From Bacteroidaceae bacterium (lineage in GTDB: Bacteria; Bacteroidota; Bacteroidia; Bacteroidales; Bacteroidaceae): a stretch of 45,234 bases of DNA. This document shows, piece after piece, positions 1 to 45,234 of the stretch (its first letter is position 1; each line of letters opens with the position of its first letter). The DNA is taken from assembly GCA_017962495.1 (NCBI GenBank), contig JAGCVH010000034.1:1-45234 (forward strand), given 5' to 3'. A model generated the notes under the pieces. That model was not told the DNA's origin. It did not search any database and saw only the letters and a program-made list of their open reading frames with translations. Position numbers and translations under genes: made by a program.

Positions 1-1988
1 CCCATGCCTATGCTCCATCGTTGATAGCCCACCGTCATGTGGACTTGGGGGTGGATGTAGGTGCCGTTCTTCGACAGACTTATGCCTGGTTTGTGTTCCC
101 AACGGCGGCGATGCAGGTCGTAGGAGTTGCGTGGGTCGGTGATGGCCGTGAGGGCATCGAGCTGCGAGGGCAAAAGTAGGGTATCGGGATGATAGAGCCA
201 GTCATGATTGTCGGTCACCGTTACGTTTGCCCCGTCGCCTGCCGACAGCGTCAGGTCGTGGCCGAGTTCCTTGTGATAGGTGAACGATGCCACGCCCCCC
301 GTCCAGCGGTTCCGGATGGAGCGGGCGTTGAGGCTTTCTCCCTTGTTGGGGAGAGGGGTTGTCTGGTATAGCTTACCCTCCTCCGTTTCCTCGTTTTCGT
401 AGTTTACCCAGCCATAGTAGAAGATGTGCTGCTTGGGTCGGCGGAACTTGACGGTACCCTGTGCATCGGCGGTGAGCCCCCACGTTGTTCCTTCGTTCAT
501 GCCCACGGTGCGCTGCAGGATGGTGAGCGAGTCGGCCCACTCCTCGAACGCCGAATGCATGGAGCCATTGCGATGGGCATAGCGGAAGTCGGCGGTAATG
601 TAGGTCCAGGGTTTCTTTATGGTTAAGTCATTGTGCAGGTTCAGGCGGTTGTTACCCTGGCGATTGAAGGCTTCGGTCTGCGCAGTCGGCTTCAGTCCGC
701 CGAGGTACTGCTCGCGGTGTTGCCGCATGGTCTGCTCGTCATTTGTGGAGGTGAACTCTGCACGGAATATTTCCTTCACCTTGTCCTCTTTGGCGTAGTA
801 GGCCAACTCGCCCGCAACGCTGCGTGTCGTCAGTTCGGAGCGAGGCATCTTGGCTGGCGTCCAGTGGCCGGACTGCCCAGCATGGCGCGTCTCGTTTACA
901 TTGTTTACATTACCCAGCAGCGTCAAGCGAAGGCGGTCGGTAAATCCCAACAGGAAGCCACGGCCCAGGTAACGCTTCTCCGTGCCACCAGCAGCCTCCA
1001 CGTTGGCAATGTAGCCCCGACTGTATTCGTCTTTCAGATTCACGTCCATCACATACTTTCTCGGCTCCACGTCGTAGCCCAACGCCTCGTTCTTTTCCGT
1101 CTGTTTTTCATAGACCTTCACCGTCTTCACGGTGTAGTAGGGCAGGTTCTCCATCAGCACACGCTTGTTGCCACCGAAGAACGTGTGAGAACCCAGTAGA
1201 AGTTCGTCCACTTTGCGCCCGTGAACGAATATCTCGCCCTGGTCGTTCAGCGTCACGCCAGGCATTTGGCGGATGAGGTCACCCAGCATAGAACCCTCGG
1301 GCAATTGGAAGGCCGTGGCATCGTAGATGAGTGTGTCGCCGCGCCAAAAGAACTTCACCTTCGTGGCTGTCACCACCAGTTCCTTCATCGTCTTGCCCTG
1401 CATCTTGCGCATACTCAGCGTGGGTGCCTCCACCTCCTGCTCTCCGGCAGGAACAGCCACGCGCTGCCACTGGTCGTCATAGCCGTCGAGTTGGGCACGG
1501 ACGAGGTACTCCTTCGCCAGACCGCTGACCTCAGCTGAATAACGAGCCATCACTATGCGCTCACCACGACCAATGAAACGCATCATTTGTGCCGAGTCCA
1601 CGACCACCGTGCTATCCGCCGAGAAAATGGAGATATGAGCCTCGGGCAGGGGCATCTTCAAGAAACCGTCCTCCACTTTGCCCCCGAGGACAATGGTCTG
1701 CAGGCGCTGCTTCCGCTTGGCCTGCACGGTGATGTGCCTGCCGTCTGTGTTCACCTTTACGGGCAGTCCCTTGCAGAGCCGACGCACGTCATCAAGCACC
1801 CTCTGGCCCTTCGGACGAACACTCGTACGCAATTCCGTCAGTCCTTCGGTCATGATGTCGATAGTGTATTCAGGATGTTCGCGGGCTATCGTTTGCAGGG
1901 CTTCGATGAGAGGCCGAGATCCGTCTTCTTGTGCTGACAGGGGACCAGCTACAAGTATATATATAATAAGGTATAACAGCCGTCGCAT
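1..1988 (-). CDS. TonB-dependent receptor-like outer-membrane protein, C-terminus outside the window
   Basis: Open reading frame from an ATG at 1988 to the window edge without a stop (662 codons seen). A signal peptide of about 20 residues ends in LSAQ. An STN-like region (about 22-95) and a carboxypeptidase-regulatory-like beta domain follow. Then comes a plug-like segment with KELVVTATKVKFFWRGDTLI, a GSMLGDLIRQMPGV motif and NLPYYTVKTVKVYEK, typical of Bacteroidetes receptors that bring a barrel to the outer membrane. The rest alternates aromatic and polar residues like barrel strands. The start overlaps the anti-sigma stop as TGATG, so translation is probably coupled. Its position after a sigma/anti-sigma pair suggests regulated surface uptake; the substrate is unknown. 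A C-tract element is read in frame near 336-365 (TTPLPNKGES). Confidence 0.85.
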   Translation of the reverse strand, partial: MRRLLYLIIYILVAGPLSAQEDGSRPLIEALQTIAREHPEYTIDIMTEGLTELRTSVRPKGQRVLDDVRRLCKGLPVKVNTDGRHITVQAKRKQRLQTIVLGGKVEDGFLKMPLPEAHISIFSADSTVVVDSAQMMRFIGRGERIVMARYSAEVSGLAKEYLVRAQLDGYDDQWQRVAVPAGEQEVEAPTLSMRKMQGKTMKELVVTATKVKFFWRGDTLIYDATAFQLPEGSMLGDLIRQMPGVTLNDQGEIFVHGRKVDELLLGSHTFFGGNKRVLMENLPYYTVKTVKVYEKQTEKNEALGYDVEPRKYVMDVNLKDEYSRGYIANVEAAGGTEKRYLGRGFLLGFTDRLRLTLLGNVNNVNETRHAGQSGHWTPAKMPRSELTTRSVAGELAYYAKEDKVKEIFRAEFTSTNDEQTMRQHREQYLGGLKPTAQTEAFNRQGNNRLNLHNDLTIKKPWTYITADFRYAHRNGSMHSAFEEWADSLTILQRTVGMNEGTTWGLTADAQGTVKFRRPKQHIFYYGWVNYENEETEEGKLYQTTPLPNKGESLNARSIRNRWTGGVASFTYHKELGHDLTLSAGDGANVTVTDNHDWLYHPDTLLLPSQLDALTAITDPRNSYDLHRRRWEHKPGISLSKNGTYIHPQVHMTVGYQRWSIGM

Positions 1989-2590
1989 CACTCGTCCTCT
2001 CCGTCATTAAATTCCACCATCAGTGTATCTTCCTTTAGGGTCAGTTGTAGCCCCTCAAAACGGTTCAAACGTCCGATGAATTCCACGAGCGAGTCGGCTG
2101 GATTCCACATCATGATGAGCCGTATCTCACGCGCCTCGTCATTGCGGAACTGCACTGCCTTGCCGTAGTGCCCGGCAACAACTGTCAAGATACTATCCAG
2201 CCGTACTTCGTCAAAATAGACAGACCCATCCTCCTCTTGTCCCTCCCTTGCAGGGTGAGTAATGCTTACCGAATTATCTTGGGGAGCAACCGCATGGGTC
2301 GATTTCAGACGTGGATATACAATCGCCCATACCACGCCACCGAGGAGGGCGATGCCGACCAACATGGCAGCGATGCGTTGCCACCTTCGTACGGGGAGGT
2401 CCTCCCTGCGAGGCATCGCGATAGGCGAATGCTGGGGACGCAGGAGTTTATCCACTGACCTGAGGCCTTCGTAGTAGGCACGGCACGACGGACACTCAGC
2501 AAGGTGCCGTTCGCAGTCGGCCTGCACCTGTGGGGCAACCTCCTTGTCGAAGAGGTCGGCCACGCTATTCCTGAATTCGTTGCAATCCAT
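1988..2590 (-). CDS. Membrane anti-sigma factor with zf-HC2 and DUF4974-like domains
   Basis: 200 residues. The cytoplasmic N-terminus has a zinc-type anti-sigma motif: C3, H29, C33 and C36 in an H-x3-C-x2-C arrangement. One membrane segment lies at about 70-93 (RIAAMLVGIALLGGVVWAIV). The periplasmic part ends in a DUF4974/STN-like fold (LDSILTVVAGHYGKAVQF to LTLKEDTLMVEF), as found at the C-terminus of FecR-type anti-sigma factors. The central FecR domain is absent, so this is a ZAS/FecR-C hybrid. It starts 2 bp after the sigma gene and overlaps the receptor gene by 1 bp. The linker before the periplasmic domain (THPAREGQEEDGS) is encoded by a copy of the C-tract repeat. It probably holds the sigma factor until the receptor signals. 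Confidence 0.85.
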   Translation of the reverse strand: MDCNEFRNSVADLFDKEVAPQVQADCERHLAECPSCRAYYEGLRSVDKLLRPQHSPIAMPRREDLPVRRWQRIAAMLVGIALLGGVVWAIVYPRLKSTHAVAPQDNSVSITHPAREGQEEDGSVYFDEVRLDSILTVVAGHYGKAVQFRNDEAREIRLIMMWNPADSLVEFIGRLNRFEGLQLTLKEDTLMVEFNDGEDE

Positions 2591-2592
2591 AA

Positions 2593-3108
2593 CTATATCT
2601 CCTTATACTTTCTTCGTATCTTCTCCAGTCCATAGACGAAACGCGACTTCACCGTCGTAAGCGGTACGCCCAATATATCGGCTATCTCGCGAAAACTCTT
2701 GTCGCCATAGTAGCGTAGTCGAATGACTTCAGCCTGTTCGTTGGGAATCCCATCGAGTAACTTTCTGATGCGACGAAACTCCTGCTTCAAGTCTTCCGTT
2801 TCGGGGTTCTCGGGATCGGGTTCCCCGTCCAAAGGTACCATCTGCAAGCGCTCCAGTTCACGAAACCGACTAACGCAGAGGTTTGATAGCGTGCGATAGA
2901 GGTAACCCACCAGATTCCTTTCCTCAAAGTCGCCACCGGCCATACGCTGATACACTCGGACAAAGGTGTCCTGCACGGCATCCTCGGCATCGTTTCTGTT
3001 ACCCAGACGATAAAGTGCATATTGCACCAATCGAGGCCGTTCGGTCTCTATCAACCGCTCCGTCTTTCTATGTCCATGTCCGATGCTTAGTAGTTTCATG
3101 TTCATCAT
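2593..3108 (-). CDS. ECF-type RNA polymerase sigma factor
   Basis: 171 residues, the normal ECF length. Region 2 is visible as ALYRLGNRNDAEDAVQDTFV and region 4 as IPNEQAEVIRLRYYGDKSF followed by a helix-turn-helix (REIADILGVPLTTVKSRFVYG). The first ATG (MMNMK) was taken; a start at M2 or M4 is possible. It is first in a three-gene unit with its anti-sigma factor and a TonB-receptor-like protein, the usual cell-surface signalling cassette. Two GTAACTT direct repeats 33 bp apart lie upstream and may be operator or promoter sites. Confidence 0.92.
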   Translation of the reverse strand: MMNMKLLSIGHGHRKTERLIETERPRLVQYALYRLGNRNDAEDAVQDTFVRVYQRMAGGDFEERNLVGYLYRTLSNLCVSRFRELERLQMVPLDGEPDPENPETEDLKQEFRRIRKLLDGIPNEQAEVIRLRYYGDKSFREIADILGVPLTTVKSRFVYGLEKIRRKYKEI

Positions 3109-3126
3109 CCTCTATTAGTATAACGC

Positions 3127-3159
3127 AGAAGTTACGAAAAAGACTTAATTTCAAGCAAA
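3127..3159 (-). promoter_or_regulatory. Candidate promoter of the sigma/anti-sigma/receptor operon
   Basis: On the minus strand TTTG (3156-3159) is followed after 21 nt by TAACTTCT (3127-3134), an imperfect match to the Bacteroidetes TTTG/TAnnTTTG promoter. GTAACTT occurs at 3129-3135 and again at 3162-3168, exactly 33 bp apart, which would place both on the same DNA face. Autoregulation by the sigma factor is possible but not shown. Confidence 0.45.
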
Positions 3160-3174
3160 AAAAGTTACAAATGC

Positions 3175-3214
3175 AAAAAAGAGTGAGGGCATGTCTGTTT
3201 CAACACACCCTCAC
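3175..3214 (-). terminator. Rho-independent terminator of the rha operon
   Basis: Read on the minus strand just after the rhaD stop: stem GTGAGGG (3208-3214) pairs with CCCTCAC (3183-3189) and is followed by CTTTTTT-type sequence (3175-3182). It separates the rha operon from the sigma-factor unit downstream. Confidence 0.8.
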
Positions 3215-3238
3215 TTAGTCATCAACCTAAAATCTTAT

Positions 3239-4105
3239 TTACTTTGGCAGGTTGAAGGCGCGAGTCATCTCTGCCATCTGTTCGTCGCTCATGCCTTCGG
3301 GCTCGTGACCCATGGCGCGGCTCTGGATGTAGATAAGGGCGCTCTTGTTGAGGACATCGATTTGGTCGAAAGCGGCCATTACATCGACATCTACGGCAAA
3401 GACGCCGTGCTTCTCCCACATCACCACGTCGTAGTCGTCGTCGATGGTGCGGATGGTGGCTTCTGCCAGTTCGTTACTGCCGGGCAACATGTAGGGCACC
3501 ATGCCCAGTCCGCGGGGACAGAAGGCCTTGGTCTCTGGAATCATGGACCACAGCATGCGCGTTGCTACATCTTTCTCCATCCACTTCTGGCTGTGTGTCA
3601 GAGCTACGAGCTCGATGGGATGGGTGTGCAGCGAGGCTCGATAGGGCGAGCCCTTGGCGAGGAGATAGTCGTGTACGGCCAGATGGCTGGGCAGTTCCGA
3701 GGTGGGGCGAACGGGGTTGTCGGCAATCATCTCGTAGGATGCACAGTCGTCGAGGATGCGGATGATGCTGCCGTTCTCCATGGGACGACGGGCAAGATCG
3801 CGCATGCGCATGTTCGTACCTTTACAATAGAAATAACAGCCCTTCAGGTGGGGCAGTGTCAGCCCGATGGGTGTCACTGGGCCAATGGCTGGCATCTGGC
3901 GAATGTCGTCGTCCACCAGTTCTGTCACGTTCACGGTGATGTTGCCACCATTGCGCTCAGCCCATCCCTTCTGCCAAAGAAAGCCTGCTACTTCGGCAAC
4001 TTTCTCTACTTCTGCCCTCAAGGCGGGGCGACCTTCTAAAATAGAAGACCCAACCCCTAACCCCTCCCTTGTAGGGCGGGGAGTAGTTACATTTATCTCT
4101 TGCAT
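3239..4105 (-). CDS. rhaD: L-rhamnulose-1-phosphate aldolase
   Basis: 288 residues. This class II zinc aldolase splits L-rhamnulose-1-phosphate into dihydroxyacetone phosphate and L-lactaldehyde. Visible family marks are GWAERNGGNITVNV, the glutamate in TSELPSHL (E137), the zinc histidines of LHTHPIE (H160, H162) and H233 in WEKHG. Numbering runs about 20 residues ahead of the E. coli enzyme. The excess is the N-terminal segment TTPRPTREGLGVGSS, encoded by a C-tract palindromic repeat (about 4041-4089); remembered Bacteroides homologues start at about the SILEGRPAL that follows. Last gene of the rha operon; its terminator follows directly. Confidence 0.95.
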   Translation of the reverse strand: MQEINVTTPRPTREGLGVGSSILEGRPALRAEVEKVAEVAGFLWQKGWAERNGGNITVNVTELVDDDIRQMPAIGPVTPIGLTLPHLKGCYFYCKGTNMRMRDLARRPMENGSIIRILDDCASYEMIADNPVRPTSELPSHLAVHDYLLAKGSPYRASLHTHPIELVALTHSQKWMEKDVATRMLWSMIPETKAFCPRGLGMVPYMLPGSNELAEATIRTIDDDYDVVMWEKHGVFAVDVDVMAAFDQIDVLNKSALIYIQSRAMGHEPEGMSDEQMAEMTRAFNLPK

Positions 4106-4182
4106 ATTACTTATAGTTATTATTTTTTATGTCAGTATATACGTCCCTCCATACCGCTCGAACTTGTTCGCGTGCAGAGTGC

Positions 4183-4219
4183 AACGGGGCAAGAAGGGAG
4201 GGGCTGGAGGTGGGTCTTA
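4183..4219. repeat. C-tract/G-tract palindromic element, intergenic copy
   Basis: Between rhaD and the transporter gene. Read on the minus strand it gives GACCCACCTCCAGCCCCTCC and a TTCTTG loop, matching the element embedded in rhaD but in opposite orientation. The 111-bp spacer holds nothing else recognisable. Confidence 0.6.
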
Positions 4220-5599
4220 TTCTCCATAGCGCTCACGGGTTATCTGCTCGAGCGACTTGCCACGGGTGTTTGGAGCACCGATGACGCCGACCAAGAGAGA
4301 GATGCCGAGCAGGACTATCATGCACCATGCGGCAAGGGTGAAACCTTCGCCGTTCTCGCCATAGATGAGCGTGAAGACGACTCCCCACACTGCCGAGAGA
4401 CCGCGCACGACAAAGAACATCAGACCTTGGGCTCCGGCACGGAACTTGGCAGGGAAGAGTTCACTGCCCCACAAGGCATAGAATATCTGCACGGAGAGAC
4501 CGCCGTTAATGCCCCAGAGGATGGAGAATGCCCACAGACTGCCCATGCCGTTGACGCCTGCGATGATGACAAACCATGTGGCAAGGGCTGCTATAAGGCC
4601 CAGCACATAGAAGAGTTTGTGAGGCAGACGGTCGATGAGGAACGAAAGCACGAAGGTGATGGCCACGACGAATGCCCATCCGGCACACGCAAGCATATTG
4701 GCATACTCATTGCTGACACCGCCTGCTGTCTCGTAGATATGGGGCTGGAAGAAGCCCATCACGGAGGCCACAAGATTCCAGGTAAGGTAGATGGTGGCAA
4801 GGAAAGCGGCAGTGCGCACTGCAACTTTGTTGCGGAACAACACCTTGATGTTTTCCCAGAGTCCCGTCTTCTCTCCGACTGCGTTATTCGCCTCGAACTC
4901 AGAACTTTCCTGCAGTCCACGCTGTAGATTCCAAGCCACAAAGGCAACCACAAAGAGGGAGAAGAATACGACACGCGAACTGAAGACATTCAGGGCTTCC
5001 GTAGAGAGGGCATCGCCTGCCACAGCATGGGCTATCGCCTCGACCCAACCGAACAAATATCCGCCTGGCGCAAAGAGCATGCCCAGCAGAAGGATGAACA
5101 TCGGACCAAAGCCCCACGACATCTGCGAAATGCAGATATTGCGACCGCGATTGTTGACTTCGGAACTCTCACTGATGTAGGTCCACGAGGCGGGAACTCC
5201 CACGCCCACAGAGATGCCAGTGACTAGGAAACCGCATAGCAACATGGGGAAGTTGACCGACAACATGACGAGCAGGACTCCCGTCATATATACCAACAGG
5301 TTGTAGGTGAAAATGAACTTTCGCCCGTACTTATCGGCAAGGAATCCGCCGATGATGGCACCGATGGCTGCTCCCAGGCAGTTGGCACTGATGAAGTTGA
5401 GCCACCCCAGATGCACCTCCGACAGCCCCAGATAGTTCTGCCACAGGGTGAGTCCACTTGCTCCTGCCACAATGGCTCCAGCGTCGAGGTAATTGGTGAG
5501 AGATACCGCGATGGTGCTTTTTAAGGAGGAAGAAGAAGACCCTCCCCCGACCTCTCTCGAAGGAGAGTGTTTACTATTGCAACTTGCGTTATTATCCAT
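4217..5599 (-). CDS. MFS sugar transporter, probable rhamnose permease
   Basis: 460 residues with about 12 hydrophobic helices. Sugar-porter signatures are visible: GGFLADKYGRKFIF in the first half, a PASWTYISESSEVNNRGR loop, ELFPAKFRAGAQG in the second half and the terminal PNTRGKSLEQITRERYG. Its place between rhaA and rhaD makes L-rhamnose (or a related deoxysugar) the likely substrate; that is inference from context. The first 31 residues (about SPSREVGGGSSSSS) are low-complexity and encoded by a C-tract repeat copy (about 5524-5573). The conserved part seems to start at LKSTIAVSLTNYLDAG. Bacteroides rha operons, as I remember them, carry a different (RhaT/DMT-like) permease here. Confidence 0.85.
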   Translation of the reverse strand: MDNNASCNSKHSPSREVGGGSSSSSLKSTIAVSLTNYLDAGAIVAGASGLTLWQNYLGLSEVHLGWLNFISANCLGAAIGAIIGGFLADKYGRKFIFTYNLLVYMTGVLLVMLSVNFPMLLCGFLVTGISVGVGVPASWTYISESSEVNNRGRNICISQMSWGFGPMFILLLGMLFAPGGYLFGWVEAIAHAVAGDALSTEALNVFSSRVVFFSLFVVAFVAWNLQRGLQESSEFEANNAVGEKTGLWENIKVLFRNKVAVRTAAFLATIYLTWNLVASVMGFFQPHIYETAGGVSNEYANMLACAGWAFVVAITFVLSFLIDRLPHKLFYVLGLIAALATWFVIIAGVNGMGSLWAFSILWGINGGLSVQIFYALWGSELFPAKFRAGAQGLMFFVVRGLSAVWGVVFTLIYGENGEGFTLAAWCMIVLLGISLLVGVIGAPNTRGKSLEQITRERYGE

Positions 5600-5620
5600 T
5601 TTTTCTTATAATAGGTATCT

Positions 5621-5655
5621 ACTCCCTCCCCTCGGGAAGGGTCAGGAATAGGGGT
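5621..5655. repeat. C-tract/G-tract palindromic element, intergenic copy
   Basis: The 56-bp gap between rhaA and the MFS gene is almost entirely a repeat copy (TCCCTCCCCTCGGGAAGGGT then an AGGGG tract). It lies 50 bp from the in-frame copy inside the MFS gene. Confidence 0.65.
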
Positions 5656-6909
5656 TTATCTTTTACTCGTCACTTCACATTCGTACTGCTCCACCTCCTT
5701 GACAAAGTCAAGACCAACGGGAACGCTGTTTCGAACACAGAACTCGTCATAGACAGCAGCCCAAGGCAACGACTTGCACTCCTCGATAGCCGCCAGATTC
5801 TGGAATCCCTTGCCGTCGAGTTCAAGTTGACTGATGAGAGCCGTCGGTTCGAGCAAGGCACGAGTCATACAACGCTGTGCAGCACGACTGCCCACGACAT
5901 AGGCACCAACGCGATTGATGCTGGCGTCGAAGTAGTCGAGACCATAGTGAACGCGGTCGAGAGCCTGAGCACGAACGATTTCCTGGAACAGTTCCAGCGT
6001 CGGGTCGTCCATGATGGTCACATGGTCGCTATCCCAACGGATAGGACGCGAGACATGCAACATCAGTTCGGGTACAAACTGCAGCACGGCGCTCACCTTG
6101 TCGGCAGGACTCTCCGTGGGGTGGTAGTGACCCGTGTCGATGGTCAGTATCTTGTTGTTCTTTGCCGCATAAGCCGTATAGAAATCGTGACTACCTACGG
6201 TGAAACTCTCCAGACCGATGCCGAACACCTTACCTTCGATGCAATCCTTCATCATGGGTTGTGGCTTTTCGAAGATTTCATCGAGACTTTCTTTCAGCAA
6301 GCGACGATAGAGATAGTGGTTCACACTTTGGTCCTTGCAGCCGTCATGCACCCAAAGGTTCATAATGCAAGGGTCGCCCTGCGCCTCTCCCATCGCGTTG
6401 GCAATGTCGCGACAGCGCTTGGTGTGTTCAATCCAGAACTGACGAATGCCGTCGTCGGGATTCGACAATGTGAGGTTTCCACTCTTGGGATGCGAGAAAC
6501 TGCTACTGTTGAAGTCGAGTTTGGTATCGTTCTCCTTACCCCAGTCAATCCAACTCTGGAAATATGAGGCATCTACCTCGTCACGATCAACGACCTTTCC
6601 TTGGAAATCACCATAGATTTCGTGAAGGTTCAGACGATGCGTGCCGGGAATCAGACTCTTAGCCTTCAGGATGTCGGCTCTGAGTTCATCGATGTTACGG
6701 GCCCGGCCAGGGTAGTTGCCTGTAGTCTGGATACCACCGGAAAGACTGCCGGCTTGCACCTCAAAACCTACCACATCGTCGGCCTGCCAACAATGCATCG
6801 AGAGGTGGAAATCCTGCAGTTGTTTCAATACTTGCTCAGTGTCGATGCCTACCTCTGCGTAACGCTCGCGCGCCACTTCGTAGGCCTTGCGGATAGTTTC
6901 TTCTTTCAT
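5656..6909 (-). CDS. rhaA: L-rhamnose isomerase
   Basis: 417 residues, normal for the family. It converts L-rhamnose to L-rhamnulose, the first cytoplasmic step of catabolism. Recognised by the N-terminal HLSMHCWQADDVVGFE, the GGIQTTGNYPGRARN motif, the metal-site region NLWVHDGCKD, and LTIDTGHYHPTESPADKVS with the acid/base residues of the TIM-barrel. It starts 1 bp after the rhaB stop, so the two are co-transcribed and probably translationally coupled. Confidence 0.97.
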   Translation of the reverse strand: MKEETIRKAYEVARERYAEVGIDTEQVLKQLQDFHLSMHCWQADDVVGFEVQAGSLSGGIQTTGNYPGRARNIDELRADILKAKSLIPGTHRLNLHEIYGDFQGKVVDRDEVDASYFQSWIDWGKENDTKLDFNSSSFSHPKSGNLTLSNPDDGIRQFWIEHTKRCRDIANAMGEAQGDPCIMNLWVHDGCKDQSVNHYLYRRLLKESLDEIFEKPQPMMKDCIEGKVFGIGLESFTVGSHDFYTAYAAKNNKILTIDTGHYHPTESPADKVSAVLQFVPELMLHVSRPIRWDSDHVTIMDDPTLELFQEIVRAQALDRVHYGLDYFDASINRVGAYVVGSRAAQRCMTRALLEPTALISQLELDGKGFQNLAAIEECKSLPWAAVYDEFCVRNSVPVGLDFVKEVEQYECEVTSKR

Positions 6910-6910
6910 A

Positions 6911-8401
6911 TTATTTAAGTGTTAGGAATTGTTCATAGGCTTTGTCCCATTCGGAATCGTGATGGGGTTGGTAGGTCTTCAGTTCCACACTACGCACCAC
7001 GATACGACGCATCTCAGGAAGCGTGGTCACACCTCCTGCAGACCTCACCTGCACCAGTGTGTTGCCCAGCGCCGTACCTTCGGCAGGACCAGCGATGACG
7101 GGAAGGCCCGTTGCGTCGGCAGTCCACTGCATGAGGTAGCGATTGAGCGAACCACCACCGATGACATGAAGTTTCCTGATGCTAAAATCGGCCATTCCAT
7201 CGAGGATTTCCAATATCTGGCGATACCTGAGTGCAAGACTGCGGAAGATGCAACGAACATAGTCGGCAGGTGTCTGCGGTTCAGGTTGACCCGTACGACG
7301 GCAATACTCGCAAACGGCCATCGTCATGCTATCGGGATGGGCAAAAAGCGGGTCGTCGGGCTGGATGAGACTATCGAAGTCGGAAGTCAGGCACAAGGCA
7401 TTCAACTCGTTCACGTCGTCTGGCACTTTAGGCCACTGGCCATTGGCCATTCGTTGACCACTGTTGAACTCCTTTCGGCAATTCTCGAACAGCCAAAGTC
7501 CACAGATGTTCTTTAAGAAGCGCGTGGTGCCGTCAAGGCCGCCTTCGTTCGTGAAGTTGTATTCAAAGCTCTTGTCGTTGATAATGGCATGCGAACTCTC
7601 AATTCCCAACAGCGACCATGTGCCACAAGAGAGATAGGCATATTCCTCATCTTCGGCAGGCACTGCTGCTACGGCTGATGCTGTATCGTGTCCGGCAACG
7701 CATACGACTGGAATTGGTCCAAGACCCGTTGCAGTCTGCACTTGTGGGGTAAGGACGCCTGCCTGATGACCAGGTTGAACCAGTTCGCCAAACTGACTGC
7801 GACGCAGGCCTAATATGTCGAGCAAAGTCTCGTCTATGTCGCCTGTAGCAGGGTTAAGCATCTGGCTCGTACTCAGAATGGTATATTCACAAACGGCCTT
7901 CCCCGTAAGCATATAAGTGAGGGCGTCGGGAACAAAGAGTATCTTATCGGCCTCATCAAGAGCAGTGCACCCGTTCTTCTTCAAAGTCTCCAACTGGAAC
8001 AACGAGTTGAAAGGCATGAACTGAATGCCCGTGCGCTCATAAAGATCGCGAGCCGACATGTGCTCGTGGAAGAAACGCTCCACCGCCCCGTCGGTATGAC
8101 TGTCGCGATAGCAATATGGCAGGCTCAGCAACTGACCATCCTTGCCGAAGAAAGCAAAGTCAACGCCCCAAGTATCAATTCCGATAGAGGTAAGTTCAAT
8201 ACCCTCGTCGGCAACCTTCTTCAAGGCCAAAATAATCTCATTGTACAGATGGGGAAGGTCCCAGAACAAGTGGCCAAGGATGGGGACTTGCGGATTCTTG
8301 AACCGAGTGAACTCTCGCATAGTAATGCTTTGCCCATCAAAAGCGGAGAGAACTGTTCGTCCGCTTGTTGCGCCCAAATCTACGGCAAGGAAATGCTTCA
8401 T
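6911..8401 (-). CDS. rhaB: L-rhamnulokinase (FGGY family)
   Basis: 496 residues. It phosphorylates L-rhamnulose with ATP to give rhamnulose-1-phosphate for RhaD. The ATPase fold is shown by the N-terminal phosphate loop AVDLGATSGRTVL, SIGIDTWGVDFAFF, the catalytic-aspartate motif VAGHDTASAVAAVP and the adenosine-site region LHVIGGGSLNRYLMQWTAD. It heads the rha genes. The 58-bp gap to putA upstream contains no obvious terminator, so either read-through from putA or an unrecognised rha promoter drives it. No AraC-type RhaR regulator gene is seen in the window. Confidence 0.97.
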   Translation of the reverse strand: MKHFLAVDLGATSGRTVLSAFDGQSITMREFTRFKNPQVPILGHLFWDLPHLYNEIILALKKVADEGIELTSIGIDTWGVDFAFFGKDGQLLSLPYCYRDSHTDGAVERFFHEHMSARDLYERTGIQFMPFNSLFQLETLKKNGCTALDEADKILFVPDALTYMLTGKAVCEYTILSTSQMLNPATGDIDETLLDILGLRRSQFGELVQPGHQAGVLTPQVQTATGLGPIPVVCVAGHDTASAVAAVPAEDEEYAYLSCGTWSLLGIESSHAIINDKSFEYNFTNEGGLDGTTRFLKNICGLWLFENCRKEFNSGQRMANGQWPKVPDDVNELNALCLTSDFDSLIQPDDPLFAHPDSMTMAVCEYCRRTGQPEPQTPADYVRCIFRSLALRYRQILEILDGMADFSIRKLHVIGGGSLNRYLMQWTADATGLPVIAGPAEGTALGNTLVQVRSAGGVTTLPEMRRIVVRSVELKTYQPHHDSEWDKAYEQFLTLK

Positions 8402-8459
8402 GTTATGATTTTGCGTTATATCGTTATTACAGAATTACAAGACTTCGGCTGGCCATTTG

Positions 8460-11400
8460 TTATTCCACAGCAGGAATCTCGATTTGTGACCCATAGCGAT
8501 GATATTCGTTGGAGATAGACTGCTCCTTAATGTACAAGGCAAGCTCGATGCGACCATTTCGGACTGGCAACGACTGGGCAATGTACTTGTTGGCATTGGC
8601 TGCAGCCTCGAACACCACATCAGGCACTTGGCGAGAGATGGTGCGAACGCGCTCGAAGCGCTTGATGCTCTCGCAGAAGGCGGCAAGATTCTCCTTCACG
8701 ACCTGTGCTCCCAGGTTCTGCAGGCTTGGAATCAAAGCGTTGTCATCAGCAACGGATATCGTGAGCGGAGTTCCTACCGTGCGGGCTGCAAGGGCCACCA
8801 TCTCTACTTGTTCCTTCGTCTCATCGCCAAAGAGTCGGAGCACCATTCCGTCACGCAGGGGCAGATAGCGGAAGACATTCTGCTCACCACGAATCTTGGG
8901 CTGTATGTTGCGGGCATGACGGAATTCGCGTTCGTACCATTCGGCATAGGATGTGCGGAAGTCCGTCTTCGAGCCTTCGCGATCGGTAATCGTCATGAAC
9001 TGGGCTACATAATTGGGACCACCAGCTTTCAGTCCAGGACCAAACGCGGAGAGTTTCATGCCGCCGAAGGGTTGACGATTGACAACGGCTCCCGTAATTC
9101 CACGATTGATGTAAAGGTTACCCGCCTGAATGTGGTTCTTCCAATAGCGTTGCTCTTGTTCGTCGAGCGATTGCAGTCCAGAGGTAAGGCCATAGTCGAG
9201 ACCATTGACGAGGTCAACCGCCTGTTCAAGTGTGTCGTAAGGAGCAACCGCCAGCAAGGGAGCAAAGAGTTCGGTTCGGAAAGTAAAGGACTCCGGCTTC
9301 ACGCCAACCTTCACGGTAGGACGGAGTATGTATTTCTTTTTATCAACGAACTCGGGAGCAATCAGCCAGCGTTCACCACGCTCGAGTTTGAAGGCCTGCT
9401 CGAGTTTGTCGTTTTGGTTCGTAATCATCGGACCAACGATGTTGCCGGCATTCCACACGCCGCCCACCTTGAGCGAGGAAGCGCAATCCTTCAGTTTCTC
9501 GAAGAATTCAGGATTGTCATAAACCGAGCGCTCGACAAGGAGGAGCGAACAAGCAGAACACTTCTGACCGGCGTTTCCGAAGGCCGAACGACAAGCATTC
9601 ATGATGGCGTGGTCGCGGTCGCCCTTGGCCGAAAGGATGATGACATTCTTGCCACCCGTCTCTGCCGAAAGGGGCTTACGCGGGTTGGCATGTGCTATGC
9701 TTTGTGCCGTCTCGGTTCCACCCGTGAGAATAATGTGCTTGATAACAGGAGAGGAGGTGAGCAAAGGAGTAGCTTCGCGGTCGGCAATAATCACCTGAAG
9801 GGCTTCCTTCGGCACACCTGCCTCCCAGAAAGCTTTGGCAAAGAGCCAAGCCACGGGTGCTGCTACGGTAGCAGGCTTCAACACACAAGTGTTGCCGGAA
9901 GCAAGGGCTGCGACGACACCTCCACAAGGGATGGCACACGGGAAGTTCCAGGGTGAGAGCACGAGCACCGTCCCCTTTGCCTTCATCTCGATGTCGGGCA
10001 GCGCGTCGAATTTCTTCATTGTTGTCGTATAGAAGCGGCAGTAGTCGATGGCCTCTGAGACCTCCACATCGGCTTCCTCGATGGTCTTGCCCGTAATGGC
10101 ACACATCGAACCGTTAAGGTCGCCGCGCATCTGGCCCAGAATGTTTGCGGCACGATACATAATCCGATGTCGCTCCTCGACCGATGTTTCACGCCACTTA
10201 CCTGGGTCGCTGTAGGCGGTCTCCAGTATCTGCTTGACCTGAGTCTTATTGGCACGTGACATCTCGCAGACGAGCACATCGCCCTCTTGCGAGCGGTCGA
10301 AATATTGTGCGTGGTCGTCGTTAAACACGAGTTCGTTGCCTATCTGCGTCGGCAGCAAGTCGCCTGGCTTCCAGTCGCCCCACTCAGCGCGTTCGACTGT
10401 CTTCTCCCCTCCATCGGTGGGGGCTTTCCACTTGGCAAATATCTTCTCCACCCACTGCTGGTTGCAGAAGCGGTCGAAGTCGGTGTCTGGCTCGTTTATC
10501 ATCTCGTCCTTTGGCTCCTGCCCCACGTAGGGCAGGTTGCGATCCTGCGTGCGGGTGGGAGTGTGGTCGAGCGAGTCCTTTATGTTGTAAGCGTCGATGA
10601 ACTGTTGCTGCAACTCCCGCCATTCCTTCGTATCGGGTTTCAAAGAGAAGCTGTGCGTGAGGAAGTTGTCGGGTGCCGTGTTCTCGTCCATTCGTCGAAC
10701 CAGATAGGAGATGGCGTTGAGGAAGTGTTCCTTCTTCACCACAGGGGTGTACAGGATGACGTGGTTGCCCAGCTTCTTCTGCGCACGCCAAACGTGGTTG
10801 GCCATTCCCTCGAGCATTTCGAAGCAGAAGCAATCCTTCGGAGTCTGGTACATCTGTGTGAGGAGATAGGCATAAGAGATGGTGAAGAGATTGTGCGACG
10901 CCATTCCGATGTGCAGCACGCGAGCGTTCTCAGGCTTCAGTCCGCGTTCGATGATGTGAAGGTAGTTGGCATCAACCTCCGTCTTGCTGCTGCGCACGGG
11001 ATTAGGCCAACCACGCAGGTCGCTCACGATGTTTTCCATATCGAGGTTGCAGCCCTTCACGATACGCATCTTGATAGGCGAACCGCCCTCCTCCACTCGC
11101 TTGCGGGCAAACTCCAGCAACTCGCTCTGGAACCCCCACGCATCGGGCAAGTAGGCCTGCACCACGATGCCTGCCTCATAATTCTTGAACTGAGGCAAGG
11201 ACAGCACATCCTTAAACAGCTTCATGGTCAGGTGCGCATCCTTGTATTCCTCCATATCGAGGTTGATGAACTTCGGCTTCGTGACGCCATTAGCATCCGT
11301 ATAGGGATAGTCTATCGCCGTCTGATAGAGCTCCGACATGCGACGCACCAGTTCGGGGAAACACTCCTTATAATTAAGGGCATGCGTCTGGGCATAAATA

Positions 11401-11957
11401 CCCGAAATCTTAACGGAGATGTAGTTGATATCGGGTTCCTTCAAGGCCTCGAGGTACGACTGATAGCGCTTTTCAGCCTCCTCGTCGCCAAGGACCACCT
11501 CACCGAGGAGGTTGACGTTCTGACCAATGTTCTGTTCGAAGCGAGTGGCAAGGTGTTCCGTCAGACTGGGACGCGCCGCATTGATGATGACGCGACTGGT
11601 GTCACGCCGCAGCCTCCATTTGATGATGGGCACAGCAGCCCAGCTGAACAGAGGCCTGTAGGCAAACTTCTGGTACATCCAGAAGAGCATATGGTCGGTG
11701 GGGCCAAGGAACTTGGGAATCCCATATTGGTCGATAAGTTCTTTCACGCGCAAGGCCAACTTCTTTCTGTCACGAATTTGGCTCGTCTCGTCGAGCATGC
11801 GCACCATAAACTTCTTGTCGTTGGGCGTAGTGACCATGGTCCCATACATGTGCTGCTCGCTCTTTTCCAGTTTCGTGAGACCGGAATAACTCTCATCATA
11901 AAGCTTTCTCATCCAGGAGAAGACCTCCTCGATGGTGGGCATTTTCTGTTCATCCAT
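8460..11957 (-). CDS. putA: Bifunctional proline dehydrogenase / L-glutamate gamma-semialdehyde dehydrogenase
   Basis: 1165 residues. The N-terminal half (to about 480) is an FAD proline dehydrogenase barrel: SVKISGIYAQ, MRIVKGCNLDMEN, MASHNLFTISYAY. The C-terminal half (about 570-1060) is an aldehyde dehydrogenase: SPWNFPCAIPCGG near 670, SAETGGKN with the general-base glutamate near 767, and GQKCSACS with the catalytic cysteine near 799. Together they oxidise proline to glutamate through P5C. No DNA-binding ribbon-helix-helix domain is visible, unlike trifunctional enterobacterial PutA. The leader from the nearest promoter is about 55 nt, and two more promoter-like repeats lie farther upstream. 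The long ORFs on the opposite strand are shadows. Confidence 0.95.
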   Translation of the reverse strand: MDEQKMPTIEEVFSWMRKLYDESYSGLTKLEKSEQHMYGTMVTTPNDKKFMVRMLDETSQIRDRKKLALRVKELIDQYGIPKFLGPTDHMLFWMYQKFAYRPLFSWAAVPIIKWRLRRDTSRVIINAARPSLTEHLATRFEQNIGQNVNLLGEVVLGDEEAEKRYQSYLEALKEPDINYISVKISGIYAQTHALNYKECFPELVRRMSELYQTAIDYPYTDANGVTKPKFINLDMEEYKDAHLTMKLFKDVLSLPQFKNYEAGIVVQAYLPDAWGFQSELLEFARKRVEEGGSPIKMRIVKGCNLDMENIVSDLRGWPNPVRSSKTEVDANYLHIIERGLKPENARVLHIGMASHNLFTISYAYLLTQMYQTPKDCFCFEMLEGMANHVWRAQKKLGNHVILYTPVVKKEHFLNAISYLVRRMDENTAPDNFLTHSFSLKPDTKEWRELQQQFIDAYNIKDSLDHTPTRTQDRNLPYVGQEPKDEMINEPDTDFDRFCNQQWVEKIFAKWKAPTDGGEKTVERAEWGDWKPGDLLPTQIGNELVFNDDHAQYFDRSQEGDVLVCEMSRANKTQVKQILETAYSDPGKWRETSVEERHRIMYRAANILGQMRGDLNGSMCAITGKTIEEADVEVSEAIDYCRFYTTTMKKFDALPDIEMKAKGTVLVLSPWNFPCAIPCGGVVAALASGNTCVLKPATVAAPVAWLFAKAFWEAGVPKEALQVIIADREATPLLTSSPVIKHIILTGGTETAQSIAHANPRKPLSAETGGKNVIILSAKGDRDHAIMNACRSAFGNAGQKCSACSLLLVERSVYDNPEFFEKLKDCASSLKVGGVWNAGNIVGPMITNQNDKLEQAFKLERGERWLIAPEFVDKKKYILRPTVKVGVKPESFTFRTELFAPLLAVAPYDTLEQAVDLVNGLDYGLTSGLQSLDEQEQRYWKNHIQAGNLYINRGITGAVVNRQPFGGMKLSAFGPGLKAGGPNYVAQFMTITDREGSKTDFRTSYAEWYEREFRHARNIQPKIRGEQNVFRYLPLRDGMVLRLFGDETKEQVEMVALAARTVGTPLTISVADDNALIPSLQNLGAQVVKENLAAFCESIKRFERVRTISRQVPDVVFEAAANANKYIAQSLPVRNGRIELALYIKEQSISNEYHRYGSQIEIPAVE

Positions 11958-12016
11958 AACTCTTGTTTTTAGGTTTTAGACAGGTTCTTGTTTTTTTTGA
12001 CACACGTTTCGAGCGA

Positions 12017-12048
12017 TAAAGGTACGATTAAGTGAGCGAAAACACAAA
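12017..12048 (-). promoter_or_regulatory. Proximal putA promoter
   Basis: On the minus strand TTTG (12045-12048), 20 nt, TACCTTTA (12017-12024). It matches the Bacteroidetes housekeeping promoter and would start transcription about 55 nt before the putA ATG. Confidence 0.7.
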
Positions 12049-12091
12049 TTTATTTGATGTTTTCCGAGCGATAGTACCTAAGACCGCAGGT

Positions 12092-12123
12092 CAAAGGTAC
12101 GAATAAGTGAGTGGAAAAACAAA
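12092..12123 (-). promoter_or_regulatory. Promoter-like repeat copy, middle
   Basis: Minus strand TTTG (12120-12123), exactly 20 nt, TACCTTTG (12092-12099), a perfect consensus. The -7 box lies inside one arm of the palindrome, and the predicted transcript begins in the hairpin. Confidence 0.6.
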
Positions 12124-12282
12124 AAAATAGAGAAAAATGATAGAAAGGCATCTTTATTCGCTTGTAAGTTCACTTACAAAAAGCGTATTAAAGGGCTTTT
12201 TCGTGGCCTTAGGCCATAATTGCGAAAGCAATATTTTTCTCTATTCTATTTTTCCCGAGCGGGAGTACCTAAGACCGCAGGT

Positions 12283-12314
12283 CAAAGGTACGAATAAGTG
12301 AGCACAAATGCAAA
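12283..12314 (-). promoter_or_regulatory. Promoter-like repeat copy, distal
   Basis: Minus strand TTTG (12311-12314), exactly 20 nt, TACCTTTG (12283-12290). Same geometry as the other two copies; it would add a leader of more than 300 nt to putA mRNA. Confidence 0.6.
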
Positions 12315-12412
12315 TTTATTTGCAATTTGTAGAGCGATAGTACCTAAGAGACTTCACTGAAGGCTCAGAGGTACATAATCGGCTTGCTCCGCAAGCGCAT
12401 CCATCACTTCCT

Positions 12413-12805
12413 CTATCGAACAAGCGACGGCGGAAAAGAGTTTATAACAATCTTGTCAGCAGGTAACCATTCAACACTATCTAGTTCATCCCTATGTAGC
12501 CATCGTGCGGCCTCATGTTCTTTAAGAGTCAACGAACCACTTTCAACGTGACACCAGAAGCAATGCATAGTCAGATGAAACTTAGGGTAGTCGTATTCAA
12601 CGGTAGTGATAAGTCGCTCTATTACAATCCTCGTTTCCAACTCTTCCCAAATCTCTCTTTTCAATGCATCTTCAGGAGTCTCTTCCCCCTCCATTTTTCC
12701 TCCTGGAAACTCCCAATAGTCCTTCCAGTCACCATAGCCTCGCTGTGTGGCGAAGATGCGACAATCGTCGTGTATTATAGCAGCAACAACTTCTATTTGT
12801 TTCAT
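12413..12805 (-). CDS. Nudix hydrolase, MutT/NudG-like (deoxy)nucleoside triphosphate pyrophosphohydrolase
   Basis: 130 residues. The Nudix box is clear: GGKMEGEETPEDALKREIWE then EL, supplying the metal-binding REUxEE core. The usual glycine after EE-x is a glutamate here (EELETRI), which from memory is common in Bacteroidetes homologues of this subgroup. The N-terminus VVAAIIHDDCRIFATQRG and WEFPGGK resemble the 8-oxo-dGTP/CTP pyrophosphohydrolases. It begins 21 bp after the helicase stop on the same strand and may be the last gene of that unit, or an unrelated housekeeping gene. Confidence 0.88.
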   Translation of the reverse strand: MKQIEVVAAIIHDDCRIFATQRGYGDWKDYWEFPGGKMEGEETPEDALKREIWEELETRIVIERLITTVEYDYPKFHLTMHCFWCHVESGSLTLKEHEAARWLHRDELDSVEWLPADKIVINSFPPSLVR

Positions 12806-12826
12806 GACCTACCTTAGGACATTCAT

Positions 12827-15649
12827 TTAGTATTTATATAGATGATTGTTGTTAATATAATTCCAATATTCTTTGTATGTCATCATCCTATTACAGCCTT
12901 TACCATCCGTTGTATATTTTGTACATCCCAAGAATGGAAATGACTTACCTGGCTTAACGATTAAATAGCCATCTTTGCACTGATCACATTTTAGAATGGA
13001 CATACCATTACCGCGCAAATCATTGGTAATGAAATCACATATTTCAGGCTCGTTTGAGCATATCCACAATTTCATACCATACGCTTTTTTATATCTTAAT
13101 TGCAATGGGTAACCACAAATGGGACAGTGTTTAATATCTCCCAAGTCTTGTTGACGTTCATCGAGTTCCCCTCGCAAGGTAACATTCGGATAATCTTTCA
13201 CCAACTCACGAACAAATTCTGAAGGCCGTTGCTGAGGTGTTACGATATAAACTCGATTCTTTGTACGAGTCAACGCTACATAGAATAGACGCCGTTCCTC
13301 CGCGTACTCGATAGAACGGTCTGTTTTGACGACATATTGTAAAACAGGGTCATCTTGTATCTTTGTAGGAAAACCATATACAGAATCAATAGCATTGATA
13401 ATAATAACATTATCATATCCCAATCCTTTAGCACGATGAACAGTCATAAATTCCATCTCAATGTCTGCGAAGGTCTTGGATGTAACATTTCCTGTTTTTT
13501 CCCAATACTCAAAATCCGCAGATTTTGTAAGATGAAAACCATCAAAACCATAACGGCCTAACAACAAAATCGACGATTTCGGATTCTCTGCAAGGATTTC
13601 TTTCATAAGTTTGTTAACCGTCTCGCCAACTAAGAAGAATTTGCCTCCTTTTCCTTCGTATTGCTTACGATCTACATCTTCTGTATAAGTTTGGATTATT
13701 ACGGGATTTGAGATATGCTTTGGAGAAATCAGCGCTTTCCGTATTTGTTCAGAATTCTTCTGTATGAAACCTCCTGCAATATCTATAACTTCCTGAGCAT
13801 TACGATACGTCTTAGTTATACTAAGTTCTAAACCGTATCCAAATGTGTCTTTGAAATGAGTAAATAATGTGATATCCGAACCTGCATAGGCATATATTGA
13901 TTGCCAGTCATCGCCAACTGCAATTATCTTGGCATCACACAAATTACTCAACTCTTTGGTTAGGTCAAAACGTTGACGAGATATATCTTGGTATTCATCA
14001 ACAATTATATATTTGAAATTCAATTCGAGCTTCTGTTCTTTAGCCTCTCGCAAAATACGAGCAGAATCATTAATCATATCCTCAAAGTCTATTGCATGCC
14101 TCTCTTTCAGACGTTTTGAGTATTCATGATAACATTGCTCGCATATGGTGAGGAAGAGTTTTGTGCGTTCGTTCTTTGAGGTAGCGTTCCATGCAAAGAA
14201 CTTCTCCGCTGTATAACCATTTGTTTTGAAATTTTGAATGAAGGTGCAGATTAAATTAACAAGACGAGAGATGTATCTGTTTTCTTCTGTATTTACAATT
14301 TTTTCAAAGACTTCCATAGAAGAACGCGGTTGCAATTCAAATCCGTGTTCTATAAGTTCTTCCTTCAGGTGTTCTAACAAGAACCTGCCATCATTATAAG
14401 CCGAGAATGTATAGATTAAATCTGTTCCGTGCTTCTTATGCAACCTCACTTTGTCATTAACCTCGTTTTTATACTTAGCAATTTGCTCAGCATTATATCG
14501 GCTATTTCTTCCATCTTGGGTGATACCAAAGTGCTCTATATAAGCAACCTTATCTTCTTGAGTGATAGTAAAATCTGGCGTATATACTTTATACGACGAT
14601 GCTATATTAAATGGATAAGGTTTTTCGTATACGTAATCTATTCCGTTCAAATACAAAAAATTAGCAATCAAAACTTCTTGAGTTGAGCGTAAAGTCTCAC
14701 GTGCTATCGTTTGACATCTCCCCGTTCTTTTATCAATAATTTGCTCGGAATACTCATCTATATTTCCACGAATTGTGGAAAAGTCTGCTTTTGAGATATA
14801 ATTAAAGAAATCATTTAAGTCTGTACCTTCATATGGTGCATCAAAGTAACTGCCAAAAAATAGGATAAGTTTATCCACCAACTCCGGATTCTCAAGAGTA
14901 TTACTTTTGAGATAATTGTTGATAACATTGAACATAAAGCCCTGGTCAACTATCATCCTGCGCTCAGAATCTTGGCGACGCATGATTGCATATCCAGTTT
15001 TATGGAATGTTGTTACAGGGCATGGAATCGCTAATTCCTTATTGATTTTATCGCGAAGTTCGCCAACAGCTTTGTTCGTAAATGATATAACCAAAATTTG
15101 TTCTGGAGAAATATGCTTTTTCTCAACGAGATACCTTACTTTTGCAGATACTGTGGTTGTCTTACCTGCACCTGCACCAGCAATTACCAACGTGTAATCT
15201 TCATCCGATAAGACAACTCTTCTCTGTTCTTCATCTAATCTTATTTTGGGGTCAACAGGTAATAGAATATTGTCTAGGTATTCTTTTTCTTCTTTAAGGT
15301 GTTTTGTTACATATTGCTCATTATGCTTTGCGATAATAGACGATTCTTCACTCAAACATACGTCCTCAAATTCAGAAAGAAACTTATTAACATATTTTCT
15401 CTCTAGGGCATTCTTTTCACAATAATAATCCAAGGTGTCGGCCTTTCTTGCATTATCAAAGAAAGTATAGATGTTTGAATATTTTTCACGTAAAAAAGAA
15501 TAGTCCGAACGGGCAATGTATCTGTCAACCTCTTGAAATGACAATAATTCCTTACGAAATTCCATCAACTCCTTAATCTCAGGAGTTAAAACTTGGAAAT
15601 CCGCTTTATCGGATTTGAATATGCTTAATATTTTGTAAATAAGCGACAT
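12827..15649 (-). CDS. UvrD/helicase IV-like SF1 helicase with C-terminal zinc fingers
   Basis: 940 residues. SF1A motifs in order: Walker A AGAGAGKTT (about 157-165), VISFTNKAV (Ia), IVDEYQD (II), VGDDWQSIYAYAG (III), TKTYRNAQE (IV), MTVHRAKGLGYDNVI (V) and FYVALTRTKNRVYIV (VI). An insertion with YEKPYPF...YTPDFTI...YIEHFGI resembles the helicase-IV insert that recalls a PD-(D/E)xK fold, but the usual lysine is not evident. The C-terminus carries two topoisomerase-type C4 fingers (CPICG..., CDQCKDG...). The sequence is visibly AT-richer than its neighbours. It follows the DUF2075 gene by 21 bp, so the two likely act together on DNA; a defence or repair role is inference. Confidence 0.88.
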   Translation of the reverse strand: MSLIYKILSIFKSDKADFQVLTPEIKELMEFRKELLSFQEVDRYIARSDYSFLREKYSNIYTFFDNARKADTLDYYCEKNALERKYVNKFLSEFEDVCLSEESSIIAKHNEQYVTKHLKEEKEYLDNILLPVDPKIRLDEEQRRVVLSDEDYTLVIAGAGAGKTTTVSAKVRYLVEKKHISPEQILVISFTNKAVGELRDKINKELAIPCPVTTFHKTGYAIMRRQDSERRMIVDQGFMFNVINNYLKSNTLENPELVDKLILFFGSYFDAPYEGTDLNDFFNYISKADFSTIRGNIDEYSEQIIDKRTGRCQTIARETLRSTQEVLIANFLYLNGIDYVYEKPYPFNIASSYKVYTPDFTITQEDKVAYIEHFGITQDGRNSRYNAEQIAKYKNEVNDKVRLHKKHGTDLIYTFSAYNDGRFLLEHLKEELIEHGFELQPRSSMEVFEKIVNTEENRYISRLVNLICTFIQNFKTNGYTAEKFFAWNATSKNERTKLFLTICEQCYHEYSKRLKERHAIDFEDMINDSARILREAKEQKLELNFKYIIVDEYQDISRQRFDLTKELSNLCDAKIIAVGDDWQSIYAYAGSDITLFTHFKDTFGYGLELSITKTYRNAQEVIDIAGGFIQKNSEQIRKALISPKHISNPVIIQTYTEDVDRKQYEGKGGKFFLVGETVNKLMKEILAENPKSSILLLGRYGFDGFHLTKSADFEYWEKTGNVTSKTFADIEMEFMTVHRAKGLGYDNVIIINAIDSVYGFPTKIQDDPVLQYVVKTDRSIEYAEERRLFYVALTRTKNRVYIVTPQQRPSEFVRELVKDYPNVTLRGELDERQQDLGDIKHCPICGYPLQLRYKKAYGMKLWICSNEPEICDFITNDLRGNGMSILKCDQCKDGYLIVKPGKSFPFLGCTKYTTDGKGCNRMMTYKEYWNYINNNHLYKY

Positions 15650-15670
15650 CTTATCAACTATTGCCCAACT

Positions 15671-17791
15671 TTATATTTCCTCTATTCCTATCCCTTTCAA
15701 GTATTCATACACCCCATTGTAAAACTCAGGAAGGCGTGTTGGGTCTTCAGGAAAACCTTCAGGTGTGAAATTGCTATTGCCTTTGGGAATACAAATTATA
15801 ATGCCCTGACGTGCGCGTGTAAGTAGTACACGATAAGCATTAAGCATGTACTTCTGATTCTCCTTGTTGTTTTCAGGATTCCATTTATTCTTTCCGTTAA
15901 ACTTATAAAAGTTCCATTTTCCATCTTCAATCCGCATATCAGCATCCCAAAGCACGCAGGCATAGTCTAATTCCAACCCTTGTACTTGGATTTCAGTAGC
16001 TGCATCCTCTAGATAGTTGGAAGAACGGATGTCAGTCTTATCTTCAAGGAACCAATGAACGGCATTATCCTCGTCTTGTGCAAGAATGTGAACAGCCAAT
16101 GGTTTGAAGCGTGCCGCCACTTTCGTAACAAGAACCCCTGTTTGCTGTGTTCCACGAGCCTTTTTCCTTAGCCAAGCCCTTGCTGTGTCCATGTTGCGAG
16201 TCAATAAGATGGGATACTTCCTACTTGTAACATCTTTGTAAAGATCTACAGCATCTGGGCGGAAGGTAAGCATTGACTGCACAAATGCCGAAAGAGTCTC
16301 AGCCCTGAAGGAACGAAGGCTAACGGCAAGATGTAAGTCCTCTGCGAAGGTTACTTTATCATTGTTTTGTAGCAATTCGTTTACGCGACCTTCGGCATAT
16401 TCTTCATCAGTTAATTTGTCAGAGATATATACATCCCAATGCTTGAACATGGAATTTAATGCCTTTATCCATTCCGTAATGCCTGCTTCGCCAGTGTTGA
16501 TTTCCTGACCTCCTCCCACAAGACAAATGATGACAGCCCAATCTTCTCGTTGGTCAAGCGACCAAATTAAGAACTCTGCCTCTGACATGGGGAAGTTGGG
16601 AACCTTTAGTTTATTACCGTAGGTACCTCCTCGCTTTAGATAGTCTGCAATACGGTTATGCGTCCAACTACGCTGGGCCTCATCGAAAATAGCTACATGC
16701 TCCACTTCGCCATAACCTGTATGCTCCAAAAGAATTGCCTTTTCGGGATCTATCTCAACAATACCATTTTCTACAGGGTTCTTTATCTTGGCCAGCATAT
16801 TATCACGATAACGGTGAATAATTTGAATAAATTCACTTACTTCTCGCCTTGAGTCTGAAAGATTTTTTTGTTCACCTTTGGCTTTGCACTTCTTTTGGTT
16901 GTCACGAGCAAGAGCTTCCGTAAGAACTGCCACCAAGGGACCGTTACCAGACAAATAGACGGCACCGTTTTCCTTATCCAACTCACCACTCTTGTATGTT
17001 TGTTTGATTGCTACATCAAGTCCTACAAGGGTCTTTCCAGCACCAGGAACACCTGTCACGAAACAAATGCTTTTCTTATTATGAACTTTGCTTCGCTCTA
17101 TTATTTGAAGAATGTAGTTTATGGTACGGTCTGTTGAAACCTTGTCTGCTTCATGGCGGGTTATGTCCTCTACAGAGTGGTTCTCATATAAAGCGCGAGC
17201 TGCTTCGATTATAGTCGGTGTCGGCGTGTAAGGACTTATTACCCAATTGTCTATTGTTCCGTTTTGGGAGGCCTTAGCATGATTTAGTACGTTTTCTATC
17301 AGGTTCTGAAGATGGTCTGAACCAGAAATCAGAGGGTTATATATTTGGTCATCATAAACAGAAGGTTGAAAAACTTTTGTCGATGATACATACTTTGTAG
17401 GAATCAGGATAGGCACAATAATCTTATCATGACTGAAACGATGGAAGTTTTTTAGGTCAAGAGCATAATCCATTACTTGTTCCACATCAGCCTGGAGGGC
17501 ATCTTTTTGCCCAACTTTGAATTCAAGACAGAAGATTATTCCACGCAGGAGTAGAACCACATCAATACGTTTACCTAATCGTGGAATTTCGTATTCAAAG
17601 ATAACCTGTGCATCCTCTTCTTTCCATGGTTGTAAGACATCCTGCAAGATATCAATCTCACCCATCCAAGCCTCATCTGTTGTGGTCAATGCTTCACCAT
17701 GATAATTGTTATGGAGTGAACCAAGAACTGCCAAACGATCCTGTTCCACAAAATTCTTGAAGGAGGCAATAAACAAACATCTATTAGGCAT
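15671..17791 (-). CDS. DUF2075-type helicase with N-terminal nuclease-like domain
   Basis: 706 residues. The N-terminal part shows RLGKRIDVVLLLRGIIFCLE and FKVGQ, that is D77...E90-x-K92, the signature of a PD-(D/E)xK nuclease. The helicase part has Walker A FVTGVPGAGKTLVGLD (about 244-260), Walker B HVAIFDEAQRSW, a GGGQEINTGEAG motif, a VQGLELDYACVLWD segment and a terminal AYRVLLTRARQG, all as in the DUF2075 (Schlafen-group-3-like) family. It sits between a small ORF and a helicase-IV-like gene in an AT-rich block. The nuclease-plus-helicase design recalls phage-defence proteins such as Nhi, but identity with any named system was not tested. Confidence 0.85.
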   Translation of the reverse strand: MPNRCLFIASFKNFVEQDRLAVLGSLHNNYHGEALTTTDEAWMGEIDILQDVLQPWKEEDAQVIFEYEIPRLGKRIDVVLLLRGIIFCLEFKVGQKDALQADVEQVMDYALDLKNFHRFSHDKIIVPILIPTKYVSSTKVFQPSVYDDQIYNPLISGSDHLQNLIENVLNHAKASQNGTIDNWVISPYTPTPTIIEAARALYENHSVEDITRHEADKVSTDRTINYILQIIERSKVHNKKSICFVTGVPGAGKTLVGLDVAIKQTYKSGELDKENGAVYLSGNGPLVAVLTEALARDNQKKCKAKGEQKNLSDSRREVSEFIQIIHRYRDNMLAKIKNPVENGIVEIDPEKAILLEHTGYGEVEHVAIFDEAQRSWTHNRIADYLKRGGTYGNKLKVPNFPMSEAEFLIWSLDQREDWAVIICLVGGGQEINTGEAGITEWIKALNSMFKHWDVYISDKLTDEEYAEGRVNELLQNNDKVTFAEDLHLAVSLRSFRAETLSAFVQSMLTFRPDAVDLYKDVTSRKYPILLTRNMDTARAWLRKKARGTQQTGVLVTKVAARFKPLAVHILAQDEDNAVHWFLEDKTDIRSSNYLEDAATEIQVQGLELDYACVLWDADMRIEDGKWNFYKFNGKNKWNPENNKENQKYMLNAYRVLLTRARQGIIICIPKGNSNFTPEGFPEDPTRLPEFYNGVYEYLKGIGIEEI

Positions 17792-17833
17792 AATTCTTTA
17801 TAACCAATATTAGATTATTCTCACTTATCTCTT

Positions 17834-17980
17834 TTACTCCACACACACAACTTTTGTCTTGTCATCGTTGAGGGCGATGCGGCGCTCTTCCGTTATACCG
17901 CCTTCCATTGGACGTTCCGTTGTGAAGAAACGGGGTTTATCCAAAGTTTTCCGGTCAATCTTTATCTCTTTCTTTTCCAT
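17834..17980 (-). CDS. Small 48-residue protein upstream of the DUF2075 gene
   Basis: ATG at 17980, TAA at 17834-17836. The protein is charged and has no membrane segment: it begins MEKKEIKIDRKTLDKPRFF, contains TTERPMEGGITEERR and ends DDKTKVVCVE. Not recognised. A good promoter lies 9 bp upstream and the DUF2075 gene starts 42 bp downstream on the same strand, so it is probably the first gene of that unit. It could be an antitoxin-like regulator, an accessory subunit or a conserved small host protein; the sequence does not decide. Confidence 0.6.
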   Translation of the reverse strand: MEKKEIKIDRKTLDKPRFFTTERPMEGGITEERRIALNDDKTKVVCVE

Positions 17981-17989
17981 ATTTCGCCG

Positions 17990-18021
17990 TAAAGATACAA
18001 AAAATTATGCAACCTGCACAA
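17990..18021 (-). promoter_or_regulatory. Promoter of the small ORF/DUF2075/helicase unit
   Basis: Minus strand TTGT (18018-18021), 20 nt, TATCTTTA (17990-17997). The predicted leader before the 17980 ATG is only about 5-7 nt. Confidence 0.6.
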
Positions 18022-18295
18022 TCACGCCAGACAAAATTTATTGTTAGATGTAGGAGTCCACTCGAGCTTGCTCGCTTGACTCGTCCAACACATCTACACA
18101 ACTGTCCCCTACAAAACTGTAATCTGTAATCTGTAATCGTGGTGAAGGATAGAATGACATTGAATAAACACTTAAACAATTGGTTATTAATGAATTATAA
18201 GGCTTTTTCAAAAAATCTTTCGCTCGCGAGCCCCCGCAAGCCCAAATTATTTGGTCATGTCAGATATTTTTTGTACTTTTGTATTAAGGTTGAGA

Positions 18296-18340
18296 GAAGG
18301 GACCCCTCTCCCCGCTCCCCCGAGGGGGAGGGCCTTCCTT
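18296..18340. repeat. C-tract/G-tract palindromic element
   Basis: GACCCCTCTCCCC, a short middle, then CTCCCCCGAGGGGGAG, a strong palindrome. Same family as the copies inside rhaD and other genes. Confidence 0.7.
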
Positions 18341-18548
18341 AGACACCGAGAAACGAGATTAGGTTCAATGCATCACGTATCTGCGTTCGAGGCGCCACGA
18401 ACCTAGGCGCGAAGCGAGCTTCGCTAATGAATAATGAATAATGTATAATGAATAAAGTTAATCATCAAAACAAACTGAGAAATGGAACGAAATGGAGTAA
18501 AGAAGATTAAGGGAAATGATACACTGCCGGCAAACGTATCGTCCTTTT

Positions 18549-18591
18549 CGCTCGGCCTTAAGGACGCTTGCGAAATAAAATGGAGCAAGTA
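18549..18591 (+). repeat. CGCTCGGC/GGAGCAAG element, copy 1
   Basis: CGCTCGGC (18549), then GGACGCTTGCG, then ATGGAGCAAG (to 18589). Shared with the copies near 29786, 29866 (inverted), 42090 and 42181. Confidence 0.7.
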
Positions 18592-18722
18592 ATCGGCTTG
18601 CCGCTTGCGTAGTGAAAGGGAGCAAGAACTCCTCGACGAAGTCGTTAACCCCCTTCTCGCCCTCCCAGAGGCGGAATAAGGAGTGATGGGGAGGTGGAAG
18701 GGAAAACTTTTTTAATTTTTAT

Positions 18723-18753
18723 TTTGTCTTGTCCTTGCTTATTTGTACTTTTA
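18723..18753 (+). promoter_or_regulatory. Promoter of the GT/SpoIID fusion gene
   Basis: TTTG (18723-18726), 19 nt, TACTTTTA (18746-18753). Transcription would begin near 18757. This argues for the ATG at 18773 rather than the TTG at 18743 or the ATG at 18755. Confidence 0.65.
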
Positions 18754-18772
18754 CATGCAAAACACGGATTTT

Positions 18773-21700
18773 ATGATTCAACGTAACATTGATTGTTTTA
18801 TTCCCTACGGGGACGAGGCGGATGCCCTGTCCCTAATTGACCAACTGCGAAGCGACCCCAATGTGGGCGAGATTCACCAGCTGACGGAGCCCCCTTTCGC
18901 AACGCGCGTGCTTAACGACATTGCCGACCGATGCCACGCCCGATACACCCTCCTGTACACGAAGACAATGCCCCTGGAACTGGGCTATCAGGCGCTGACC
19001 CGACTGGTGACCATTGCCGACGACAGCGGGGCGCAGATGCTCTATGCCGACCACTACATCAAACACCCCGACGGGACGCAGGAGCGCCGCCCACTCATCG
19101 ACTACCAACTGGGTTCGGTGCGCGACGACTTCACGATGGGTTCCGTACTGCTCATACGCGCAGAAAGCCTGAAACGCTACTTCGAGCAGGATATCGTGCA
19201 TCCGTACCAGCATGCCGGACTCTACGACTTGCGATTGTTCCTTTCGCGCGAGATGCTGCCCCTGCACATCACGGAATACCTCTATACGGAGGTGGAAAGC
19301 GACTGCAGGCTGAGTGGGGAGAAGCAGTTCGACTACGTTGACCCGCGCAATCGTGCGCGACAGGTGGAAATGGAACGGGCTGTGACCCGGCACCTGCGCC
19401 AAATCAATGCCTACATGGCGGCTGGCGAGTGGGAACAGATCATCCTCGACCGCGAACCGATGCCCGTCGAGGCCTCCGTCATCATCCCCGTGAGGAATCG
19501 CGTTCGCACCATCGAAGACGCCGTGCGGTCGGCTCTGGCTCAGGAAACGACGTTCCCCTTCAACGTCATCGTCATCGACAACCACTCGACGGACGGGACA
19601 ACGGAAACTCTGGAAAGACTGCTGAACGACTCCTCACTCCTCGCTCCTCACTCCTCCCTGGTCCATCTCATCCCCGAACGCGACGACCTGGGCATAGGCG
19701 GTTGCTGGAATCTGGCCATACACGACCCGCGCTGCGGACGGTTTGCCGTGCAGCTCGACTCCGACGACCTTTATTCCTCACCAAACACCCTGCAACGCAT
19801 CGTCGATACGTTCTATGCCGAGAATGCAGCGATGGTGATTGGTTCGTACCGCATTTGTAATTTCCAGTTGGAGACATTGCCGCCAGGACTCATCGACCAC
19901 AGCGAATGGACCGAAGCCAACGGACGAAACAACGCCCTTCGCATCAACGGACTGGGCGCACCCCGTGCGTTCTTCACACCCATACTTCGCCAGATTCAGA
20001 TCCCGAACACCAGTTATGGCGAAGACTACGCTCTGGGACTGATGCTGAGCCGGCGCTATCGCATCGGACGCATCTACGACGAACTGTATCTGTGTCGCCG
20101 ATGGGAAGGCAACAGCGATGCTGCGTTGAGCATCGAAGCCGTGAACCGCAACAACCTGTACAAGGACCAACTGCGAACGCTGGAGATACGAGCCAGGCAA
20201 CAACTGAACCGACTTTGGCAACATGAGGTAAATGCCGATGAAATCGAACAATTTCACGCATCGGAAGTGGCAAACTGGGCCATTGCTGCCGAGAACTATG
20301 CCGCTCTCGCCAACGTGCAAACAAAAGAACTGACACAGGGCGATTTGGCGTTGACCGTACAGTGGAACCCCAAGCGAATCGTCAGCACCGGGGCTAAGGT
20401 GGATGCTAAGACCATCAGCGAACGGCCTTGTTTCCTCTGCAGTCACAACCGTCCGAAGGAACAGCACAGCCTGCCCACGGAGAAGCACTATGAAATACTG
20501 CTCAACCCCTTCCCCATCTTACCAGGACACTTGACCATCCCCACACGGCGACACCAACCACAGGCCATCTTTACGCACTTCAACACCTTGCGGCACTTGG
20601 CTTGGAACATGCCCCGTCACATCGTATTCTACAACGGACCTGAGTGCGGAGCGTCATGTCCCGACCACTGCCACCTGCAAGCCGGACTCCGAGGGCTACT
20701 GCCTTTGGAAAAAGATTGGAAGCATTACGAGACGCAGTTGCAAAAACTTTATCCCGTCACACCTCAACAGCAAGTCGAAGTGGAGGAGGCTGGCAACAAG
20801 CGCGGTTGCGGACTCTACCTGCTACGCTCCTGGGCCTGTCCCGTATTCGTGATTCGTTCCCTTCCCACAGCGCCCGACAGCGTATTATGCCAACGCCTCT
20901 ACGAAGCTCTGCCCATACCTAACGGGGCTACCGAGCCACACATGAACGTCATCTCTTGGCATCAGGAATGGGGCAGCGGACGAGACGACGAAATCATCAC
21001 GCTCATCTTCCCACGTAAGAAACACAGACCCGACTGCTACTTCGCCCAAGGCGACGAACAGTTGATGATAAGTCCAGGTGCATTGGACATGGGAGGCCTC
21101 ATCATCACCCCACGCGAAGAGGATTTCCGCCGACTGACTGCGGCACAATCCCTGAGCATCCTTCGCGAGGTAACTATGACCGAGGATGAACTGCAACCCG
21201 TGATTGACAAGATACAGGACAACGAGAACAACGAAAGTCCTGAAACTTCCGAACAAACCGAACAATCCGAGCCTGAAGTATCCGTCGGCATAATGACCAC
21301 CGAGAAACTCACTTTCTGCCTGAACGGCGATTTCCGTGCCAAAGGAAATATCGTGACGGGCGAGCAAACTGTCGGCATCGAGGATGGTGCCCTGCAGTGG
21401 AACGGGAACATCTATCACGACCTGACTTTCCGCCCCCTGTCGGAGGAGTCTTCATTTAGTCTGCATGAGGTGACCATCGGCAAGCAGTTCCACTGGGAAC
21501 GCCAAGAGACACAGACCTTCCAGGGGAAGTTGCAACTGGTCATCGACGAGAGCAAGATTGTGGCCATCAATGTCCTACCCGTAGAAACCTATCTGACAAG
21601 CGTCATCAGCAGTGAGATGAAAGCCACCTGCCCGTTGGAGTTCCTGAAGGCAAGCGCCGTCATCAGCCGTTCGTGGCTCTTGGCCCAGATGGAAAAGCGG

Positions 21701-22498
21701 AAGCAAGGCACAGGACAGGCTTTCTTCCAGTTTAAGCGAACCGACACCGAACTCATACGCTGGCACGACCAAGAGGAACACACCATTTTCGATGTCTGTG
21801 CCGACGACCATTGCCAACGATACCAAGGCATCACGCGCGACATCAGTCCCGAAGTGCGACAAGCCATAGAGGAAACCCGCGGGCAGGCACTTATGTACGA
21901 TGGCCAGGTGTGCGACGCACGCTTTGGCAAATGCTGCGGAGGTATGACCAACGACTTCGAGAACTGCTGGGAGGACCAGCCTCATCCCTACCTGCACGCC
22001 GTAAGCGACCCCTATTGCAACACCACCGACCGCCAACTGCTGGAAACCGTCTTGAATGACTACGACCAGGAAACCACCGACTTCTATCGCTGGACGGTTG
22101 AGTACGCACAAGAGGAACTGCATGACATCATTACTGAGCGACTGGGACGCGACTTGGGTTCCATACTCCGTCTGGAAGATGTGGAACGCGGGAAGAGTGG
22201 TCATCTGGTTCGATTAAAGATTGTGGGCAGTGAGGCTTCGTTCACCATCGGTAAGGAATTGGAGATACGTCGCACGCTCAGTCACACGCACTTGAAATCG
22301 TCGAACTTCACTGTCGATTACGAGTATGCCGAAGGTTCCGAGACTCCTCAGCGTTTCATCATTCATGGCTGTGGATGGGGGCACGGTGTGGGCATGTGCC
22401 AGATAGGTGCCGCCGTTATGGCTACCGAAGGCCATCCCTACGACGAGATTCTCCATCATTATTACGATGGAGCCGACATTACAAGGTTGTACGATTAA
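18773..22498 (+). CDS. Four-domain fusion: two GT-A-like domains, HxHxQ nucleotidyltransferase/phosphorylase domain, SpoIID domain
   Basis: 1241 residues from the ATG at 18773 ([17 protein letters not shown]). Residues 1-225 look like a degenerate GT-A domain ([13 protein letters not shown]). A family 2 glycosyltransferase starts near 233 ([25 protein letters not shown] near 328, GEDYALG near 416). Around 545-760 is a DUF4922-type domain with PCFLC and the HCHLQ motif near 631, the HxHxQ of GalT/Ap4A-phosphorylase enzymes. After an acidic linker (about 815-835) comes a SpoIID/LytB domain with SSEM near 946 (the likely catalytic glutamate), ISRSWLL and the terminal [14 protein letters not shown]. 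No signal peptide or membrane segment is seen, so peptidoglycan or muropeptide work would be cytoplasmic unless export is unusual. It may join nucleotide-sugar chemistry and glycan processing; no pathway is proven. A tandem CTCCTCACTC-type repeat is read in frame at 19627-19664. Confidence 0.8.
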
Positions 22499-23475
22499 CT
22501 CTTCTTTCCGCTTCCTATTGCCCACATTGCCGCAAATATTCCTAAGAGTGCTACCAAAGCAGTCTGCAGGGTGTGAACAATGAGGACGAACATTGCTCCA
22601 TCGTTCCCGTCAACCCCATAAAGCATAAGCACGGTCTTGACTGCAAAATGCCAAGGTCCTGCGCCATTAGGTGTGGGAACTATGACGGCAAAAGTTCCTA
22701 CCACAAATGCCACCAAAGCCGCCATTGGTCCAAGGTGCTCTGTGTAGGAGAAGCAATAGAAAGTAAGATAGAAGTGGAGGAAATAGGAAAGCCAGATACC
22801 TAAACTATATGCCCAGAAGAGCCATTTGTTGCGTACGTCGCGGATGCTCATCAAGCCATCAATCAGTCCACGCAACGTTTCACGCCCACGGTCAAAAGCA
22901 TGGAAGCGGCGCAGGAAGTACCAGATCATGACAATCACGACCAAAGCGCACAAAGCCGTTACCAAATAACCCGTGAGAGAGAAACCCGACAAGATGCCCT
23001 TAACCGACATTCCCGTGCGGTTCATAAAGCGAACAAAGACGGGAACCTGCCACAACACCGTGACCAATGTAAGCAATAGGATAAGCAGAACATCGACCAC
23101 TCGCTCAGTAACCACCGTTCCCAAAGCACGACTCATGCGCGTACCTTCATAACGACTGAGATAACCGCAACGCAATAGTTCTCCCACACGTGGCACAACC
23201 AGACTGCTACCATAGGAGAGGAAGATGGCATTGACACAGGAAATGCGACGAGGACGCTCACCCATGGGTTCGAGCATCTGACGCCACCTGAGACCACGGA
23301 ACACCTGAGCCAGAATACCGAAAGGCATACTGAGAAGCATCCAACCCCAACGCATGTCGGAAGTGAGGGCAGAAACCACTTGTTCCCACTGAAATCCTCG
23401 ATACATCCACCACAGGATGGCACCACCCAGAAGGATGGGCAACAGGATGCGTAATATCTTATTGGCTTGCTTCAA
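22495..23475 (-). CDS. YbhN/AglD-type lysylphosphatidylglycerol synthase-like membrane protein (flippase-like)
   Basis: 326 residues with about eight hydrophobic helices. The family pattern is visible: a [12 protein letters not shown] loop, the [25 protein letters not shown] motif, [12 protein letters not shown], and a late [13 protein letters not shown] loop. Such proteins are integral membrane relatives of the MprF flippase domain, and the substrate here is unknown. The start overlaps the 3' end of rsmA by 17 bp, so the two are likely co-translated. Its stop overlaps the stop of the convergent fusion gene (shared TTAA), leaving no room for a terminator between them. Confidence 0.85.
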
Positions 23476-24253
23476 TTCTCTTTGTCAATTTAATAAAGTC
23501 TTCCACACTGAGTTGTTCGGGACGCTGGTTGAAGAAATCATCCTGCAGAAGTTCGGTACCATCGATACCTAATTCCGACAGAAGAGGGCGGATATTGTTG
23601 CGTAACGTCTTGCGTCGCTGGTTGAAGGTGGTCTTCACCACCCGACGGAACAGACGCTCATCGCAATCCAACTGTTCGACTTCGTTACGCCTTAGGCATA
23701 CTACTGCCGAACGCACCTTAGGAGGAGGATTGAAAACGCCAGGTTCGACGGTAAACAAATACTCCACATCGTACCAAGCCTGAACGAGCACCGACAGAAT
23801 GCCATACGTCTTATTGCCAGGTCGGGCAGCCAAACGCTCGGCTACCTCCTTTTGTATCATACCCGTACAGCAAGGAATGAGATGGCGATACTCCAGCATC
23901 TTGAAGAATATCTGTGAGGAAATGTTATAGGGATAGTTTCCCGTAAGGACGAAAGGACGTCCCTGGAAGGTACGATCGAGACGCATGGTCAGGAAGTCGT
24001 CTTCGATGATATTCTCCTCCAGTTGTGGAAAGTGTTCGCGAAGATAACGCACTGAGTCGAAGTCAATCTCCACCACCTTCAGTTCCCGTGGTTTAGGCAT
24101 GAGAAACTGAGTCATCACGCCCATGCCAGGTCCCACCTCCAATACGGGCAAGTCGGGGCAAGCGTCCACCGTGTCGGCAATGCGACGAGCCGTTGCAAGG
24201 TCGGTTAGGAAATGCTGACCAAGGAACTTCTTGGGTTTAACTTTCTGCATCAT
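23459..24253 (-). CDS. rsmA: 16S rRNA (adenine1518/1519-N6) dimethyltransferase
   Basis: About 265 residues. It dimethylates two adjacent adenosines in the 3' hairpin of 16S rRNA. The SAM fold is shown by KKFLGQHFLTD, VLEVGPGMGVMT, VVEIDFDSVRYL and the catalytic NYPYNISSQIFFKML motif, with PPPKVRSAVV and FNQRRKTLRNN in the C-terminal part. The frame is open farther upstream to 24478, but the conserved N-terminus begins at tandem ATGs at 24253 and 24250, and a perfect promoter lies so close that upstream starts are untranscribed. The leader is only a few nucleotides. The gene overlaps the next one by 17 bp. Confidence 0.95.
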   Translation of the reverse strand: MMQKVKPKKFLGQHFLTDLATARRIADTVDACPDLPVLEVGPGMGVMTQFLMPKPRELKVVEIDFDSVRYLREHFPQLEENIIEDDFLTMRLDRTFQGRPFVLTGNYPYNISSQIFFKMLEYRHLIPCCTGMIQKEVAERLAARPGNKTYGILSVLVQAWYDVEYLFTVEPGVFNPPPKVRSAVVCLRRNEVEQLDCDERLFRRVVKTTFNQRRKTLRNNIRPLLSELGIDGTELLQDDFFNQRPEQLSVEDFIKLTKRIEASQ

Positions 24254-24400
24254 GACTGCAAAGATAGTGCAAACCGAGCGAAAAAGCAAATACATTTGTA
24301 ATTTTCCAAGGTGTAGCCTATCTAAGAAGATAGTCAGAGATACGATTAAGCGAGAGGAAAAACAAATTTTATTGAAACAAAGACGAAGAAATGCTTGCAT
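24254..24400 (-). repeat. Promoter-bearing repeat upstream of rsmA
   Basis: Related to the elements upstream of prmC and putA: CAAAGATAGTGCAAACCGAG followed by an AAA-GCAAAT-ACATTTG inverted region and a CTATCT-AAGA-AGATAG palindrome. A second GATACGATTAAGCGAG segment near 24341 resembles the putA-side units. Confidence 0.75.
24259..24290 (-). promoter_or_regulatory. rsmA promoter inside the repeat
   Basis: Minus strand TTTG (24287-24290), exactly 20 nt, TATCTTTG (24259-24266). The first ATG begins 5 nt after the -7 box, so the mRNA should be leaderless or nearly so. Confidence 0.75.
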
Positions 24401-24509
24401 TGACTTCGAATCCCCCCTCTCGTACGCACGCACATACCATATTTTATATGAAAAGGAACATACAAGAATGCAAATCAAATAGTTAAATTAGTTAAAAAAC
24501 GTAACGAAG

Positions 24510-24540
24510 TTTGGTGCATGATGTTTTTTTCGTATATTTG
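24510..24540 (+). promoter_or_regulatory. Promoter of the large secreted protein gene
   Basis: TTTG (24510-24513), 19 nt, TATATTTG (24533-24540), a full consensus match about 50 nt before the ATG. Confidence 0.8.
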
Positions 24541-24591
24541 CCAGCCAAAAGTGATTATAATTAACTTATTACTAACTAAATCCTAAAAACA

Positions 24592-27500
24592 ATGAAGAAA
24601 AAATTACTCTCATTGATTGCTATGGCTCTGGTGGCCATTGGCATGCAGGCACAGACGTGGACGGCTCCCGTAGCTCCCGATTCTCCTTATGAGAAGATTG
24701 ACTACGTGGCTGACGGTACTACTGCCTATTACCTCTACAACGTTGGTTGTGGTCAGTTCGTGACTGGCGCCAACGCATGGGCTACCCAAATTTCTCTGGG
24801 TACCGATAGTAAACCCTACATGTCTGTTGTAGTGGAGCCCCTTGGTGAAGATGAAGTTGACATCTATCCCGATGCTGTAAAACTGAAGTTGAACGGTAGT
24901 TTCACGTTCTACGGAGGAAACGGCTACGAGGGTGGTCGTGGCATCAGCAACACCTACATGTTCCGCGATGGTGTGGAACATGGTTTTGTTGACCGCGGCA
25001 GTCAAGCTTCCTGGTACTGGAACTTTACGAAGACTGCTAACGGTAACTACTATTGGCAGTCTCTTCCCGAGCAGGGTTTCAACACCGACGGCAGTGAGTA
25101 TGCTGCTGGTCAAACTCCTGGCGCGCCTGTAGTCTTCAATGCCGCAAAAACAGCTTCCAATGTTGAATGGCAGTTTGTAGCTGTTGAAGGTTTCGACCCC
25201 AGTGCAGCCGAGTCTATGGCTGCTTTGTTCGAGGTTTACGAGGCCAAACTTGCACTCTACAACTTGGCTGTAGCTATCGTGGACGAAGGTCTGGAGGTTG
25301 ATTATGAGCAGTACACTTCTGTGTATAACGGTTCTGACCTCGAAGCCCTGAAAGCAGCCTACGAACCCTTGCATCGTGCATACATGGAGGCCAAGGTTGC
25401 CGAACTGGGTAAGGACGCAGCTCCCGATAATCCAGTCGACTTCACTTCCATGCTGGTAAATCCCACATTTGAGGGTAACATCAATGGTTGGGTATGCACA
25501 TTCAAAAGTGGTACAAATGCCACCAACATCGGTTACCAAGGTGCAAGCTACACCAATGGAGATGTGCAAATCAACAAGTTCATTGAAGCATGGGCTAACA
25601 ACGGTACCTCCTTCAATCCTGATCGTACCTTCAGCACTCTGGGCAATGCCGAATTGCAGCAGACGGTTCAGTACCTGCCCGCTGGTAAGTATCAGTTCAC
25701 CGTTGACTGCATCGCTGTTCAGCAGTGGCAGTCCGCTGAGAACCCTGTAACGGGTGTTCAACTCTTCGCAACTGGTGGTGAAATTGACAAGTACACTGAG
25801 ATCCACACTGGCAATGAAAAGCCCGAACACTTCGAGGTGAACTTCGCCTCTACAGGTGGTGACCTGGTTCTGGGTCTGCGCACACGCAACACTTCTGCCA
25901 ACTGGATTGCTGCCGACAACTTCACACTGACCTACTACGGTCCCGTTGATCCTTACCAGATTACCCTGGAAGAATTCCTCGAGGACTATGACTACACCTA
26001 TGACATCGATGAGACCATGACCAATGCTACTGTCAAGGAGAACCTTGAAACTGCAATTGACGAGGCTCGCGCTGCCATCGACGACATCGACGCAGACTAC
26101 AAGGCCGCCTATGAAACAGCCCTTGCTGCCCTGGAGGCTTGGAAGGCTTCTGCAAACGACTACAAGACTCTGAAGAACCTGATCAACCGTGCTGAGGCTG
26201 ATGCTGCCGCTTATGCTGGAATCGAAGGTCTTGGCGAACAAGTGTCCGTGAAGTATGACGAATACAATGACGCTTACGAAGATGGTACCGCCACCGCCGA
26301 ACAAATCAACGAGTGGATTGCCGGTTACAACGAGTTCATCGTAGGTGCTGTTAGAGCTGCCCTACCCACCGCAACAGAGGAGAAGCCCGTTCCCGCTACC
26401 GCTCTGGGTATCAACATGGGATACGAAAACAATGCTAAGGATGGTTGGACTTGCGACAAGGGTTGGACTGTAAGAGCCCACACTGCTGAGGTATTCCACG
26501 ACACCTTCGTTCTCACTCAGACTCTTGAAAACATGCCTGCCGGTAAGTATGTTGTAAAGGCTAAGGCTTTCTATCGTACTACCGACAACGAGAACAACTA
26601 CAATAGCTTCGTGGATGGAACAGACGAGATTCTGACCTTCCTCACAGCTGGTAGCAACAAGGCTCCTGTTAAGAATCAGGCTGCTGGTGCTATAGAGGCT
26701 GACGCTGCTCCTTATTCTGGCTATGCTGAAACCGTTGGCACACAGACTGACGAAGATGGCAACGTGATCAGCGAGGGTTCAGGCATTTGGGTTCCCAACA
26801 ACATGGAGTCCGCTGAGATTGCCTTCAACCTCAATGATGCTTATGCATGTGAGGTTTCTACCTATTTGGTTAACGACGGTAGTCTTACCTTTGGTATTCG
26901 CAACGATGGCGAGGTGCTCGATAACGCATGGAGCATCTGGAGCCAGTTCGAACTTATTTACTATGGTAAGAGCGCAAGCGGTCTCTATGAGCAACTCGTA
27001 GCCCTCAAGGATCAGGCCACCGAAATGATTGAGGCTGGCAAGGCTGATATGGTTGTCGCTGCTGGTGAAAAGCTGAACGATGCTGTTAATGCCGCCGAGG
27101 CTGCTAAGGCAAGCGATAGCGAGGCTACCCTGACTAACATTATCAACCAGTTGGTAGAGGCTATGGAGTACACCGACGCTGGTAAGGCTCTGGCTGAAAA
27201 GCTTATGGACATTGTAGCTGTTTACGACGCGAAGTATGCTGAATCCATAGATGAGGGTATCGTCAGCTCTGATGAAACCTTCGAAGCTATGCTTTACGAA
27301 GTTGGTGAAGCCGTTGCTACCGAACAGTTCGAAAGCAACGAGCAAATCCAGGCTTGGGTTGACAATCTGCCCGCTACTTGGATTAGCTATGTAATGGGTC
27401 AGGACGGCGTTGAGACAGCTACTGCTGAAGAACCCGCCGACGTTACTGCCATCCTCTTCAACCCCGACTTCGATGGTGGCAATGCCAACTACTGGACAGT

Positions 27501-28095
27501 AGATGCTATGGGCCAGAACAATGGTTACCAGAACAACAGCACTTACACCAACGACAGCGAAGGCACTCTGCCTGAAGAAGAAGTTGTATTACTCGACCAG
27601 TTCATCGAATGCTGGCGCAGTGGTGCTATCCTCACCGATGGTGCTATCAGCCAGAAGCTGGGTGCTGCTCTGCCTCAAGGTACTTATATCCTGCAGGCCG
27701 AAGGTCATGCAGTTCGCCAGATGGGTTATCCCGAAGGTGGTATCCAGGGTGTGAACCTGACCGTAACCGACGGCACCAAGTCTTGGGAAACTCCTATGGG
27801 TGTTCCCGAAGGTGTTTCTTCTGCTTCTCCCGCACGCTATCAGGTAGTGTTCGAGAGCGATGGTAAGACTATCCTCACCGTAGGTCTCTTCGTGAAGGAA
27901 ACCAATGCCAACTGGATTGCAGCCGACAACTTCAAGCTGTTCTATGCTGGCTCTGACTACGATGCTATTGAAAGCATTGCTGCTGATGCAATTGCCAACA
28001 AGCCCAACGCTATCTACAACCTGGCTGGCCAGCGCGTACAGAAGGCTGTCAAGGGTCTGTACATCATCAACGGCAAGAAGGTCGTGGTTAAGTGA
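24592..28095 (+). CDS. Large secreted multi-module protein with T9SS-like C-terminal motif
   Basis: 1167 residues. A typical signal peptide (MKKKLLSLIAMALVAIGMQA) is followed by a ricin/lectin-like N-terminal region. Then come three beta-sandwich modules: about 280-460 (ending SANWIAADNFTLTYYG), about 600-800 (ending WSIWSQFELIYYG) and about 955-1125 (ending NANWIAADNFKLFYAG). The first and third are clear internal duplicates. Alanine- and acid-rich helical spacers (EARAAIDDIDADYKAAYE, AGEKLNDAVNAAEAAK) separate them. The end, AIYNLAGQRVQKAVKGLYII then NGKKVVVK, is the C-terminal motif frequent in Prevotella secreted proteins. Probably surface-exposed and carbohydrate-binding; no catalytic domain is recognised. 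Codon choice (many GCT/GGT) suggests high expression. Confidence 0.85.
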   Translation: MKKKLLSLIAMALVAIGMQAQTWTAPVAPDSPYEKIDYVADGTTAYYLYNVGCGQFVTGANAWATQISLGTDSKPYMSVVVEPLGEDEVDIYPDAVKLKLNGSFTFYGGNGYEGGRGISNTYMFRDGVEHGFVDRGSQASWYWNFTKTANGNYYWQSLPEQGFNTDGSEYAAGQTPGAPVVFNAAKTASNVEWQFVAVEGFDPSAAESMAALFEVYEAKLALYNLAVAIVDEGLEVDYEQYTSVYNGSDLEALKAAYEPLHRAYMEAKVAELGKDAAPDNPVDFTSMLVNPTFEGNINGWVCTFKSGTNATNIGYQGASYTNGDVQINKFIEAWANNGTSFNPDRTFSTLGNAELQQTVQYLPAGKYQFTVDCIAVQQWQSAENPVTGVQLFATGGEIDKYTEIHTGNEKPEHFEVNFASTGGDLVLGLRTRNTSANWIAADNFTLTYYGPVDPYQITLEEFLEDYDYTYDIDETMTNATVKENLETAIDEARAAIDDIDADYKAAYETALAALEAWKASANDYKTLKNLINRAEADAAAYAGIEGLGEQVSVKYDEYNDAYEDGTATAEQINEWIAGYNEFIVGAVRAALPTATEEKPVPATALGINMGYENNAKDGWTCDKGWTVRAHTAEVFHDTFVLTQTLENMPAGKYVVKAKAFYRTTDNENNYNSFVDGTDEILTFLTAGSNKAPVKNQAAGAIEADAAPYSGYAETVGTQTDEDGNVISEGSGIWVPNNMESAEIAFNLNDAYACEVSTYLVNDGSLTFGIRNDGEVLDNAWSIWSQFELIYYGKSASGLYEQLVALKDQATEMIEAGKADMVVAAGEKLNDAVNAAEAAKASDSEATLTNIINQLVEAMEYTDAGKALAEKLMDIVAVYDAKYAESIDEGIVSSDETFEAMLYEVGEAVATEQFESNEQIQAWVDNLPATWISYVMGQDGVETATAEEPADVTAILFNPDFDGGNANYWTVDAMGQNNGYQNNSTYTNDSEGTLPEEEVVLLDQFIECWRSGAILTDGAISQKLGAALPQGTYILQAEGHAVRQMGYPEGGIQGVNLTVTDGTKSWETPMGVPEGVSSASPARYQVVFESDGKTILTVGLFVKETNANWIAADNFKLFYAGSDYDAIESIAADAIANKPNAIYNLAGQRVQKAVKGLYIINGKKVVVK

Positions 28096-28172
28096 GAAAC
28101 AAGACCGAGCTAGCTTGGGCTTGTTCGAATGTGAACGAGCTCGAGCATAGCTCAAGGTCGTGGTTAAGTGAG
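28078..28172 (+). repeat. 19-bp direct repeat spanning the stop codon of the secreted-protein gene
   Basis: AAGGTCGTGGTTAAGTGAG occurs at 28078-28096 (last codons and stop of the gene) and again at 28154-28172. Between the copies are GAGCT/AGCTC inverted pieces. It looks like a partial duplication or a scar of repeat insertion. Confidence 0.8.
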
Positions 28173-28228
28173 CAAGACCCCCTCTCCCTAATCCCTCCCC
28201 CTCGAGTGGGGAGGGACTTTAAAGGGAA
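28173..28228. repeat. C-tract/G-tract palindromic element, intergenic copy
   Basis: CCCCCTCTCCCTAATCCC, then TCCCCCTCGAGTGGGGAGGG. The C-strand has four runs of three or more C (28178-28201), so the minus strand could form a G-quadruplex. Confidence 0.7.
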
Positions 28229-28234
28229 ACAATA

Positions 28235-28271
28235 AAAAAGAAGCCCCGTTGCACTGAGCAACGAGGCTTCT
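28235..28271 (-). terminator. Terminator between the secreted-protein gene and tRNA-Leu
   Basis: AGAAGCC and GTTGC pair with GCAAC and GGCTTCT around a CACTGA loop. On the minus strand, after the tRNA, the hairpin is followed by TTTTTT. On the plus strand a TTCTTTCG tail follows, so it may stop both convergent transcripts. Confidence 0.8.
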
Positions 28272-28279
28272 TTCGTTTG

Positions 28280-28363
28280 TGCCCGGAACGGGACTCGAAC
28301 CCGTACGGCTGTTAGGCCAAGGGATTTTAAGTCCCTCGTGTCTACCAATTCCACCATCTGGGC
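28280..28363 (-). tRNA. tRNA-Leu (anticodon TAA)
   Basis: The minus strand folds as a class II tRNA: 5' GCCCAGATGG, D-arm with TGGTAGACACG, anticodon stem GGGAC/ATCCC around CTTAAAA (anticodon TAA), a variable arm, T-arm ACGGGTTCGAGTCCCGT and discriminator A. No CCA is encoded. Acceptor position 5 is A opposite C68; the other six pairs are Watson-Crick. It reads UUA and UUG. Confidence 0.95.
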
Positions 28364-28409
28364 AACAATTTGCTTTAGCTAAACATAATGCGCCTCAGCA
28401 TTGCGACTA

Positions 28410-28440
28410 CAAAGGTAATAAATAATTGACAATTGACAAT
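28410..28440 (-). promoter_or_regulatory. tRNA-Leu promoter
   Basis: Minus strand ATTG (28437-28440), 19 nt, TACCTTTG (28410-28417), about 45 nt before the mature 5' end. The -33 box lies within three tandem TTGACAA words (28426-28447). Confidence 0.55.
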
Positions 28441-28466
28441 TGACAATTAATAATTATTTTCTCTTC

Positions 28467-29078
28467 CTACCGATTTTTGATGGCTAACGTGTTGCTTCCA
28501 TAATACACACGATAGCGATAGAGTGCCTTGCCAGCATCCCCCTGACTCACCTGTCCCGTATTATTCAGGTCATAGGTGCGATGACAACGAGAGCAGTAAG
28601 CCAACCCTCCTTCCTGCAAGGTCAGACTACGGGCAACATACGCCTCATCGTAGCAGTTGCGGCAAGCCAAGTCGTAGCAAGTAACCACAGATCTGACTTC
28701 GCCCAGTTCGGGAATATTGGGCAAGCCCACGATAAAGCCCGCCAAACCCATATAGAAGCCCGTATAACCGTCAACAGCCATGCGATTGGCTTCGCCTTGC
28801 GAACCATTTGCCTTTGTGAAGAGGAACTTGTTGCCTGTGGTCAGGATGGTACACCACTCTCCCATCGATTCACAAGACGTATAAAGCTGCGATATGCTGT
28901 TGACAGGCGTAAACGTGAAGCGTGCTGGCAACGAACAATACTTGTTGCTCACCATCTCGTCATTGCAAGACATACAAGAAAGAAGAAGGCAAAGAAAGAC
29001 GCAAAAGCCCTTTGCCTGCCTCCCCCAAAGGGGAGGAGTAAATACTCTACTGTATGATGCACAAAAAAACTTTATCAT
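28467..29078 (-). CDS. Lipoprotein with a C-x2-C zinc-ribbon / Rieske-like domain
   Basis: 203 residues. A hydrophobic stretch GFCVFLCLLLSCMSC gives a lipoprotein signal with the cysteine in LLSCMSC. The rest has a beta-rich body and CRNC plus CSRC pairs (CYDLACRNCYDE ... LAYCSRCHRTYDLNNTG), which suggests a rubredoxin-like zinc or iron site resembling the small Rieske-like lipoproteins of Bacteroides. The first 22 residues (ASYSRVFTPPLWGRQAKG) do not look like a signal peptide and are encoded by a C-tract repeat (about 29007-29044). Only the ATG at 29078 gives an intact frame across the signal. Function unknown. Confidence 0.75.
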   Translation of the reverse strand: MIKFFCASYSRVFTPPLWGRQAKGFCVFLCLLLSCMSCNDEMVSNKYCSLPARFTFTPVNSISQLYTSCESMGEWCTILTTGNKFLFTKANGSQGEANRMAVDGYTGFYMGLAGFIVGLPNIPELGEVRSVVTCYDLACRNCYDEAYVARSLTLQEGGLAYCSRCHRTYDLNNTGQVSQGDAGKALYRYRVYYGSNTLAIKNR

Positions 29079-29273
29079 TGGTCTATAATTTCCCTCTCTT
29101 GAGGAGAGGCAGCTGGGTCTTTAGAGAAATGTGGCTTCGGTCCCACAAAGGGCGAAAAAGGCCTTCAGATGATTTCCCTTTGGCAATCAGTGCCTAATGA
29201 GGGGAAGAATCTTTGATTCTGACGGAGGTGTCGAGTCCACACTCGCGACGGAGGGGAGCAGGGAGAGGGATTC
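29079..29273. other. Intergenic spacer with repeat fragments
   Basis: Contains TCCCTCTCTTGAGGAGAGGC followed by GGGTCTTTAG (29092-29122), an AGAATC-TTT-GATTCT hairpin near 29210, and CGACGGAGGGGAGCAGGGAG. No gene is seen. Confidence 0.6.
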
Positions 29274-29756
29274 TTAATACGGCAACATGGCAAGCATGTC
29301 GGCCAGGCGTTCCACGCCGTCCTGCAGCTTTCCTTTCAACATCTGCTTCATAAAGAAGTTCAGGTCGGCACCCAGCGTCACCTTCATGGCACACTGTGTC
29401 TCAGAGGCTGGCAACAGTTGAATCCAGAGGTTGGCTTGTACGGGCGAACCCTCTGTCTCGAACTTCACCAGCTTAGGGTCTTCGCGCTCGATGATACGCA
29501 GACTCACGCTACCGATTGGTCCTGCGTCGGTGGTCACGGAATCGCGGTCGAACTGCAGTTTGCTCACGATGTCGCGTATCTGGTTAAACTGGTCGTCACT
29601 CACCTTGTCACCAGCCTGCTGACGGGCCATCTGCTCGAAATTGGGGTCTGTCAGTCGGTCCTGTATCACACTGAGGTTATTCAGGTCCGACAGCTTGGCA
29701 TACACATTGCCTACAGGGGCAAATATCTTCTTTACACTACTTTCGTATTTGGTCAT
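29274..29756 (-). CDS. SRPBCC-fold protein of unknown ligand
   Basis: 160 residues starting MTKYESSVKKIFAPVGNVYAKLSDLNN, the first strand and helix of a START/polyketide-cyclase-like fold, with mid-strand SLRIIEREDPKLVKFETEG and a long C-terminal helix MLKGKLQDGVERLADMLAMLP. The gene follows pyrE on the same strand, the neighbourhood I recall for this family in Bacteroides. Ligand and function unknown. The 155 bp between the genes are filled with repeat elements. Confidence 0.8.
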   Translation of the reverse strand: MTKYESSVKKIFAPVGNVYAKLSDLNNLSVIQDRLTDPNFEQMARQQAGDKVSDDQFNQIRDIVSKLQFDRDSVTTDAGPIGSVSLRIIEREDPKLVKFETEGSPVQANLWIQLLPASETQCAMKVTLGADLNFFMKQMLKGKLQDGVERLADMLAMLPY

Positions 29757-29762
29757 ATATTA

Positions 29763-29911
29763 TTTGACGATTTGACGATTTGACTGCTCGGCGACGTCAG
29801 GAGACGCTTGCGTTGCATCGCGGAGCAAGAATTTGACAATTGAATTCTCCTCCCCACGGGGAGAGTTCTTGCTCGGGCAAGCGTCTCTTTGAGCCGAGCG
29901 AGAGAGGGACC
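29763..29911. repeat. Repeat cluster between pyrE and the SRPBCC gene
   Basis: Tandem TTGACGAT words (29763-29784) come first. A plus-strand CGCTCGGC/GGAGCAAG element (29786-29832) differs by two bases in 47 from the copy at 42182. A C-tract piece follows (TCTCCTCCCCACGGGGAGAG, about 29845-29864). An inverted element lies at 29866-29900: on the minus strand CGCTCGGC, then AGACGCTTGC, then GAGCAAGAA. Confidence 0.8.
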
Positions 29912-30544
29912 TTAAACCTTCCAATTAGCAGGATCTTGTCGCCAGTCGTTCAGGAGGTCGATGTCACTCTCAGAAATATATCCGATACGCAAGGCCTCAC
30001 TCACCACAGCCTCGTAGTTGGTCAGGGTCACCAGATTCACGCCAGCTTTCTTGAAAGCCTTCTCTGCCTCCTGGAATCCGTAGGTGTAAGCAGCCACCAT
30101 GCCGATGACCTCGCATCCGTTGTTGCGAATGGCCTCCACTGCCTTCAGACTGCTTCCGCCCGTCGAGATAAGGTCCTCTATGACCACCACCTTCATGCCA
30201 GGCTTCAGTTCACCCTCTATCAGGTTCTCCAGTCCGTGATCCTTGGGTTTCGAACGCACGTACACGAAAGGCTTGCCAAGCACGTCGGCAACCAGAGCAC
30301 CCTGAGGAATGGCACCTGTGGCAACGCCGGCAACAGCCTCCACTTCGGGGAAGCGTTCCATGACGATGCGAGCCGTCTCCAGTTTCACAAAAGAGCGCAA
30401 TTCGGGATACGACAACGTCTTACGATTATCACAATAGAAGGGGCTCTTCCAGCCCGATGCCCAGGTGAAGGGATTATTAGGTTGTAACTTAATAGCCTTG
30501 ATATTCAACAGCTTAGCTGCAAAAATTTTCTCTAATGTCTTCAT
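29912..30544 (-). CDS. pyrE: Orotate phosphoribosyltransferase
   Basis: 210 residues. It joins orotate to PRPP to make OMP in pyrimidine synthesis. The PRPP loop is seen as MKVVVIEDLISTGGSSLKAV, with the family N-terminus MKTLEKIFAAKLLNIKAIKL, the orotate region FTWASGWKSPFYCDNRK, and VAGVATGAIPQGALVAD. The frame is open to 30853, but homology begins at the ATG at 30544, 29 nt after a promoter -7 box. The upstream extension carries C-tract-repeat sequence and is untranslated. Confidence 0.96.
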   Translation of the reverse strand: MKTLEKIFAAKLLNIKAIKLQPNNPFTWASGWKSPFYCDNRKTLSYPELRSFVKLETARIVMERFPEVEAVAGVATGAIPQGALVADVLGKPFVYVRSKPKDHGLENLIEGELKPGMKVVVIEDLISTGGSSLKAVEAIRNNGCEVIGMVAAYTYGFQEAEKAFKKAGVNLVTLTNYEAVVSEALRIGYISESDIDLLNDWRQDPANWKV

Positions 30545-30572
30545 ACTCTTATCTTTAAAAAGAAAACAACCG

Positions 30573-30580
30573 CAAAGGTA
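30573..30580 (-). promoter_or_regulatory. pyrE promoter -7 box
   Basis: TACCTTTG on the minus strand, 28 bases before the ATG. No good TTTG is found 19-21 nt upstream, so it is a weaker or activator-dependent promoter. Confidence 0.55.
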
Positions 30581-31275
30581 CAAAATAATCTTTAAATGCT
30601 TCGGAAAAACTTTGTTTTTTTGCATCACCACACTGAAGTTATAGTAAAGAGGAGACCGCATAATGGAGTCAGAAAGGATAAAGCCATGTTTCCCTCTGCA
30701 AGAGGATAGGCGGAGTAACGAAACGTTACGTACTCCCCTCGCTATAAGAGAGGGGAAGGGGGTGAGTCCATAATTTATTCGATGAAATGGGCACTTTTCG
30801 AAAATAATTACAGATAAACTATCTCTCATAAGAAGATGTATAAATGCGAACAAGCGAACGAACGAAAGCAGGCTCGATGATAAATCAATAAGCGTTCGAT
30901 TTGCATCACCTAGGAGAGATACACCGCCGGCAAACGTGTCCTCATCTCACCCTTCACTTCTCTTCTTACATCAAAGAATTAAGCATCCTAAAGTTCGAGC
31001 GAGAAGGAATTGCAAAAACGAGGAGGATAAGGGCACTCTCCCAATTCGGGAGGGTGCCTATGAAAGAGTGTTAAACCAGACGCCCTGAATCAATGCCCCA
31101 ACTATGCAACGAGGAATTTTCAAAAACATACAAATAAATAATAGTTTGTTGCAACAACGGCTATTATAATGATAAATTGAAAACTTCGCGGGCGGATGCT
31201 TAACACTTTGACAATTTGTGACATTTTCATCTTGTAAAGTAAAAGAATCGTGTGTTCTATTCTATGGAAACGTCA

Positions 31276-31283
31276 TAACTTTG
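31276..31283 (+). promoter_or_regulatory. glnK promoter -7 box
   Basis: TAACTTTG about 52 bases before the glnK ATG. The -33 region is poor, which would fit an activated, nitrogen-responsive promoter. A GAAAGCTTTC palindrome sits at 31290-31299, directly after the expected start site. Confidence 0.5.
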
Positions 31284-31335
31284 CAGTCGAAAGCTTTCGA
31301 AAAGGATTGTTTAGTATTATTAAAAAGGTAAAAAG

Positions 31336-31683
31336 ATGAAAAAGATTGAAGCAATTATCCGCAAGACTAAGTTCGAGGAGGTGAAAGAAGCATTGCTTTC
31401 ATCCGACATCGACTGGTTTGAATACCACGATGTTCACGGAATCGGTCAGAGCAGACAAGAGCGTATTTATCGCGGTGTGATGTATTCGACAGATGTCATC
31501 GAACGTGTAGCCATTACCATTGTATGCCGCGACCAGTTCCTCGATCCCACGGTGAAGGTTATTCTCAAGGTTGCCCACACTGGCGAGGTTGGCGATGGTC
31601 GCATTTTCATAAGTGACATCATCGACACTTGGAGCATTCGCACAGGCGAGCATGGCGATGTAGTGCTTCGCGATAAGCAGTAG
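31336..31683 (+). CDS. glnK: P-II nitrogen regulatory protein
   Basis: 115 residues. A trimeric ATP/2-oxoglutarate sensor that gates AmtB. The start MKKIEAIIRKTKFEEVKEAL, the T-loop with QERIYRGVMY (its tyrosine corresponds to the modified Tyr51 of enterobacterial PII), the B-loop TGEVGDGRIFI and the terminal SIRTGEHGD are all family marks. The T-loop is shorter and differs from the GFGRQKG form. It lies 120 bp before amtB. Confidence 0.93.
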   Translation: MKKIEAIIRKTKFEEVKEALLSSDIDWFEYHDVHGIGQSRQERIYRGVMYSTDVIERVAITIVCRDQFLDPTVKVILKVAHTGEVGDGRIFISDIIDTWSIRTGEHGDVVLRDKQ

Positions 31684-31803
31684 CACTCCTCTTGCCATCC
31701 TTCCCAGGGAAGGCGTATTTAACAACATTTTATTTTATAATACAAGACCCAATGCCCCTATTATGGTCTTCCCCTTCGTGGGATTAGAGGGGGGCCTTAT
31801 ATT
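31684..31803. other. Spacer between glnK and amtB with C-tract repeat pieces
   Basis: Two short palindromic C/G tracts (near 31699-31712 and 31765-31796, the latter GTCTTCCCCTTCGTGGGATT then AGAGGGGGGCC). This fits a degenerate copy of the family inside an operon. Confidence 0.5.
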
Positions 31804-33051
31804 ATGGATTACTTATCACTCGATACTGTATGGATGTTATTGGCTGCCATGTTGGTTTTCTGGATGCAACCAGGTTTTGCACTGTGTGAAGCAGGTTTTA
31901 CGCGTAGCAAGAACACGGCAAACATCCTGATGAAGAACTTTGTCGATTTCATGTTCGGGTCACTGCTGTTTTTCTTCATCGGCTTTGGATTCATGTTTGG
32001 AAGCGAGGGCGCTGGTTTTATCGGCATGCCCAACTGGGGTGACCTGAGTTTCTACAAAGACGAATTACCCGTAGAGGGTTTCCTGATTTTTGAGACCGTC
32101 TTTTGTGCCACATCAGCCACAATTGTCAGCGGTGCTATGGCCGAGCGCACAAAGTTCTCGATGTACCTTGTCTACAGCGCAGTTATCTCCCTGTTCATCT
32201 ACCCCATCGAAGGTCACTGGACTTGGGGTGGCGGTTGGCTTTGCAACGAAGCTGAGGGCAGTTTCATGATGTCAACGTTTGGCAACGTGTTCCACGACTT
32301 TGCAGGTTCAGCCATCGTACACAGCGTAGGTGGTGTGCTGGCCTTGATTGGTGCTTTGGCATTAGGTCCACGCATCGGCAAGTACAGCAAGGAAGGCAAG
32401 AGCAACGCTATTCCAGGTCACAATCTGGCCATGGCCGCACTAGGCGTATTCATTCTCTGGCTGGGGTGGTTTGGCTTCAACCCGGGTTCGCAATTGGCTG
32501 CCAGTGGTGAGGTAAACCGCATCGCCATTTCGCACGTGTTTCTAACCACCAACCTTGCCGCAGCAGCAGGTGGGGTGGCCACGATGTTCCTAACGTGGCT
32601 CAAATATGGCAAGCCTTCCCTCTCACTGACACTCAACGGTGTGCTGGCAGGTTTAGTGGGCATCACCGCGGGTTGTGATATTGTCTCCCCCGTGGGTGCT
32701 GTCATCATTGGACTCGTCTGTGGTCTTGTCCTCGTCTATGCCATTGAAATTATCGACCGCAAGTTACATATCGACGACCCTGTGGGTGCTTCAAGTGTGC
32801 ACGGTGTTTGTGGCATCCTCGGTACGCTGATGACAGGACTTCTGTCCACATCAAGTGGGGCGTTCTATGGTCACGGATGGGGATTCTTCGGTGCGCAGTT
32901 GTTTGGTATTCTCATCATCGACCTCTGGACTGCAGTTTGTGGCTTTGCCCTGTTCTATGGCATCAAGAAGGCTCATGGTCTGCGTGTAGATAAGCGAATC
33001 GAAGAAGAGGGTCTCGATGTTTACGAACATGGTGAGTTGTGCTATAACTAA
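31804..33051 (+). CDS. amtB: Ammonium transporter
   Basis: 415 residues and about 11 membrane helices. The pore twin histidines are in HDFAGSAIVHSVGG and in DDPVGASSVHGVCGILG. Other marks are MQPGFALCEAGFTRSKN near the N-terminus, FVFMFGSEGAG-type phenylalanine-gate sequence, and IGGxxWLGWFGFNPGS in the middle (ILWLGWFGFNPGS). The cytoplasmic tail KRIEEEGLDVYEHGE is the GlnK docking segment. It conducts ammonia/ammonium across the inner membrane when nitrogen is scarce. The outer-membrane protein gene follows 30 bp downstream. Confidence 0.96.
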   Translation: MDYLSLDTVWMLLAAMLVFWMQPGFALCEAGFTRSKNTANILMKNFVDFMFGSLLFFFIGFGFMFGSEGAGFIGMPNWGDLSFYKDELPVEGFLIFETVFCATSATIVSGAMAERTKFSMYLVYSAVISLFIYPIEGHWTWGGGWLCNEAEGSFMMSTFGNVFHDFAGSAIVHSVGGVLALIGALALGPRIGKYSKEGKSNAIPGHNLAMAALGVFILWLGWFGFNPGSQLAASGEVNRIAISHVFLTTNLAAAAGGVATMFLTWLKYGKPSLSLTLNGVLAGLVGITAGCDIVSPVGAVIIGLVCGLVLVYAIEIIDRKLHIDDPVGASSVHGVCGILGTLMTGLLSTSSGAFYGHGWGFFGAQLFGILIIDLWTAVCGFALFYGIKKAHGLRVDKRIEEEGLDVYEHGELCYN

Positions 33052-33081
33052 GCGAAAAGTGAAACACTAAAACTTGGAACT

Positions 33082-33807
33082 ATGAAAAGGATATTATTTA
33101 TTCTCCTGTCCGTAGTCTGTATAACTACGGCTGGAGCACAAGATATCGAGGAAGAGAAGACGGAAGAAAAAGAGAAGGTTGCGGCAACTCTGGGTATTGA
33201 TCTCGTAAACCAATACATCTGGCGTGGTCAGGACTTGGGATTTGTTTCCATACAACCTACTTTGGGCATTGGCTACAAAGGGTTGAGCCTTTCCACTTGG
33301 GGCAGCGTGGGCATTGCGAACGCCAATGACACAAAGGAATTGGACCTGACATTAAGCTACACTATCAAGGGATTCCAACTGGGTGTCACTGACTATTGGT
33401 TCTCTGCTGGCAAGTATTTCCAATACCGCAACAGCAAGACGACCCACATCTTCGAGGGTTTTGTAGGCTATGACTTCGGTTTCTTGTCGGCTATGTGGTA
33501 CACCTACTTTGCGGGCGACGACGGAACGAACAAGAATGACAAGCGAGCCTACAGCAGCTATTTTGAATTGGCGGCTCCTTTCCGTCTCGGTGGTCTTGAC
33601 TGGGAGGCGAAGGTGGGTGTAGTACCTTGGTACACAACGCTCTACAACACCGATGGGTTTGCTGTTACAAACATCTCTTTGAAGGCTGCCAAGGTATTTA
33701 CCATCAAAAAGAAATACGAGTTACCCGTATATGTGGGATTAACAACCAACCCCGATGCGCAGAAATTCTACCTTCTGTGTGGCGTTGCCTTTTCCTATAA
33801 ACATTAA
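33082..33807 (+). CDS. Putative outer-membrane porin of the ammonium operon (TorF-like)
   Basis: 241 residues. Signal peptide MKRILFILLSVVCITTAGAQ, a short acidic linker, then amphipathic beta strands from VAATLGIDLVNQYIWRGQDL to YLLCGVAFSYKH, ending in a histidine after an aromatic, as small barrels do. It resembles the TorF family porins. Co-transcribed with glnK and amtB, so it probably lets a nitrogen source cross the outer membrane. That substrate is inferred from context only. Confidence 0.8.
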   Translation: MKRILFILLSVVCITTAGAQDIEEEKTEEKEKVAATLGIDLVNQYIWRGQDLGFVSIQPTLGIGYKGLSLSTWGSVGIANANDTKELDLTLSYTIKGFQLGVTDYWFSAGKYFQYRNSKTTHIFEGFVGYDFGFLSAMWYTYFAGDDGTNKNDKRAYSSYFELAAPFRLGGLDWEAKVGVVPWYTTLYNTDGFAVTNISLKAAKVFTIKKKYELPVYVGLTTNPDAQKFYLLCGVAFSYKH

Positions 33808-33864
33808 TTGGGAGATACAAAACGCCTCACATATATTTCAAAAATGAATTGCAACATTCCGACT

Positions 33865-33930
33865 CTGGTCGTGATATAACCAGGGAAATTTTTCCCTTGT
33901 TAGCCGGGCTCAAATCCGAGCTCGGCTAAC
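33865..33930 (+). terminator. Triple hairpin at the end of the glnK-amtB-porin operon
   Basis: Three consecutive inverted repeats: CTGGT...ACCAG (33865-33883), AGGGAAA-TT-TTTCCCT (33882-33897, sharing two bases with the first) and GTTAGCCG...CGGCTAAC (33899-33930) followed by TATTTGG. The last is the likely terminator between this operon and convergent recX. Confidence 0.7.
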
Positions 33931-33954
33931 TATTTGGCCAGTAAAAGCTTCATC

Positions 33955-34428
33955 TCAATCCTCATCCACATCAGCAACTTCACGGATAAGATCCATCTCA
34001 AAGCCTTTACCTGCTAGGAATCGCATGAGTTTACCTTTGCGTTCGTAATCACTGCGAGCCTTGATAGTAGGCAGTTTGGTCTGTGCCAAACGGGTGAGGA
34101 TGGCCATGTATTCGTCGTCAGGCAGTTGGTCGAGAGCCTCGCGACGATGGGTAGAGGAACAGCCCATGAGACGAAGCATCTGATCGATCTTTATACGTCC
34201 CCAGTGGTTGTATCGGAGTTTGTCGAGAGCATAGGCCTTACAGAATCGCTGTTCGTCGATGTAGCCTTCGGCAAGCAATCGGTCAATGATGCGCTGTTGA
34301 ACCTCGGAAGGCTGCTGCCAAAGGGTAAGTTTCTCACGAATCTCACTGATACAGCACTCCCTCCTACTGCACAAGGCTTCAGCACGACTTAGGGCTTCTT
34401 TTTCCGATGGAATGGAGGATTTTTGCAT
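33955..34428 (-). CDS. recX: Regulatory protein RecX
   Basis: 157 residues from the ATG at 34428 (MQKSSIPSEKEALSRAEALC). The upstream ATG at 34488 lies inside prmC and gives a non-homologous extension, so it was rejected. The three-helix repeats are visible: ALSRAEALCSRRECCISEIR, LLAEGYIDEQRFCKAYALDK and LRYNHWGRIKIDQMLRLMG. RecX caps and limits RecA filaments. It starts 10 bp after the prmC stop. Confidence 0.88.
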   Translation of the reverse strand: MQKSSIPSEKEALSRAEALCSRRECCISEIREKLTLWQQPSEVQQRIIDRLLAEGYIDEQRFCKAYALDKLRYNHWGRIKIDQMLRLMGCSSTHRREALDQLPDDEYMAILTRLAQTKLPTIKARSDYERKGKLMRFLAGKGFEMDLIREVADVDED

Positions 34429-34438
34429 AATTACAGAC

Positions 34439-35293
34439 CTAACAAAAACTAACAAACCTACGGCATCGAACGAATCTGTCGTGCTCATAGGAGTCCTTGA
34501 GAATCTCTATGTCAGAGAATCCAAAATATTCGATTAAATGGCGCAATTCTTCACCCAAAGCTTGATTGATTTCGAACCAAATGGAGCCATTGGGAGCCAA
34601 ATGACGCATGGCATACCAAAGAATGGCACGATAAAAGAGCAACGGATTGTCGTCAGGCACGAATAGAGCCTGATGGGGTTCGTAGTCGAGCACGTTGCGC
34701 TGCATCGCCCTTGCCTCACTCTGGCGGACATAAGGCGGATTGGAAACTATGACTTGCCAAAGGCGGTCGTCCTCAGGAGGAGAAAATATGTCACACTGTT
34801 CCAGTTTAACATTTGCGTCGGAATAACGATCGAGGTTTTTCTGGGCAACAGCCAATGCCTCAGCGCTTACGTCCCACGCCGTGACTCCAGCTTTTGGCAA
34901 AGACAAAGCCAGCGAGAGCGCTATGCAAGCAGTGCCCGTCCCAATGTCCAGAAGGGAAAGTTCCGAATCCTTGTCTATTGAATCGAGGATAAGAGCCACC
35001 AGTTCCTCCGTCTCAGGACGCGGAATCAACGCACCTGGAGCAACAGAAAAGGTGTGACCGCAGAAGGTGGTTTGACCCAGAATGTACTGAATCGGCTCAT
35101 GACGAAGCAGTCGCGAAGTGATTTCTTTCACATTTTCAAGGTCGTGTGCCGATAAATGATTATCTTTGTCGAGCAAAATATCGGTCTGACCGAGTCCCAG
35201 GCACTCCTCGCACAGCCAGCGAGCCAAGGCACGAGCCTCACCCTCGGGATATATCAGACACAAGTCGTGGACTATCTGTTGATAGGTTTTCAT
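34439..35293 (-). CDS. prmC: Peptide chain release factor N5-glutamine methyltransferase
   Basis: 284 residues. It methylates the GGQ glutamine of RF1 and RF2. The start is the ATG at 35293 (MKTYQQIVHDLC), not the one at 35311, because the promoter lies just upstream. Marks: LIPRPETEELV, SAM motif LLDIGTGTACIALSLA, and the catalytic VSNPPYVRQ. Followed by recX. The leader is about 1-4 nt. Confidence 0.95.
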   Translation of the reverse strand: MKTYQQIVHDLCLIYPEGEARALARWLCEECLGLGQTDILLDKDNHLSAHDLENVKEITSRLLRHEPIQYILGQTTFCGHTFSVAPGALIPRPETEELVALILDSIDKDSELSLLDIGTGTACIALSLALSLPKAGVTAWDVSAEALAVAQKNLDRYSDANVKLEQCDIFSPPEDDRLWQVIVSNPPYVRQSEARAMQRNVLDYEPHQALFVPDDNPLLFYRAILWYAMRHLAPNGSIWFEINQALGEELRHLIEYFGFSDIEILKDSYEHDRFVRCRRFVSFC

Positions 35294-35380
35294 GATGCAA
35301 AGGTAGTGCAAACCGAGAAAAATGCCAAATTTATTTGAGTCTTTCCGAGGTCAAGCCTGCTTTCGACAATAGTACAAATA
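35294..35380 (-). repeat. Promoter-bearing repeat upstream of prmC
   Basis: Shares GCAAAGGTAGTGCAAACCGAG, an AAATTTATTTGA inverted region and CTTTCCGAGGTCAAGCCT with the rsmA repeat. Same orientation relative to the gene. Confidence 0.75.
35298..35329 (-). promoter_or_regulatory. prmC promoter inside the repeat
   Basis: Minus strand TTTG (35326-35329), exactly 20 nt, TACCTTTG (35298-35305). The ATG follows the -7 box by 4 nt, so the transcript should be leaderless. Confidence 0.75.
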
Positions 35381-35411
35381 AAAGTTTAAAAGTTTAAAAG
35401 TTTAAAAGTTT
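35380..35411 (+). repeat. Four perfect tandem copies of AAAAGTTT
   Basis: 32 bp of an 8-bp word repeated four times, then degenerate TTTAAC/TTTAAT units up to 35430. It ends 2 bp before the probable TTG start of ribD. Confidence 0.95.
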
Positions 35412-35432
35412 AACGGTTTAATAGTTTAATCT

Positions 35433-36365
35433 TTGGAACAGCGAGAAATAGATGAGAAGTACATGCGGCGCTGCCTGCAACTGGCGCGATGCGGAGAGGC
35501 AGGGGCTGCACCCAACCCCATGGTGGGGGCAGTGGTGGTGTGCGATGGACGTATCATAGGTGAAGGCTATCATAGCAAATGTGGCGAAGCGCACGCTGAA
35601 GTCAATGCTATCGCCTCTGTCAAAGAGCCCGAACTGTTGAGCCGAAGCACCATATACGTCAGTCTGGAACCTTGTGCCCACTACGGCAAAACGCCACCAT
35701 GTGCCCAACTCATCATCGAGAAGCACATACCCACGGTCGTCGTGGGTTGTCGCGACCCCTTTGCCCGTGTCGATGGACGAGGCATCACCATGCTGCACGA
35801 GGCTGGCATAGAAGTTCGCGAAGGAGTGTTGGAGCAGGAATGCCTGTGGCTGAACCGTCGCTTCATCACCTTCCATACGAAACACCGACCCTACATCACC
35901 CTGAAATGGGCACAAAGCGAGGATGGATACATCGATCGCCTGCGCACCAGCGACCAAGAGCCTGCGGCACGTCTGTCGACACCAACCACACAGGCCTTGG
36001 TGCACCGCCTTAGAAGCCTGCATCAAGCTATACTGGTAGGTAGGCGCACTTGGGAACTCGACCATCCACGACTCGACGTACGCCATTGGACAGGTCACAA
36101 CCCGATACCCGTGGTATTAAGTCAGAAGGATATCCCCCACCTGCTTGCGGAACTCTACGACAAAGGTGTCCAAAGTCTGCTGGTTGAGGGCGGACGAGAG
36201 ACCCTGCAAGGCTTCATCGACAAGGGTCTGTGGGACGAAGCCAGAATAGAGACCTCGCCCCAACAATTGGGTTCTGGCATAAAAGCACCACAAATTGAGG
36301 GTAAAATTGGCCAAAAACTGTTAATTGAAGGCAACACAATAGCTCTTATTTATAAAAATTCTTAA
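35433..36365 (+). CDS. ribD: Bifunctional riboflavin deaminase/reductase
   Basis: 310 residues. The N-terminal cytidine-deaminase-like domain has HAEVNAI and PCAHYGKTPPC (zinc ligands). The C-terminal reductase has YITLKWAQSEDGYI, ILVGRRTWELDHPRLDVR and SLLVEGGRETLQGFI. It performs the second and third steps of riboflavin synthesis. The conserved N-terminus DEKYMRRCLQLARCG has no ATG before it. An in-frame stop lies at 35427-35429, so TTG at 35433 is the only start that keeps it; the next ATG (35463) would lose ten residues. The start directly follows the tandem AAAAGTTT repeat. No promoter of usual form was found. Confidence 0.93.
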   Translation: MEQREIDEKYMRRCLQLARCGEAGAAPNPMVGAVVVCDGRIIGEGYHSKCGEAHAEVNAIASVKEPELLSRSTIYVSLEPCAHYGKTPPCAQLIIEKHIPTVVVGCRDPFARVDGRGITMLHEAGIEVREGVLEQECLWLNRRFITFHTKHRPYITLKWAQSEDGYIDRLRTSDQEPAARLSTPTTQALVHRLRSLHQAILVGRRTWELDHPRLDVRHWTGHNPIPVVLSQKDIPHLLAELYDKGVQSLLVEGGRETLQGFIDKGLWDEARIETSPQQLGSGIKAPQIEGKIGQKLLIEGNTIALIYKNS

Positions 36366-36379
36366 TTTACGGCGTGAAG

Positions 36380-36411
36380 TTTCGCTGTACCAAAAAATTG
36401 ACGTACTTTTG
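36380..36411 (+). promoter_or_regulatory. Promoter of the envelope operon
   Basis: TTTC (36380-36383), 20 nt, TACTTTTG (36404-36411), about 32 bases before the lipoprotein ATG. A CGCGCGTATATATACG segment (36429-36444) precedes the start. Confidence 0.65.
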
Positions 36412-36443
36412 TAGGCCGAAACTAAACGCGCGTATATATACGT

Positions 36444-37841
36444 ATGAAAAGATATCATATTTTATCCCTCGTGGCTATCATGGCCATACCCCTATTCCTG
36501 TCATCGTGTCTCAAAGACGATGAGGAAGAAACAGAACTTACGGAAAATTGTTATATCTCGAGTGTGTCATTGGGCACACTAAAGCGCAGTTCCTTCCTGA
36601 CCACTTCGGCAGGGATGGACAGCGTGGTCACCACCTCATACTCCCCCACAGGGTTCACCATGAGCATCGACCAAAGGGCTCTCACCATCGAGAACCACGA
36701 TTCACTGCCCGTTCACACCCGTCTGACGGAAGTGCTGACGACGATTGAATTCCAGGGCATTCTGACGTGGCGCAAGGCTGTGCCTAAAGATGGCGACACA
36801 ACAGACTGGACAGCCTACAGCAAGAAAGACTCGCTGGACCTGACCGAACCCGTGCTCTTCAAAGTTACTTCTGAGACAGGAAAGTCGAGCCGCATTTACA
36901 CCCTGAAGGTCAACGTGCACCAACAGAACGGCGACAGCACAACATGGAACAACCTGGGCGAAGTGGCAGCCTTGGAAGGGCTGAGCGAACGAAAGGCCTT
37001 CGTCTGGAACGAGAAACTGATGGTGATGGGACAAGCCAACGGAAGCCTGAAATGCGTGCAACACGCTTTATCAACGACAGGTGAATGGAGTTCACTCTCC
37101 GTCAGTGGTGCCGAAGGGGCTGTTTCCACGACCTTGCAACAGATGGGCAATGCCCTGTATATGAGTAATGCCAAGGGTGAAGTGCTAACCAGTACGGACG
37201 CCATCAACTGGACATCGACCTCCATGCAAGCTCAAGAGGGCCTGCAACTGATAGGTGCCACTGAAGAACACCTTTATGCTCTGTGTAACCAGAAACTGCT
37301 GTGCAGCAATGGCGATGCATGGGAGGAAGAGACACTGGACGGCGAAGCTGCAAACCTGCCAACCAAACTCCTGAATACGGCCTTTTACAACCTCTCCAAT
37401 GGCAATCAACGCCTGATGCTTGTCGGCAGTCGTAACGACAGCGACACGGAGGCTACCATCTGGGCAAAAGGATGGGGCAAGGATAAGGAAGAAGAGGCTG
37501 GATGGGTCTATTATACTCCCAACAACAGCGACAAATACCACTGTCCAATGCTGCACGACCTATGCATCGTGCCCTACGACAAAGGACTGCAGGCCCTGGG
37601 AGGCAAGAGCCGTGACGGGAAATTGACCGCACTGGAAAGGATTCTGCACAGTCAGGACCACGGCATCACGTGGAAGCCTTACGACAACAATTGCATGAAG
37701 GTGGACGAAAAGCTAAAAACCGCCGCACGCCAGTCGCAACATATTTGCGCCACCGTTGACGCCGAGAATTTCCTGTGGATTGTCCTCGACAAGCAAGTTT
37801 GGCGTGGACGCATCAACCGATTGGGGTTTGAGAGAGAATGA
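36444..37841 (+). CDS. DUF6242-like lipoprotein
   Basis: 465 residues. Lipoprotein signal MKRYHILSLVAIMAIPLFLS then SCLKDDEEE; the cysteine in LSSC is the lipid site and the acidic stretch suits surface export. An N-terminal Ig-like part (about 35-155) ends SSRIYTLKVNVHQ. The remainder has repeated blade-like units (LMVMGQANGSLKCV, ALYMSNAKGEVLTSTD, LYALCNQKLLCSNGD, LMLVGSRNDS), suggesting a beta-propeller like DUF6242 proteins of Bacteroides. First gene of the operon leading to uppS and bamA. Function unknown. Confidence 0.75.
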   Translation: MKRYHILSLVAIMAIPLFLSSCLKDDEEETELTENCYISSVSLGTLKRSSFLTTSAGMDSVVTTSYSPTGFTMSIDQRALTIENHDSLPVHTRLTEVLTTIEFQGILTWRKAVPKDGDTTDWTAYSKKDSLDLTEPVLFKVTSETGKSSRIYTLKVNVHQQNGDSTTWNNLGEVAALEGLSERKAFVWNEKLMVMGQANGSLKCVQHALSTTGEWSSLSVSGAEGAVSTTLQQMGNALYMSNAKGEVLTSTDAINWTSTSMQAQEGLQLIGATEEHLYALCNQKLLCSNGDAWEEETLDGEAANLPTKLLNTAFYNLSNGNQRLMLVGSRNDSDTEATIWAKGWGKDKEEEAGWVYYTPNNSDKYHCPMLHDLCIVPYDKGLQALGGKSRDGKLTALERILHSQDHGITWKPYDNNCMKVDEKLKTAARQSQHICATVDAENFLWIVLDKQVWRGRINRLGFERE

Positions 37842-37861
37842 GACGTTGAGACATTGAGAAA

Positions 37862-38581
37862 ATGAGGGGACTCACTATCATACTTATGTTACTGGTTGCG
37901 ACCTTGAACGTAGGAGCGCAGGAAGAAGATGAATACCAGATGGAACTGGGTGTCGCAGCAGGCACCAGCTTCTATCTGGGCGACGCCAATAAGGTGCCCT
38001 TCCGACACATGAGTGGCATGGGTGGTGTGGTCGTCCGCAAGATATTCAACCCTCGCATGGTGCTGAAAGGCGACCTGGCTATCGGCCATCTGGCAGGAAA
38101 CACCAAGGGCTATTACATTCCCCTCGATGCCGAGAGCCAAACACCCGAAGGCGGAGTACCCGTGAGTTTCAACTTCAAACGCAATGTCGTGGACATGGGA
38201 GCTCAGTTCGAATTCAACTTCTGGGGTTATAGCATGGGCGAGGCATACAAAGGAAATCGCCGCTTCACGCCATACGCCGTTGCCGGAGCAGGACTGACAC
38301 TGGTCACAGGTGGAGGAGGCGGTACGAAGGTGGCACTGAACTGTCCCGTGGGTGTTGGTGTGAAATATAAACTGAAACCACGCTTCAACGTAGGGGCAGA
38401 GTGGACTTTCCGTTTCACTACCACCGACGCACTGGACATAAGCAAGGAATGGAAACAACTGAACATGCCCTATGGCATCAAAAGTTCTGGCCTGAAAAAC
38501 AAGGACTGCTATTCGTTCCTGATGGTGTTCTTCACCTACGACATGCTGCCCAAGTGCAAGACTTGTCATAACAATGACTAA
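37862..38581 (+). CDS. DUF6089/PorG-like outer-membrane beta-barrel protein
   Basis: 239 residues. Signal peptide MRGLTIILMLLVATLNVGAQ, then barrel strands (MELGVAAGTSFYLGDANKV, FTPYAVAGAGLTLVTGG, FNVGAEWTFRFTTTDALD) and a C-terminal YDMLPKCKTCHNND. The position directly before uppS and bamA matches the place of PorG, a T9SS-associated protein, in Porphyromonas as I remember it. Many Bacteroidales without a full T9SS also carry this family, so a secretion role is not established. The start codon lies in a tandem GAGACxTTGAGAC word repeat. Confidence 0.8.
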   Translation: MRGLTIILMLLVATLNVGAQEEDEYQMELGVAAGTSFYLGDANKVPFRHMSGMGGVVVRKIFNPRMVLKGDLAIGHLAGNTKGYYIPLDAESQTPEGGVPVSFNFKRNVVDMGAQFEFNFWGYSMGEAYKGNRRFTPYAVAGAGLTLVTGGGGGTKVALNCPVGVGVKYKLKPRFNVGAEWTFRFTTTDALDISKEWKQLNMPYGIKSSGLKNKDCYSFLMVFFTYDMLPKCKTCHNND

Positions 38582-38617
38582 GGGCTAAAGAAAGAATAAA
38601 GATAATAGATAACATAC

Positions 38618-39373
38618 ATGACACTATTAGACCAGATAGACAAGAACCGCATCCCAAAGCACGTGGCCATCATCATGGACGGCAACGGCAGATGGGCTAA
38701 GCAACGCGGACTGCCTCGTACGGCAGGACATGCTGAGGGTGTGGAGACTGTGAAGAAAATAACCACCGAGGCCACTCGACTTGGCATAAAGTACCTGACG
38801 CTGTACACCTTCTCGACAGAGAACTGGAATCGTCCCATGCCTGAGATTGAAGCCTTGATGGGACTCATCCTCGACCATCTGGAGGAGGAAATCTTTATGA
38901 AGAACAACGTGCGCTTCCGTGCCATAGGTGGACTGGAACTGTTGCCTCCACGCGTGCAGCAACGACTGTCCGAATGTATGGAGCGAACCGCACAAAACGA
39001 TAAAATGACGATGAACGTCATGCTGAGCTATTCGTCACGATGGGAACTTACCCAGGCCATGCAACAAATGGCTCGCGACGTGAAAGCCGGCAACTTGCAA
39101 CCAGAGGATATAAGCGAAGAATACATATCATCACAATTGCTCACCAACTTCATGCCAGACCCCGACCTGCTCATACGCACTGGCGGAGAACTGCGCATCA
39201 GCAACTACCTGCTATGGCAGTCGGCCTACTCAGAATTCTATTTCTGTGACACCTATTGGCCCGACTTCGATGAGGAATGCTTGCAACGAGCCATCATTGA
39301 CTACCAGAGCCGCCAGCGCCGTTATGGAAAGACAGGCGACCAGGTGGAGGAAGAAGTGAAAAGTGAGCAGTGA
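38618..39373 (+). CDS. uppS: Undecaprenyl diphosphate synthase
   Basis: 251 residues. It extends farnesyl diphosphate to the C55 lipid carrier for peptidoglycan and O-antigen. The family motif [16 protein letters not shown] holds the catalytic aspartate. [14 protein letters not shown] and [20 protein letters not shown] then YSEFYF are the substrate and dimer motifs. The last residues (EEEVKSEQ) derive from a tandem GAAGTGAAAAG/GAGCAGTGAG repeat that runs on toward the bamA start. Confidence 0.96.
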
Positions 39374-39398
39374 GGAAGTGAAAAGGAAATACTCGATA

Positions 39399-42035
39399 AT
39401 GAAAATAAGACATCTCATACTACCCCTTCTGTTGCTCTGTTCCAGTGGAAAGATGCTGGCACAGGGCCTGAACAAAGAAATAAAGCCCGACGTTGACTAT
39501 AGTCGAACCCCACGTGAATGCATTCTCGGAGGCATTACCGTATCGGGAGCTACCAACTACGACGACTATCTGCTCATCGGACTGTCGGGTCTGCAAGTGG
39601 GCGACAAGATTACCATACCCAGCGAACAAATCACCAAAGCCATACGCCGTTATTGGCGCAACGGACTTTTCAGTAATGTGTCCATCGCCGTCGACAGCAT
39701 TGTTCGCGATTCTGCCTACCTCAACATCCACCTTACCCCGCACCCGCGCATTTCCACTATCAACTATTCGGGCGTGAAGAAGAGCGAGCGCGAGGACCTG
39801 GAGCAGAAACTGGGTATAGTGAAAGAAAACCAGATGACGCCCAACACCATCCCCAGAGCTCAGATTCTGGGTAAACGATACTTCGACGAGAAGGGTTACA
39901 AGAATGCTGAAATCAACATACTACGCCGCGATGATGCCTCTAAGCCTGGCTATGTCATCGTGGACGTGAACGTCGACAAGAAAGACAAGGTGAAGGTGAA
40001 CCACATCTACATCACCGGTAACGAGAACCTCCCAGAGAAGAAAATCAAGGGCAACCTCATCTCGAAGGGCGTGTTGAAGACCATACACGAACGCAAGAAT
40101 ATGGGTAGTTGGTTCCGTTCAAAGAAGTTTGTCGACAAGAAATACAAGGAAGCCAAGGACAACCTCATCGACAAATACTACGAACTGGGTTATCGCGATG
40201 CCTTCCTGGTAGCCGACAGCGTAGTGCCATTCGACGAAAAGAGCGTGGACGTCTATCTCCACGTAGATGAAGGACAGAAATACTACATCCGCAATATTGA
40301 ATGGGTGGGTAACACCATTTACAGGACCGATTTCCTGAACCACGAGCTGCGCATGCAGAAGGGTGACGTCTACAACCAGAAGAAACTGAACGACCGCCTT
40401 TCGAAGGACGACGACGCCATCGGTAACAACTACTACAACAACGGTTACGTCTTCTATCAACTCGACCCCGTGGAGACAAATATCGTGGGCGACAGCGTCG
40501 ACCTGGAAATGCGCATCTTCGAGGGCACACAGGCGCACATCAGTCACGTGCGCATTATTGGTAATGACCGCGTGTACGAGAACGTGGTGCGTCGCGAACT
40601 GCGTAACAAGCCCGGTGACCTATTCGCAAAGGATGCTATGGAACGCTCGTATCGTGAAATCGCCTCTATGGGATTCTTCGACCCCGAAAGCATCGACCCA
40701 AAGGTAGAGCCTAACTACGAGAACGGAACTGTGGACATGGGATGGGGACTGACACCCAAGTCGAACGACCAGATTGAATTCTCACTGGGTTACGGACAGA
40801 CCGGCGTCATCGGTAAGATTGGACTTAAGTTCTCCAACTTCTGTCTGGCCAACCTCTTTAACAAGAATGGCATCCGACGCGGTGTAATGCCTCAGGGTAA
40901 CGGCGAGACCTTCAGCATTAGTGGTCAGACCAACGGCCGATACTATCAGGCCTACAGCGTTTCGTACATGAACCCATGGTTCGGAGGCAAGCGACCCAAC
41001 GCCCTGTCGTTCAACGCCTTCTTCTCGAAGCAGACCGACGTCAGCGACAACTACTACAACTCGGCCATGTATCGCAACTACATGGGCAGCTATCTCTATG
41101 GCGCAGGCTACAACTCGGGTTACTACAACAACTATTACGAGAACTTCTACGATCCCGACAAGTTCGTGAAGATCATGGGAGCCAGTCTCGGATGGGGTAA
41201 ACGTCTCACATGGCCCGACGACTATTTCCAATTCTCTGCCGAACTGGGATACACCCGTTACATGCTGAAGGACTGGGAGTACTTCATCATCAACAATGGT
41301 AACTGTAACTCGCTCAACCTCAACCTGAGCCTGTCGCGTACCAGCACCAACAACCCCATCTTCCCAAGCAAAGGCAGTGAGTTCCTCTTCACGGCATCCC
41401 TGACGCCTCCTTACAGTCTCTTCGACGACAAGGACTATGCCAACCTGGCCACCGACTACCAGTCGTCGAGCTACAAGCGTGAGTTACAGGACAAATACAG
41501 GTGGATTGAATACCACAAGTGGAAGTTCAAGGCACGCACCTTCACAGCCCTGACCCGAGGAAGCAAGTGTCTGGTGCTGATGACACGTGTGGAATTTGGT
41601 ATCTTGGGACACTACAACAAGAACAAGAAGAGTCCCTTCGAGACCTTCTACATGGGTGGCGACGGTATGTCGGGCTACAGTTCGACGTATGCCACCGAGA
41701 CTATTGGACTGCGCGGTTATGACAACGGTTCTATCGCGACCTATGGCTATGCCTACGACCGCTTCACCCTCGAACTGCGCTACCCGCTCATGCTGGGCAA
41801 TTCGGCCAACATCTATGCACTGGGATTCCTCGAAGGCGGTAATGCGTGGACGAACATCAAGAAGTTCAACCCCTTCGACATGAAACGCTCGGCTGGTTTT
41901 GGTGTACGCATCATACTGCCTATGGTGGGCCTGCTCGGTATCGACTGGGCTTACGGTTTCGACAAAGTCACGTATAATGGCGCAAACAAGAGGGGTGGTT
42001 CACAGTTCCACTTCATACTGGGACAAGAGTTTTAA
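39399..42035 (+). CDS. bamA: Outer-membrane protein assembly factor BamA
   Basis: 878 residues from the ATG at 39399, giving a normal signal peptide (MKIRHLILPLLLLCSSGKML then AQ). The upstream start at 39363 would overlap uppS and spoil it. Five POTRA-like segments fill residues about 30-430 (for example VNHIYITGNENLPEKKIKG, IRNIEWVGNTIYRTDFL, ISHVRIIGNDRVYENVVRRE). A 16-strand barrel follows, with the conserved lid-loop motif GLRGYDNGS near 769 and a C-terminal aromatic (FHFILGQEF). It inserts barrel proteins with the Skp-like chaperones encoded next. Confidence 0.95.
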   Translation: MKIRHLILPLLLLCSSGKMLAQGLNKEIKPDVDYSRTPRECILGGITVSGATNYDDYLLIGLSGLQVGDKITIPSEQITKAIRRYWRNGLFSNVSIAVDSIVRDSAYLNIHLTPHPRISTINYSGVKKSEREDLEQKLGIVKENQMTPNTIPRAQILGKRYFDEKGYKNAEINILRRDDASKPGYVIVDVNVDKKDKVKVNHIYITGNENLPEKKIKGNLISKGVLKTIHERKNMGSWFRSKKFVDKKYKEAKDNLIDKYYELGYRDAFLVADSVVPFDEKSVDVYLHVDEGQKYYIRNIEWVGNTIYRTDFLNHELRMQKGDVYNQKKLNDRLSKDDDAIGNNYYNNGYVFYQLDPVETNIVGDSVDLEMRIFEGTQAHISHVRIIGNDRVYENVVRRELRNKPGDLFAKDAMERSYREIASMGFFDPESIDPKVEPNYENGTVDMGWGLTPKSNDQIEFSLGYGQTGVIGKIGLKFSNFCLANLFNKNGIRRGVMPQGNGETFSISGQTNGRYYQAYSVSYMNPWFGGKRPNALSFNAFFSKQTDVSDNYYNSAMYRNYMGSYLYGAGYNSGYYNNYYENFYDPDKFVKIMGASLGWGKRLTWPDDYFQFSAELGYTRYMLKDWEYFIINNGNCNSLNLNLSLSRTSTNNPIFPSKGSEFLFTASLTPPYSLFDDKDYANLATDYQSSSYKRELQDKYRWIEYHKWKFKARTFTALTRGSKCLVLMTRVEFGILGHYNKNKKSPFETFYMGGDGMSGYSSTYATETIGLRGYDNGSIATYGYAYDRFTLELRYPLMLGNSANIYALGFLEGGNAWTNIKKFNPFDMKRSAGFGVRIILPMVGLLGIDWAYGFDKVTYNGANKRGGSQFHFILGQEF

Positions 42036-42318
42036 CATAATTCATAATTCATAATTAAGTAATTCATAATTAAGTAATTCACAATTCATCGCTCGGCATC
42101 TGCGAAGCAGTGACGCTGCGAAATATAATGGAGCAAGAATTCACAATTCATAATTAAGTAATTCATAATTCACAATTCATCGCTCGGCGACGTCAGGAGA
42201 CGCTTGCGTAGCAACGCGGAGCAAGAATTAAGCAATCGGACGATTGACAAGTCTAATAGTTTAGAGATAAAAGATAATAGATAACAGTTTATAGATAACA
42301 GTTAAGAATTTGGATACT
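42036..42318. repeat. Repeat mosaic between bamA and the first ompH gene
   Basis: Built of tandem TTCATAATTAAGTAA/TTCACAATTCAT words alternating with two CGCTCGGC/GGAGCAAG elements (42090-42140 and 42181-42228). Tandem AGATAAAAGATAATAGATAA words (42263-42300) follow up to the ompH start. About 90 bp (words plus element) is duplicated. No gene is seen. Confidence 0.9.
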
Positions 42319-42828
42319 ATGAAAAGATTAATTATCATGCTGGCCGTGGCACTGGGTGCCGTGACCGCCAACGCACAGAAGTTTGCTCTCGTCGACATGG
42401 AGTATATCCTGAAGAACATTCCTGCCTACGAGCGTGCTAACGAACAACTGAACCAAGTGTCGAAGAAATGGCAGGCCGAAGTGGAGGCCCTGCAGACCGA
42501 GGCTCAGACCCTGTATAAGAACTATCAGAACGAGGCCGTGTTCCTCTCTGAAGAACAGAAGACTAAGAAAGAAGAAGCCATCGTAGCCAAGGAAAAGGAA
42601 GCAAGCGAACTGAAGCGCAAGTACTTTGGTCCCGACGGCGAACTCTTCAAGAAGCGCGAAAGCCTGATGACTCCTATTCAGGACGAAATCTACAATGCCG
42701 TCAAGGATATCTCTGAGCAAAAGGGCTACAGCATCATCCTCGACCGTGCCAGCGATGCAGGCATCATTTTTGCCTCACCCAAGATTGACATCTCCAACGA
42801 GGTGCTGACGAAACTGGGATATAATTAA
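42319..42828 (+). CDS. OmpH/Skp family periplasmic chaperone, copy 1
   Basis: 169 residues from the ATG at 42319 (MKRLIIMLAVALGAVTANAQ signal peptide); the TTG at 42310 was rejected. After FALVDMEYILKNIPAYERA comes a long charged coiled coil (about 45-110) and a terminal beta strand region YSIILDRASDAGIIFASPKI. Skp-like trimers hold unfolded barrel proteins for BamA. First of three paralogues. Confidence 0.9.
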   Translation: MKRLIIMLAVALGAVTANAQKFALVDMEYILKNIPAYERANEQLNQVSKKWQAEVEALQTEAQTLYKNYQNEAVFLSEEQKTKKEEAIVAKEKEASELKRKYFGPDGELFKKRESLMTPIQDEIYNAVKDISEQKGYSIILDRASDAGIIFASPKIDISNEVLTKLGYN

Positions 42829-43001
42829 GGGTGAAGGATGAAGGATGAACCCATCTTCCCCCCATTTCCAAAGAGAAGAGAGCATGCCTGATATACTAAT
42901 GAAATATTAAAAATGCAAAATTAATTGGGAGAAGTGCACTCAATCCCACGACTCCCATTAATGCCATAAATCGAATAATCAACAAATTTCAAAATTACAT
43001 T
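42829..43001. other. Spacer between ompH copies 1 and 2
   Basis: 173 bp with a repeated GTGAAGGATGAAGGATGAA word at its start, a degenerate C-tract (42849-42870) and AT-rich sequence before the next start. No gene or clear promoter. Confidence 0.6.
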
Positions 43002-43508
43002 ATGAAAAAGATTTTAGTTATGATTCTGATGCTCGCCCCCATGAGCATCTTTGCACAAAAGTTTGCCCACTTCAACATGGCCAACATCCTGCCCGAGATG
43101 GAGGAATACAAGACCGCTATGGCCGAGATGCAGAAACTCACCACACAGTACCAAGAGGAACTGGAGCGCTTGCAGAAAGAGTATCAGACCAAGGGAGAAG
43201 AGTTCCAGAAACTTTCTGAGGACCAGAGCACCGCACAGGCTATCCTGCAGAGCAAGGCTCAGGACCTGCAGAAGATGGAGCAGAGCATCCAAGACTTCTA
43301 TCAGGCAAGCCAGCAAGATTTGCAGAAGCAGAACGACGAGAAGATGGAACCCATCCGCGCAAAGATAATGACCGCCATCAAGAAGATTGGCGAAAACGGC
43401 AGTTATGTCTACGTTGTCGATACCTCCATTGGCGCCATCTCCTTCATCAACGAGACCCTGAGCACCGACATCACCGCACAGCTGAAGGCCGAACTGGGCA
43501 TCAAATAA
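43002..43508 (+). CDS. OmpH/Skp family periplasmic chaperone, copy 2
   Basis: 168 residues. Signal peptide MKKILVMILMLAPMSIFAQ, then KFAHFNMANILPEMEEYKTA and a Q/E-rich coiled coil (about 45-115) ending in YVYVVDTSIGAISFINETL. Same layout as its neighbours but clearly diverged, so the triplication is old. Confidence 0.92.
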   Translation: MKKILVMILMLAPMSIFAQKFAHFNMANILPEMEEYKTAMAEMQKLTTQYQEELERLQKEYQTKGEEFQKLSEDQSTAQAILQSKAQDLQKMEQSIQDFYQASQQDLQKQNDEKMEPIRAKIMTAIKKIGENGSYVYVVDTSIGAISFINETLSTDITAQLKAELGIK

Positions 43509-43519
43509 ATTGGGGATTC

Positions 43520-43550
43520 ATCCCTTACCCCTCCTTTAGGGAGGAAGAAA
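43520..43550 (+). repeat. C-tract/G-tract palindromic element before ompH copy 3
   Basis: ATCCCTTACCCCTCCTTTAG then GGAGGAAGAAAC. It also supplies an AGGGAGGAAG purine tract just before the ompH copy 3 start. An inverted in-frame copy lies 60 bp on, inside that gene. Confidence 0.7.
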
Positions 43551-43569
43551 CTTGAACAATAGAATTCTT

Positions 43570-44106
43570 ATGAAGAAAATCGTTCTTCTTACCCTCATGG
43601 CCCTTTTCCTTCCCTTTAAGGGGAGGTTAGGAGGCCTCTATGCACAGGTTCAAATCGGCTACCTCAGCTACGAGGCAGTGCTGAAGCAGATGCCGGCATA
43701 CGCCCAAGCCCAGCATAGCCTCAACGAACTGAAGACCAAATACGAGCAGGAAGCCACACGTGGCGAAGAGGAGTTCCAACGTAAGTTCTCCGAATTCCTG
43801 CAAGGTCAGAAGGACTTTCCCGAGAACATACTCGTGAAGCGTCAGGCCGAACTGCAAGTGCTCATGGAGACAGGTATCAAGTTCCGCCAGGAAGCCCAAC
43901 AACTGCTGGCAAAGGCCGAACGCGAACTGATGGCAGGTGTGGAGTCACAACTCAACGACGCCATCCGTGTTGTAGGCGTAGAGGCGGGCTATGCTGCCAT
44001 CCTGAACACCGACAACAACCAATGCCCATTCGTCAATCCTGCCATTGGCGAAGATGTTACCAAAGCCGTTATGCGGAAGTTGGGGATAAAAGAGAAAGAA
44101 CAGTAA
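43570..44106 (+). CDS. OmpH/Skp family periplasmic chaperone, copy 3, with repeat inside the signal peptide
   Basis: 178 residues from the ATG at 43570. The signal region reads MKKIVLLTLMALFLPFKGRL then GGLYAQVQIGYLSYEAVLKQ. The hydrophobic core is interrupted by LPFKGRLGG, encoded by a C-tract element (43609-43637) that places K and R next to the expected cleavage site at YAQ. The body is a coiled coil (about 45-120) with an OmpH-type end AGYAAILNTDNN. Whether export still works is open. Confidence 0.88.
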   Translation: MKKIVLLTLMALFLPFKGRLGGLYAQVQIGYLSYEAVLKQMPAYAQAQHSLNELKTKYEQEATRGEEEFQRKFSEFLQGQKDFPENILVKRQAELQVLMETGIKFRQEAQQLLAKAERELMAGVESQLNDAIRVVGVEAGYAAILNTDNNQCPFVNPAIGEDVTKAVMRKLGIKEKEQ

Positions 44107-44127
44107 ATGATTAATGGTCAATGTTCA

Positions 44128-44949
44128 ATGGATAAAGGTCCCATCGGTGTTTTTGATTCAGGCTATGGGGGACTGACAGTACTTGGCGAGATACAGCAAC
44201 TGATGCCCGAATACGACTATCTGTATCTGGGCGACAATGCTCGTGCGCCCTATGGCACACGCTCTTTCGAGGTGGTCTACGAATTTACCCTACAGGCCGT
44301 TCGACGCCTGTTCGAGATGGGTTGCCCGCTGGTCATCCTGGCTTGCAACACCGCCTCTGCCAAGGCACTACGCACCATTCAACAGTGCGACCTGCCCGAG
44401 ATTGACCCCAACCGCCGTGTACTGGGCGTCATCCGTCCTACAACAGAGATTGCTGGCACACTCACCCGTAATGGTCACGTAGGCATCTTTGCCACACAAG
44501 GCACCATTCTCAGCCACACCTACGACATAGAGATAGGCAAACTGCATCCTGGCGTGCGTGTCACCGGTCAGGCCTGCCCCATGTGGGTTCCCCTGATCGA
44601 GAACAAGGAGTACGACAGCCCTGGTGTCGACTATTTCGTCAAGAAATACATCGACCAGTTGCTCTCCCGCGATCCCGACATCGACACCATCATTCTCGGT
44701 TGCACCCACTATCCCCTTCTGCTCAGCAAACTGCGTCAGTTCTGCCCCAGTCACATCCGACTGGTACCTCAGGGCGAATATGTGGCCAACAGCCTAAAGG
44801 ATTACCTTCATCGTCATCCCGAGATGGAGCAGCGCATTACGCGAGGCGGCAACAATCGTTACCTCACCACTGAGCATCCGCTTAACTTCAACGAGAATGC
44901 CACAGTCTTCCTCGGACGCAATGTTCAGGCCGAACACGTGACGCTGTAA
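44128..44949 (+). CDS. murI: Glutamate racemase
   Basis: 273 residues from the ATG at 44128 (MDKGPIGVFDSGYGGLTVLG). The ATG at 44107 adds seven residues encoded by a tandem AATGGTCAATGTTCAATGG word and was judged less likely. It makes D-glutamate for peptidoglycan. Catalytic cysteines are in VILACNTASAKAL and IILGCTHYPLLL; YLGDNARAPYGTRS is the substrate loop. Last gene of the envelope operon. Confidence 0.95.
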   Translation: MDKGPIGVFDSGYGGLTVLGEIQQLMPEYDYLYLGDNARAPYGTRSFEVVYEFTLQAVRRLFEMGCPLVILACNTASAKALRTIQQCDLPEIDPNRRVLGVIRPTTEIAGTLTRNGHVGIFATQGTILSHTYDIEIGKLHPGVRVTGQACPMWVPLIENKEYDSPGVDYFVKKYIDQLLSRDPDIDTIILGCTHYPLLLSKLRQFCPSHIRLVPQGEYVANSLKDYLHRHPEMEQRITRGGNNRYLTTEHPLNFNENATVFLGRNVQAEHVTL

Positions 44950-45234
44950 GGTAATTTCATCACTTTCTGCATACTGAAGCGACTCCCCTCACGCGAGGAA
45001 AGAGTCGCTTCATTGCATTAATATGCTTGCTAAACGGGAGCAGAGAGGAGAGAGGAGAGAGGAGAAAGGAGATTGATTATCAAATACTTACAAAACCCTG
45101 TGACAATTGTAACAAATAACAATTCATTTTTCACCACCTTGCTCGAAGGCGAGGACGAGGGAGAAGGTATATAACTTATTGAATTACAATAATATAAATA
45201 TAATAATATAGTATATACATTATATATAATATAG
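44950..45234. other. Intergenic region after murI
   Basis: Starts with the murI hairpin, then a GAGAGGA purine tandem (45040-45070). The last 60 bases are almost pure A/T (TATATATAAT-type). No ORF or RNA is recognised before the window ends. Confidence 0.7.
44976..45011 (+). terminator. Hairpin after murI
   Basis: GAAGCGACTC (44976-44985) pairs perfectly with GAGTCGCTTC (45002-45011), with an inner CCTC-ACGC-GAGG stem. The following sequence (ATTGCATTAAT) lacks a clean T tract. Confidence 0.7.

Follow-up and report, generated by a model that had tools for sequence, protein, structure and literature searches.

In-frame palindromes are already known from Rickettsia and from REP-rich species, and here we add a case from the Bacteroidales. 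Among the related systems, REPINs are two inverted REPs with a conserved spacer that move as a unit with a RAYT, and MITEs have terminal inverted repeats and a target-site duplication. According to PMC10969869, Rickettsia palindromic elements (RPEs) are palindromes of ~150 bp that lie in frame in many unrelated genes, to which they add peptides, and nearly half of them are reported inside ORFs. PMC3733652 describes GTAG/CGTC REPs as palindromes of 20-40 bp, single or in dimers, located near stop codons; REPs in ORFs are mentioned there for uvrA and tRNA-modifying genes, with RPE-4/RPE-6 of R. conorii, and different REPs are found at about the same recB site in two Xanthomonas species. CGTC REPs are said there to have no dedicated transposase. 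For the TnpA-Y1 transposases, PMC6006769 links subclass 2.6 with 'atypical secondary structures' and Bacteroidetes, and gives YIKNQKEHH as a motif of subclass 1.2.

We analysed a window of 45,234 nt (the whole stretch of DNA under study) and the draft MAG from which it comes (104 contigs, 85% complete). The repeated unit is ~38 nt long and consists of a GACCC tail, a C-rich stretch, a CCCTCCC/GGGAGGG hairpin of 6-8 bp and an AGTA end. We consider it very probable that such units are REP-like non-autonomous palindromes which have spread through one genus of uncultured Bacteroidales, in-frame gene insertions included. A strict pattern had 39 matches (two of which overlap) in the 2.95-Mb MAG versus 1 in the backward control. 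With a covariance model, R1, built from 27 copies including that of rhaD, 137 matches were obtained in the MAG at E<=10 (150 of 1074 candidates scored; some are the opposite strand of one palindrome). We then used a sample of 41 stretches of the MAG, window included (637,343 of 2,947,193 bases), which were picked for having matches, so that densities there are not genome averages. It contains 96 copies of at least 9 bits, with 0 in three shuffles, and 112 profile matches of at least 7 bits versus 0, 0 and 0 in three dinucleotide shuffles. The earlier note on this DNA had called for a genome scan for enrichment over chance, and this enrichment proved strong.

In an alignment of 87 matches, fitted to the R1 model and including some opposite-strand matches, 96.3% of the hairpin cells pair, and stem cells are changed on both sides in 40 cases versus 14.0 in shuffles. 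The stem is kept by compensatory changes. Downstream of the stem, the profile of 50 copies has AGTA and then no strong consensus, and the T run that follows the hairpin of an intrinsic terminator is not present in it. The inner end at times reads AGTAnnTACnTTTG, which we take to resemble the Bacteroides -7 box; a promoter reading was dropped since the same profile has no strong conservation there. By eye, each strand of the consensus has two open frames and one that contains TAA, and the open ones encode peptides of the PxLKGRxG or LPLREGxGxG type. No curated Rfam family matched the element at the gathering score, the window giving one tRNA only, and no description of the family was found in the open literature, as judged by titles and abstract starts and with subscription journals mostly outside.

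Like RPEs, the element lies in frame in many unrelated genes (29 of the 96 copies are in genes) and hits tails, linkers and loops, so the parallel drawn by the earlier note is apt. It differs from them by its length of ~38 nt, its frequent head-to-head pairs, its flanks and spacers without strong conservation and its host phylum, and also by the fact that the same loops carry different element copies in several species. We read the element as one that works like RPEs, which does not make it a member of them. With GTAG/CGTC REPs it shares its form (a high-copy palindrome in the range of 20-40 nt), its single or paired occurrence, its location near stops and its presence in some ORFs; it differs in that no GTAG/CGTC consensus tag and no RAYT were found, and by its GACCC tail and its Bacteroidales host. 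The head-to-head pairs recall REPINs, but neither the sequence nor the length of the spacer is conserved and no RAYT was found in the own MAG. With such variable spacers, we rejected a REPIN unit with a conserved spacer, and the pairs do not clearly qualify as units of transposition. Subclass 2.6 of TnpA-Y1 is comparable by its phylum and by structured repeats elsewhere in the genome, but no such gene was found here.

Scanning the window with R1 without filters gave 25 matches at E<=10. The highest concerned is that of rhaD (3239..4105, minus strand; this name and that of rhaI are presumed or those of the earlier note), whose copy, just past the start codon at 4046..4087 on the plus strand, scores 36.2 bits, being one of those used in building R1. 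The opposite-strand reading of the rhaD element is TTPRPTREGLGVGSS. The protein has 288 aa here, ~18 of them extra N-terminal residues. Of the 80 loci that were kept from 521 relatives, 79 encode 268-274 aa and the 80th has its start cut by a contig end; for relatives, the M closest to S(I/V)L was taken as the start, and the frames upstream of it were inspected in 22. The relatives begin M..S(I/V)L and here the conserved SILEGRPAL directly follows the insert. Such a comparison of sequences confirms the rhaD copy as an insertion. In a structure model of modest confidence (mean pLDDT 62.7), residues 1-19 have a pLDDT under 50.

The neighbouring gene (4217..5599, minus strand; Pfam MFS_1, Sugar_tr) encodes an MFS sugar transporter and carries a copy past its start codon (5534..5574, plus strand, 15.7 bits), read as SPSREVGGGS. 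A head-to-head partner (5617..5658, minus strand, 28.0 bits) occupies the gap that separates the MFS start from the upstream gene's stop, and the MFS ATG sits between these two arms. At the other end, the stop TAA is followed at once by GACCCACCTCCAGCCCCTCCC, a degenerate partner arm (4186..4216, minus strand) seen by eye only and outside the 25 R1 matches. Among the 14 MFS orthologues shown, the peptide is absent in 11, L049 has its own copy, L116 likely has one by eye and L043 is ambiguous; compared in this way, the MFS copy is also confirmed as an insertion.

Two further copies of the window are supported as insertions. The lipoprotein gene (28467..29078, minus strand; the label is that of the earlier note, and no Pfam family was found) has an element in its N-terminal leader, FTPPLWGRQAKG (29003..29043, plus strand, 21.1 bits). 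Although leaders are too variable to align across loci, 17 of the 19 other loci are without a copy and two (L221 and L236) carry their own there, which points to an insertion. In the third OmpH-like gene (43552..44106, plus strand, Pfam OmpH; the ORF opens with TTG and an MKKIV start lies 18 bases further), the signal peptide contains LPFKGRLGGL, encoded by a copy at 43601..43639 on the minus strand (12.0 bits, E 0.64). Its partner directly follows the stop of the second OmpH gene (43512..43552, plus strand, 19.3 bits), and the start of the third one is located between the two arms. No copy of at least 8 bits was detected in the other 29 of 30 loci, which again argues for an insertion, but signal peptides are variable.

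The earlier note had claimed six in-gene elements, including these four. Its positions for the palindromes are exact or off by a few bases, and the frames and peptides that it gave for rhaD, MFS, the anti-sigma factor, the lipoprotein and the third OmpH gene are right. In the TonB-type receptor, the palindrome-like stretch at 336..365 (minus strand; R1 333-367, 12.3 bits, E 0.58) was rejected as an insertion, since this part is equally long in an 89%-identical orthologue (L043). Two unclaimed matches, at 18796-18828 (13.8 bits) and 31766-31798 (12.5 bits), score in the same range, so that the scores of the TonB and third OmpH copies alone prove nothing. In the anti-sigma factor (1988..2590, minus strand; Pfam zf-HC2, residues 3-37), a diverged element in the linker, THPAREGQEEDGS (2226..2268, plus strand), is in frame and gives a weak profile match (2236-2255, 7.4 bits) outside the R1 matches, but no empty site was seen: among 80 loci the sole relative found, in L043, has an in-frame copy at the same place, with three further copies in the gene. 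These two genes excepted, relatives are without the peptides at the positions tested, save for copies of their own. The idea of the earlier note thus survived both of the refuting checks it had named, the genome scan and the comparison with orthologues.

The window also contains two intergenic copies on the plus strand, one matching the strict pattern (28177..28222, 20.3 bits) and the other of a related subtype (18298..18337, 14.9 bits, E 0.16). A last copy (30729..30770, minus strand, 24.6 bits) lies in the TTG-start extension of a 313-aa ORF (29912-30853), probably upstream of its true start.

To place copies relative to genes across the sample, we used a simple gene caller based on codon scores. 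It set the rhaD, MFS and lipoprotein starts downstream of their copies, so the window contributes no copy to the 29 in-gene ones (at least 9 bits), which lie in 21 called genes, including those of QueA, Fmt and a YgiQ-like enzyme. In codon-shuffled genes none reached 9 bits, and in-gene profile matches of at least 7 bits were 36 versus 1, 0 and 0 in three codon shuffles. Another palindromic repeat, taken from the sample as an internal control, was in genes in only 3 of 53 cases (Fisher p 0.0003), with cut-offs of at least 9 bits and 30 nt of overlap for the element and at least 10 bits and 35 nt for the control. Copies in genes are as well preserved as the others (median 16.1 vs 17.2 bits, p 0.92), even if some are weak, such as those of UvrA (9.2 bits) and of the MFS protein of L014 (10.8 bits), and 23 of the 29 are internal to the host gene. 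Pfam scans of 16 of the 21 host genes left two without a match, and one more (L028) had a match below the curated cut-off only.

We compared internal copies with their orthologues; each of the six sets used in this work drew on 41 genomes, from which the best 30, 30, 30, 20, 30 and 30 loci were kept. The identities of QueA and Fmt are borne out by the analysis; YgiQ-like, MiaB-like and GltA-like are presumed names. Among the internal proteins compared (Fmt, YgiQ-like, QueA and GltA-like), only the first two have a clean own-only insertion: the insert of the Fmt loop was not found in the other 29 loci, and the element pair of the YgiQ-like enzyme occurs in 1 of 30 loci, its own. For QueA, 7 of the 30 loci carry copies, and these occupy no fewer than three different loops. 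In all three, conserved sequence lies on both sides of the copies. The GltA-like linker was not used as proof of insertion, relatives having a variable linker of similar length. Since relatives are too diverged in the loops, neither exact junctions nor a target-site duplication as in MITEs could be read.

Copies are often paired. The earlier note had seen neither this nor their location at stop codons, nor the stronger cases that other parts of the genome contain. Neighbours within 180 nt are 24 '+-' vs 2 '-+', plus 3 '++' and 3 '--'. In 17 of the 24 head-to-head pairs a stop codon is included, which is in or beside an arm in 16; a called start is included in only 4 and five pairs are within a gene. 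The idea that pairs frame start codons, as is striking for rhaD, MFS and the third OmpH gene, was thus weakly rejected, these counts depending on codon-score starts, which are unreliable. Stop adjacency is the better supported rule. A total of 59 non-coding copies was considered. Of 36 cases with the GACCC side towards a stop, the model starts within -3 to +5 nt of that stop in 23, close to ORF 3' ends as for REPs; with the AGTA side towards it, 0 of 24 do so. In E. coli, REPs act in transcript 3'-end protection or translation control. Such a placement, together with the compensatory changes of the stem, would also fit an element that is mainly a functional mRNA hairpin selected at gene ends, with in-gene copies as side effects. 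We find this rather unlikely, because the 37 genomes compared within one genus range from 0 to >100 copies (counts near 100 being floors, with 106 candidates scored), which is odd for a needed signal, and because nearly a third of the copies are in genes without being less well preserved. It is a little less likely still that N-terminal copies are untranslated, the real start being downstream and the open frame fortuitous, a warning given for REPs in PMC3733652. Four host genes of the window do have their copy near the 5' end, and three of their starts were moved downstream by our caller; however, the great majority of in-gene copies are internal, with conserved flanks in Fmt, QueA and the YgiQ-like enzyme, and a downstream start in rhaD would cut off SILEGRPAL.

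A classical REP/REPIN moved by a RAYT (Y1 HUH) transposase is improbable. It would produce short palindromes that are numerous, paired head-to-head and close to gene ends, as seen here, and PF01797 (Y1_Tnp) matches at E<=0.001 are present in 22 of 61 genomes of the genus, with weak ones in copy-rich G003 and G017. However, PF01797 had no match in the own MAG (85% complete) or in five other copy-rich genomes (G015, G016, G018, G019 and G029). Of the Y1 loci in the genus, the best six (L121-L126, ~3.3 kb each) carry motifs such as YIENQKEHH, resembling the YIKNQKEHH of subclass 1.2 in PMC6006769, but have no copies of at least 6 bits nearby, and we therefore rejected a RAYT as the mover. Only 6 of the 96 copies have GTAG 5' of the hairpin; 14 have it on the other side, and 11 have CGTC close to an end. 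Finally, the draft state of the MAG might suggest chance C/G tracts or an assembly artefact, which is hardly conceivable given that shuffles yield no copy of at least 9 bits and that the same loops bear related yet distinct copies in separate MAGs.

We thus favour spreading REP-like palindromes that also insert in genes in frame. The units would settle between genes, often right at a stop codon, and inside genes, presumably spread by a trans-acting enzyme, none of which was found. As the consensus has a stop in only one of its three frames, an insert of the right length would add ~15-55 residues and leave the frame intact. Inserts would survive where a loop, linker, tail or signal peptide is tolerant and would then drift into new sequence; insertion followed by drift is the order we infer. 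The insert-bearing proteins are presumably made and active. This would be a testable candidate route from non-coding repeats to protein sequence in conserved enzymes, for which the moving enzyme is sought, and extra loops or odd N-termini in proteins of such MAGs may be repeat-derived, a warning for annotation.

Sequence comparison shows that one and the same loop can carry different copies from species to species, and Fmt of L145 has a group of inserts of its own. Tentatively, certain loops (the Fmt C-terminal domain, QueA, the MFS start) may be landing sites for several unrelated non-coding repeats, arriving singly or in blocks, in frame, and drifting into new linkers, with a non-RAYT enzyme as the mover of the palindrome; if so, non-coding DNA steadily becomes new protein sequence. 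With 0 to >100 copies in related genomes, the gain, position and decay of such peptides can be traced on a tree. By synteny, the nearest relative carries the label 'uncultured Bacteroidales bacterium RUG14659', and the labels of close relatives indicate a link with the rumen.

In the own genome, a draft MAG (2,947,193 bases, 104 contigs, completeness 85%) in which the window is contig C90, the strict pattern CCCTCCC-N(3-25)-GGGAGGG gave 39 matches, two of which overlap, versus 1 for the backward pattern. The covariance model R1, derived from 27 copies, gave at least 137 matches genome-wide at E ≤ 10 (150 of 1074 candidates were scored, and some matches are the other strand of one palindrome). 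We also used 41 stretches of this genome (637,343 bases), selected for holding matches and forming the basis of the in-gene counts. With a sequence profile they yielded 96 copies at ≥9 bits; at ≥7 bits, three dinucleotide shuffles of this sample gave 0 copies versus 112 in the real sequence. Both comparisons bear out the enrichment that a genome scan was expected to reveal. The earlier note had claimed six in-gene copies besides intergenic ones. R1 recovered five of these six in the window, those in the TonB receptor and in ompH3 (the third OmpH gene) with an E of only about 0.6, together with five further copies; the anti-sigma copy was picked up weakly by the profile and is not among the R1 window matches. 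The GACCC palindrome is a real family, with real in-frame insertions.

Conservation covers a unit of about 38 nt made up, in order, of purines, GACCC, a C-rich tail, about three variable bases, the stem CCCTCCC/GGGAGGG with a TTNAA or CGAG-type loop, and AGTA; in 50 aligned copies no strong conservation was seen outside its ends. Changes in the stem are compensatory: over 87 matches, in an alignment fitted to the model, 96.3% of the stem cells pair and 40 cells are altered on both sides versus 14.0 in shuffles. Neighbours no more than 180 nt apart are mostly head-to-head (24, versus 2 tail-to-tail, 3 '++' and 3 '--'), with a spacer variable in length and sequence. A count covering 59 non-coding copies placed the model start at -3 to +5 nt of a stop codon in 23/36 cases with the GACCC side toward the stop, and in 0/24 with the AGTA side toward it. 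In four related MAGs (loci L058, L060, L067 and L068) a copy begins right at the TAG stop of rhaD. Six GACCC copies lie within 580 bases at L015:12279-12857 (own genome, C61), and L051:4198-4460 holds three same-orientation copies, spaced by about 100 nt, in a partly duplicated unit.

A copy of ≥9 bits was counted as in-gene when it overlapped a called gene by ≥30 nt. By this measure 29 of the 96 copies are in-gene, spread over 21 genes; of the remainder, 50 lie between genes and another 17 touch a gene edge. Since 30% of the copies lie in genes while 81% of the sampled sequence is called coding, genes are avoided, yet far from closed to the element. When the genes were codon-shuffled three times, 1, 0 and 0 matches at ≥7 bits turned up versus 36 real ones, and none at ≥9 bits versus 29. 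The in-gene share also exceeds the 3/53 of a second palindrome family in the same sample (Fisher p 0.0003), and preservation is similar inside genes and elsewhere (median 16.1 versus 17.2 bits, p 0.92). Most in-gene copies are internal (23), with 3 in the first 35 residues and 3 in the last 25. For 21 of these 29 copies the position of the core could be assigned, with frames used 5, 3 and 2 times on the element's strand and 8, 3 and 0 times on the opposite one; the majority of the peptides are of PxLKGRxG or LPLREGxGxG type. A Pfam scan covered 16 of the 21 host genes and found no family for two of them. The hosts include QueA, Fmt, a MiaB-like enzyme, a YgiQ-like radical-SAM enzyme, a family-2 glycosyltransferase, an M56 peptidase and UvrA, as well as a YfhO protein, MATE and MFS transporters and a TonB receptor.

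Comparison with orthologues confirmed two of the insertions proposed for the window, in rhaD and the MFS gene, and supported those in ompH3 and the lipoprotein. RhaD has 288 aa versus 268-274 aa in 79/80 loci. Of the 14 MFS orthologues shown, 11 begin M(S/G)K-SSLKSTIAV or alike where the window has an element peptide; L049 has one of its own, L116 apparently likewise (by eye), and L043, the closest syntenic relative, is ambiguous. None of the other 29 loci has a copy in ompH3, and among 19 other loci only L221 and L236 have copies in the lipoprotein, each its own. No empty anti-sigma site was seen, because L043 is occupied at this position too and has three further copies in that gene. The TonB receptor copy must be dropped as an insertion, since the L043 orthologue is equally long.

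In the own Fmt, 'VKDLPQPSLKGRENS...' lies in a loop of the C-terminal domain and was not found in the other 29 loci compared; the Fmt of locus L145 has its own cluster of copies in that loop. The own insert (L002:10687-10855, C10) joins three distinct dispersed repeats in one in-frame block, namely the GACCC palindrome, a ~70-nt 'AAGGCTGCGATTGAGCGAGAG...' palindrome and an 8-bp tandem CAATTGTC repeat; by eye, L137 and L138 have apparent octamer-type repeats in that loop. In the YgiQ-like protein an element pair occurs in 1/30 loci, the own one, with conserved flanks on both sides. QueA has in-frame copies in 7/30 loci (L157, L159, L160, L162, L163, L169 and L170) at three or more places, one copy being common to L162 and L163, which look closely related; L158 has a diverged copy, by eye. 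Copies in a GltA-like protein (3/30 loci) lie within a linker that varies among loci and were therefore set aside as proof of insertion. Residues ~213-260 of the YgiQ-like query, the element peptide, also matched unrelated places, mostly open frames, in other genomes: G017 (C11, C16, C25), G014 (C30), G026 (C53), G027 (C56) and G036 (C129). These matches point to additional in-frame copies.

Copy number ranges from 0 to >100 across 37 genomes of the genus (32/37 with matches at E ≤ 0.1), and different copies occupy the same loops, from which we infer spread. Across the order, 20/198 genomes matched at E ≤ 0.01, the own one included, every other one with at most 10 matches. Taken as a whole, it is very probable that REP-like palindromes have spread through the genus, both between genes and in frame within them. 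The consensus has, by eye, two stop-free frames on either strand; an insertion of frame-keeping length would add a proline- and glycine-rich peptide to the host protein. Loops, linkers, tails and signal peptides should tolerate such insertions, whose peptides should later drift in sequence. The rhaD tail has a pLDDT of 30-42 in a predicted structure of modest overall confidence. Alternatively, the N-terminal copies could be untranslated, with the real start codon downstream. A codon-score caller does place the starts of three window host genes downstream of their copies, and for this reason none of the 29 in-gene copies comes from the window; we nevertheless consider this unlikely. As for a mover of the spreading palindromes, no Y1 transposase was found in the own MAG or detected in five copy-rich relatives, and no GACCC copies lie near Y1 genes at six loci.

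The phenomenon is of a known kind. In-frame palindromes are known in Rickettsia (RPE; PMC10969869), and PMC3733652 describes in-frame GTAG/CGTC REPs in several genera, among them dimers encoding 20-30 residues, with insertions in uvrA and tRNA-modifying genes. The GACCC palindrome resembles both in its in-frame mode of action, so that the proposed parallel with RPE holds in this respect. Membership in RPE or REP is not shown, because the unit length differs from that of RPE, the GTAG/CGTC tags are absent as a consensus and a RAYT was not found in the own MAG. We found no earlier description of the palindrome in the open-access literature, and no prior report for the lineage of this genome. The palindrome has features of its own in the hairpin pairs, the adjacency to stop codons and the protein loops that are used more than once.

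Other repeats were observed in the window. The second palindromic family (AAAGGTACGATTAAGTGAGCG...) lies at 12018-12083, 12095-12132, 12284-12349, 24260-24325 and 35296-35373; its 53 matches in the 637 kb sample are at ≥10 bits, the 3 in-gene ones being in called genes. A 55-nt repeat, GCTCGGCGACGTCAGGAGACGCTTGCGT..., occurs at 29786-29840 and 42182-42236 with 91% identity, and short direct repeats at 35379-35434 and 42039-42170 comprise TAAAAGTT every 8 bases and AATTCATAATT.
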